Shown here piece after piece: positions 1 through 64,000 of a stretch of 64,000 nucleotides of DNA. The stretch is from contig CAXARO010001759.1 of the NCBI GenBank assembly GCA_963971305.1, positions 1 through 64,000 on the forward strand, in the 5' to 3' direction. The translations under genes were made by a program, and so were the position numbers. Source of the stretch: Arcuatula senhousia. Taxonomy: Eukaryota; Mollusca; Bivalvia; Mytilida; Mytilidae. The number at the start of each line of letters is the position of its first letter. Positions within the stretch are counted from its first letter, which is position 1. Below the pieces are notes generated by a model that ran no database searches, was not told the DNA's origin, and saw only the letters and a list, made by a program, of their open reading frames with translations.

Positions 1-430
1 AACTAGTGCTGATTGTGTTGGGATGCCAACACAGAAGTCGCCCAAAATCGCCTTGGATAAGTCTAGAAATCAAATTTCGTTGAAATCGGACAAAGTTGAC
101 GTTTTTGGGGGGCGGGTGTGGTAAAATGGCCGCCATTTTAAAATGGCGGCGTTCGCGTCAAATTTTTTTTCTGCATGTTGCTCAGGAAGGATCACTCTAC
201 TAGTGTACCAATTTTCATTAAAATCCATCCACCCATCTCCGAGATCTGAGAGGGGCCCAAAAATCTTAAACGGCGGCCATCTTGAAAATGGCGGCCATTT
301 TGAAAATTTCAAAAGTGGATTGCACACCTCTGAGTGACCCTCCATCCATCTCAGCAGGTTTTATCTTGATTGGTCAAAGCGTTTTCAAAAAATGTGGCGG
401 ACAAGTTCACGATCACGTAAGGAAAAGAAT
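1..430 (+). mobile_element. Beta-family element, left end and body (right end not in window)
   Basis: The left end begins with AACTAG, then the beta hairpin TGTGTTGGGATGCCAACACA (14-33) and beta motif AAGTCGCCCAAAA (35-47). The body is non-coding and more diverged than the other beta copies. It holds ATGGCGGCC/GGCCATTTTG palindromic modules near 125-165 and 270-305. It ends with a subterminal motif like GGACAAGTTCACGATCACG (389-417) before a short A-rich junction where the next beta element starts. No beta right-end hairpin is left over inside the window to close it, so it is either still open beyond 64000 or has lost that end. The microsatellite at its right junction is nearly absent. Confidence 0.65.
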
Positions 431-893
431 AACTAGGTATAATTGTGTTGGGATGCCAACACACAAGTCGCCCAAAATCGCCTTGGATAGAGTTCCATTC
501 AAATCAGTGCATCAAAATAAGTCTAGAAATCAAATTTCGTTGAAATTGGACAAAGTTGACGTTTTTAGGGGGGCGGGTGTAGTAAAATGGCCGCCATTTT
601 GAAACCGTAAGTCGGATTCCAAATCCGGTCGCAGATTTGAGCTCAGCATACCCGCTTTACCCAGATGACCAATTTTCAAAACGATCCGATGAAAAAAAAA
701 TTTCCGCCCACTTTTTCCGATGGCCGCCATTTTGAAACGGCGGCCATCTTGAAAATTTTAAAAGTGCATTACACAACTTTGAGTGACCCACTATCCAATT
801 TCACAAGTGTTATTCAATTTCCTTGGACCATTTTCTTGTATTAGGGAGGACAACTTTACGATAAAGAATCAGAAGAATAATAATAATAATAAT

Positions 894-1409
894 AACTAGC
901 TATAATTTGTGTTGGGATGCCAACACACAAGTCGCCCAAAATCGCCTTGGATACTATTTCTTCCCATTCAGTACAATAAAATATGTATGGAAATCAAATT
1001 TCATTGAAATCGGACAAAGTTCACATTTTTAAGGGGGGCGGGTGTAGTAAAATGGCCGCCATTTTGAAACCGTAAGTCAGATTTCAAATCCGGTCGCAGA
1101 TTTGAATTCAGCATACCCGCTTTACCCATATGACTAATTTTCAAAACGATCCGATGAAAAAAAAAATTCCGCCCACTTTTTCCTATGGCCGCCATTTTGA
1201 AACGGCGGCCATCTTGAAAATTTCAAAACTTGATTGCACGCCTTTAGGTGACCCACTATCAAATCCAGCAAGTGTTATTCAATTTCCTTGAACCGTTTTC
1301 TTGTATTAGGGAGGACAGCTTTACGATTAAGAATCAGAAGAATAATAATAATAATAATAAGAAACGATGCAAAAACAATAAGTCTCCCAAACTTTGTTTT
1401 GGGCGACTT
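894..1409 (+). mobile_element. Complete short beta element (about 0.5 kb)
   Basis: This is one of the simplest full elements in the window. It has AACTAG 894-899, left hairpin 908-927, motif X 929-941, a body of about 400 bp, (AAT)n at about 1341-1359, then the constant arm and right hairpin 1380-1409. It uses the beta left-end subtype with CTATAATTTGTG in place of GTATAATTGTG. That subtype goes with a different first 100 bp of body ('ctatttcttcccattcagtacaataaaatatgtat'). The body has a single copy of the GCCGCCATTTTGAAACCGTAAGTC module and no tandem expansion. Confidence 0.8.
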
Positions 1410-1466
1410 AATAATAAGAAACGGTGCAAAAACAATAAGTCTCCCAAACTTTGTTTTGGGCGACTT
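1380..1466 (+). repeat. Two tandem beta right-end hairpins
   Basis: There are two 30-nt imperfect hairpins (1380-1409 and 1437-1466), each with arms AAGTCTCCCAAA and TTTTGGGCGACTT. Each follows a constant arm GAAAC(GA/GG)TGCAAAAACAAT and is followed by AATAAT. They close the beta elements opened at 894 and 431. The proximal arm has T where the left-end motif has G, so the distal arm pairs perfectly with the left end but not with its own partner arm. Confidence 0.85.
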
Positions 1467-1589
1467 AATAATAATAACTAGTTCTTATTGTGATCGCAAG
1501 CGAGTCACATATATGTCCCCTCACGTACCCCTCTTTGTCAATATGTCTCTTGGCATTTGAGATCACTTAATATACCCAATATTCATCAA

Positions 1590-2270
1590 AATAGGAGTAA
1601 GTTTAATTTTGGCGGGAAACGGCGGCCATTTTGAACATGGCTGACGAAAAAAAAATTTTGGTGTAAAAAATCAACTCGCCATACCACTTTTACCTTGAAT
1701 ACCAATTTTCATCAAAATCTGAGTAACTTTAATTTTGGCGGGAAACGGCACGATGAAAAAATTTTAATGTCAAAAATCAACTTGCCATACCACTATTACC
1801 TTATATACCAATTTTCATCAAAATCGGAGTAGCTTTAAATTTTGGCGGGAAATGGCAGCCATTTTAAAATGGCCGACAATACAAAATTTTTGATGTCAAA
1901 AATGAAATCGGCATACCATTATTACCTTAAATACCAGTTTTCATAAAAATCGGAATAACTTTAATTTTGGCGAGAAACGGCGGCCATTTTGGAAATGGCC
2001 GACAATGAAAAAATTTTAATGTCAAAAATCAACTCGCCATACCACTATTACCTTATATACAAATTTTCATCAAAATCGGAGTAACTTTAAATTTTGGCGG
2101 GAAATGGCAGCCATTTTGAAAATGGCCGACGATAAAAATTTTTGATGTCAAAAATCAAATCGGCATACCACTATTACTTTATATACCAATTTTCATCAAA
2201 ATCGGAGTAATTTTAAATTTTGGCGGGAAAATGGCGGCCATCTTAGCCGCCATTTTGAAAATGGCCGCCA
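1590..2270 (+). repeat. Alpha-1 central tandem repeats, about 125-bp monomer
   Basis: There are about six degenerate monomers. Each reads TTTTGGCGGGAAA, then a palindrome around GGCCATTTTGAAAATGGCC, then GATGTCAAAAATCAACTCG, CCATACCACTATTACC and ACCAATTTTCATCAAAATC. GGCGGGAAA recurs near 1612, 1738, 1845, 2097 and 2222, with a diverged GGCGAGAAA near 1970. The block ends with two fused palindromes (GGCGGCCATCTTAGCCGCC). The same block type recurs in every alpha-1 element: 5130-6060, 6675-7600, 54230-54790, 55915-56360, 57140-57450, 58080-58650, 59280-59970, 61080-61520 and 62130-62690. Copy number varies from element to element. Confidence 0.85.
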
Positions 2271-2944
2271 AAAAAATTTCGATACAAAATATGAACTCGG
2301 CATACCACTATTACCTTGTAAACCAATTTTCATTAAGAAATAACAAAGTTGAGAATTTTTACATTACTATTACAAAATACAAAATACAAAGAAAGGTAAC
2401 TCAATTTGACAAAAAAATTAATTTTCGTTTTTTTGCAAAATTTTGAAAACGGTAAGTCCGATTTTCAAAATTTTTTTTTTAAATGAAAGGTATTGAAAGT
2501 CTACACTTACCCCATAAAGGAATTTGACCTACCCCTGCCGGATCAGAAATGCCAGGTAAAAATTCAACTTCGGTTTCGAGGAGCCATTTTGAGGCCCTTT
2601 TTTGACCTATAAGGGGTCGTTCGATTTCGACGAAAAATACAAAAAGCACAATCTCCCATTCCATACTCTTGATATATGAAGATTCAGCTTCCTACCTTAA
2701 AAGATGTCGAAAAAATGAGGTGGACAAGTTCACGGTCCAGAATACCGAGAAAAATAATAATAATAATAATAAATATTGATGATATGATCTCAGAGATCAT
2801 GAATGGCTCCCAAACGACGGCACCATGTCGACAACTGATATCTGGAATACATGCCATATCATTCAATTGAATTAAATACAGTGGGAAATCAAATTTTATG
2901 GAGATCAGACAAAGTTCACTTTTAAAGTGGGTGGGAGTGTAGTG

Positions 2945-3480
2945 AAAATGGCCGCCATAGAATATCAAGAAGTCGAATCAACAGTCTGTGTGCACCATTG
3001 AATTCGGCATACCTGATTTACCCAGATGACCCATTTTCAAGAAAATTCGACAAACTTTAATTTTTGGCTATTTTTGGAAATCAAAATGGCCGCCATATGG
3101 AAACCGGAAGTCGGATCGAAATTCTGATTGCATCATTGAACTCAGCATACCTGATTTACCCAGATGACCCATTTTCAAGAAGATTCGACAAACTTAAATT
3201 TTTGGCTATTTTTAGAAATCAAAATGGCCGCCATATGGAAACCGGAAGTCGGATCGAAATTCCAATTGCATCATTGAACTCAGCATACCTGATTTACCCA
3301 GATGACCCATTTTCAAGAAGATTCGACAATTTCTAATTTTTGGCTATTTTTAGAAATCAAAATGGCCGCCATTTGGAAACCGGAAGTCGGATCGAAATTC
3401 CGATTGCATAATTGAGCTCAGCATACCTGATTTACCCAAATGACTAATTTTCGTGAAGATACGACAAACTTGAATTTTTG
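2945..3480 (+). repeat. Delta central tandem repeats, about 137-bp monomer
   Basis: Monomers read AAAATGGCCGCCATATGG, AAACCGGAAGTCGGATCG, 'attgcatcattgaactcagcatacctgatttaccc', 'agatgacccattttcaagaagattcgacaaac' and 'tttttggctatttttagaaatc'. Starts fall near 2946, 3083, 3221 and 3358. The block recurs in the inner delta copy at about 4000-4650. The module order (GGC-CCAT palindrome, GGAAGTC, CAGCATACC, CATTTTCAAG) parallels the beta body and, more loosely, the alpha modules. I infer common descent of the bodies. Confidence 0.8.
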
Positions 3481-4998
3481 GTTATTTTAGAAATTTCTAG
3501 AAAATTCACATTTTTGCATTTTACGGAAAAACCGTAAATATCGCTTCCGATTTTTTTTTCGTATTTTTAGTGTACCCATCATGCTCTACAATCATACCAA
3601 GTTTCAAAGTCCTGGCCACCTAGGTTCCAGAGATATAAGATTGTCCGAAATCTGGAACATTCCCCGTTGCCATGGAAACGGTAGCCATTTTGAAAATTTC
3701 CCATGCATTTGGCACAATTTCCCATAAGGGTCTATACTTGGGGAACATTTCATAATGTTTCGATAAACAGTTTACGAGAAAACTTCCGGACAAAAATTTA
3801 GGGCGGAAGAAAGAATAATAATAATAATAAATATTGATGATATGATCTCAGAGATCATGAATGGCTCCCAAACGACGGCACCATGTCGACAACTGATATC
3901 TGGAATACATGCCATATCATTCAATTGAATTAAATACAGTGGGAAATCAAATTTTATGGAGATCAGACAAAGTTCACTTTTAAAGTGGGTGGGAGTGTAG
4001 TGAAAATGGCCGCCATAGAAAATCAAGAAGTCGAATCAACAGTCTGTGTGCACCATTGATTTCGGCATACCTGATTTACCCAGATGACCCATTTTCAAGA
4101 AGATTCGACAAACTTTAATTTTTGGCTATTTTTAGAAATCAAAATGGCCGCCATTTGGAAACCGGAAGTCAGATCGAAATTCCAATTGCATCATTGAACT
4201 CGGCATACCAGATTTACCCACATGACCCATTTTCAAGAAGATTCGACAAACTTTAATTTTTGGCTATTTTTAGAAATCAAAATGGCCACCATTTGAAAAC
4301 CGGAAGTCGGATCGAAATTCCGATTGCATCATTGAACTCAGCATACCTGATTTACCCAGATAACCCATTTTCAAGAAGATTCGACAAACTTTAATTTTTG
4401 GCTATTTTTAGAAATCAAAATGGCCGCCATATGGAAACCGGAAGTCGGATCGAAATTCCGATTGCATCATTGAACTCAGCATACCTGATTTACCCAGATG
4501 ACCCATTTTCAAGAAGATTCGACAATTTTTAATTGTTGGCTATTTTTAGAAATCAAAATGGCCGCCATTTGGAAACCGGAAGTCGGATCGAAATACCTGA
4601 TTTACCCAGATGACCAATTTTCGTGAAGATACGACAAACTTGAATTTTTGGTTATTTTAGAAATTTCTAGAAAATTCACATTTTTGCATTTTACGGGAAA
4701 ACCGTAAATATCGCTTCCGAATTTTTTTTCGTATTTTTAGTGTACCCATCATGCTCTACAATCATACCAAGTTTCAAAGTCCTGGCCACCTAGGTTCCAG
4801 AGATATAAGATTGTCCGAAATCTGGAACATTCCCCGTTGCCATGGAAACGGTAGCCATTTTGAAAATTTCCCACGCATTTGGCACAATTTCTCATAAGGG
4901 TCTATACTTGGGGAACATTTCATAATGTTTCGATAAACAGTTTACGAGAAAACTTCCGGACAAAAATTTAGGGCGGAAGAAAGAATAATAATAATAAT

Positions 4999-7900
4999 AA
5001 CTAGTTCTAATTGTGATCGCAAGCGAGTCACATATATGTCCCCTCACGTACCCCTCTTTGTCAATATGTCTCTTGGCATTTGAGATCACTTAATATTACC
5101 AATATTCATCAAAATAGGAGTAAGTTTAATTTTGGCGGGAAACAGCGGCCATTTTCAAAATGGCCGACTACAAATAAATTTCAATGTTAAAAATCAACTC
5201 GCCATACCACTATTACTTTGAATACCAATTTTCATCAAAATCTGAGTTACTTTAATTTTGGCGGGAAATGGCCGACAATGAAAATTTTTTAATGTCAAAA
5301 ATCAACTCGCCATACCACTATAACCTTATGTACCAATTTTCATCAAAATCGGAGTAACTTTAAATTTTTGGCGGGAAACGGCAGCCATTTTGAAAATGGT
5401 CGACGATAAAAAAATTTTGATGTCAAAAATCAACTCGCCATACCACTTTTACCTTGAATACCAATTTTCAACAAAATCTGAGTAACTTTAATTTTTGCGG
5501 GAAACGGCGGCCATTTTGGAAATGGCCGACAATGAAAAATTTTTAATGTCAAAAATCAACTCGCCATACCACTATAACCTTATGTAAGAATTTTCATCAA
5601 ATTCGGAGTAACTTTAAATTTTGGCGGGAAACGGCAGCCATTTTGAAAATGGTCGACGATAAAAAAATTCTGATGTCAAAAATCAACTCGCCACACCAAT
5701 ATTACTTTGAATACCAATTTTCATCAAAATCAGAGTAACTTTAATTTTGGCGGGAAACGGCGGCCATTTTGAAAATGGCCGACGATGAAAAATTTTTAAT
5801 GTCAAAAATCAACTCGCCATACCACTATTACCTTTTATACAAATTTTCATCAAAATCGGAGTAACTTTAAATTTTGGCGGGAAATGGCAGCCATTTTGAA
5901 AATGGCTGACGAAAAATAATTTTTAATGTCAAAAATCAACTCGCCATACCACTATTACCTTATATACCAATTTTCATAAAAATTGGAGCAAGTTTAAGTT
6001 TTGGCGGGAAAACGGCGGCCATTTTAGCCGCCATTTTGAAAATGGCCGCCAAAAATTTTTTTCGATACCAAAAATGAACTCGGCATACCACTATTACCTT
6101 GTAAACCGATTTTCATTAAGAAATAACAAAGTTGAGAATTTTTACTTTACTATTACAAAATATATTGTAACAAGAAAGATAACTCAATTTGACAAAAAAA
6201 ATTAAATTTCGATTTTTTGCAAAATTTTGAGAACCGTAAGTCCGATTTTCAAAATTCTTTTTTTAAATGAAAGCTATTAAAAGTCTACACTTACCCTTTA
6301 AATGAATTTTTCCTACCCCTGCCGGATCAGAAATGCCAGGTAAAAATCAACTTCGGTTTCGAGGAGCCATTTTGAGGCCCTTTTTTGACCTATAAGGGGT
6401 CATTCGATTTCGGCGAAAAATACAAAAAGCACAATTTCCCATTCCATACTCTTGATTTATGAAGTTTCAGCTTCCTACCTTAAAAGATGTTGAAAAAATG
6501 AGGTGGACAAGTTCACGGTCCAGAATACCGAGAAAAATAATAATAACTAGTTCTAATTGTGATCGCAAGCGAGTCACATATATGTCCCCTCACGTACCCC
6601 TCTTTGTCAATATGTCTCTTGGCATTTGAGATCACTTAATATTACCAATATTCATCAAAATAGGAGTAAGTTTAATTTTGGCGGGAAACAGCGGCCATTT
6701 TCAAAATGGCCGACTACAAATAAATTTCAATGTTAAAAATCAACTCGCCATACCACTATTTCTTTGAATACCAATTTTCATCAAAATCTGAGTTACTTTA
6801 ATTTTGGCGGGAAATGGCCGACAATGAAAATTTTTTAATGTCAAAAATCAACTCGCCATACCACTATAACCTTATGTACCAATTTTCATCAAAATCGGAG
6901 TAACTTTAAATTTTTGGCGGGAAACGGCAGCCATTTTGAAAATGGTCGACGATAAAAAAATTTTGATGTCAAAAATCAACTCGCCATACCACTTTTACCT
7001 TGAATACCAATTTTCAACAAAATCTGAGTAACTTTAATTTTTGCGGGAAACGGCGGCCATTTTGGAAATGGCCGACAATGAAAAATTTTTAATGTCAAAA
7101 ATCAACTCGCCATACCACTATAACCTTATGTAAGAATTTTCATCAAATTCGGAGTAACTTTAAATTTTGGCGGGAAACGGCAGCCATTTTGAAAATGGTC
7201 GACGATAAAAAAATTCTGATGTCAAAAATCAACTCGCCACACCAATATTACTTTGAATACCAATTTTCATCAAAATCAGAGTAACTTTAATTTTGGCGGG
7301 AAACGGCGGCCATTTTGAAAATGGCCGACGATGAAAAATTTTTAATGTCAAAAATCAACTCGCCATACCACTATTACCTTTTATACAAATTTTCATCAAA
7401 ATCGGAGTAACTTTAAATTTTGGCGGGAAATGGCAGCCATTTTGAAAATGGCTGACGAAAAATAATTTTTAATGTCAAAAATCAACTCGCCATACCACTA
7501 TTACCTTATATACCAATTTTCATAAAAATTGGAGCAAGTTTAAGTTTTGGCGGGAAAACGGCGGCCATTTTAGCCGCCATTTTGAAAATGGCCGCCAAAA
7601 ATTTTTTTCGATACCAAAAATGAACTCGGCATACCACTATTACCTTGTAAACCGATTTTCATTAAGAAATAACAAAGTTGAGAATTTTTACTTTACTATT
7701 ACAAAATATATTGTAACAAGAAAGATAACTCAATTTGACAAAAAAAATTAAATTTCGATTTTTTGCAAAATTTTGAGAACCGTAAGTCCGATTTTCAAAA
7801 TTCTTTTTTTAAATGAAAGCTATTAAAAGTCTACACTTACCCTTTAAATGAATTTTTCCTACCCCTGCCGGATCAGAAATGCCAGGTAAAAATCAACTTC

Positions 7901-8210
7901 GGTTTCGAGGAGCCATTTTGAGGCCCTTTTTTGACCTATAAGGGGTCATTCGATTTCGGCGAAAAATACAAAAAGCACAATTTCCCATTCCATACTCTTG
8001 ATTTATGAAGTTTCAGCTTCCTACCTTAAAAGATGTTGAAAAAATGAGGTGGACAAGTTCACGGTCCAGAATACCGAGAAAAATAATAATAATAATAATA
8101 AGAAACCGAGCAAAAACAATATGTCCCCGACACTTCGTGTTCGGGGACATAATAATAATAAGAAACCGAGCAAAAACAATATGTCCCCGACACTTCGTGT
8201 TCGGGGACAT
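4999..8210 (+). mobile_element. Alpha-1 element, nearly identical to the element nested within it
   Basis: AACTAG 4999-5004, left hairpin 5012-5032, ATGTCCCC 5036-5043, tandem modules to about 6060, alpha 3' domain to 6533, right hairpin 8181-8210. The body matches the next alpha copy (6545 onward) at a constant offset of 1,546 bp. By reading along I see a single substitution (near 5211 versus 6757). The pair is therefore very young, and the inner copy sits in the (AAT)n of the outer. Confidence 0.8.
6545..8150 (+). mobile_element. Complete alpha-1 element, innermost of the nest (1.6 kb)
   Basis: AACTAG 6545-6550, left hairpin 6558-6578, ATGTCCCC 6582-6589, tandem modules 6675-7600, alpha 3' domain 7600-8080 ending GGTGGACAAGTTCACGG, (AAT)n 8082-8100, constant arm GAAACCGAGCAAAAACAAT, right hairpin 8121-8150. 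Nothing is inserted in it, so it gives the cleanest full-length picture of an alpha element. It has no open frame beyond those created by the repeats. Confidence 0.85.
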
Positions 8211-8378
8211 AATAATAATAAGAAACCGAGCAAAAACAATATGTCTCCACAAACTTCGTTTGGGAGCCATAATAAGAAACCGAGCAAAAACAATATGTCT
8301 CCACAAACTTCGTTTGGGAGCCATAATAAGAAACCGAGCAAAAACAATATGTCCCCGACACCTCGTGTTCGGGGACAT
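8121..8378 (+). repeat. Five stacked right-end hairpins: alpha, alpha, delta, delta, alpha
   Basis: Hairpins lie at 8121-8150 (alpha), 8181-8210 (alpha), 8241-8270 (delta), 8295-8324 (delta) and 8349-8378 (alpha). Each is exactly 30 nt, follows GAAACCGAGCAAAAACAAT and is followed by AATAA. Alpha arms are ATGTCCCCGA and TCGGGGACAT. Delta arms are ATGTCTCCACAAAC and GTTTGGGAGCCAT. The order is the exact mirror of the upstream left ends (alpha 1476, delta 2771, delta 3829, alpha 4999, alpha 6545). Confidence 0.9.
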
Positions 8379-8381
8379 AAT

Positions 8382-8833
8382 AACTAGCTATAATTTGTGT
8401 TGGGATGCCAACACACAAGTCGCCCAAAATCGCCTTGGATACTTTTTCTTCCCATTAGGTACAATAAAATATGTATACGAATCAAATTTCATTGAAATCG
8501 GACAAAGTTTACATTTTTAGGGGGGCGGGTGTAGTAAAATGGCCGCCATTTTGAAACCGTAAGTCGGATTTCAAATCCGGTCGCAGATTTGAACTCAGCA
8601 TACCCGCTTAACTCCAATGACCAATTTTCAAGACGATCCGATAAAAAAAAAATTTCCGCCCACTTTTTCCGATGGCCGCCATTTTGAAACGGCGGCCATC
8701 TTGAAAATTTCAAAACATGATTACACGCCTTTGAGTGACCCACTATCCTATCCAACAAGTGTTATTCAATTTCTTTTAACCGTTTTATTGTATTAGGGAG
8801 GACAAATTCTCGATAAAGAATCAGAAGAATAAT
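8382..8833 (+). mobile_element. Beta element, left end and body (right end not assigned)
   Basis: AACTAG 8382-8387, left hairpin 8396-8415, motif 8417-8429, body with GCCGCCATTTTGAAACCG and a second palindrome near 8675-8700, ending with the GGAGGACAAATTCTCG variant of the 3' motif and a short AATAATAA. By bracket counting it is not closed in the window: three beta right ends follow at 53.5 kb for four open beta elements. Which of the four is unclosed cannot be proved from one window, because the beta right ends are nearly the same. Confidence 0.65.
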
Positions 8834-9758
8834 AACTAGCTATAATTTGTGTTGGGATGCCAACACACAAGTCGCCCAAAATCGCCTTGGATACTTTTTT
8901 TTCCCATTCAGTACAATAAAATATGTATAGAAATCAAATTTCATTGAAATCGGACAAAGTTCACATTTTTAAGGGGGGCGGGTGTAGTAAAATGGCCGCC
9001 ATTTTGAAACCGGAAGTCGGATTTCAAATCCGGTCGCAGATTTGAATTCAGCATACCCGCTTTACCCAGATGACCAATTTTCAAGACGATCCGATGAAAA
9101 AAAAAATTCCGCCCACTTTTTCCGACGGCCGCCATTTTGAAACGGCGGCCATCTTGAAAATCTTAAAAGTGCATTACACAACTTTGAGTGACCCACTATC
9201 CAATCCAACAAGTGTTATTCAATTTCCTTGAACCATTTTCTTGAATTAGGGAGGACAACTTTACGATAAAGAATCAGAAGAATAATAATAATAATAACTA
9301 GGTATAATTGTGTTGGGATGCCAACACACAAGTCGCCCAAAATCGCCTTGGATATAGTTCCATTCAAATCAGTGCATCAAAAGAAGTCTAGAAATCAAAT
9401 TTCGTTGAAATCGGACAAAGTTGACATTTTTAGGGGGGCGGGTGTAGTAAAATGGCCGCCATTTTGAAACCGGAAGTCGAATTTCAAATCTGGTCGCAGA
9501 TTTGAATTCAGCATACCCGCTTTACCCAGATGACCAATTTTCAAGACGATCCGATGAAAAAAAATTTTCCGCCCACTTTTTCCGACGGCCGCCATTTTGA
9601 AACGGCGGCCATCTTGAAAATTTCAAAACATGATTACACGCCTTTGAGTGACCCACTATCCAATCCAACAAGTGTTATTCAATTTCCTTGAACTGTTTTC
9701 TTGTATTAGGGAGGACAACTTTACGATAAAGAATCAGAAGAATAATAATAATAATAAT

Positions 9759-11185
9759 AACTAGGTATAATTGTGATCGCAAAGCGAGTCACAGATGTCC
9801 CCTCACGTACCCCTCTTTGTTAATATCTGGCTTCTTTGAACACATTTTTCTGTTCACTAACCATTATAATGCTTAAATATCAATTTTCGTTTAAATCTGA
9901 ACAAGTTGAATTTTTCTGAAAGTGGCAGCCATTTTGAATTTTATGACAACGTGCCTCAATTCGTTATCATTCAAAACCCCTAAATATCAATTTTTGTTAA
10001 AATCGGAGCAAGTTGAATTTTTACCAGAAGTGGCGGCCATTTTGAATTTTTCGACATTTTCGACAACGCACATCAATTCACCATCCTTCAAAACCCTTAG
10101 ATATCAATTTTCGTTAAAATCGGAGCAAGTTCAATTTTTACCGGAAGTGGCGGCCATTTTGAATTTTTCGACAACACCCATCAATTCCCCATCCTTCAAA
10201 ACCCTTACATATCAATTTTCGTTAAAATCGGAGCAAGTTCAATTTTTACCGGAAGTGGCGACCATTTTGAATTTTTCGACATTTTCGACAACACGCATCA
10301 ATTCGCCATCCTTCAAAACCCTTAGATATCAATTTTCGTTAAAATCGAAGCAAGTTCAATTTTTACCGGAAGTGGCGGCCATTTTGAATTTTTCGACATT
10401 TTCGACAACACGCATCAATTCGCCATCCTTCAAAACCCTAAGATATTAATTTTCGTTAAAATCGGAGCAAGTTCAATTTTTACCGGAAGTGGCGGCCATT
10501 TTGAAAATGGCGGCCGATAAAAATAATTCGATACCAGAAATGAACTCGGCATACCCCAATTACCTTTACTACCAATTTTCATTAAAATCGGACCAAGTTT
10601 AATTTTAATCGGAAATGGCGGCCATTTTGAAAATGGCCGACGAAAAAAAAAATTGGATATCAAAAATAAACTCGGCATACCCAAATTACCTTAAATACAA
10701 ATTTTCATTTAAAAATAATAAAGTTTAAAATTTTTCCAAAAATTCAATTTGGATTATCTCCCCTTTAAAACTTTTTTTCGTTTTTTTGCAAAATTTTGAA
10801 AACGGTAAGTCCGATTTTAAAAATTCTTTTTTTGAATGATACCTCTTATATATACCTACTACATAGTGAAAGAAATTTTCCCTAATCCAGCCGGTTTGGA
10901 AATGCCAGTAAAAATTCAACTTTGATTTTGAGGAGCCATTTTCAGGCCCCTATTTACCCTATAAGGGGTCGTTTGATTTTGACGAAAAAATCTGATTACA
11001 CAATTTCACACTCCATACTCTTGATATATGAAGTTTCAGCTTCCTACCTTTAAAGATGTTCTTTAAATCGAGCGGACAAGTTCACACTAAAGAATACTAA
11101 GAATAATAATAATAAAAAAAAAAAAAATAATAATAAGAAACCGAGCAAAAACAATATGTCCCCGACACTTCGTGTTCGGGGACAT
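9759..11185 (+). mobile_element. Complete alpha-2 element (1.4 kb)
   Basis: The left end is AACTAGGTATAATTG followed by a hairpin with TGTGATCGC and AGCGAGTCACA (9772-9793, one extra A in the loop) and ATGTCCCC 9795-9802. The right hairpin at 11156-11185 is identical to alpha-1 right ends. The body differs from alpha-1: the tandem modules are of another type (9915-10500). Its 3' domain is a diverged version of the alpha-1 one ('tttcaggcccctatttaccctataaggggtcg'), ending GCGGACAAGTTCACAC. The (AAT)n before the right end is broken by a run of A (11114-11127). Confidence 0.8.
9915..10500 (+). repeat. Alpha-2 central tandem repeats, about 107-118-bp monomer
   Basis: The monomer reads GGAAGTGGCGGCCATTTTG, AATTTTTCGACATTTTCGAC, 'aacacgcatcaattcgccatccttcaaaaccc', 'ttagatatcaattttcgttaaaatcgg' and AGCAAGTTCAATTTTTACC. 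Starts fall near 9922, 10029, 10146, 10254, 10371 and 10488. The shorter monomers lack one of the two 'tcgacatttt' phrases. The same repeat type fills 63500-64000. Confidence 0.85.
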
Positions 11186-11242
11186 AATAATAAGAAACGG
11201 TGCAAAAACAATAAGTCTCCCAAACTTTGTTTTGGGCGACTT
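11156..11242 (+). repeat. Alpha then beta right-end hairpin
   Basis: The alpha hairpin 11156-11185 and beta hairpin 11213-11242 are separated only by AATAATAA and the beta constant arm. The order closes the alpha-2 element (9759) and then the beta element (9296). The next beta left end starts at once (AACTAG 11246). Confidence 0.9.
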
Positions 11243-12202
11243 AATAACTAGGTATAATTGTGTTGGGATGCCAACACACAAGTCGCCCAAAATCGCCTTG
11301 GATAGAGTTCCATTCAAATCAGTGCATCAAAATAAGCCTAGAAATCAAATTTCGTTGAAATCGGACAAAGTTGACGTTTTTAGGGGGGCGGGTGTAGTAA
11401 AATGGCCGCCATTTTGAAACCGTAAATCGGATTCCAAATCCGGTCGCAGATTTGAGCTCAGCATACCCGCTTTACCCAGATGACCAATTTTCAAGACAAT
11501 CCGATGAAAAAAAAATTTCCGCCCACTTTTTCCGATGGCCGCCATTTTGAAACGGCGGCCATGTTGAAAATTTTAAAAGTGCATTACACAACTTTGAGTG
11601 ACCCACTATCCAATCTCACAAGTGTTATTCAATTTCCTTGGACCGTTTTCTTGTATTAGGGAGGACAACTTTACGATAAAGAATCAGAAGAATAATAATA
11701 ATAACTAGGTATAATTGTGTTGGGATGCCAACACACAAGTCGCCCAAAATCGCCTTGGATAGAGTTCCATTCAAATCAGTGCATCAAAATAAGTCTAGAA
11801 ATCAAATTTCGTTGAAATCGGACAAAGTTGACGTTTTTAGGGGGGCGGGTGTAGTAAAATGGCCGCCATTTTAAAACCGGAAGTCGGATTTCAAATCCGG
11901 TCGCAGATTTGAACTCAGCATACCCGCTTTACCCAGATGACTAATTTTCACGACGATCCGATGAAAAAAAAATTTCCGCCCACTTTTTCCGATGGCCGCC
12001 ATTTTGAAACGGCGGCCATCTTGAAAATTTTAAAAGTGCATTACACAACTTTGAGTGACCCACTATCCAATCTCACAAGTGTTATTCAATTTCCTTGGAC
12101 TGTTTTCTTGTATTAGGGAGGACAACTTTACGATAAAGAATCAGAAGAATAATAATAATAATTAAAAGACAATTCTTCCGGAAGAATTGTAAGGTCTTTC
12201 CC

Positions 12203-13045
12203 TTTCCTAAAGTTTTGCTGTTTTCGATTTTAACGCCACATAACCATGCGGGGTCGCTATATAACAGTTAAGTGCTTGTTAAAAAACGCTTGTGTTTGAT
12301 AGAACTATCCTTATAGCGTTCGTTCACATATATTTTAATAATACATGATTCAAACTTTAACATGCGGTGGGAACTATTATTGATCCATCAAGCAACTGGT
12401 TTTATGAATATCAAAACTTGTCAAATAAAAAATCAATGCTCATCATTATAACATTTCCATGTTTAACTGAAAAAAATAACAATGCTATACAAATTGAAAG
12501 GTAAAGCTTGATAAAAATAATTGAATATTTCTTAAAGTAAGAAATTCAAAAGCAAGGATAGTAATTAATTTTTTTAGCTTTCATATGCGTTGTTAAGAAA
12601 TTTAAATATAAAATAGAGAAGTAGTAGTGATGGGACTATATACTGCCGAAAAATCTATATTTATAGAAATCCATTCACACATAAAAAAAAAAATTGCTTA
12701 TAACTTATGAGAAAAAGTTGGGTTTAAAAAATGTTTTTTCTACGCATGTCGTGCTTAAGTGAGACCAAATATGTCCAATTAGATATTGAAAACTGAAAGT
12801 GTTGTTTCGAAGGTTCGTTTACCTCTTACCAGTGCAAACTATTAGGCTATGTGGCACTTTCTGCATGAAAATGTCACTCACTAGACGACATTTTGTTGTG
12901 GTTAATATATTCCTACAAAAAACATTATGCACAGGTAATAGAAAGTTAGAGGAATAACAGGGCCATCTTTTTCAGAAGAAATAAAAAGTGTATTCTTACA
13001 GGCTTTTCCTTATTTTAACAAAAAGCGCAATTTTGGGAACCGGGT
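12203..13045 (+). other. Unique gamma body upstream of the satellite
   Basis: About 840 bp of AT-rich DNA with no tandem modules, no GGCGGCCATTTTG palindromes and no open frame worth reporting. It differs in texture from every other body in the window and is seen only once here. The satellite homology begins abruptly after CCGGGT at 13046. Confidence 0.6.
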
Positions 13046-13246
13046 AATTTTATACTAAAAAAGTCAAAGTTTCAAGGGGAATAACTCCTGTATTATTGAA
13101 TATATCAATATAAAAATAGTTGTGGCACAACACCAAGAGTTACTCTACCTGTTTCAAAAGGATTGAACTTGATACCTGTTATGGCTTAGGAGGAGATAGA
13201 GCAACAAACTTTACAGTGAAAAGGGAGATAATTCTTATACGCGAAA

Positions 13247-13326
13247 GGGTACGGTACCCAAGTGTTTTTTCTGAGACGACAAACCTTGACCGATAAAGTA
13301 TACCAACTTTCATTGCGACATGTCGC
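13247..13326 (+). other. Two short perfect palindromes in each satellite unit
   Basis: GGGTACGGTACCC (13247-13259) and GCGACATGTCGC (13315-13326) occur in every unit. A third, TGTCGCGACA, occurs at 13720-13729 in type A units. In type B units it becomes TGTCGCGACT. The role is unknown. Confidence 0.7.
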
Positions 13327-13395
13327 GTACTTCTACAAGTTGATTTTTGGCGGAAGAAAAAAAAAAATAATAATAATAATCAGAAGAAATACAAT

Positions 13396-13425
13396 AAGGT
13401 CTTCCCTTGGAAAGGGAAAGACCTT
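13396..13425 (+). repeat. Gamma right-end hairpin (first of 43)
   Basis: This is a 30-nt hairpin with arms AAGGTCTTCCC and GGGAAAGACCTT, preceded by (AAT)5 and CAGAAGAAATACAAT. The distal arm has one A more than the proximal arm can pair with. The left-end copy AAGGTCTTTCCC (12191) restores full pairing. In the array it is followed by AAAAAAGAGGGCAG rather than by AATAAT, so only the last copy (53410-53439) and the extra copy at 42122-42151 sit at a normal-looking outer border. Confidence 0.9.
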
Positions 13426-13646
13426 AAAAAAGAGGGCAGATTGGACTTTTTTGGTGCTTTTAGGGTGGATATCATCTAATTATGGTCAAATAAGGTGTAT
13501 TTACCCAAAAATAACATTTTTTGGTCAAAAATGGCAAATTTCCAATTTTTCAAAAAAAGGGGGCGTGGCATGTCAACTTCCTTATTTCTGACATTTGAAC
13601 AGTTTTAATCATTGAAACTGGTTGGAATAGTGAAAGTAAGTTGATT

Positions 13647-13672
13647 TGACCTTGAAAAATGTTTCAAGGTCA
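13647..13672. promoter_or_regulatory. Palindromic TGACCTTGAAA / TTTCAAGGTCA
   Basis: Two 11-nt arms (TGACCTTGAAA and TTTCAAGGTCA) flank a 4-nt spacer, repeated in every type A unit. Type B units have one mismatch (TGACCTTGCAA). TCAAGGTCA is the extended half-site bound by ERR/SF-1-type nuclear receptors. The motif match is direct, and any regulatory role is inference. Confidence 0.3.
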
Positions 13673-13882
13673 TACAATTACTTAGTACAGTGATACGGTC
13701 TAATTTTCACAAAAATCCATGTCGCGACACCATTTTTTCACTTTTTTCCAAATTTTTTTTTTGCGTTCAGCTGAGAAGACAATATCACATCATGTCATGC
13801 AAAAAAAATGAAAAAAAGCCTAGATTTTGTTTGAGTTATTTCGCAATGAAAAAAGGCTCATTTTATGAAAATTTACATATGA

Positions 13883-13907
13883 TGACCTTGACCTTTGACC
13901 TTGACCT
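13883..13907. promoter_or_regulatory. Cluster of TGACCT half-sites including a DR1
   Basis: TGACCTTGACC, TTTGACC and TTGACCT follow in a row, making a TGACCTTTGACCT direct repeat with 1-nt spacing and two TGACCTTGA extended half-sites. GGGGTCACTGACCT lies 14 nt further on. It is present in all units of both types, although flanking sequence differs in type B. Similar runs occur in the gamma-prime element (33360-33390 and 34100-34140). Confidence 0.3.
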
Positions 13908-16900
13908 CATTTTGGTCCTTAGGGGTCACTGACCTGGTATACCAAGTTTCATTGAAATATCTTAAGATTTGTTGATTTTAGAATTTTATACTAAAAAAGT
14001 CAAAGTTTCAAGGGGAATAACTCCTGTATTATTGAATATATCAATATAAAAATAGTTGTGGCACAACACCAAGAGTTACTCTACCTGTTTCAAAAGGATT
14101 GAACTTGATACCTGTTATGGCTTAGGAGGAGATAGAGCAACAAACTTTACAGTGAAAAGGGAGATAATTCTTATACGCGAAAGGGTACGGTACCCAAGTG
14201 TTTTTTCTGAGACGACAAACCTTGACCGATAAAGTATACCAACTTTCATTGCGACATGTCGCGTACTTCTACAAGTTGATTTTTGGCGGAAGAAAAAAAA
14301 AAATAATAATAATAATCAGAAGAAATACAATAAGGTCTTCCCTTGGAAAGGGAAAGACCTTAAAAAAGAGGGCAGATTGGACTTTTTTGGTGCTTTTAGG
14401 GTGGATATCATCTAATTATGGTCAAATAAGGTGTATTTACCCAAAAATAACATTTTTTGGTCAAAAATGGCAAATTTCCAATTTTTCAAAAAAAGGGGGC
14501 GTGGCATGTCAACTTCCTTATTTCTGACATTTGAACAGTTTTAATCATTGAAACTGGTTGGAATAGTGAAAGTAAGTTGATTTGACCTTGAAAAATGTTT
14601 CAAGGTCATACAATTACTTAGTACAGTGATACGGTCTAATTTTCACAAAAATCCATGTCGCGACACCATTTTTTCACTTTTTTCCAAATTTTTTTTTTGC
14701 GTTCAGCTGAGAAGACAATATCACATCATGTCATGCAAAAAAAATGAAAAAAAGCCTAGATTTTGTTTGAGTTATTTCGCAATGAAAAAAGGCTCATTTT
14801 ATGAAAATTTACATATGATGACCTTGACCTTTGACCTTGACCTCATTTTGGTCCTTAGGGGTCACTGACCTGGTATACCAAGTTTCATTGAAATATCTTA
14901 AGATTTGTTGATTTTAGAATTTTATACTAAAAAAGTCAAAGTTTCAAGGGGAATAACTCCTGTATTATTGAATATATCAATATAAAAATAGTTGTGGCAC
15001 AACACCAAGAGTTACTCTACCTGTTTCAAAAGGATTGAACTTGATACCTGTTATGGCTTAGGAGGAGATAGAGCAACAAACTTTACAGTGAAAAGGGAGA
15101 TAATTCTTATACGCGAAAGGGTACGGTACCCAAGTGTTTTTTCTGAGACGACAAACCTTGACCGATAAAGTATACCAACTTTCATTGCGACATGTCGCGT
15201 ACTTCTACAAGTTGATTTTTGGCGGAAGAAAAAAAAAAATAATAATAATAATCAGAAGAAATACAATAAGGTCTTCCCTTGGAAAGGGAAAGACCTTAAA
15301 AAAGAGGGCAGATTGGACTTTTTTGGTGCTTTTAGGGTGGATATCATCTAATTATGGTCAAATAAGGTGTATTTACCCAAAAATAACATTTTTTGGTCAA
15401 AAATGGCAAATTTCCAATTTTTCAAAAAAAGGGGGCGTGGCATGTCAACTTCCTTATTTCTGACATTTGAACAGTTTTAATCATTGAAACTGGTTGGAAT
15501 AGTGAAAGTAAGTTGATTTGACCTTGAAAAATGTTTCAAGGTCATACAATTACTTAGTACAGTGATACGGTCTAATTTTCACAAAAATCCATGTCGCGAC
15601 ACCATTTTTTCACTTTTTTCCAAATTTTTTTTTTGCGTTCAGCTGAGAAGACAATATCACATCATGTCATGCAAAAAAAATGAAAAAAAGCCTAGATTTT
15701 GTTTGAGTTATTTCGCAATGAAAAAAGGCTCATTTTATGAAAATTTACATATGATGACCTTGACCTTTGACCTTGACCTCATTTTGGTCCTTAGGGGTCA
15801 CTGACCTGGTATACCAAGTTTCATTGAAATATCTTAAGATTTGTTGATTTTAGAATTTTATACTAAAAAAGTCAAAGTTTCAAGGGGAATAACTCCTGTA
15901 TTATTGAATATATCAATATAAAAATAGTTGTGGCACAACACCAAGAGTTACTCTACCTGTTTCAAAAGGATTGAACTTGATACCTGTTATGGCTTAGGAG
16001 GAGATAGAGCAACAAACTTTACAGTGAAAAGGGAGATAATTCTTATACGCGAAAGGGTACGGTACCCAAGTGTTTTTTCTGAGACGACAAACCTTGACCG
16101 ATAAAGTATACCAACTTTCATTGCGACATGTCGCGTACTTCTACAAGTTGATTTTTGGCGGAAGAAAAAAAAAAATAATAATAATAATCAGAAGAAATAC
16201 AATAAGGTCTTCCCTTGGAAAGGGAAAGACCTTAAAAAAGAGGGCAGATTGGACTTTTTTGGTGCTTTTAGGGTGGATATCATCTAATTATGGTCAAATA
16301 AGGTGTATTTACCCAAAAATAACATTTTTTGGTCAAAAATGGCAAATTTCCAATTTTTCAAAAAAAGGGGGCGTGGCATGTCAACTTCCTTATTTCTGAC
16401 ATTTGAACAGTTTTAATCATTGAAACTGGTTGGAATAGTGAAAGTAAGTTGATTTGACCTTGAAAAATGTTTCAAGGTCATACAATTACTTAGTACAGTG
16501 ATACGGTCTAATTTTCACAAAAATCCATGTCGCGACACCATTTTTTCACTTTTTTCCAAATTTTTTTTTTGCGTTCAGCTGAGAAGACAATATCACATCA
16601 TGTCATGCAAAAAAAATGAAAAAAAGCCTAGATTTTGTTTGAGTTATTTCGCAATGAAAAAAGGCTCATTTTATGAAAATTTACATATGATGACCTTGAC
16701 CTTTGACCTTGACCTCATTTTGGTCCTTAGGGGTCACTGACCTGGTATACCAAGTTTCATTGAAATATCTTAAGATTTGTTGATTTTAGAATTTTATACT
16801 AAAAAAGTCAAAGTTTCAAGGGGAATAACTCCTGTATTATTGAATATATCAATATAAAAATAGTTGTGGCACAACACCAAGAGTTACTCTACCTGTTTCA

Positions 16901-19900
16901 AAAGGATTGAACTTGATACCTGTTATGGCTTAGGAGGAGATAGAGCAACAAACTTTACAGTGAAAAGGGAGATAATTCTTATACGCGAAAGGGTACGGTA
17001 CCCAAGTGTTTTTTCTGAGACGACAAACCTTGACCGATAAAGTATACCAACTTTCATTGCGACATGTCGCGTACTTCTACAAGTTGATTTTTGGCGGAAG
17101 AAAAAAAAAAATAATAATAATAATCAGAAGAAATACAATAAGGTCTTCCCTTGGAAAGGGAAAGACCTTAAAAAAGAGGGCAGATTGGACTTTTTTGGTG
17201 CTTTTAGGGTGGATATCATCTAATTATGGTCAAATAAGGTGTATTTACCCAAAAATAACATTTTTTGGTCAAAAATGGCAAATTTCCAATTTTTCAAAAA
17301 AAGGGGGCGTGGCATGTCAACTTCCTTATTTCTGACATTTGAACAGTTTTAATCATTGAAACTGGTTGGAATAGTGAAAGTAAGTTGATTTGACCTTGAA
17401 AAATGTTTCAAGGTCATACAATTACTTAGTACAGTGATACGGTCTAATTTTCACAAAAATCCATGTCGCGACACCATTTTTTCACTTTTTTCCAAATTTT
17501 TTTTTTGCGTTCAGCTGAGAAGACAATATCACATCATGTCATGCAAAAAAAATGAAAAAAAGCCTAGATTTTGTTTGAGTTATTTCGCAATGAAAAAAGG
17601 CTCATTTTATGAAAATTTACATATGATGACCTTGACCTTTGACCTTGACCTCATTTTGGTCCTTAGGGGTCACTGACCTGGTATACCAAGTTTCATTGAA
17701 ATATCTTAAGATTTGTTGATTTTAGAATTTTATACTAAAAAAGTCAAAGTTTCAAGGGGAATAACTCCTGTATTATTGAATATATCAATATAAAAATAGT
17801 TGTGGCACAACACCAAGAGTTACTCTACCTGTTTCAAAAGGATTGAACTTGATACCTGTTATGGCTTAGGAGGAGATAGAGCAACAAACTTTACAGTGAA
17901 AAGGGAGATAATTCTTATACGCGAAAGGGTACGGTACCCAAGTGTTTTTTCTGAGACGACAAACCTTGACCGATAAAGTATACCAACTTTCATTGCGACA
18001 TGTCGCGTACTTCTACAAGTTGATTTTTGGCGGAAGAAAAAAAAAAATAATAATAATAATCAGAAGAAATACAATAAGGTCTTCCCTTGGAAAGGGAAAG
18101 ACCTTAAAAAAGAGGGCAGATTGGACTTTTTTGGTGCTTTTAGGGTGGATATCATCTAATTATGGTCAAATAAGGTGTATTTACCCAAAAATAACATTTT
18201 TTGGTCAAAAATGGCAAATTTCCAATTTTTCAAAAAAAGGGGGCGTGGCATGTCAACTTCCTTATTTCTGACATTTGAACAGTTTTAATCATTGAAACTG
18301 GTTGGAATAGTGAAAGTAAGTTGATTTGACCTTGAAAAATGTTTCAAGGTCATACAATTACTTAGTACAGTGATACGGTCTAATTTTCACAAAAATCCAT
18401 GTCGCGACACCATTTTTTCACTTTTTTCCAAATTTTTTTTTTGCGTTCAGCTGAGAAGACAATATCACATCATGTCATGCAAAAAAAATGAAAAAAAGCC
18501 TAGATTTTGTTTGAGTTATTTCGCAATGAAAAAAGGCTCATTTTATGAAAATTTACATATGATGACCTTGACCTTTGACCTTGACCTCATTTTGGTCCTT
18601 AGGGGTCACTGACCTGGTATACCAAGTTTCATTGAAATATCTTAAGATTTGTTGATTTTAGAATTTTATACTAAAAAAGTCAAAGTTTCAAGGGGAATAA
18701 CTCCTGTATTATTGAATATATCAATATAAAAATAGTTGTGGCACAACACCAAGAGTTACTCTACCTGTTTCAAAAGGATTGAACTTGATACCTGTTATGG
18801 CTTAGGAGGAGATAGAGCAACAAACTTTACAGTGAAAAGGGAGATAATTCTTATACGCGAAAGGGTACGGTACCCAAGTGTTTTTTCTGAGACGACAAAC
18901 CTTGACCGATAAAGTATACCAACTTTCATTGCGACATGTCGCGTACTTCTACAAGTTGATTTTTGGCGGAAGAAAAAAAAAAATAATAATAATAATCAGA
19001 AGAAATACAATAAGGTCTTCCCTTGGAAAGGGAAAGACCTTAAAAAAGAGGGCAGATTGGACTTTTTTGGTGCTTTTAGGGTGGATATCATCTAATTATG
19101 GTCAAATAAGGTGTATTTACCCAAAAATAACATTTTTTGGTCAAAAATGGCAAATTTCCAATTTTTCAAAAAAAGGGGGCGTGGCATGTCAACTTCCTTA
19201 TTTCTGACATTTGAACAGTTTTAATCATTGAAACTGGTTGGAATAGTGAAAGTAAGTTGATTTGACCTTGAAAAATGTTTCAAGGTCATACAATTACTTA
19301 GTACAGTGATACGGTCTAATTTTCACAAAAATCCATGTCGCGACACCATTTTTTCACTTTTTTCCAAATTTTTTTTTTGCGTTCAGCTGAGAAGACAATA
19401 TCACATCATGTCATGCAAAAAAAATGAAAAAAAGCCTAGATTTTGTTTGAGTTATTTCGCAATGAAAAAAGGCTCATTTTATGAAAATTTACATATGATG
19501 ACCTTGACCTTTGACCTTGACCTCATTTTGGTCCTTAGGGGTCACTGACCTGGTATACCAAGTTTCATTGAAATATCTTAAGATTTGTTGATTTTAGAAT
19601 TTTATACTAAAAAAGTCAAAGTTTCAAGGGGAATAACTCCTGTATTATTGAATATATCAATATAAAAATAGTTGTGGCACAACACCAAGAGTTACTCTAC
19701 CTGTTTCAAAAGGATTGAACTTGATACCTGTTATGGCTTAGGAGGAGATAGAGCAACAAACTTTACAGTGAAAAGGGAGATAATTCTTATACGCGAAAGG
19801 GTACGGTACCCAAGTGTTTTTTCTGAGACGACAAACCTTGACCGATAAAGTATACCAACTTTCATTGCGACATGTCGCGTACTTCTACAAGTTGATTTTT

Positions 19901-22900
19901 GGCGGAAGAAAAAAAAAAATAATAATAATAATCAGAAGAAATACAATAAGGTCTTCCCTTGGAAAGGGAAAGACCTTAAAAAAGAGGGCAGATTGGACTT
20001 TTTTGGTGCTTTTAGGGTGGATATCATCTAATTATGGTCAAATAAGGTGTATTTACCCAAAAATAACATTTTTTGGTCAAAAATGGCAAATTTCCAATTT
20101 TTCAAAAAAAGGGGGCGTGGCATGTCAACTTCCTTATTTCTGACATTTGAACAGTTTTAATCATTGAAACTGGTTGGAATAGTGAAAGTAAGTTGATTTG
20201 ACCTTGAAAAATGTTTCAAGGTCATACAATTACTTAGTACAGTGATACGGTCTAATTTTCACAAAAATCCATGTCGCGACACCATTTTTTCACTTTTTTC
20301 CAAATTTTTTTTTTGCGTTCAGCTGAGAAGACAATATCACATCATGTCATGCAAAAAAAATGAAAAAAAGCCTAGATTTTGTTTGAGTTATTTCGCAATG
20401 AAAAAAGGCTCATTTTATGAAAATTTACATATGATGACCTTGACCTTTGACCTTGACCTCATTTTGGTCCTTAGGGGTCACTGACCTGGTATACCAAGTT
20501 TCATTGAAATATCTTAAGATTTGTTGATTTTAGAATTTTATACTAAAAAAGTCAAAGTTTCAAGGGGAATAACTCCTGTATTATTGAATATATCAATATA
20601 AAAATAGTTGTGGCACAACACCAAGAGTTACTCTACCTGTTTCAAAAGGATTGAACTTGATACCTGTTATGGCTTAGGAGGAGATAGAGCAACAAACTTT
20701 ACAGTGAAAAGGGAGATAATTCTTATACGCGAAAGGGTACGGTACCCAAGTGTTTTTTCTGAGACGACAAACCTTGACCGATAAAGTATACCAACTTTCA
20801 TTGCGACATGTCGCGTACTTCTACAAGTTGATTTTTGGCGGAAGAAAAAAAAAAATAATAATAATAATCAGAAGAAATACAATAAGGTCTTCCCTTGGAA
20901 AGGGAAAGACCTTAAAAAAGAGGGCAGATTGGACTTTTTTGGTGCTTTTAGGGTGGATATCATCTAATTATGGTCAAATAAGGTGTATTTACCCAAAAAT
21001 AACATTTTTTGGTCAAAAATGGCAAATTTCCAATTTTTCAAAAAAAGGGGGCGTGGCATGTCAACTTCCTTATTTCTGACATTTGAACAGTTTTAATCAT
21101 TGAAACTGGTTGGAATAGTGAAAGTAAGTTGATTTGACCTTGAAAAATGTTTCAAGGTCATACAATTACTTAGTACAGTGATACGGTCTAATTTTCACAA
21201 AAATCCATGTCGCGACACCATTTTTTCACTTTTTTCCAAATTTTTTTTTTGCGTTCAGCTGAGAAGACAATATCACATCATGTCATGCAAAAAAAATGAA
21301 AAAAAGCCTAGATTTTGTTTGAGTTATTTCGCAATGAAAAAAGGCTCATTTTATGAAAATTTACATATGATGACCTTGACCTTTGACCTTGACCTCATTT
21401 TGGTCCTTAGGGGTCACTGACCTGGTATACCAAGTTTCATTGAAATATCTTAAGATTTGTTGATTTTAGAATTTTATACTAAAAAAGTCAAAGTTTCAAG
21501 GGGAATAACTCCTGTATTATTGAATATATCAATATAAAAATAGTTGTGGCACAACACCAAGAGTTACTCTACCTGTTTCAAAAGGATTGAACTTGATACC
21601 TGTTATGGCTTAGGAGGAGATAGAGCAACAAACTTTACAGTGAAAAGGGAGATAATTCTTATACGCGAAAGGGTACGGTACCCAAGTGTTTTTTCTGAGA
21701 CGACAAACCTTGACCGATAAAGTATACCAACTTTCATTGCGACATGTCGCGTACTTCTACAAGTTGATTTTTGGCGGAAGAAAAAAAAAAATAATAATAA
21801 TAATCAGAAGAAATACAATAAGGTCTTCCCTTGGAAAGGGAAAGACCTTAAAAAAGAGGGCAGATTGGACTTTTTTGGTGCTTTTAGGGTGGATATCATC
21901 TAATTATGGTCAAATAAGGTGTATTTACCCAAAAATAACATTTTTTGGTCAAAAATGGCAAATTTCCAATTTTTCAAAAAAAGGGGGCGTGGCATGTCAA
22001 CTTCCTTATTTCTGACATTTGAACAGTTTTAATCATTGAAACTGGTTGGAATAGTGAAAGTAAGTTGATTTGACCTTGAAAAATGTTTCAAGGTCATACA
22101 ATTACTTAGTACAGTGATACGGTCTAATTTTCACAAAAATCCATGTCGCGACACCATTTTTTCACTTTTTTCCAAATTTTTTTTTTGCGTTCAGCTGAGA
22201 AGACAATATCACATCATGTCATGCAAAAAAAATGAAAAAAAGCCTAGATTTTGTTTGAGTTATTTCGCAATGAAAAAAGGCTCATTTTATGAAAATTTAC
22301 ATATGATGACCTTGACCTTTGACCTTGACCTCATTTTGGTCCTTAGGGGTCACTGACCTGGTATACCAAGTTTCATTGAAATATCTTAAGATTTGTTGAT
22401 TTTAGAATTTTATACTAAAAAAGTCAAAGTTTCAAGGGGAATAACTCCTGTATTATTGAATATATCAATATAAAAATAGTTGTGGCACAACACCAAGAGT
22501 TACTCTACCTGTTTCAAAAGGATTGAACTTGATACCTGTTATGGCTTAGGAGGAGATAGAGCAACAAACTTTACAGTGAAAAGGGAGATAATTCTTATAC
22601 GCGAAAGGGTACGGTACCCAAGTGTTTTTTCTGAGACGACAAACCTTGACCGATAAAGTATACCAACTTTCATTGCGACATGTCGCGTACTTCTACAAGT
22701 TGATTTTTGGCGGAAGAAAAAAAAAAATAATAATAATAATCAGAAGAAATACAATAAGGTCTTCCCTTGGAAAGGGAAAGACCTTAAAAAAGAGGGCAGA
22801 TTGGACTTTTTTGGTGCTTTTAGGGTGGATATCATCTAATTATGGTCAAATAAGGTGTATTTACCCAAAAATAACATTTTTTGGTCAAAAATGGCAAATT

Positions 22901-25900
22901 TCCAATTTTTCAAAAAAAGGGGGCGTGGCATGTCAACTTCCTTATTTCTGACATTTGAACAGTTTTAATCATTGAAACTGGTTGGAATAGTGAAAGTAAG
23001 TTGATTTGACCTTGAAAAATGTTTCAAGGTCATACAATTACTTAGTACAGTGATACGGTCTAATTTTCACAAAAATCCATGTCGCGACACCATTTTTTCA
23101 CTTTTTTCCAAATTTTTTTTTTGCGTTCAGCTGAGAAGACAATATCACATCATGTCATGCAAAAAAAATGAAAAAAAGCCTAGATTTTGTTTGAGTTATT
23201 TCGCAATGAAAAAAGGCTCATTTTATGAAAATTTACATATGATGACCTTGACCTTTGACCTTGACCTCATTTTGGTCCTTAGGGGTCACTGACCTGGTAT
23301 ACCAAGTTTCATTGAAATATCTTAAGATTTGTTGATTTTAGAATTTTATACTAAAAAAGTCAAAGTTTCAAGGGGAATAACTCCTGTATTATTGAATATA
23401 TCAATATAAAAATAGTTGTGGCACAACACCAAGAGTTACTCTACCTGTTTCAAAAGGATTGAACTTGATACCTGTTATGGCTTAGGAGGAGATAGAGCAA
23501 CAAACTTTACAGTGAAAAGGGAGATAATTCTTATACGCGAAAGGGTACGGTACCCAAGTGTTTTTTCTGAGACGACAAACCTTGACCGATAAAGTATACC
23601 AACTTTCATTGCGACATGTCGCGTACTTCTACAAGTTGATTTTTGGCGGAAGAAAAAAAAAAATAATAATAATAATCAGAAGAAATACAATAAGGTCTTC
23701 CCTTGGAAAGGGAAAGACCTTAAAAAAGAGGGCAGATTGGACTTTTTTGGTGCTTTTAGGGTGGATATCATCTAATTATGGTCAAATAAGGTGTATTTAC
23801 CCAAAAATAACATTTTTTGGTCAAAAATGGCAAATTTCCAATTTTTCAAAAAAAGGGGGCGTGGCATGTCAACTTCCTTATTTCTGACATTTGAACAGTT
23901 TTAATCATTGAAACTGGTTGGAATAGTGAAAGTAAGTTGATTTGACCTTGAAAAATGTTTCAAGGTCATACAATTACTTAGTACAGTGATACGGTCTAAT
24001 TTTCACAAAAATCCATGTCGCGACACCATTTTTTCACTTTTTTCCAAATTTTTTTTTTGCGTTCAGCTGAGAAGACAATATCACATCATGTCATGCAAAA
24101 AAAATGAAAAAAAGCCTAGATTTTGTTTGAGTTATTTCGCAATGAAAAAAGGCTCATTTTATGAAAATTTACATATGATGACCTTGACCTTTGACCTTGA
24201 CCTCATTTTGGTCCTTAGGGGTCACTGACCTGGTATACCAAGTTTCATTGAAATATCTTAAGATTTGTTGATTTTAGAATTTTATACTAAAAAAGTCAAA
24301 GTTTCAAGGGGAATAACTCCTGTATTATTGAATATATCAATATAAAAATAGTTGTGGCACAACACCAAGAGTTACTCTACCTGTTTCAAAAGGATTGAAC
24401 TTGATACCTGTTATGGCTTAGGAGGAGATAGAGCAACAAACTTTACAGTGAAAAGGGAGATAATTCTTATACGCGAAAGGGTACGGTACCCAAGTGTTTT
24501 TTCTGAGACGACAAACCTTGACCGATAAAGTATACCAACTTTCATTGCGACATGTCGCGTACTTCTACAAGTTGATTTTTGGCGGAAGAAAAAAAAAAAT
24601 AATAATAATAATCAGAAGAAATACAATAAGGTCTTCCCTTGGAAAGGGAAAGACCTTAAAAAAGAGGGCAGATTGGACTTTTTTGGTGCTTTTAGGGTGG
24701 ATATCATCTAATTATGGTCAAATAAGGTGTATTTACCCAAAAATAACATTTTTTGGTCAAAAATGGCAAATTTCCAATTTTTCAAAAAAAGGGGGCGTGG
24801 CATGTCAACTTCCTTATTTCTGACATTTGAACAGTTTTAATCATTGAAACTGGTTGGAATAGTGAAAGTAAGTTGATTTGACCTTGAAAAATGTTTCAAG
24901 GTCATACAATTACTTAGTACAGTGATACGGTCTAATTTTCACAAAAATCCATGTCGCGACACCATTTTTTCACTTTTTTCCAAATTTTTTTTTTGCGTTC
25001 AGCTGAGAAGACAATATCACATCATGTCATGCAAAAAAAATGAAAAAAAGCCTAGATTTTGTTTGAGTTATTTCGCAATGAAAAAAGGCTCATTTTATGA
25101 AAATTTACATATGATGACCTTGACCTTTGACCTTGACCTCATTTTGGTCCTTAGGGGTCACTGACCTGGTATACCAAGTTTCATTGAAATATCTTAAGAT
25201 TTGTTGATTTTAGAATTTTATACTAAAAAAGTCAAAGTTTCAAGGGGAATAACTCCTGTATTATTGAATATATCAATATAAAAATAGTTGTGGCACAACA
25301 CCAAGAGTTACTCTACCTGTTTCAAAAGGATTGAACTTGATACCTGTTATGGCTTAGGAGGAGATAGAGCAACAAACTTTACAGTGAAAAGGGAGATAAT
25401 TCTTATACGCGAAAGGGTACGGTACCCAAGTGTTTTTTCTGAGACGACAAACCTTGACCGATAAAGTATACCAACTTTCATTGCGACATGTCGCGTACTT
25501 CTACAAGTTGATTTTTGGCGGAAGAAAAAAAAAAATAATAATAATAATCAGAAGAAATACAATAAGGTCTTCCCTTGGAAAGGGAAAGACCTTAAAAAAG
25601 AGGGCAGATTGGACTTTTTTGGTGCTTTTAGGGTGGATATCATCTAATTATGGTCAAATAAGGTGTATTTACCCAAAAATAACATTTTTTGGTCAAAAAT
25701 GGCAAATTTCCAATTTTTCAAAAAAAGGGGGCGTGGCATGTCAACTTCCTTATTTCTGACATTTGAACAGTTTTAATCATTGAAACTGGTTGGAATAGTG
25801 AAAGTAAGTTGATTTGACCTTGAAAAATGTTTCAAGGTCATACAATTACTTAGTACAGTGATACGGTCTAATTTTCACAAAAATCCATGTCGCGACACCA

Positions 25901-28900
25901 TTTTTTCACTTTTTTCCAAATTTTTTTTTTGCGTTCAGCTGAGAAGACAATATCACATCATGTCATGCAAAAAAAATGAAAAAAAGCCTAGATTTTGTTT
26001 GAGTTATTTCGCAATGAAAAAAGGCTCATTTTATGAAAATTTACATATGATGACCTTGACCTTTGACCTTGACCTCATTTTGGTCCTTAGGGGTCACTGA
26101 CCTGGTATACCAAGTTTCATTGAAATATCTTAAGATTTGTTGATTTTAGAATTTTATACTAAAAAAGTCAAAGTTTCAAGGGGAATAACTCCTGTATTAT
26201 TGAATATATCAATATAAAAATAGTTGTGGCACAACACCAAGAGTTACTCTACCTGTTTCAAAAGGATTGAACTTGATACCTGTTATGGCTTAGGAGGAGA
26301 TAGAGCAACAAACTTTACAGTGAAAAGGGAGATAATTCTTATACGCGAAAGGGTACGGTACCCAAGTGTTTTTTCTGAGACGACAAACCTTGACCGATAA
26401 AGTATACCAACTTTCATTGCGACATGTCGCGTACTTCTACAAGTTGATTTTTGGCGGAAGAAAAAAAAAAATAATAATAATAATCAGAAGAAATACAATA
26501 AGGTCTTCCCTTGGAAAGGGAAAGACCTTAAAAAAGAGGGCAGATTGGACTTTTTTGGTGCTTTTAGGGTGGATATCATCTAATTATGGTCAAATAAGGT
26601 GTATTTACCCAAAAATAACATTTTTTGGTCAAAAATGGCAAATTTCCAATTTTTCAAAAAAAGGGGGCGTGGCATGTCAACTTCCTTATTTCTGACATTT
26701 GAACAGTTTTAATCATTGAAACTGGTTGGAATAGTGAAAGTAAGTTGATTTGACCTTGAAAAATGTTTCAAGGTCATACAATTACTTAGTACAGTGATAC
26801 GGTCTAATTTTCACAAAAATCCATGTCGCGACACCATTTTTTCACTTTTTTCCAAATTTTTTTTTTGCGTTCAGCTGAGAAGACAATATCACATCATGTC
26901 ATGCAAAAAAAATGAAAAAAAGCCTAGATTTTGTTTGAGTTATTTCGCAATGAAAAAAGGCTCATTTTATGAAAATTTACATATGATGACCTTGACCTTT
27001 GACCTTGACCTCATTTTGGTCCTTAGGGGTCACTGACCTGGTATACCAAGTTTCATTGAAATATCTTAAGATTTGTTGATTTTAGAATTTTATACTAAAA
27101 AAGTCAAAGTTTCAAGGGGAATAACTCCTGTATTATTGAATATATCAATATAAAAATAGTTGTGGCACAACACCAAGAGTTACTCTACCTGTTTCAAAAG
27201 GATTGAACTTGATACCTGTTATGGCTTAGGAGGAGATAGAGCAACAAACTTTACAGTGAAAAGGGAGATAATTCTTATACGCGAAAGGGTACGGTACCCA
27301 AGTGTTTTTTCTGAGACGACAAACCTTGACCGATAAAGTATACCAACTTTCATTGCGACATGTCGCGTACTTCTACAAGTTGATTTTTGGCGGAAGAAAA
27401 AAAAAAATAATAATAATAATCAGAAGAAATACAATAAGGTCTTCCCTTGGAAAGGGAAAGACCTTAAAAAAGAGGGCAGATTGGACTTTTTTGGTGCTTT
27501 TAGGGTGGATATCATCTAATTATGGTCAAATAAGGTGTATTTACCCAAAAATAACATTTTTTGGTCAAAAATGGCAAATTTCCAATTTTTCAAAAAAAGG
27601 GGGCGTGGCATGTCAACTTCCTTATTTCTGACATTTGAACAGTTTTAATCATTGAAACTGGTTGGAATAGTGAAAGTAAGTTGATTTGACCTTGAAAAAT
27701 GTTTCAAGGTCATACAATTACTTAGTACAGTGATACGGTCTAATTTTCACAAAAATCCATGTCGCGACACCATTTTTTCACTTTTTTCCAAATTTTTTTT
27801 TTGCGTTCAGCTGAGAAGACAATATCACATCATGTCATGCAAAAAAAATGAAAAAAAGCCTAGATTTTGTTTGAGTTATTTCGCAATGAAAAAAGGCTCA
27901 TTTTATGAAAATTTACATATGATGACCTTGACCTTTGACCTTGACCTCATTTTGGTCCTTAGGGGTCACTGACCTGGTATACCAAGTTTCATTGAAATAT
28001 CTTAAGATTTGTTGATTTTAGAATTTTATACTAAAAAAGTCAAAGTTTCAAGGGGAATAACTCCTGTATTATTGAATATATCAATATAAAAATAGTTGTG
28101 GCACAACACCAAGAGTTACTCTACCTGTTTCAAAAGGATTGAACTTGATACCTGTTATGGCTTAGGAGGAGATAGAGCAACAAACTTTACAGTGAAAAGG
28201 GAGATAATTCTTATACGCGAAAGGGTACGGTACCCAAGTGTTTTTTCTGAGACGACAAACCTTGACCGATAAAGTATACCAACTTTCATTGCGACATGTC
28301 GCGTACTTCTACAAGTTGATTTTTGGCGGAAGAAAAAAAAAAATAATAATAATAATCAGAAGAAATACAATAAGGTCTTCCCTTGGAAAGGGAAAGACCT
28401 TAAAAAAGAGGGCAGATTGGACTTTTTTGGTGCTTTTAGGGTGGATATCATCTAATTATGGTCAAATAAGGTGTATTTACCCAAAAATAACATTTTTTGG
28501 TCAAAAATGGCAAATTTCCAATTTTTCAAAAAAAGGGGGCGTGGCATGTCAACTTCCTTATTTCTGACATTTGAACAGTTTTAATCATTGAAACTGGTTG
28601 GAATAGTGAAAGTAAGTTGATTTGACCTTGAAAAATGTTTCAAGGTCATACAATTACTTAGTACAGTGATACGGTCTAATTTTCACAAAAATCCATGTCG
28701 CGACACCATTTTTTCACTTTTTTCCAAATTTTTTTTTTGCGTTCAGCTGAGAAGACAATATCACATCATGTCATGCAAAAAAAATGAAAAAAAGCCTAGA
28801 TTTTGTTTGAGTTATTTCGCAATGAAAAAAGGCTCATTTTATGAAAATTTACATATGATGACCTTGACCTTTGACCTTGACCTCATTTTGGTCCTTAGGG

Positions 28901-31900
28901 GTCACTGACCTGGTATACCAAGTTTCATTGAAATATCTTAAGATTTGTTGATTTTAGAATTTTATACTAAAAAAGTCAAAGTTTCAAGGGGAATAACTCC
29001 TGTATTATTGAATATATCAATATAAAAATAGTTGTGGCACAACACCAAGAGTTACTCTACCTGTTTCAAAAGGATTGAACTTGATACCTGTTATGGCTTA
29101 GGAGGAGATAGAGCAACAAACTTTACAGTGAAAAGGGAGATAATTCTTATACGCGAAAGGGTACGGTACCCAAGTGTTTTTTCTGAGACGACAAACCTTG
29201 ACCGATAAAGTATACCAACTTTCATTGCGACATGTCGCGTACTTCTACAAGTTGATTTTTGGCGGAAGAAAAAAAAAAATAATAATAATAATCAGAAGAA
29301 ATACAATAAGGTCTTCCCTTGGAAAGGGAAAGACCTTAAAAAAGAGGGCAGATTGGACTTTTTTGGTGCTTTTAGGGTGGATATCATCTAATTATGGTCA
29401 AATAAGGTGTATTTACCCAAAAATAACATTTTTTGGTCAAAAATGGCAAATTTCCAATTTTTCAAAAAAAGGGGGCGTGGCATGTCAACTTCCTTATTTC
29501 TGACATTTGAACAGTTTTAATCATTGAAACTGGTTGGAATAGTGAAAGTAAGTTGATTTGACCTTGAAAAATGTTTCAAGGTCATACAATTACTTAGTAC
29601 AGTGATACGGTCTAATTTTCACAAAAATCCATGTCGCGACACCATTTTTTCACTTTTTTCCAAATTTTTTTTTTGCGTTCAGCTGAGAAGACAATATCAC
29701 ATCATGTCATGCAAAAAAAATGAAAAAAAGCCTAGATTTTGTTTGAGTTATTTCGCAATGAAAAAAGGCTCATTTTATGAAAATTTACATATGATGACCT
29801 TGACCTTTGACCTTGACCTCATTTTGGTCCTTAGGGGTCACTGACCTGGTATACCAAGTTTCATTGAAATATCTTAAGATTTGTTGATTTTAGAATTTTA
29901 TACTAAAAAAGTCAAAGTTTCAAGGGGAATAACTCCTGTATTATTGAATATATCAATATAAAAATAGTTGTGGCACAACACCAAGAGTTACTCTACCTGT
30001 TTCAAAAGGATTGAACTTGATACCTGTTATGGCTTAGGAGGAGATAGAGCAACAAACTTTACAGTGAAAAGGGAGATAATTCTTATACGCGAAAGGGTAC
30101 GGTACCCAAGTGTTTTTTCTGAGACGACAAACCTTGACCGATAAAGTATACCAACTTTCATTGCGACATGTCGCGTACTTCTACAAGTTGATTTTTGGCG
30201 GAAGAAAAAAAAAAATAATAATAATAATCAGAAGAAATACAATAAGGTCTTCCCTTGGAAAGGGAAAGACCTTAAAAAAGAGGGCAGATTGGACTTTTTT
30301 GGTGCTTTTAGGGTGGATATCATCTAATTATGGTCAAATAAGGTGTATTTACCCAAAAATAACATTTTTTGGTCAAAAATGGCAAATTTCCAATTTTTCA
30401 AAAAAAGGGGGCGTGGCATGTCAACTTCCTTATTTCTGACATTTGAACAGTTTTAATCATTGAAACTGGTTGGAATAGTGAAAGTAAGTTGATTTGACCT
30501 TGAAAAATGTTTCAAGGTCATACAATTACTTAGTACAGTGATACGGTCTAATTTTCACAAAAATCCATGTCGCGACACCATTTTTTCACTTTTTTCCAAA
30601 TTTTTTTTTTGCGTTCAGCTGAGAAGACAATATCACATCATGTCATGCAAAAAAAATGAAAAAAAGCCTAGATTTTGTTTGAGTTATTTCGCAATGAAAA
30701 AAGGCTCATTTTATGAAAATTTACATATGATGACCTTGACCTTTGACCTTGACCTCATTTTGGTCCTTAGGGGTCACTGACCTGGTATACCAAGTTTCAT
30801 TGAAATATCTTAAGATTTGTTGATTTTAGAATTTTATACTAAAAAAGTCAAAGTTTCAAGGGGAATAACTCCTGTATTATTGAATATATCAATATAAAAA
30901 TAGTTGTGGCACAACACCAAGAGTTACTCTACCTGTTTCAAAAGGATTGAACTTGATACCTGTTATGGCTTAGGAGGAGATAGAGCAACAAACTTTACAG
31001 TGAAAAGGGAGATAATTCTTATACGCGAAAGGGTACGGTACCCAAGTGTTTTTTCTGAGACGACAAACCTTGACCGATAAAGTATACCAACTTTCATTGC
31101 GACATGTCGCGTACTTCTACAAGTTGATTTTTGGCGGAAGAAAAAAAAAAATAATAATAATAATCAGAAGAAATACAATAAGGTCTTCCCTTGGAAAGGG
31201 AAAGACCTTAAAAAAGAGGGCAGATTGGACTTTTTTGGTGCTTTTAGGGTGGATATCATCTAATTATGGTCAAATAAGGTGTATTTACCCAAAAATAACA
31301 TTTTTTGGTCAAAAATGGCAAATTTCCAATTTTTCAAAAAAAGGGGGCGTGGCATGTCAACTTCCTTATTTCTGACATTTGAACAGTTTTAATCATTGAA
31401 ACTGGTTGGAATAGTGAAAGTAAGTTGATTTGACCTTGAAAAATGTTTCAAGGTCATACAATTACTTAGTACAGTGATACGGTCTAATTTTCACAAAAAT
31501 CCATGTCGCGACACCATTTTTTCACTTTTTTCCAAATTTTTTTTTTGCGTTCAGCTGAGAAGACAATATCACATCATGTCATGCAAAAAAAATGAAAAAA
31601 AGCCTAGATTTTGTTTGAGTTATTTCGCAATGAAAAAAGGCTCATTTTATGAAAATTTACATATGATGACCTTGACCTTTGACCTTGACCTCATTTTGGT
31701 CCTTAGGGGTCACTGACCTGGTATACCAAGTTTCATTGAAATATCTTAAGATTTGTTGATTTTAGAATTTTATACTAAAAAAGTCAAAGTTTCAAGGGGA
31801 ATAACTCCTGTATTATTGAATATATCAATATAAAAATAGTTGTGGCACAACACCAAGAGTTACTCTACCTGTTTCAAAAGGATTGAACTTGATACCTGTT

Positions 31901-33033
31901 ATGGCTTAGGAGGAGATAGAGCAACAAACTTTACAGTGAAAAGGGAGATAATTCTTATACGCGAAAGGGTACGGTACCCAAGTGTTTTTTCTGAGACGAC
32001 AAACCTTGACCGATAAAGTATACCAACTTTCATTGCGACATGTCGCGTACTTCTACAAGTTGATTTTTGGCGGAAGAAAAAAAAAAATAATAATAATAAT
32101 CAGAAGAAATACAATAAGGTCTTCCCTTGGAAAGGGAAAGACCTTAAAAAAGAGGGCAGATTGGACTTTTTTGGTGCTTTTAGGGTGGATATCATCTAAT
32201 TATGGTCAAATAAGGTGTATTTACCCAAAAATAACATTTTTTGGTCAAAAATGGCAAATTTCCAATTTTTCAAAAAAAGGGGGCGTGGCATGTCAACTTC
32301 CTTATTTCTGACATTTGAACAGTTTTTATCATTGAAACTGGTTGGAATAGTGAAAGTAAGTTGATTTGACCTTGCAAAATGTTTCAAGGTCATACAATTA
32401 CTTAGTACAGTGATACGGTCTAATTTTCACAAAAATCCATGTCGCGACTCCATTTTTTCATATTTTTTCAAATTTATTTTTGTGTTCAATTAAGAAGACA
32501 TAATCACATCATATAATGAAAAAAAAAATCTTAAAAAGGTTACATTTTATTTGAGCTATTTCACAATGAAAAAAAACTCAATTTTTGAAAATTTACAAAT
32601 GATGACCTTGACCTTTGACCTTGACCTCATTTTGGTCCTTAGGGGTCACTGACCTGGTATACCAAGTTTCATTGAAATATCTTAAGATTTGTTGATTTTA
32701 GAATTTTATACTAAAAAAGTCAAAGTTTCAAGGGGAATAACTCCTGTATTATTGAATATATCAATATAAAAATAGTTGTGGCACAACACCAAGAGTTACT
32801 CTACCTGTTTCAAAAGGATTGAACTTAATACCTGTTATGGCTTAGGAGGAGATAGAGCAACAAACTTTACAGTGAAAAGGGAGATAATTCTTATACGCGA
32901 AAGGGTACGGTACCCAAGTGTTTTTTCTGAGACGACAAACCTTGACCGATAAAGTATACCAACTTTCATTGCGACATGTCGCGTACTTCTACAAGTTGAT
33001 TTTTGGCGGAAGAAAAAAAAAAATAATAATAAT

Positions 33034-34615
33034 TAAAAAGTCATTTGTTCAGAGAACAAATGTGAGGTCTTTCCCATGTTCTTGTAAGTTTTATGATAAC
33101 CGTTAGGTTTGGTTAGGCTATTTGAGTCTGATTTTGACAATAATATTAAACTATTAGTTGCGAAAAATGTTCTAGAGTAAAGAGCAGTGAGTCTGAAGTC
33201 AGAAAAAGTATGGTTGCTAAGGACTTTTATGACGGTTGCTATGCACTAGGGGCTACTTCCGGTTGAAAAAACTTAACTCTAAACTCAAAAAGTAGTCTTG
33301 TTTAAGACTATGTACGGTTGCTATGGACTTTTCATTAATGTTACCTTGTTGCTAGGGAATGACCTTGACCAATGACCTTTGACCTTGGACTCAAATTGTA
33401 GCTCTTTGCATTCTGATTCATTTAAGTATACATGTTTACTATACTATCTGTTATGGTTTTCAAGTTATGGGCAAAAAACGTGTTTCGCGAAACTTGTTTT
33501 GGCCGCCATTTTGAAACCGGTCAACTGAATCATACACTGTTTGGACTCAAATTGTAGGTCTTTTAATTCTCTATCAAATGAACCCTATGTTTCATTCATC
33601 ATCTTTTATGGTTTAAAAGTTATCAACAAAAAATCATTTAAAAAATAAGAATCAAGGGCGATAACTCAAAAACGACAAGTTTTATGGTTTCGCACCTGAA
33701 ACACTTTTTGTAGATTTCGACATGTCGAACATTTTTCCCATGTATTGTCCGCTTCAATTTTGTACGGTTTAAGTGTTATTTCATAAAAACTGTTTACGGT
33801 GTCAGCCATTTTGAAAATGGCTGCCCGTAACCATTCGACTTTGGTCTTAAATTGAAGGGCCCATAATGACGGTCACAAAAAACCCATATGTTTACTATAT
33901 TATCTCTGACGGTTTAAAAGTTATAAGCCAAAAACGGATAAACCGAAACGCGTTAAGGGCCATAACTCGAAAACGGTTTGTCGTACAGTGTTCGACCCTT
34001 TATATCAAATAAAGGTCCAAATGAGACGAGTATTTTCCCCATTACATGTCTGCTTCAATTTTGTATGGTTTTTAAGCTATACTGCAAACAAGGTGTACCA
34101 TGACCTCTGACCTTGAGATTTGACCTTTGACCTTGACATTTTTAGATGTAACATATGTCACTTAGGATGATTGGTGAAGGATCCAAGTCTCTAGGACTAA
34201 CCGTTTTGGAGAAAAAAAATTTGACGTGTCGCGACACTTTTCGTGTCAAAAACGCGTAACCAGGAAGTTGATCGAAAAAAAAATTTTTGCATGACGAAAC
34301 ATGACCAGGAGTCTAGCAACATTTTCCCCACTTCAGATTTTTGATAATGGTTACGGTTTATGAGTTAATCTGCAAACAAGGTTTTTGGGTTACGGGCAGA
34401 TAACTCCGTTACTAAAAATAGATCGGTTTCAAAGCATGGGTTAAGGCGAGTCAGGGTATGACCGAACAATGGTATTAAGTATCGTAAAGTTATGTCGCGA
34501 CACTTTTCGTCAATTGACCGCGGAAAAGAAGAAGAAAAATAATAATAATAATAATAATAATAACCATAAGAAATACAGTAAGGTCTTTCCTTCTGTGGAA
34601 GGGAAAGACCTTAAT
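33034..34615 (+). mobile_element. Gamma-prime element, 1,582-bp insertion into the satellite
   Basis: It interrupts a satellite unit exactly within its (AAT)n. The spacing of landmarks on either side (32918 to 35436) is 936 plus 1,582. The left end reads TAAAAAG, a perfect hairpin CATTTGTTC/GAACAAATG (33042-33062) and AGGTCTTTCCC (33065-33075). The body contains degenerate modules of about 150 bp and TGACCT runs. It ends with (AAT)n, CATAAGAAATACAGT and a right hairpin (34580-34612). Then AATAAT and the interrupted unit's CAGAAGAAATACAAT resume. The left hairpin sequence is unrelated to gamma's, but its position, its X motif and the right end are clearly homologous. No open frame of note. Confidence 0.9.
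33450..34370 (+). repeat. Degenerate about-150-bp modules in gamma-prime
   Basis: A phrase like ACGGTTTAAAAGTTAT recurs at 33451, 33607, 33764, 33908, 34063 and, after a longer gap, 34351. It alternates with 'gggc(g/c)ataactc.aaaacg' (33656, 33957, 34388) and 'ttttccc..ttacatgtctgcttcaattttgta'. GTGTCGCGACAC (34226-34237) and TGTCGCGACA (34493-34502) echo the satellite palindrome. Confidence 0.6.
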
Positions 34616-34663
34616 AATCAGAAGAAATACAATAAGGTCTTCCCTTGGAAAGGGAAAGACCTT
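34580..34663 (+). repeat. Gamma-prime and gamma right-end hairpins in tandem
   Basis: The gamma-prime hairpin 34580-34612 is 33 nt, with arms AAGGTCTTTCCTTC and GAAGGGAAAGACCTT and one unpaired G. AATAAT follows, then CAGAAGAAATACAAT and the gamma hairpin 34634-34663 of the interrupted satellite unit. Confidence 0.9.
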
Positions 34664-37600
34664 AAAAAAGAGGGCAGATTGGACTTTTTTGGTGCTTTTA
34701 GGGTGGATATCATCTAATTATGGTCAAATAAGGTGTATTTACCCAAAAATAACATTTTTTGGTCAAAAATGGCAAATTTCCAATTTTTCAAAAAAAGGGG
34801 GCGTGGCATGTCAACTTCCTTATTTCTGACATTTGAACAGTTTTTATCATTGAAACTGGTTGGAATAGTGAAAGTAAGTTGATTTGACCTTGCAAAATGT
34901 TTCAAGGTCATACAATTACTTAGTACAGTGATACGGTCTAATTTTCACAAAAATCCATGTCGCGACTCCATTTTTTCATATTTTTTCAAATTTATTTTTG
35001 TGTTCAATTAAGAAGACATAATCACATCATATAATGAAAAAAAAAATCTTAAAAAGGTTACATTTTATTTGAGCTATTTCACAATGAAAAAAAACTCAAT
35101 TTTTGAAAATTTACAAATGATGACCTTGACCTTTGACCTTGACCTCATTTTGGTCCTTAGGGGTCACTGACCTGGTATACCAAGTTTCATTGAAATATCT
35201 TAAGATTTGTTGATTTTAGAATTTTATACTAAAAAAGTCAAAGTTTCAAGGGGAATAACTCCTGTATTATTGAATATATCAATATAAAAATAGTTGTGGC
35301 ACAACACCAAGAGTTACTCTACCTGTTTCAAAAGGATTGAACTTAATACCTGTTATGGCTTAGGAGGAGATAGAGCAACAAACTTTACAGTGAAAAGGGA
35401 GATAATTCTTATACGCGAAAGGGTACGGTACCCAAGTGTTTTTTCTGAGACGACAAACCTTGACCGATAAAGTATACCAACTTTCATTGCGACATGTCGC
35501 GTACTTCTACAAGTTGATTTTTGGCGGAAGAAAAAAAAAAATAATAATAATAATCAGAAGAAATACAATAAGGTCTTCCCTTGGAAAGGGAAAGACCTTA
35601 AAAAAGAGGGCAGATTGGACTTTTTTGGTGCTTTTAGGGTGGATATCATCTAATTATGGTCAAATAAGGTGTATTTACCCAAAAATAACATTTTTTGGTC
35701 AAAAATGGCAAATTTCCAATTTTTCAAAAAAAGGGGGCGTGGCATGTCAACTTCCTTATTTCTGACATTTGAACAGTTTTTATCATTGAAACTGGTTGGA
35801 ATAGTGAAAGTAAGTTGATTTGACCTTGCAAAATGTTTCAAGGTCATACAATTACTTAGTACAGTGATACGGTCTAATTTTCACAAAAATCCATGTCGCG
35901 ACTCCATTTTTTCATATTTTTTCAAATTTATTTTTGTGTTCAATTAAGAAGACATAATCACATCATATAATGAAAAAAAAAATCTTAAAAAGGTTACATT
36001 TTATTTGAGCTATTTCACAATGAAAAAAAACTCAATTTTTGAAAATTTACAAATGATGACCTTGACCTTTGACCTTGACCTCATTTTGGTCCTTAGGGGT
36101 CACTGACCTGGTATACCAAGTTTCATTGAAATATCTTAAGATTTGTTGATTTTAGAATTTTATACTAAAAAAGTCAAAGTTTCAAGGGGAATAACTCCTG
36201 TATTATTGAATATATCAATATAAAAATAGTTGTGGCACAACACCAAGAGTTACTCTACCTGTTTCAAAAGGATTGAACTTAATACCTGTTATGGCTTAGG
36301 AGGAGATAGAGCAACAAACTTTACAGTGAAAAGGGAGATAATTCTTATACGCGAAAGGGTACGGTACCCAAGTGTTTTTTCTGAGACGACAAACCTTGAC
36401 CGATAAAGTATACCAACTTTCATTGCGACATGTCGCGTACTTCTACAAGTTGATTTTTGGCGGAAGAAAAAAAAAAATAATAATAATAATCAGAAGAAAT
36501 ACAATAAGGTCTTCCCTTGGAAAGGGAAAGACCTTAAAAAAGAGGGCAGATTGGACTTTTTTGGTGCTTTTAGGGTGGATATCATCTAATTATGGTCAAA
36601 TAAGGTGTATTTACCCAAAAATAACATTTTTTGGTCAAAAATGGCAAATTTCCAATTTTTCAAAAAAAGGGGGCGTGGCATGTCAACTTCCTTATTTCTG
36701 ACATTTGAACAGTTTTTATCATTGAAACTGGTTGGAATAGTGAAAGTAAGTTGATTTGACCTTGCAAAATGTTTCAAGGTCATACAATTACTTAGTACAG
36801 TGATACGGTCTAATTTTCACAAAAATCCATGTCGCGACTCCATTTTTTCATATTTTTTCAAATTTATTTTTGTGTTCAATTAAGAAGACATAATCACATC
36901 ATATAATGAAAAAAAAAATCTTAAAAAGGTTACATTTTATTTGAGCTATTTCACAATGAAAAAAAACTCAATTTTTGAAAATTTACAAATGATGACCTTG
37001 ACCTTTGACCTTGACCTCATTTTGGTCCTTAGGGGTCACTGACCTGGTATACCAAGTTTCATTGAAATATCTTAAGATTTGTTGATTTTAGAATTTTATA
37101 CTAAAAAAGTCAAAGTTTCAAGGGGAATAACTCCTGTATTATTGAATATATCAATATAAAAATAGTTGTGGCACAACACCAAGAGTTACTCTACCTGTTT
37201 CAAAAGGATTGAACTTAATACCTGTTATGGCTTAGGAGGAGATAGAGCAACAAACTTTACAGTGAAAAGGGAGATAATTCTTATACGCGAAAGGGTACGG
37301 TACCCAAGTGTTTTTTCTGAGACGACAAACCTTGACCGATAAAGTATACCAACTTTCATTGCGACATGTCGCGTACTTCTACAAGTTGATTTTTGGCGGA
37401 AGAAAAAAAAAAATAATAATAATAATCAGAAGAAATACAATAAGGTCTTCCCTTGGAAAGGGAAAGACCTTAAAAAAGAGGGCAGATTGGACTTTTTTGG
37501 TGCTTTTAGGGTGGATATCATCTAATTATGGTCAAATAAGGTGTATTTACCCAAAAATAACATTTTTTGGTCAAAAATGGCAAATTTCCAATTTTTCAAA

Positions 37601-40600
37601 AAAAGGGGGCGTGGCATGTCAACTTCCTTATTTCTGACATTTGAACAGTTTTTATCATTGAAACTGGTTGGAATAGTGAAAGTAAGTTGATTTGACCTTG
37701 CAAAATGTTTCAAGGTCATACAATTACTTAGTACAGTGATACGGTCTAATTTTCACAAAAATCCATGTCGCGACTCCATTTTTTCATATTTTTTCAAATT
37801 TATTTTTGTGTTCAATTAAGAAGACATAATCACATCATATAATGAAAAAAAAAATCTTAAAAAGGTTACATTTTATTTGAGCTATTTCACAATGAAAAAA
37901 AACTCAATTTTTGAAAATTTACAAATGATGACCTTGACCTTTGACCTTGACCTCATTTTGGTCCTTAGGGGTCACTGACCTGGTATACCAAGTTTCATTG
38001 AAATATCTTAAGATTTGTTGATTTTAGAATTTTATACTAAAAAAGTCAAAGTTTCAAGGGGAATAACTCCTGTATTATTGAATATATCAATATAAAAATA
38101 GTTGTGGCACAACACCAAGAGTTACTCTACCTGTTTCAAAAGGATTGAACTTAATACCTGTTATGGCTTAGGAGGAGATAGAGCAACAAACTTTACAGTG
38201 AAAAGGGAGATAATTCTTATACGCGAAAGGGTACGGTACCCAAGTGTTTTTTCTGAGACGACAAACCTTGACCGATAAAGTATACCAACTTTCATTGCGA
38301 CATGTCGCGTACTTCTACAAGTTGATTTTTGGCGGAAGAAAAAAAAAAATAATAATAATAATCAGAAGAAATACAATAAGGTCTTCCCTTGGAAAGGGAA
38401 AGACCTTAAAAAAGAGGGCAGATTGGACTTTTTTGGTGCTTTTAGGGTGGATATCATCTAATTATGGTCAAATAAGGTGTATTTACCCAAAAATAACATT
38501 TTTTGGTCAAAAATGGCAAATTTCCAATTTTTCAAAAAAAGGGGGCGTGGCATGTCAACTTCCTTATTTCTGACATTTGAACAGTTTTTATCATTGAAAC
38601 TGGTTGGAATAGTGAAAGTAAGTTGATTTGACCTTGCAAAATGTTTCAAGGTCATACAATTACTTAGTACAGTGATACGGTCTAATTTTCACAAAAATCC
38701 ATGTCGCGACTCCATTTTTTCATATTTTTTCAAATTTATTTTTGTGTTCAATTAAGAAGACATAATCACATCATATAATGAAAAAAAAAATCTTAAAAAG
38801 GTTACATTTTATTTGAGCTATTTCACAATGAAAAAAAACTCAATTTTTGAAAATTTACAAATGATGACCTTGACCTTTGACCTTGACCTCATTTTGGTCC
38901 TTAGGGGTCACTGACCTGGTATACCAAGTTTCATTGAAATATCTTAAGATTTGTTGATTTTAGAATTTTATACTAAAAAAGTCAAAGTTTCAAGGGGAAT
39001 AACTCCTGTATTATTGAATATATCAATATAAAAATAGTTGTGGCACAACACCAAGAGTTACTCTACCTGTTTCAAAAGGATTGAACTTAATACCTGTTAT
39101 GGCTTAGGAGGAGATAGAGCAACAAACTTTACAGTGAAAAGGGAGATAATTCTTATACGCGAAAGGGTACGGTACCCAAGTGTTTTTTCTGAGACGACAA
39201 ACCTTGACCGATAAAGTATACCAACTTTCATTGCGACATGTCGCGTACTTCTACAAGTTGATTTTTGGCGGAAGAAAAAAAAAAATAATAATAATAATCA
39301 GAAGAAATACAATAAGGTCTTCCCTTGGAAAGGGAAAGACCTTAAAAAAGAGGGCAGATTGGACTTTTTTGGTGCTTTTAGGGTGGATATCATCTAATTA
39401 TGGTCAAATAAGGTGTATTTACCCAAAAATAACATTTTTTGGTCAAAAATGGCAAATTTCCAATTTTTCAAAAAAAGGGGGCGTGGCATGTCAACTTCCT
39501 TATTTCTGACATTTGAACAGTTTTTATCATTGAAACTGGTTGGAATAGTGAAAGTAAGTTGATTTGACCTTGCAAAATGTTTCAAGGTCATACAATTACT
39601 TAGTACAGTGATACGGTCTAATTTTCACAAAAATCCATGTCGCGACTCCATTTTTTCATATTTTTTCAAATTTATTTTTGTGTTCAATTAAGAAGACATA
39701 ATCACATCATATAATGAAAAAAAAAATCTTAAAAAGGTTACATTTTATTTGAGCTATTTCACAATGAAAAAAAACTCAATTTTTGAAAATTTACAAATGA
39801 TGACCTTGACCTTTGACCTTGACCTCATTTTGGTCCTTAGGGGTCACTGACCTGGTATACCAAGTTTCATTGAAATATCTTAAGATTTGTTGATTTTAGA
39901 ATTTTATACTAAAAAAGTCAAAGTTTCAAGGGGAATAACTCCTGTATTATTGAATATATCAATATAAAAATAGTTGTGGCACAACACCAAGAGTTACTCT
40001 ACCTGTTTCAAAAGGATTGAACTTAATACCTGTTATGGCTTAGGAGGAGATAGAGCAACAAACTTTACAGTGAAAAGGGAGATAATTCTTATACGCGAAA
40101 GGGTACGGTACCCAAGTGTTTTTTCTGAGACGACAAACCTTGACCGATAAAGTATACCAACTTTCATTGCGACATGTCGCGTACTTCTACAAGTTGATTT
40201 TTGGCGGAAGAAAAAAAAAAATAATAATAATAATCAGAAGAAATACAATAAGGTCTTCCCTTGGAAAGGGAAAGACCTTAAAAAAGAGGGCAGATTGGAC
40301 TTTTTTGGTGCTTTTAGGGTGGATATCATCTAATTATGGTCAAATAAGGTGTATTTACCCAAAAATAACATTTTTTGGTCAAAAATGGCAAATTTCCAAT
40401 TTTTCAAAAAAAGGGGGCGTGGCATGTCAACTTCCTTATTTCTGACATTTGAACAGTTTTTATCATTGAAACTGGTTGGAATAGTGAAAGTAAGTTGATT
40501 TGACCTTGCAAAATGTTTCAAGGTCATACAATTACTTAGTACAGTGATACGGTCTAATTTTCACAAAAATCCATGTCGCGACTCCATTTTTTCATATTTT

Positions 40601-42151
40601 TTCAAATTTATTTTTGTGTTCAATTAAGAAGACATAATCACATCATATAATGAAAAAAAAAATCTTAAAAAGGTTACATTTTATTTGAGCTATTTCACAA
40701 TGAAAAAAAACTCAATTTTTGAAAATTTACAAATGATGACCTTGACCTTTGACCTTGACCTCATTTTGGTCCTTAGGGGTCACTGACCTGGTATACCAAG
40801 TTTCATTGAAATATCTTAAGATTTGTTGATTTTAGAATTTTATACTAAAAAAGTCAAAGTTTCAAGGGGAATAACTCCTGTATTATTGAATATATCAATA
40901 TAAAAATAGTTGTGGCACAACACCAAGAGTTACTCTACCTGTTTCAAAAGGATTGAACTTAATACCTGTTATGGCTTAGGAGGAGATAGAGCAACAAACT
41001 TTACAGTGAAAAGGGAGATAATTCTTATACGCGAAAGGGTACGGTACCCAAGTGTTTTTTCTGAGACGACAAACCTTGACCGATAAAGTATACCAACTTT
41101 CATTGCGACATGTCGCGTACTTCTACAAGTTGATTTTTGGCGGAAGAAAAAAAAAAATAATAATAATAATCAGAAGAAATACAATAAGGTCTTCCCTTGG
41201 AAAGGGAAAGACCTTAAAAAAGAGGGCAGATTGGACTTTTTTGGTGCTTTTAGGGTGGATATCATCTAATTATGGTCAAATAAGGTGTATTTACCCAAAA
41301 ATAACATTTTTTGGTCAAAAATGGCAAATTTCCAATTTTTCAAAAAAAGGGGGCGTGGCATGTCAACTTCCTTATTTCTGACATTTGAACAGTTTTTATC
41401 ATTGAAACTGGTTGGAATAGTGAAAGTAAGTTGATTTGACCTTGCAAAATGTTTCAAGGTCATACAATTACTTAGTACAGTGATACGGTCTAATTTTCAC
41501 AAAAATCCATGTCGCGACTCCATTTTTTCATATTTTTTCAAATTTATTTTTGTGTTCAATTAAGAAGACATAATCACATCATATAATGAAAAAAAAAATC
41601 TTAAAAAGGTTACATTTTATTTGAGCTATTTCACAATGAAAAAAAACTCAATTTTTGAAAATTTACAAATGATGACCTTGACCTTTGACCTTGACCTCAT
41701 TTTGGTCCTTAGGGGTCACTGACCTGGTATACCAAGTTTCATTGAAATATCTTAAGATTTGTTGATTTTAGAATTTTATACTAAAAAAGTCAAAGTTTCA
41801 AGGGGAATAACTCCTGTATTATTGAATATATCAATATAAAAATAGTTGTGGCACAACACCAAGAGTTACTCTACCTGTTTCAAAAGGATTGAACTTAATA
41901 CCTGTTATGGCTTAGGAGGAGATAGAGCAACAAACTTTACAGTGAAAAGGGAGATAATTCTTATACGCGAAAGGGTACGGTACCCAAGTGTTTTTTCTGA
42001 GACGACAAACCTTGACCGATAAAGTATACCAACTTTCATTGCGACATGTCGCGTACTTCTACAAGTTGATTTTTGGCGGAAGAAAAAAAAAAATAATAAT
42101 AATAATCAGAAGAAATACAATAAGGTCTTCCCTTGGAAAGGGAAAGACCTT

Positions 42152-42202
42152 AATAATCAGAAGAAATACAATAAGGTCTTCCCTTGGAAAGGGAAAGACC
42201 TT
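42152..42202 (+). repeat. Extra 51-bp gamma right end in one satellite unit
   Basis: After the normal hairpin at 42122-42151 the sequence continues AATAAT, CAGAAGAAATACAAT and a second identical hairpin (42173-42202). This makes the step to the next unit 987 bp. It is the same AATAAT-joined arrangement seen after the gamma-prime insertion, but here no left end accompanies it. It could be a solo right end left by excision, recombination between nested copies, or slippage. Confidence 0.85.
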
Positions 42203-45200
42203 AAAAAAGAGGGCAGATTGGACTTTTTTGGTGCTTTTAGGGTGGATATCATTTAATTATGGTCAAATAAGGTGTATTTACCCAAAAATAACATTTTTTG
42301 GTCAAAAATGGCAAATTTCCAATTTTTCAAAAAAAGGGGGCGTGGCATGTCAACTTCCTTATTTCTGACATTTGAACAGTTTTAATCATTGAAACTGGTT
42401 GGAATAGTGAAAGTAAGTTGATTTGACCTTGAAAAATGTTTCAAGGTCATACAATTACTTAGTACAGTGATACGGTCTAATTTTCACAAAAATCCATGTC
42501 GCGACACCATTTTTTCACTTTTTTCCAAATTTTTTTTTTGCGTTCAGCTGAGAAGACAATATCACATCATGTCATGCAAAAAAAATGAAAAAAAGCCTAG
42601 ATTTTGTTTGAGTTATTTCGCAATGAAAAAAGGCTCATTTTATGAAAATTTACATATGATGACCTTGACCTTTGACCTTGACCTCATTTTGGTCCTTAGG
42701 GGTCACTGACCTGGTATACCAAGTTTCATTGAAATATCTTAAGATTTGTTGATTTTAGAATTTTATACTAAAAAAGTCAAAGTTTCAAGGGGAATAACTC
42801 CTGTATTATTGAATATATCAATATAAAAATAGTTGTGGCACAACACCAAGAGTTACTCTACCTGTTTCAAAAGGATTGAACTTGATACCTGTTATGGCTT
42901 AGGAGGAGATAGAGCAACAAACTTTACAGTGAAAAGGGAGATAATTCTTATACGCGAAAGGGTACGGTACCCAAGTGTTTTTTCTGAGACGACAAACCTT
43001 GACCGATAAAGTATACCAACTTTCATTGCGACATGTCGCGTACTTCTACAAGTTGATTTTTGGCGGAAGAAAAAAAAAAATAATAATAATAATCAGAAGA
43101 AATACAATAAGGTCTTCCCTTGGAAAGGGAAAGACCTTAAAAAAGAGGGCAGATTGGACTTTTTTGGTGCTTTTAGGGTGGATATCATCTAATTATGGTC
43201 AAATAAGGTGTATTTACCCAAAAATAACATTTTTTGGTCAAAAATGGCAAATTTCCAATTTTTCAAAAAAAGGGGGCGTGGCATGTCAACTTCCTTATTT
43301 CTGACATTTGAACAGTTTTAATCATTGAAACTGGTTGGAATAGTGAAAGTAAGTTGATTTGACCTTGAAAAATGTTTCAAGGTCATACAATTACTTAGTA
43401 CAGTGATACGGTCTAATTTTCACAAAAATCCATGTCGCGACACCATTTTTTCACTTTTTTCCAAATTTTTTTTTTGCGTTCAGCTGAGAAGACAATATCA
43501 CATCATGTCATGCAAAAAAAATGAAAAAAAGCCTAGATTTTGTTTGAGTTATTTCGCAATGAAAAAAGGCTCATTTTATGAAAATTTACATATGATGACC
43601 TTGACCTTTGACCTTGACCTCATTTTGGTCCTTAGGGGTCACTGACCTGGTATACCAAGTTTCATTGAAATATCTTAAGATTTGTTGATTTTAGAATTTT
43701 ATACTAAAAAAGTCAAAGTTTCAAGGGGAATAACTCCTGTATTATTGAATATATCAATATAAAAATAGTTGTGGCACAACACCAAGAGTTACTCTACCTG
43801 TTTCAAAAGGATTGAACTTGATACCTGTTATGGCTTAGGAGGAGATAGAGCAACAAACTTTACAGTGAAAAGGGAGATAATTCTTATACGCGAAAGGGTA
43901 CGGTACCCAAGTGTTTTTTCTGAGACGACAAACCTTGACCGATAAAGTATACCAACTTTCATTGCGACATGTCGCGTACTTCTACAAGTTGATTTTTGGC
44001 GGAAGAAAAAAAAAAATAATAATAATAATCAGAAGAAATACAATAAGGTCTTCCCTTGGAAAGGGAAAGACCTTAAAAAAGAGGGCAGATTGGACTTTTT
44101 TGGTGCTTTTAGGGTGGATATCATCTAATTATGGTCAAATAAGGTGTATTTACCCAAAAATAACATTTTTTGGTCAAAAATGGCAAATTTCCAATTTTTC
44201 AAAAAAAGGGGGCGTGGCATGTCAACTTCCTTATTTCTGACATTTGAACAGTTTTAATCATTGAAACTGGTTGGAATAGTGAAAGTAAGTTGATTTGACC
44301 TTGAAAAATGTTTCAAGGTCATACAATTACTTAGTACAGTGATACGGTCTAATTTTCACAAAAATCCATGTCGCGACACCATTTTTTCACTTTTTTCCAA
44401 ATTTTTTTTTTGCGTTCAGCTGAGAAGACAATATCACATCATGTCATGCAAAAAAAATGAAAAAAAGCCTAGATTTTGTTTGAGTTATTTCGCAATGAAA
44501 AAAGGCTCATTTTATGAAAATTTACATATGATGACCTTGACCTTTGACCTTGACCTCATTTTGGTCCTTAGGGGTCACTGACCTGGTATACCAAGTTTCA
44601 TTGAAATATCTTAAGATTTGTTGATTTTAGAATTTTATACTAAAAAAGTCAAAGTTTCAAGGGGAATAACTCCTGTATTATTGAATATATCAATATAAAA
44701 ATAGTTGTGGCACAACACCAAGAGTTACTCTACCTGTTTCAAAAGGATTGAACTTGATACCTGTTATGGCTTAGGAGGAGATAGAGCAACAAACTTTACA
44801 GTGAAAAGGGAGATAATTCTTATACGCGAAAGGGTACGGTACCCAAGTGTTTTTTCTGAGACGACAAACCTTGACCGATAAAGTATACCAACTTTCATTG
44901 CGACATGTCGCGTACTTCTACAAGTTGATTTTTGGCGGAAGAAAAAAAAAAATAATAATAATAATCAGAAGAAATACAATAAGGTCTTCCCTTGGAAAGG
45001 GAAAGACCTTAAAAAAGAGGGCAGATTGGACTTTTTTGGTGCTTTTAGGGTGGATATCATCTAATTATGGTCAAATAAGGTGTATTTACCCAAAAATAAC
45101 ATTTTTTGGTCAAAAATGGCAAATTTCCAATTTTTCAAAAAAAGGGGGCGTGGCATGTCAACTTCCTTATTTCTGACATTTGAACAGTTTTAATCATTGA

Positions 45201-48200
45201 AACTGGTTGGAATAGTGAAAGTAAGTTGATTTGACCTTGAAAAATGTTTCAAGGTCATACAATTACTTAGTACAGTGATACGGTCTAATTTTCACAAAAA
45301 TCCATGTCGCGACACCATTTTTTCACTTTTTTCCAAATTTTTTTTTTGCGTTCAGCTGAGAAGACAATATCACATCATGTCATGCAAAAAAAATGAAAAA
45401 AAGCCTAGATTTTGTTTGAGTTATTTCGCAATGAAAAAAGGCTCATTTTATGAAAATTTACATATGATGACCTTGACCTTTGACCTTGACCTCATTTTGG
45501 TCCTTAGGGGTCACTGACCTGGTATACCAAGTTTCATTGAAATATCTTAAGATTTGTTGATTTTAGAATTTTATACTAAAAAAGTCAAAGTTTCAAGGGG
45601 AATAACTCCTGTATTATTGAATATATCAATATAAAAATAGTTGTGGCACAACACCAAGAGTTACTCTACCTGTTTCAAAAGGATTGAACTTGATACCTGT
45701 TATGGCTTAGGAGGAGATAGAGCAACAAACTTTACAGTGAAAAGGGAGATAATTCTTATACGCGAAAGGGTACGGTACCCAAGTGTTTTTTCTGAGACGA
45801 CAAACCTTGACCGATAAAGTATACCAACTTTCATTGCGACATGTCGCGTACTTCTACAAGTTGATTTTTGGCGGAAGAAAAAAAAAAATAATAATAATAA
45901 TCAGAAGAAATACAATAAGGTCTTCCCTTGGAAAGGGAAAGACCTTAAAAAAGAGGGCAGATTGGACTTTTTTGGTGCTTTTAGGGTGGATATCATCTAA
46001 TTATGGTCAAATAAGGTGTATTTACCCAAAAATAACATTTTTTGGTCAAAAATGGCAAATTTCCAATTTTTCAAAAAAAGGGGGCGTGGCATGTCAACTT
46101 CCTTATTTCTGACATTTGAACAGTTTTAATCATTGAAACTGGTTGGAATAGTGAAAGTAAGTTGATTTGACCTTGAAAAATGTTTCAAGGTCATACAATT
46201 ACTTAGTACAGTGATACGGTCTAATTTTCACAAAAATCCATGTCGCGACACCATTTTTTCACTTTTTTCCAAATTTTTTTTTTGCGTTCAGCTGAGAAGA
46301 CAATATCACATCATGTCATGCAAAAAAAATGAAAAAAAAGCCTAGATTTTGTTTGAGTTATTTCGCAATGAAAAAAGGCTCATTTTATGAAAATTTACAT
46401 ATGATGACCTTGACCTTTGACCTTGACCTCATTTTGGTCCTTAGGGGTCACTGACCTGGTATACCAAGTTTCATTGAAATATCTTAAGATTTGTTGATTT
46501 TAGAATTTTATACTAAAAAAGTCAAAGTTTCAAGGGGAATAACTCCTGTATTATTGAATATATCAATATAAAAATAGTTGTGGCACAACACCAAGAGTTA
46601 CTCTACCTGTTTCAAAAGGATTGAACTTGATACCTGTTATGGCTTAGGAGGAGATAGAGCAACAAACTTTACAGTGAAAAGGGAGATAATTCTTATACGC
46701 GAAAGGGTACGGTACCCAAGTGTTTTTTCTGAGACGACAAACCTTGACCGATAAAGTATACCAACTTTCATTGCGACATGTCGCGTACTTCTACAAGTTG
46801 ATTTTTGGCGGAAGAAAAAAAAAAATAATAATAATAATCAGAAGAAATACAATAAGGTCTTCCCTTGGAAAGGGAAAGACCTTAAAAAAGAGGGCAGATT
46901 GGACTTTTTTGGTGCTTTTAGGGTGGATATCATCTAATTATGGTCAAATAAGGTGTATTTACCCAAAAATAACATTTTTTGGTCAAAAATGGCAAATTTC
47001 CAATTTTTCAAAAAAAGGGGGCGTGGCATGTCAACTTCCTTATTTCTGACATTTGAACAGTTTTAATCATTGAAACTGGTTGGAATAGTGAAAGTAAGTT
47101 GATTTGACCTTGAAAAATGTTTCAAGGTCATACAATTACTTAGTACAGTGATACGGTCTAATTTTCACAAAAATCCATGTCGCGACACCATTTTTTCACT
47201 TTTTTCCAAATTTTTTTTTTGCGTTCAGCTGAGAAGACAATATCACATCATGTCATGCAAAAAAAATGAAAAAAAGCCTAGATTTTGTTTGAGTTATTTC
47301 GCAATGAAAAAAGGCTCATTTTATGAAAATTTACATATGATGACCTTGACCTTTGACCTTGACCTCATTTTGGTCCTTAGGGGTCACTGACCTGGTATAC
47401 CAAGTTTCATTGAAATATCTTAAGATTTGTTGATTTTAGAATTTTATACTAAAAAAGTCAAAGTTTCAAGGGGAATAACTCCTGTATTATTGAATATATC
47501 AATATAAAAATAGTTGTGGCACAACACCAAGAGTTACTCTACCTGTTTCAAAAGGATTGAACTTGATACCTGTTATGGCTTAGGAGGAGATAGAGCAACA
47601 AACTTTACAGTGAAAAGGGAGATAATTCTTATACGCGAAAGGGTACGGTACCCAAGTGTTTTTTCTGAGACGACAAACCTTGACCGATAAAGTATACCAA
47701 CTTTCATTGCGACATGTCGCGTACTTCTACAAGTTGATTTTTGGCGGAAGAAAAAAAAAAATAATAATAATAATCAGAAGAAATACAATAAGGTCTTCCC
47801 TTGGAAAGGGAAAGACCTTAAAAAAGAGGGCAGATTGGACTTTTTTGGTGCTTTTAGGGTGGATATCATCTAATTATGGTCAAATAAGGTGTATTTACCC
47901 AAAAATAACATTTTTTGGTCAAAAATGGCAAATTTCCAATTTTTCAAAAAAAGGGGGCGTGGCATGTCAACTTCCTTATTTCTGACATTTGAACAGTTTT
48001 AATCATTGAAACTGGTTGGAATAGTGAAAGTAAGTTGATTTGACCTTGAAAAATGTTTCAAGGTCATACAATTACTTAGTACAGTGATACGGTCTAATTT
48101 TCACAAAAATCCATGTCGCGACACCATTTTTTCACTTTTTTCCAAATTTTTTTTTTGCGTTCAGCTGAGAAGACAATATCACATCATGTCATGCAAAAAA

Positions 48201-51200
48201 AATGAAAAAAAGCCTAGATTTTGTTTGAGTTATTTCGCAATGAAAAAAGGCTCATTTTATGAAAATTTACATATGATGACCTTGACCTTTGACCTTGACC
48301 TCATTTTGGTCCTTAGGGGTCACTGACCTGGTATACCAAGTTTCATTGAAATATCTTAAGATTTGTTGATTTTAGAATTTTATACTAAAAAAGTCAAAGT
48401 TTCAAGGGGAATAACTCCTGTATTATTGAATATATCAATATAAAAATAGTTGTGGCACAACACCAAGAGTTACTCTACCTGTTTCAAAAGGATTGAACTT
48501 GATACCTGTTATGGCTTAGGAGGAGATAGAGCAACAAACTTTACAGTGAAAAGGGAGATAATTCTTATACGCGAAAGGGTACGGTACCCAAGTGTTTTTT
48601 CTGAGACGACAAACCTTGACCGATAAAGTATACCAACTTTCATTGCGACATGTCGCGTACTTCTACAAGTTGATTTTTGGCGGAAGAAAAAAAAAAATAA
48701 TAATAATAATCAGAAGAAATACAATAAGGTCTTCCCTTGGAAAGGGAAAGACCTTAAAAAAGAGGGCAGATTGGACTTTTTTGGTGCTTTTAGGGTGGAT
48801 ATCATCTAATTATGGTCAAATAAGGTGTATTTACCCAAAAATAACATTTTTTGGTCAAAAATGGCAAATTTCCAATTTTTCAAAAAAAGGGGGCGTGGCA
48901 TGTCAACTTCCTTATTTCTGACATTTGAACAGTTTTAATCATTGAAACTGGTTGGAATAGTGAAAGTAAGTTGATTTGACCTTGAAAAATGTTTCAAGGT
49001 CATACAATTACTTAGTACAGTGATACGGTCTAATTTTCACAAAAATCCATGTCGCGACACCATTTTTTCACTTTTTTCCAAATTTTTTTTTTGCGTTCAG
49101 CTGAGAAGACAATATCACATCATGTCATGCAAAAAAAATGAAAAAAAGCCTAGATTTTGTTTGAGTTATTTCGCAATGAAAAAAGGCTCATTTTATGAAA
49201 ATTTACATATGATGACCTTGACCTTTGACCTTGACCTCATTTTGGTCCTTAGGGGTCACTGACCTGGTATACCAAGTTTCATTGAAATATCTTAAGATTT
49301 GTTGATTTTAGAATTTTATACTAAAAAAGTCAAAGTTTCAAGGGGAATAACTCCTGTATTATTGAATATATCAATATAAAAATAGTTGTGGCACAACACC
49401 AAGAGTTACTCTACCTGTTTCAAAAGGATTGAACTTGATACCTGTTATGGCTTAGGAGGAGATAGAGCAACAAACTTTACAGTGAAAAGGGAGATAATTC
49501 TTATACGCGAAAGGGTACGGTACCCAAGTGTTTTTTCTGAGACGACAAACCTTGACCGATAAAGTATACCAACTTTCATTGCGACATGTCGCGTACTTCT
49601 ACAAGTTGATTTTTGGCGGAAGAAAAAAAAAAATAATAATAATAATCAGAAGAAATACAATAAGGTCTTCCCTTGGAAAGGGAAAGACCTTAAAAAAGAG
49701 GGCAGATTGGACTTTTTTGGTGCTTTTAGGGTGGATATCATCTAATTATGGTCAAATAAGGTGTATTTACCCAAAAATAACATTTTTTGGTCAAAAATGG
49801 CAAATTTCCAATTTTTCAAAAAAAGGGGGCGTGGCATGTCAACTTCCTTATTTCTGACATTTGAACAGTTTTAATCATTGAAACTGGTTGGAATAGTGAA
49901 AGTAAGTTGATTTGACCTTGAAAAATGTTTCAAGGTCATACAATTACTTAGTACAGTGATACGGTCTAATTTTCACAAAAATCCATGTCGCGACACCATT
50001 TTTTCACTTTTTTCCAAATTTTTTTTTTGCGTTCAGCTGAGAAGACAATATCACATCATGTCATGCAAAAAAAATGAAAAAAAAGCCTAGATTTTGTTTG
50101 AGTTATTTCGCAATGAAAAAAGGCTCATTTTATGAAAATTTACATATGATGACCTTGACCTTTGACCTTGACCTCATTTTGGTCCTTAGGGGTCACTGAC
50201 CTGGTATACCAAGTTTCATTGAAATATCTTAAGATTTGTTGATTTTAGAATTTTATACTAAAAAAGTCAAAGTTTCAAGGGGAATAACTCCTGTATTATT
50301 GAATATATCAATATAAAAATAGTTGTGGCACAACACCAAGAGTTACTCTACCTGTTTCAAAAGGATTGAACTTGATACCTGTTATGGCTTAGGAGGAGAT
50401 AGAGCAACAAACTTTACAGTGAAAAGGGAGATAATTCTTATACGCGAAAGGGTACGGTACCCAAGTGTTTTTTCTGAGACGACAAACCTTGACCGATAAA
50501 GTATACCAACTTTCATTGCGACATGTCGCGTACTTCTACAAGTTGATTTTTGGCGGAAGAAAAAAAAAAATAATAATAATAATCAGAAGAAATACAATAA
50601 GGTCTTCCCTTGGAAAGGGAAAGACCTTAAAAAAGAGGGCAGATTGGACTTTTTTGGTGCTTTTAGGGTGGATATCATCTAATTATGGTCAAATAAGGTG
50701 TATTTACCCAAAAATAACATTTTTTGGTCAAAAATGGCAAATTTCCAATTTTTCAAAAAAAGGGGGCGTGGCATGTCAACTTCCTTATTTCTGACATTTG
50801 AACAGTTTTAATCATTGAAACTGGTTGGAATAGTGAAAGTAAGTTGATTTGACCTTGAAAAATGTTTCAAGGTCATACAATTACTTAGTACAGTGATACG
50901 GTCTAATTTTCACAAAAATCCATGTCGCGACACCATTTTTTCACTTTTTTCCAAATTTTTTTTTTGCGTTCAGCTGAGAAGACAATATCACATCATGTCA
51001 TGCAAAAAAAATGAAAAAAAAGCCTAGATTTTGTTTGAGTTATTTCGCAATGAAAAAAGGCTCATTTTATGAAAATTTACATATGATGACCTTGACCTTT
51101 GACCTTGACCTCATTTTGGTCCTTAGGGGTCACTGACCTGGTATACCAAGTTTCATTGAAATATCTTAAGATTTGTTGATTTTAGAATTTTATACTAAAA

Positions 51201-53409
51201 AAGTCAAAGTTTCAAGGGGAATAACTCCTGTATTATTGAATATATCAATATAAAAATAGTTGTGGCACAACACCAAGAGTTACTCTACCTGTTTCAAAAG
51301 GATTGAACTTGATACCTGTTATGGCTTAGGAGGAGATAGAGCAACAAACTTTACAGTGAAAAGGGAGATAATTCTTATACGCGAAAGGGTACGGTACCCA
51401 AGTGTTTTTTCTGAGACGACAAACCTTGACCGATAAAGTATACCAACTTTCATTGCGACATGTCGCGTACTTCTACAAGTTGATTTTTGGCGGAAGAAAA
51501 AAAAAAATAATAATAATAATCAGAAGAAATACAATAAGGTCTTCCCTTGGAAAGGGAAAGACCTTAAAAAAGAGGGCAGATTGGACTTTTTTGGTGCTTT
51601 TAGGGTGGATATCATCTAATTATGGTCAAATAAGGTGTATTTACCCAAAAATAACATTTTTTGGTCAAAAATGGCAAATTTCCAATTTTTCAAAAAAAGG
51701 GGGCGTGGCATGTCAACTTCCTTATTTCTGACATTTGAACAGTTTTAATCATTGAAACTGGTTGGAATAGTGAAAGTAAGTTGATTTGACCTTGAAAAAT
51801 GTTTCAAGGTCATACAATTACTTAGTACAGTGATACGGTCTAATTTTCACAAAAATCCATGTCGCGACACCATTTTTTCACTTTTTTCCAAATTTTTTTT
51901 TTGCGTTCAGCTGAGAAGACAATATCACATCATGTCATGCAAAAAAAATGAAAAAAAAGCCTAGATTTTGTTTGAGTTATTTCGCAATGAAAAAAGGCTC
52001 ATTTTATGAAAATTTACATATGATGACCTTGACCTTTGACCTTGACCTCATTTTGGTCCTTAGGGGTCACTGACCTGGTATACCAAGTTTCATTGAAATA
52101 TCTTAAGATTTGTTGATTTTAGAATTTTATACTAAAAAAGTCAAAGTTTCAAGGGGAATAACTCCTGTATTATTGAATATATCAATATAAAAATAGTTGT
52201 GGCACAACACCAAGAGTTACTCTACCTGTTTCAAAAGGATTGAACTTGATACCTGTTATGGCTTAGGAGGAGATAGAGCAACAAACTTTACAGTGAAAAG
52301 GGAGATAATTCTTATACGCGAAAGGGTACGGTACCCAAGTGTTTTTTCTGAGACGACAAACCTTGACCGATAAAGTATACCAACTTTCATTGCGACATGT
52401 CGCGTACTTCTACAAGTTGATTTTTGGCGGAAGAAAAAAAAAAATAATAATAATAATCAGAAGAAATACAATAAGGTCTTCCCTTGGAAAGGGAAAGACC
52501 TTAAAAAAGAGGGCAGATTGGACTTTTTTGGTGCTTTTAGAGTGGATATCATCTAATTATGGTCAAATAAGGTGTATTTACCCAAAAATAACATTTTTTG
52601 ATCAAAAATGGCAAATTTCCAATTTTTCAAAAAAAGGGGGCGTGGCATGTCAACTTCCTTATTTCTGACATTTGAACAGTTTTAATCATTGAAACTGGTT
52701 GGAATAGTGAAAGTAAGTTGATTTGACCTTGAAAAATGTTTCAAGGTCATACAATTACTTAGTACAGTGATACGGTCTAATTTTCACAAAAATCCATGTC
52801 GCGACACCATTTTTTCACTTTTTTCCAAATTTTTTTTTTGCGTTCAGCTGAGAAGACAATATCACATCATGTCATGCAAAAAAAATGAAAAAAAAGCCTA
52901 GATTTTGTTTGAGTTATTTCGCAATGAAAAAAGGCTCATTTTATGAAAATTTACATATGATGACCTTGACCTTTGACCTTGACCTCATTTTGGTCCTTAG
53001 GGGTCACTGACCTGGTATAGCAAGTTTCATTGAAATATCTTAAGATTTGTTGATTTTAGAATTTTATACTAAAAAAGTCAAAGTTTCAAGGGGAATAACT
53101 CCTGTATTATTGAATATATCAATATAAAAATAGTTGTGGCACAACACCAAGAGTTACTCTACCTGTTTCAAAAGGATTGAACTTGATACCTGTTATGGCT
53201 TAGGAGGAGATAGAGCAACAAACTTTACAGTGAAAAGGGAGATAATTCTTATACGCGAAAGGGTACGGTACCCAAGTGTTTTTTCTGAGACGACAAACCT
53301 TGACCGATAAAGTATACCAACTTTCATTGCGACATGTCGCGTACTTCTACAAGTTGATTTTTGGCGGAAGAAAAAAAAAAATAATAATAATAATCAGAAG
53401 AAATACAAT

Positions 53410-53634
53410 AAGGTCTTCCCTTGGAAAGGGAAAGACCTTAATAATAATAATAATAATAAGAAGAAACGGTGCAAAAACAATAAGTCTCCCAAACTTTGTT
53501 TTGGGCGACTTAATAATAATAATAATAAGAAACGGTGCAAAAACAATAAGTCTCCAAAACTTTGTTTTGGGCGACTTAATAATAAGAAACGGTGCAAAAA
53601 CAATAAGTCTCCCAAACTTTGTTTTGGGCGACTT
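53410..53634 (+). repeat. Right-end stack: gamma, beta, beta, beta
   Basis: The last gamma hairpin is at 53410-53439. (AAT)n and then three beta hairpins follow (53482-53511, 53548-53577, 53605-53634), each with GAAACGGTGCAAAAACAAT and AATAA spacers of varying length. The order fits closure of gamma (12162) and three beta elements opened at 11703, 11246 and 8834. Confidence 0.85.
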
Positions 53635-53655
53635 AATAATAATAAGAAAAATAAT

Positions 53656-54115
53656 AACTAGGTATAATTGTGTTGGGATGCCAACACACAAGTCGCCCAA
53701 AATCGCCTTGGATAGAGTTCCATTCAAATCAGTGCGTCAAAATAAGTCTAGAAATCAAATTTCGTTGAAATCGGACAAAGTTGACGTTTTTAGGGGGGCG
53801 GGTGTAGTAAAATGGCCACCATTTTGAAATTGTAAGTCGGATTTCAAATCCGGTCGCAGATTTGAGCTCAGCATACCCGCTTTACCCAGATGACCAATTT
53901 TCAAGACGATCCGATGAAAAAAAATTTTCCGCCCACTTTTTCCGACGGCCGCCATTTTGAAACGGCGGCCATCTTGAAAATTTTAAAAGTGCATTACACA
54001 ACTTTGAGTGACCCACTATCCAATCCAAAAAGTGTTATTCAATTTCCTTGAACCGTTTTCTTGTATTAGGGAGGACAAATTCTCGATAAATAATCAGAAG
54101 AATAATAATAAGAAT
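53656..54115 (+). mobile_element. Beta element, left end and body (right end beyond window)
   Basis: AACTAG 53656-53661, left hairpin 53669-53688, motif 53690-53702, a typical beta body with GCCACCATTTTG and GGCCGCCATTTTG palindromes, ending GGAGGACAAATTCTCG. An alpha element follows in its (AAT)n. No beta right end remains in the window for it. Confidence 0.7.
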
Positions 54116-55283
54116 AACTAGTTCTAATTGTGATCGCAAGCGAGTCACAAAAATGTCCCCTCACGTACCCCTCTTTGTCAATGTCTCTTGGCATTTGAGA
54201 TAACTTAATTTATCCAATTTTCATCAAAATAGGAGTAAGTTTAATTTTGGCGGGAAACGGTGGCCATTTTTAAAATGGCCGACAATAAAAATATTTCGAT
54301 GTCAAAAATCAACTCAACATACATATATTACCTTATATACCAATTTTCGTTAAAATCTGAGTAAATTTAATTTTGGCGGGAAAAGGCGGCCATTTTGAAA
54401 ATGGCCGACGATAAAAAAAATTTTGATGTCAAAAATCAACTTGCCATACCACTATTACCTCATATACCAATTTTCATTAAAATCGGAGTAATTTTAATTT
54501 TGGCGGGAAATGGCGGCCATTTTGAAAATGACGGCCCCCAAAAAAAATTCGATTCTAAATTTGAATTCGGCATACCACTATTACATTGTATACCAATTTT
54601 CATCAAATTCAGAATAACTTTAATTTTGGCGGGAAACGGCGGCCATTTTGAAAATGGCCGACGATACAAAAGTTTTGATGTCAAAAATCAACTCGCCATA
54701 CCACAATTACCTTATATACCAATTTTCACTAAAATCGGAGTAATTTTAATTTTGGCGGGAAATGGCGGCCATTTTTAAAATGGCCGCCCAAAAAAAAATT
54801 TCGATTCCAAAATTGAACTCGGCATACCACTATTACCTTATAAACCAATTTTCATTAAGAAATAACAAAGTTGAGAATTTTTTTCATTAATATCACAAAA
54901 TATATGGTACAAAGAAAGATAACTCAATCTTACAAAAAAAATAATTTTCGATTTTTTGCAAAATTTTGAAAACGGTAAGTCCGATTTTGAAATTTGTTTT
55001 TTTAAATGAAAGGTATTGTATATCCGCACTTAACCTATAAGGGAATTTTTCCTACCCCTGCCGGATCAGAAATGCCAGGAAAAATTCAGCTTTGGTTTCG
55101 AGGAGCCATTTTGAGGCCCTTTTTTTACCTATAAGGGGTCGTTCGATTTCGGCGAAAAATACAAAAAGCACAATCTCCCATTCCATACTCTTGATTTATG
55201 AATTTTCAGCTTCCTACCTTAAAAGATGTCGAAAAAATGAGGTGGACAAGTTCACGATCCAGAATACCGAGAAAAATAATAAT
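54116..55283 (+). mobile_element. Alpha-1 element, left end and body (right end beyond window)
   Basis: AACTAG 54116-54121, left hairpin 54129-54149, ATGTCCCC 54153-54160, about five tandem modules (GGCGGGAAA near 54248, 54376, 54503, 54625, 54755), alpha 3' domain 54790-55270 ending GGTGGACAAGTTCACGA. A complete beta element follows in its (AAT)n, then another alpha element. Confidence 0.7.
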
Positions 55284-55795
55284 AACTAGCTATAATTTGT
55301 GTTGGGATGCCAACACACAAGTCGCCCAAAATCGCCTTGGATACTATTTCTTCTCATTCAGTACAATAAAATATGTATAGAAATCAAATTTCATTGAAAT
55401 CGGACAAAGTTCACATTTTTAAGGGGGCGGGTGTAGTAAAATGGCCGCCATTTAAAAACCGGAAGTCGGATTTCAAATCCGGTCGCAGATTTGAACTCAG
55501 CATATCCGCTTCACCCAGATCACCAATTTTCAAGACGATCCGATAAAAAAAATTTTTCCGCCCACTTTTTCCGACGGTCGCCATTTTGAAACGGCGGCCA
55601 TCTTGAAAATTTCAAAACATGATTACACGCCTATGAGTGACCAACTATCCAATCCAACAAGTGTTATTCAATTTCCTTGAACCGTTTTCTTGTATCAGGG
55701 AGGACAACTTTACGATAAAGAATCAGAAGAATAATAATAATAATAAGAAACGGTGCAAAAACAATAAGTCTCCCAAACTTTGTTTTGGGCGACTT
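55284..55795 (+). mobile_element. Complete short beta element (about 0.5 kb)
   Basis: AACTAG 55284-55289, left hairpin 55298-55317, motif 55319-55331, body to about 55728, (AAT)n, constant arm GAAACGGTGCAAAAACAAT and right hairpin 55766-55795. It is uninterrupted, like the copy at 894, and uses the same CTATAATTTGTG left-end subtype. Confidence 0.85.
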
Positions 55796-55801
55796 AATAA
55801 T

Positions 55802-56851
55802 AACTAGTTCTAATTGTGATCGCAAGCGAGTCACATACATGTCCCCTCACGTACCCCTCTTTGTCAATATGTGTTTGGGCATTTGAGAATACCTAATTTT
55901 CATCAAGATCGGGTACGATTAATTTTGGCGGGAAACGGCGGCCATTTTGAAAAATGGCCAACGATAAAAAAAATTTTGATATCAAAAATAAACTCGCCAT
56001 ACCACCATTACCTTATATACCAATTTTCATTAAAATCGGAGTAACTTTGATTTTTGGCGGGAAACGGCGGCCATTTTGAAAATGGCCGACCAAATAAAAA
56101 TTTCGATGTCAAAAATCAACTCGCCATAGCAGTATTACCTTAAATACCAATTTTCATCAAAATCAGAGTAACTTTAATTTTGGCGGGAAACGGCGGCCAT
56201 TTTGAAAATGGCTGACGATAAAAAAAATTTGATGTCAAAAATCAACATACCATACCACTACTTCCATATATACCAATTTTCATCAAAATCGGAGCAAGTT
56301 TAAATTTTGGCGGGAAAATGGCAGCCATTTTAGCCGCCATTTTGAAAATGGCCGCCAAAAAAAAATTTCGATTCCAAAAATGAATTCGGCACACCACTAT
56401 TACCTTGTAAACCAATTTTCATTAAGAAATTACAAAGTTGAGAATTTTTTTCATTACTATTATAAAATATATTGTACAAAGGAAGATAACTCAATCTTAC
56501 AAAAAATAATAAATTTCGATTTTTTGCAAAATTTTGAAAACGGTAGGTCCGATTTTCAAAATTTTTTTTTTAAATGAAAGGTATTAAATATCCACACTTT
56601 ACCTATAAAGGAATTTTTCCTACCCCTGCCGGATCAGAAATGCCAGAAAAAATTCAACTTCGGTTTCGAGGAGCCATTTTGAGGCCCTTTTTTGACCTAT
56701 AAGGGGTCGTTCAATTTCGACAAAAAATACAAAAAGCACAATCTCCCATTCCATACTCTTGATATATGAAGATTCAGCTTCCTACCTTAAAAGATGTTGA
56801 AAAAATGAGGTGGACAAGTTCACGGTCCAGAATACCGAGAAAAATAATAAT
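55802..56851 (+). mobile_element. Alpha-1 element, left end and body (right end not assigned)
   Basis: AACTAG 55802-55807, left hairpin 55815-55835, ATGTCCCC 55839-55846, about four tandem modules, alpha 3' domain from 56360 ending GGTGGACAAGTTCACGG. Four alpha left ends in a row (this one, 56852, 57954, 59158) are followed by only three alpha right ends, so by nesting order this one stays open. Confidence 0.65.
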
Positions 56852-56917
56852 AACTAGTTCTAATTGTGATCGCAAGCGAGTCACAAAAATGTCCCCTCAC
56901 GTACCCCTCTTTGTCAA

Positions 56918-57065
56918 TGTCTCTTAGCATTTGAGATAACTTATTATATCCAATTTTCATCAAAATAGGAGTAAGTTTAATTTTGGCGGGAAATGGCCAA
57001 AATTAAACTTACTCCTATTTTGATGAAAATTGGATATAATAAGTTATCTCAAATGCTAAGAGACA
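56918..57065. repeat. Perfect 70-bp inverted repeat with 8-nt spacer
   Basis: Arm 1 (56918-56987) begins TGTCTCTTAGCATTTGAG and ends GTTTAATTTTGGC. Arm 2 (56996-57065) is its exact reverse complement over all 70 bases. The spacer is GGGAAATG. None of the other alpha elements has the second arm, so it arose in this copy and recently. Confidence 0.95.
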
Positions 57066-57953
57066 CTAAAAAAATTGATGTCAAAAATAAGTTCGCCATA
57101 CCACTTTTACCTTATATACCAATTTTCATCAAAATCAGAGTAACTTTGATTTTGGCGGGAAACGGCGGCCATTTTGTAAATGGCCGACGAAATAAAAATT
57201 TCAATGTCAAAAATCAACTCTCCATACCACTATTACTTTCTATACCAATTTTCATCAAAATCAGAGTAACTTTAATTTTGGCGGGAAACGGCGGCCATTT
57301 TGAAAATGGCCAACGATAAAAAAATTTTGATGTCAAAAATCAACTCGCCATACCACTATTACCTTATATACCAATTTTCATCAAAATTGGAGCAAGTTTT
57401 GGCGGGAAAATGGCGGCCATTTTAGCCGCCATTTTAAAAATGGCCGTCAAAAAAATTTTTCGATACCAAAAATGAACTCGGCATACCACTATTACCTTGT
57501 AAACCAATTTTCATTAAGAAATAACAAAGTTAAGAATTTTTACATTACTATTACAAAATATATTGTTCCAAGAAAGATAACTCAATTTGACAAAAAAATT
57601 AAATTTCGATTTTTTGCAAAATTTTGAGAACCGTAAGTCCGATTTTCAAAATTTTTTTTTTAAATGAAAGGTATCGAAAGTCTACACTTACCCCATAAAG
57701 GAATTTGTGTTACCCCTGACGGATCAGAAATGCCAGGTAAAATTCAACTTCGGTTTCGAGGAGCCATTTTACGGCCCTTTTTTGACCTATAAGGGGTCGT
57801 TCGATTTCGACGAAAAATACAAAAAGCACAATCTCCCATTCCATACTCTTGATATATGAAGTTTCAGCTTCCTACCTTAAAAGATGTCGAAAAAATGAGG
57901 TGGACAAGTTCACGATCCAGAATACCGAGAAAAATAATAATAATAATAATAAT

Positions 57954-59127
57954 AACTAGTTCTAATTGTGATCGCAAGCGAGTCACATATATGTCCCCTC
58001 ACGTACCCCTCTTTGTCAATATGTCTCTTGGCATTTGAGATCACCTAATATACCCAATATTCATCAAAATAGGAGTAAGTTTATTTTGGCGGGAAACCGC
58101 AGCCATTTTGAAAATGGCCGACGATGAAAAATTTTCAATGTCAAAAATCAACTCGCCATACCACTATAACCTTTTGTACCAATTTTCATCAAAATCGGAG
58201 TAACTTTAAATTTTGGCGGGAAACGGCAGCCATTTTGATAATGGTCGACGATAAAAAAATTTTGATGCCAAAAATCAACTCGCCATACCACTATTACCTT
58301 GAATACCAATTTTCATCAAAATCTGAGTAACTTTAATTTTGGCGGGAAACGGCGGCCATTTTGAAAATGGCCCACGATGAAAAAATTTTCAATGTCAAAA
58401 ATCAACTCGCCATACCACTATTACCTTATATACAAATTTTCATCAAAATCGGAGTAACTTTAAATTTTGGCGGGAAATGGCGGCCATTTTGAAAATGGCT
58501 GACAAAAAAAAATTTTGATGTCAAAAATCAACTCGCCATACCACTATTACCTTATATACCAATTTTCATAAAAATTGGAGCAAGTTTAGGTTTGGGCGGG
58601 AAAACGGCGGCCATTTTAGCCGCCATTTTGAAAATGGCCGCCAAAAAATTTTTTCGATAGCAAAAATGAACTCGGCATACCACTATTACATTGTAAACCG
58701 ATTTTCATTAAGAAATAACAAAGTTGAGAATTTTTACATTACTATTACAAAATATATTGTAACAAGAAAGATAACTCAATTTGACAAAAAAATTAAATTT
58801 CGATTTTTTGCAAAATTTCGAGAACCGTAAGTCCGATTTTCAAAATTCTTTTTTTAAATGAAAGGTATTAAAAGTCTACACTTACCCCATAAAGGAATTT
58901 TTCCTACCCCTGCCGGATCAGAAATGCCAGGTAAAAATTCAACTTCGGTTTCGAGGAGCCATTTTGAGGCCCTTTTTTGACCTATAAGGGGTCGTTCGAT
59001 TTCGACGAACAATACAAAAAGCACAATCTCCCATTCCATACTCTTGATTCATGAAGATTAAGCTTCCTACCTTAAAAGATGTCGAAAAAATGAGGTGGAC
59101 AAGTTCACGGTCCAGAATACCGAGAAA

Positions 59128-59160
<33 letters not shown>

Positions 59161-60588
59161 TAGTTCTAATTGTGATCGCAAGCGAGTCACATATATGTCC
59201 CCTCACGTACCCCTCTTTGTCAATATGTCTCTTGGCATTTGAGAATACCTAATATACCAATTTTCATCAAGATCGGAGTAAGTTTAATTTTGGCGGGAAA
59301 CGGCGGCCATTTTGAAAATGGCCAACGATAAAAAATTTTCGATGTCAAAAATAAACTCGCCATACCACAATAACCTTATATACCAATTTTCATTAAAATC
59401 GGAGTAACTTTGATTTTTGGCGGGAAACGGCGGCCATTTTGAAAATGGCTGACGAAATAAAAATTTCGATTTCAAAAATCAACTTGCCATACCACTATTA
59501 CCTTGAATACCAATTTTCATCAAAATCTGAGTAACTTTAATTTTGGCGGAAAACGGCAGCCATTTTAAAAATGGCCGACGATGAAAAAATTTTAATGTCA
59601 AAAATCAACTCGCAATACCACTATAACCTATTGTACCAATTTTCATCAAAATCTGAGTAACTTTAATTTTGGCGGGAAACGGCAGCCATTTCGATAATGG
59701 TCGACGATAAAAATATTTTGATGTCAAAAATCAACTCGCCATACCACTATTACCTTGAATACCAATTTTCATCAAAATCTGAGTAACTTTAATTTTGGCG
59801 GGAAACGGCGGCCATTTTGAAAATGGCTGACGAAAAAAAAATTTTGATGTCAAAAATCAACTCGCCATACCAATATTACCTTATTTACCAATTTTCATAA
59901 AAATTGGAGCAAGTTTAAGTTTGGGCGGGAAAACGGCGGCCATTTTAGCCGCCATTTTGAAAATGGCCGCCAAAAAATTTTTTCGATACCAAAAATGAAC
60001 TCGGCATACCACTATTACCTTGTAAACCGATTTTCATAAAGAAATAACAAAGTTGAGAATTTTTACATTACTATTACAAAATATATTGTAACAAGAAAGA
60101 TAACTCAATTTGACAAAAAAAATAAATTTCGATTTTTTGCAAAATTTTGAGAACCGTAAGTCCGATTTTCAAAATTCTTTTTTTAAATGAAAGGTATTAA
60201 AAGTCTACACTTACCCCATAAAGGATTTTTTCCTACCCCTGCCGGATCAGAAATGCCAGGTAAAAATTCAACTTCGGTTTCGAGGAGCCATTTTGAGGCC
60301 CTTTTTTTACCTATAAGGGGTCGTTCGATTTCGACGAAAAATACAAAAAGCACAATCTCCCATTCCATACTCTTGATTTATGAAGATTCAGCTTCCTACC
60401 TTAAAAGATGTCGAAAAAATGAGGTGGACAAGTTCACGGTCCAGAATACCGAGAAAAATAATAATAATAATAATAATAATAAGAAACCGAGCAAAAACAA
60501 TATGTCCCCGACACTTCGTGTTCGGGGACATAATAATAAGAAACCGAGCAAAAACAATATGTCCCCGACACTTCGTGTTCGGGGACAT
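57954..60588 (+). mobile_element. Alpha-1 element (middle of three)
   Basis: AACTAG 57954-57959, left hairpin 57967-57987, ATGTCCCC 57991-57998, five tandem modules (58088-58590), fused palindrome near 58605-58640, alpha 3' domain to about 59128, then a long (AAT)n in which the next alpha starts. The right end by nesting order is 60559-60588. Confidence 0.7.
59158..60531 (+). mobile_element. Complete alpha-1 element (1.4 kb)
   Basis: AACTAG 59158-59163, left hairpin 59171-59191, ATGTCCCC 59195-59202, about six tandem modules, alpha 3' domain 59970-60455 ending GGTGGACAAGTTCACGG, (AAT)n, constant arm and right hairpin 60502-60531. It is uninterrupted. Confidence 0.8.
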
Positions 60589-60645
60589 AATAATAAGAAA
60601 CCGAGCAAAAACAATATGTCCCCGACACTTCGTGTTCGGGGACAT
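60502..60645 (+). repeat. Three tandem alpha right-end hairpins
   Basis: Identical 30-nt hairpins (60502-60531, 60559-60588, 60616-60645) at a 57-bp period: AATAATAA, GAAACCGAGCAAAAACAAT, arms ATGTCCCCGA/TCGGGGACAT. They close three of the four alpha elements opened upstream. An alpha left end follows at 60652. Confidence 0.9.
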
Positions 60646-60734
60646 AATAATAACTAGTTCTAATTGTGATCGCAAGCGAGTCACATACATGTCCCCTCAC
60701 GTACCCCTCTTTGACAATATTTCTGGCTTTTGTG

Positions 60735-61010
60735 GGAACCCTGTTTAAGCAATGACGTCCTTATCATTCCATTGAAGCACCCTTTTTACAAGCATTGGTA
60801 GCGTACTTGTAAACTATTGTAGTGACTAGCGAGCATAACTACCGCTCTCGTCCTCTACAATGGAGCCACTCTTCAATGAAATGCTAAAAACGTTACGGAG
60901 AAGCTTTTGGTTGACATCCATATGAGATATTATGCTCCCTTAATCTCATATAGTCGAGAAGAATCACACAGTCGCATCCAAAAGCTGTTGCATCGGACCA
61001 TAAACAAAAT
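60735..61010. other. Structured non-repetitive segment inside an alpha element
   Basis: CATTCCATTGAAG (60765-60777) pairs with CTTCAATGAAATG (60871-60883), one mismatch. Inside lie TTTACAAG/CTTGTAAA (60785-60792 with 60806-60813) and ATTGTAG/CTACAAT (60816-60822 with 60855-60861). A second structure follows: AGCTTTTGG/CCAAAAGCT (60902-60910 with 60978-60986) enclosing ATATGAGAT/ATCTCATAT (60920-60928 with 60943-60951). The segment is unlike anything else in the window. It could be a captured structured RNA gene or a small inverted-repeat element. I do not recognise it. Confidence 0.55.
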
Positions 61011-62011
61011 TTAATGCTAAAAATGAACTCCCCATACCACAATTACCCTGTATATTAATTTTTATTCAAATCGGAGTAAGTTTAATTTTGGCGGGAAATG
61101 GCGGCCATTTTGAAAATGGCCGACGATAAAAAAAATTTGATGTCAAAAATCAACTCGCCATACCACTATTACCTTATATACCAATTTTCATCAAACACGG
61201 AGTAAGTTTAATTTTTGGCGGGAAACGGCGGCCATTTTGAAAATGGCTAACGATAAAAAAATTTTGATGTCAAAAATCAACTCGCCATACCACTATTACC
61301 TTATATACCAATTTTCATCAAAATCGGAGTAAGTTTAATTTTTGGCGGGAAACGGCGGCCATTTTGAAAATGGCCAACGATAAAAAAAAATTGATGTTAA
61401 AAATCAACTCGCCATGCCACTATTACCTTATATACCATTTTTCATCAAAATTGGAGCAAGTTTAATTTTTGGCGGGAAAATGGCGGCCATTTTAGCCGCC
61501 ATTTTAAAAATGGCCGCCAAAAAATTTTTTCGATACCAAAAATGAACTCGGCATACCACTATTACCTTGTAAACCAATTTTCATTAAGAAATAACAAAGT
61601 TAAGAATTTTTACATTACTATTACAAAATATATTGTTCCAAGAAAGATAACTCAATTTGACAAAAAAATTAAATTTCGATTTTTTGCAAAATTTTGAGAA
61701 CCGTAAGTCCGATTTTCAAATTTTTTTTTTTAAATGAAAGGTATCGGAAGTCGACACTTACCCCATAAAGGAATTTGTGTTACCCCTGCCGGATCAGAAA
61801 TGCCAGGTAAAATTCAACTTCGGTTTCGAAGAGCCATTTTGAGGCCCTTTTTTGACCTATAAGGGGTCGTTCGATTTCGACAAAAAATACAAAAAGCACA
61901 ATCTCCCATTCCATACTCTTGATATATGAAGTTTCAGCTTCCTACCTTAAAAGATGTCGAAAAAATGAGGTGGACAAGTTCACGTTCCAGAATACCGAGA
62001 AAAATAATAAT

Positions 62012-63175
62012 AACTAGTTCTAATTGTGATCGCAAGCGAGTCACATACATGTCCCCTCACGTACCCCTCTTTGTCAATATGTGTTTGGGCATTTGAGAAT
62101 ACCTAATATACCAATTTTCATCAAGATCGGAGTAAGTTAAATTATCGCGGGAAACGGCGGCCATTTTGAAAATGGCCAACGATAAAAAAAATTTTGATGT
62201 CAAAAATAAACTGGCCATACCACAATAACCTTATATACCAATTTTCATTAAAATCGGAGTAACTTTGATTTTTGGCGGGAAACGGCGGCCATTTTGAAAA
62301 TGGCCGACAAAATAAAAATTTCGATGTCAAAAATCAACTCGCCATAGCACTTTTACCTTATATACCAATTTTCATCAAAATCAGAGTAACTTTAATTTTG
62401 GCGGGAAACGGCGGTCATTTTGAAAATGGCCGACAATAAAAAAAAAATTATGTCAAAAATCAACTCGCCATTCCACTATTACTTTATATACCAATTTTCG
62501 TCAAAATCGGAGTAACTTTAATTTTGGCGGGAAAAGGCGGCCATTTTGAAAATGGCCCACGATAGAAAAATTTTGATGTCAAAAATCATCTCGCCATACC
62601 ACTATTACCTTATATACCAATTTTCATCAAAATCGGAGCAAGTTTAAATTTTGGCGGGAAATTTTAGCCGCCATTTTGAAAATGGCCGCCAAAAAAAATT
62701 TTCGGTAGCAAAAATGAACTCGGCATACCACTATTACCTTGTAAACCAATTTTCAATAAGAAATAACAAAGTTGAGAATTTTTACATTACTATTACATAA
62801 TACAAAGTACAAAGAAAGATAACTCAATATGACAAAAAAATTAAATTTCGATTTTTTGCAAAATTTTGAAAACCGTAAGTCCGATTTTCAAAATTTTTTT
62901 TTTAAATGAAAGGTATTGAAAGTCTACACTTACCCTAAAAAGGAATTTTTCCTACCCCTGCCGGATCAGAAATGCCAGGTGAAAATTCAACTTCGGTTTC
63001 AAGGAGCCATTTTGAGGCCCTTTTTTGACCTATAAGGGGTCGTTCGATTTCGACGAAAAATACAAAAAGCACAATCTCCCATTCCATACTCTTGATATAT
63101 GAAGATTCAGCTTCCTACCTTAAAAGATGTCGAAAAAATGAGGTGGACAAGTTCACGGTCCAGAATACCGAGAAA

Positions 63176-63228
<53 letters not shown>

Positions 63229-63275
63229 GAAACCGAGCAAAAACAATATGTCCCCGACACTTCGTGTTCGGGGAC

Positions 63276-63277
<2 letters not shown>
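62012..63277 (+). mobile_element. Complete alpha-1 element (1.3 kb)
   Basis: AACTAG 62012-62017, left hairpin 62025-62045, ATGTCCCC 62049-62056, about five tandem modules to 62690 (the last palindrome is shortened), alpha 3' domain to 63170, then the longest (AAT)n in the window and right hairpin 63248-63277. Confidence 0.8.
63176..63228 (+). repeat. (AAT)n microsatellite, about 17 repeats
   Basis: This is the longest uninterrupted (AAT)n seen here, directly before an alpha right end and so at the position used by other elements as an insertion site. A second run of about nine repeats separates the two alpha right ends at 63278-63306. Confidence 0.95.
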
Positions 63278-63306
<29 letters not shown>

Positions 63307-63355
63307 GAAACCGAGCAAAAACAATATGTCCCCGACACTTCGTGTTCGGGGACAT
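63248..63355 (+). repeat. Two alpha right-end hairpins
   Basis: Hairpins 63248-63277 and 63326-63355, arms ATGTCCCCGA and TCGGGGACAT, each after GAAACCGAGCAAAAACAAT. They close the alpha elements opened at 62012 and 60652. Confidence 0.9.
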
Positions 63356-63361
63356 AATAAT

Positions 63362-64000
63362 AACTAGGTATAATTGTGATCGCAAAGCGAGTCACAAATG
63401 TCCCCTCACGTACCCCTCTTTGTTTATATCTGGCTTAGTTGATAACATTTTTCTATTCGCCATCCATTATAATGCTTAGATATCAATTTTCGTTAAAATC
63501 GGAGCAAGTTGAATTTTACCGTAAGTGGCGGCCATTTTGAATTTTTCGACATTTTCGACAACCCTCATAAATTTGCCATGCTATAAAACCCCTAGATAGC
63601 AATTTTCGTTAAAATCTAAGCAAGTTGAATTTTTACCGGAAGTGGCGGCCATTTTGAATTTTTCGACATTTTCCACAACAAACTTCTATTCAGCATCCTT
63701 TAAAACCCCTCGATATCAATTTTGGTTTAAATCGGAGCAAGTTGAATTTTTACCGGAATTGGCGGCCATCTTGAATTTTTCGACATTTTCGACAACACTC
63801 ATAAATTTGCCATGCTATTAAACCCCTAAATATCAATTTTCGTTAAAATCTGAGCAAGTTGAATTTTTACCGGAAGTGGCGGCCATTTTGAATTTTTCGA
63901 CATTTTCGACAACGCACATAAATTCGCCCTGCTATAAAACCCCTTGATATCAATTTTCGTTAAAATCTGAGCAAGTTGAATTTTTACCGGAAGCGGCGGC
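63362..64000 (+). mobile_element. Alpha-2 element, truncated by the window edge
   Basis: AACTAGGTATAATTG, hairpin with TGTGATCGC and AGCGAGTCACA (63375-63396), ATGTCCCC 63398-63405. From 63470 the alpha-2 monomer (GGCGGCCATTTTGAATTTTT, TCGACATTTTCGACAAC) repeats with a period of about 117-119 bp to the end of the window. The 3' domain and right end must lie beyond 64000. Confidence 0.8.

Follow-up and report, generated by a model that had tools for sequence, protein, structure and literature searches.

Balanced, typed nesting of HINE-like elements in a 64-kb stretch of Arcuatula senhousia DNA

Nested LTR retrotransposons of grasses insert at many sites and in both orientations, and Helitron-like elements in Lepidoptera reportedly disrupt (GAAA)n microsatellites, going by the title of Coates et al. 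2010; the elements described here share the bracket order of the former, but at one site and in one orientation, and microsatellite insertion with the latter. According to the sections of PMC4067079 and PMC7492417 drawn on here, HINEs carry subTIRs, an inverted repeat beside the 5' subTIR, a 5' microsatellite, central tandem repeats and a 3' palindrome, insert at T-rich/TT sites without clear target duplication and into other transposons, and are mentioned as forming clusters. In Fusarium, 5' ends of the FoHeli Helitron2 are stacked beside one 5' end, and the authors suggest possible self-insertion (PMC5148889, in part). As in the present locus, the excerpts of that paper show stacked 5' ends, terminal hairpins and shared inverted repeats; however, FoHeli has several 5' ends and one 3' end with one nested case, whereas here the contig holds equal numbers of 5' and 3' ends, with many types and nesting up to 11 deep. 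Recursive insertion of elements into their own microsatellite is not described in the portions consulted of PMC7492417, PMC4067079, PMC5148889, PMC12628747 and PMC8268682, the first two being HINE accounts that also differ from this locus in lacking balanced stacks of such insertions, and pattern scans of viral and prokaryote collections gave no matches. A self-carried landing pad that is reused recursively, with 14 end labels, is an unusual feature.

Outside the satellite, the scan of the window (the whole stretch of 64,000 nucleotides analysed) gave 25 left and 19 right ends, all on the + strand, which resolve into a typed stack free of mismatches, no end closing an empty stack (Table 1); 6 of the 25 left ends are still open at base 64000. 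Two short-variant A left ends (9759 and 63362), missed by the first end scan, were entered from separate evidence. The typed brackets noticed in an earlier sequence-only reading are real, and its left-to-right order of typed ends is that of the scan outside the satellite. It had counted 20 of 20 matching right ends, but there are 19 outside the satellite and 20 only with the H element within it, and its four types fall short of the 14 labels found among paired elements. When right-end types were permuted, 0 of 200,000 permutations in the window were free of mismatches, and 15 of 200,000 were when permutation was limited to the 12 non-innermost right ends; closing the elements first-in-first-out, or reversing each run of right ends, produced six mismatches in either case. 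The typed mirror order is a direct record of nesting. It is not the new stacking rule that the same reading proposed, since matched types follow from any nesting of intact elements, whereas its statement that simple tandem duplication cannot give this order holds: mixed-type mirror stacks and the balance of ends rule out tandem duplication as the main reading.

Table 1. Elements and satellite features in the window
Feature	Position	Strand	Remarks and basis
B1, outermost beta element	1..64000	+	left end at base 1; right end at contig base 71511, outside window, in L029; encloses everything else
B element enclosing B 894-1409	431..1466	+	typed parse
Innermost B element	894..1409	+	left end, body, (AAT)n, right end unbroken; typed parse
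A element enclosing D D A A	1476..8378	+	its own right end and the four inner ones follow as A A D D A, in mirror order; typed parse
Outer D element	2771..8324	+	typed parse
Inner D element	3829..8270	+	typed parse
A element within inner D	4999..8210	+	typed parse
Innermost A element	6545..8150	+	module 99.9% identical to enclosing A module; parse, module comparison
B element	8382..64000	+	closing end outside window, second last right end of contig; parse
B element enclosing B, A, B, B, G and satellite	8834..53634	+	parse
B element enclosing an A element	9296..11242	+	parse
A element, short left-end variant	9759..11185	+	117-bp body repeats; scan, parse
B element	11246..53577	+	parse
B element enclosing gamma composite	11703..53511	+	parse
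G (gamma) composite	12160..53439	+	one left end, ~0.85 kb absent from monomer, satellite, last right end; scan, parse
936-bp satellite	13009..53439	+	monomer of ~380-417 bp gamma end (AAT and right-end hairpin) and ~520-556 bp other DNA
H element in (AAT)n of one satellite monomer	33031..34612	+	other monomers are the empty site
Two gamma right ends 51 bp apart	42108..42202	+	no left end; right-end unit duplicated alone; scan
B element	53656..64000	+	closing end outside window; parse
A element	54116..64000	+	closing end outside window; parse
Innermost B element	55284..55795	+	parse
A element	55802..64000	+	closing end outside window; parse
A element	56852..60645	+	parse
A element	57954..60588	+	parse
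Innermost A element	59158..60531	+	parse
A element	60652..63355	+	parse
Innermost A element	62012..63277	+	parse
A element, short left-end variant	63362..64000	+	closing end outside window; parse

A prediction written beforehand was borne out by the rest of the contig, the last 7.5 kb of which closes the six open elements in the expected order. Over the whole contig outside the satellite interior (13000-53390), 34 of 34 pairs match; right-end-like hairpins whose key fits no label were set aside before counting. On contig C1 (14 segments), 102 of 110 right ends were paired by type, against a maximum of 68 in 40 shuffles; the detector was tuned on these segments, and this first set is not blind. 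Early C1 parses contained mismatches, for example 15 in L011-L015, with another 3 in the window from a gamma left end counted twice, and these arose mainly from errors of the detector (no S type in its set, left ends without a preceding T, a changed right-end spacer, a double call). With the detector frozen, 42 of 46 right ends in three blind segments were paired (maximum 32 in 200 shuffles), and the comparison with shuffled labels suggested in the sequence-only reading placed pairing above every shuffle in both sets. Across the contig, C1 and the blind loci, 155 of 178 paired elements are nested. All loci were found via right ends, a route that favours clusters. The cluster strand carries 430 ends and the opposite strand 5, judged false positives by eye. 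That ends never mismatch, as first claimed, was too strong: in the DNA examined, 18 left ends and 12 of the 190 right ends lack a partner, right ends have been duplicated alone, and one of the 12 is a degenerate solo right end (L017, where the 9 kb fetched contain no left end). Three others lie near the left edge of a fetched stretch, their partners presumably outside it, four belong to runs of surplus J right ends, and the remaining four are other cases. The unpaired ends indicate that ends are also lost and duplicated.

The key that separates the types is common to both ends of an element. In all 71 cases of a left end followed immediately by a right end the two labels agree, and in 68 of the 71 so do the first 8 nt of the key, these pairs not having been picked by label; over all label-paired elements the keys are identical in 173 of 178, partly by construction, as labels derive from keys. 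The E and S keys differ by one base, as do those of K and X. Left modules and the 51-78 bp right-end units might instead have multiplied separately, by unequal exchange or slippage of the AAT run, without transposition; right-end units are indeed near-identical short tandem repeats, one right end in the satellite was duplicated alone, J right ends are in surplus and some neighbouring modules are identical. However, mixed-type mirror stacks such as A D D A A / A A D D A, the exact 34/34 balance, the pairing at blind loci (42/46) and the divergence of nested copies, which equals that of copies from other loci, make this account very improbable. For B, the median divergence between a nested copy and its same-type host copy is 7.3%, against 9.7% for other loci (n = 17), and for A the values are 6.7% and 6.4% (n = 18); nested copies are about as diverged from the host copy as from other loci, and most therefore come from the genome-wide pool. 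Some local copying exists, as seen in three identical or nearly identical B copies of L022 and two such A modules of the window, and separate local duplication remains as a minor process. Terminal branches were longer outside in 24 and inside in 18 of 45 outer-inner pairs (sign test p = 0.44, Wilcoxon p = 0.16), a difference with the sign that nesting expects of older outer copies but without significance.

Pre-formed stacks could also have been carried by composite transposition, in which an entire nest, or a chimera of multiple 5' ends and a single 3' end, moves as a unit. Such chimeras were proposed for Fusarium Helitrons in the part of PMC5148889 drawn on here, and surplus right ends of a single type (J, G) fit them, but chimeras would leave many surplus right ends, and 12 of 190 are unpaired. 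A run of three B left modules is shared in the same order by L011-L015 and the window over 1,451 bp at 93.9%, an identity that is nevertheless ordinary for B copies (median 89.5%, 95th percentile 96.6%, 2,211 pairs), and L011-L015 contains two D elements that each enclose a B (97.7% alike for D, 95.0% for B). Among the 40 longest matches listed (at least 700 bp, at least 93%), the other inter-locus matches extend at most across a single module into part of the next, or over a K module and the adjoining B module. In two of three comparisons, near-identical K copies enclose distinct B copies: the three K copies are 98.9-99.4% alike and the enclosed B copies 91.6%, two of the three B copies (L009, L026) being without a paired right end in the parse. 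The short reach of most module matches between loci, the distinct B copies in like K copies and the count of unpaired right ends speak against composite jumps as the main process, and we give composite transposition very little credence.

All 33 nested left ends of the contig have AAT directly to their left (a single unit in 7 of the 33), although AAT runs of at least two units make up 843 of 31,095 bp. In the contig and the first C1 set, AAT lies directly left of 111 of 120 nested left ends. Of 131 right ends that precede another end, 126 have that next end within 80 bp, 111 of them across a pure AAT spacer. Of 160 AAT runs with at least five units in the fetched DNA, 159 have an element end no more than 60 bp away, so placed that the microsatellite itself and the microsatellite beside a 5' end are inseparable as targets. 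The one exceptional AAT run sits at a stretch edge, beside an apparent right end. Nesting at a self-carried (AAT)n, as first proposed, is thereby supported; its restriction to that site stands for the 33 nested insertions of the contig but not for the seven outermost copies checked, which lie in ordinary host DNA with AA flanks, in six of the seven with no AAT run abutting the right end. An empty site of the kind sought in the sequence-only reading is provided by satellite monomers lacking H: the filled and empty sites differ by the element alone, with no target gain and an ambiguity of up to one AAT unit. Incoming copies land at (AAT)/(ATT)n beside the resident's 5' end and in its orientation, and the resident's body and ends are left in place.

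Element anatomy bears out the likeness to HINE/Helentron elements that had been noted from the sequence, with the ends reversed, as what had been called the right end is by HINE anatomy the 5' end. SubTIRs occur at both ends, and an inverted repeat at the 5' subTIR is seen in right-end hairpin folds (z of -4.9 for A, -2.9 for B, -3.0 for D and -4.4 for G, one end each). A 3' palindrome is present in the minimum-energy folds of left ends (one per type for A, B, D and G), with z of -2.7 for B and -2.6 for G, while A (-0.9) and D (-0.2) fold no better than shuffles. (AAT)n lies left of right ends, the bodies of A and D hold 117-138 bp repeats, and in each of the seven outermost copies checked the right host flank starts with AA (TT on the opposite strand); no target duplication is evident, though an AA duplication at host sites is possible. 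This anatomy and T-rich/TT insertion are shared with HINE / DINE-1, as far as covered in the relevant parts of PMC4067079 and, for Cg_HINE of the Pacific oyster, PMC7492417. Canonical Helitrons (Helitron1) have 5'-TC, 3'-CTRR and a hairpin 10-12 nt upstream (PMC5148889, in part). The 5'-TC is absent here, 5' ends starting with A and carrying subTIRs; at the 3' end, the CTAG of A and B agrees with CTRR, whereas D, G/H, E and L deviate from it. On anatomical grounds, the family resembles non-autonomous Helentrons (HINEs) seen in reverse. A different kind of short DNA transposon, one with hairpins at its termini that targets a microsatellite, would be in keeping with the absence of any visible autonomous partner, and inspection by eye of ORFs of at least 180 codons revealed none that looked Helentron-like (stretches examined, excluding L030-L034); yet subTIRs, a 5' inverted repeat, a 5' microsatellite, a palindrome at the 3' end, AA/TT flanks and the lack of an evident target duplication together match HINEs, and we consider a non-HINE origin unlikely.

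The best explanation, and a highly probable one, is a HINE/Helentron-like family of non-autonomous rolling-circle transposons that nests recursively in the (AAT)/(ATT)n it carries. On the strand opposite to that read above, an element begins with a 5' end in which an 8-13 nt subTIR and its complementary arm form a hairpin, followed by a conserved spacer of ~20 nt and (ATT)n, continues with a body often containing tandem repeats, and finishes with a 3' end of matching subTIR, palindrome and short terminus. Each incoming copy brings its own (AAT)/(ATT)n run, by which the site is renewed and stacks grow. Target choice on the T-rich strand by Helentron-type machinery may explain orientation and site, and partner ends are probably recognised through key pairing. 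A more speculative and rather doubtful extension is that (ATT)n evolved as a self-renewing safe landing pad that takes most transposition and spares the host, with the 8-13 nt key as a lock pairing ends across nested foreign ends, and that keys change one base at a time, in step at the two ends, yielding a growing alphabet of mutually exclusive pairs. One predictable, self-carried site makes the order of events readable, so that a stack can act as a relative insertion clock for several families and as a natural test of target choice and correct end pairing by rolling-circle elements in crowded DNA; many end types with one-base differences make end pairing directly testable. One insertion site can reach more than 70 kb, and a satellite can arise inside such a stack.

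Xiong et al. 2016 reported Helitrons in tandem arrays that combine many 5' ends with a single 3' end, according to the part of the review PMC12628747 drawn on here; the gamma satellite resembles them in this respect, unlike the balanced stacks. It is probably a separate event, the tandem amplification of one element's 5' part together with foreign DNA. Within it the bracket rule fails: there are 43 G right ends (5' ends) and one G left end (3' end), with 42 surplus gamma right ends having no gamma left end.

The contig that carries the window is 71,535 bases long (genome, 1.04 Gb), and the window covers bases 1–64,000 of it; outside a satellite at about 13.0–53.4 kb the window is made of modules and right ends, with all detected typed ends on one strand. 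A module comes after an AAT and comprises a left end (terminus, palindrome and key, the 8–13 nt subterminal inverted repeat, or subTIR, that types each end), a body and a finishing (AAT)n, and the right end that closes it is a conserved spacer of about 20 nt followed by a hairpin with a 3' arm reverse-complementary to the key. The A and D bodies hold 117–138 bp tandem units in which a palindromic motif around GGCGGCCATTTTGAAAATGGC is frequent, and the B bodies, judged by eye, have related motifs without such units. Outside the satellite we found 25 left ends, among them two of a shorter A variant that the scan had missed, and 19 right ends. Their order is that described in the sequence-only reading, whose count of 20 right ends was one too high. 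Parsed as a stack, every right end met an open left end of its own type, and six elements were still open at base 64000. Shuffling the types of all right ends yielded a perfect parse in 0 of 200,000 trials, shuffling only the 12 non-innermost ones did so in 15 of 200,000, and a first-in-first-out order produced six mismatches. The closing order of the six open elements was written down before the rest of the contig was fetched, and in the remaining 7,535 bases they closed as predicted, while nine new left ends all closed among themselves. The whole contig minus the satellite therefore has 34 left and 34 right ends, all paired, to a depth of 9; with right-end types shuffled, a mean of 20.5 and a maximum of 23 of 34 were paired (40 shuffles). 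The contig begins at the exact left terminus of its outermost element and stops 24 bases past the right one; it may be a haplotig whose cut lies at an insertion found in one haplotype only.

Read on the opposite strand, the elements show a 5' subTIR, a complementary inverted repeat, a microsatellite, central repeats, a 3' subTIR, a 3' palindrome and a TT-flanked insertion. This anatomy agrees with that of HINEs (non-autonomous Helentrons) as presented in the oyster and Drosophila accounts (PMC7492417, PMC4067079), bearing out the likeness suggested earlier, and by anatomy we class the elements as probable HINE/Helentron. Since the match is on the opposite strand, what was taken as the right end is the 5' end. 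For a left end followed directly by a right end, the labels are the same in 71/71 cases, and the keys coincide over their first eight bases in 68/71. In elements paired by label, the left key is identical to the 3' arm of the right end in 173/178, a figure that is partly so by construction, but the 5' arm in only 103/178. The hairpin arms differ within eight bases, with the left end matching the 3' arm, in 57 of 62 B pairs, and the same pattern occurs in all 14 D, K, P, Q and X pairs. We infer that selection maintains pairing between the two subTIRs and not just the hairpin. Viewed as 3' ends, the A and B left ends terminate in CTAG about 11 nt past the palindrome, fitting the canonical Helitron CTRR, and other types with similar 5' ends have a 3' end that does not fit it (both by eye).

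One A-/B-like right-end pattern is matched exactly at 4,704 places in the genome, the first of which are listed, and its reversed control at none. On C1, another contig, every listed match up to 15.19 Mb was used (20 stretches, joined where contiguous into 14 segments), and the detector was adjusted on this set, in which 102 of 110 right ends have a type-matched, non-crossing partner (shuffled mean 61.9, maximum 68; 40 shuffles). The detector was then frozen before parsing a blind set of three regions (L030+L031, L032+L033 and L034), sampled beyond 15.19 Mb out of more listed there, where 42 of 46 right ends pair (shuffled mean 27.2, maximum 32; 200 shuffles). Paired elements bear 14 labels, which are our own grouping by key, H being counted as G; the A and J keys have their first eight bases in common and differ later. 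Over all examined DNA, 178 of 190 right ends are paired, and 12 right and 18 left ends are not, so the earlier statement that ends never mismatch goes too far, the satellite being unbalanced too. Of the unpaired right ends, three sit close to the left edge of L011 (no more than 2.1 kb away), four belong to J runs with a surplus of right ends (L011–L015 and L030+L031), one is a degenerate right end standing alone (L017) and four others are in L015, L027, L031 and L033. Some of the unpaired left ends may be chance matches or run off the edge of a stretch, and for others loss of the right end seems likely; in L030+L031, an unpaired B left end and an unpaired B right end may be partners that cross or may result from two independent losses. 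The pairing rule is strong, not absolute, as expected if right ends, as short tandem units, occasionally undergo duplication or deletion. The surplus J right ends are candidates for such duplication or for chimeric copies with several 5' ends.

Locations of features in the contig and in stretches fetched outside the window (L handles)
Feature	Location	Strand	Detail
Left ends open at base 64000	63362, 55802, 54116, 53656, 8382, 1		A, A, A, B, B, B in predicted closing order
A and D bodies	1476-63900
Satellite	13009-53439		starts inside a gamma element
Eight-monomer block	34663-42151
Contig sequence past the outermost right terminus	L029:7512-7535		L029 is the rest of the contig
J right ends, L011-L015	L013:7918-8157		four, against two J left ends
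J right ends	L031:8876-9046		three consecutive, against one J left end
Nested B modules	L022:367-1747	minus	three
Complete stack	L010		F( B( E( B( B) E) B) F)
Complete stack	L021		X( E( G( G) G( G) E) X)
Complete stack	L034		A( A( A( A( A( A) A) A) A) A( B( B( B( B) B) B) A) A)

New copies have landed at the (AAT)n pad beside the right end of a resident copy. In the contig, AAT stands directly left of all 33 nested left ends (a single unit in seven), and AAT runs of at least two units make up 843 of the 31,095 bases outside the satellite. With the first C1 set included, AAT directly precedes 111 of 120 nested left ends, the other nine adjoining a right end or an A/G-rich variant, and 126 of the 131 right ends with another end after them have it within 80 bases, across spacers of pure AAT (111) or AAT variants (15). 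Among paired elements 155 of 178 are nested and 23 outermost, a share biased to clusters because loci were found by right ends. In the seven outermost copies checked, the right host flank always starts with AA, and an AAT run abutting the right end is absent in six. Counting satellite ends, 430 ends lie on the cluster strand and five on the opposite strand, the latter judged by eye to be false positives.

We attribute the nests to insertion and not to duplication. Nested same-type copies differ by a median of 7.3% for B (17 pairs) vs 9.7% between loci, and of 6.7% for A (18 pairs) vs 6.4%. Three K copies are 98.9–99.4% alike, but the B copies inside them show 91.6% identity in two of the comparisons and 97.3% in the remaining one, so independent invasion of the same pad is most likely; two of these three B copies have no paired right end in the parse. 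An H element in a satellite monomer provides an empty/filled pair without added bases, with an ambiguity of at most one AAT unit. Some local copying is also present: two A modules in the window are 99.9% identical and, unlike most nests, the three nested B modules in L022 are identical over the 440 bp compared. Greater age of outer copies, judged by terminal branch length, had 24 comparisons in its favour vs 18 against, which is not significant. Microsatellite-associated Helitrons are already known. So are nested Helitrons and multiple 5' ends, for which self-insertion is a suggested origin (PMC5148889); in the portions of the literature searched, we found no report of balanced typed stacks built by recursive insertion into a microsatellite that the family itself carries. 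The bracket order itself, proposed as a new stacking rule, is a consequence of nesting and introduces no new principle.

The satellite is an event separate from the stacks and upsets the bracket balance by 42 right ends. Its 936-bp monomer joins about 380–417 bp of the gamma 5' part to about 520–556 bp of other DNA, and with its many 5' ends and one 3' end it resembles the tandem rolling-circle Helitron arrays of Xiong et al. 2016, as recounted in PMC12628747. The first 20 monomers are identical. A block of eight, which lies between the H insertion and a duplicated right end, is identical within itself and departs from the consensus at 57 positions; monomer identity may reflect recent amplification or an assembly effect.
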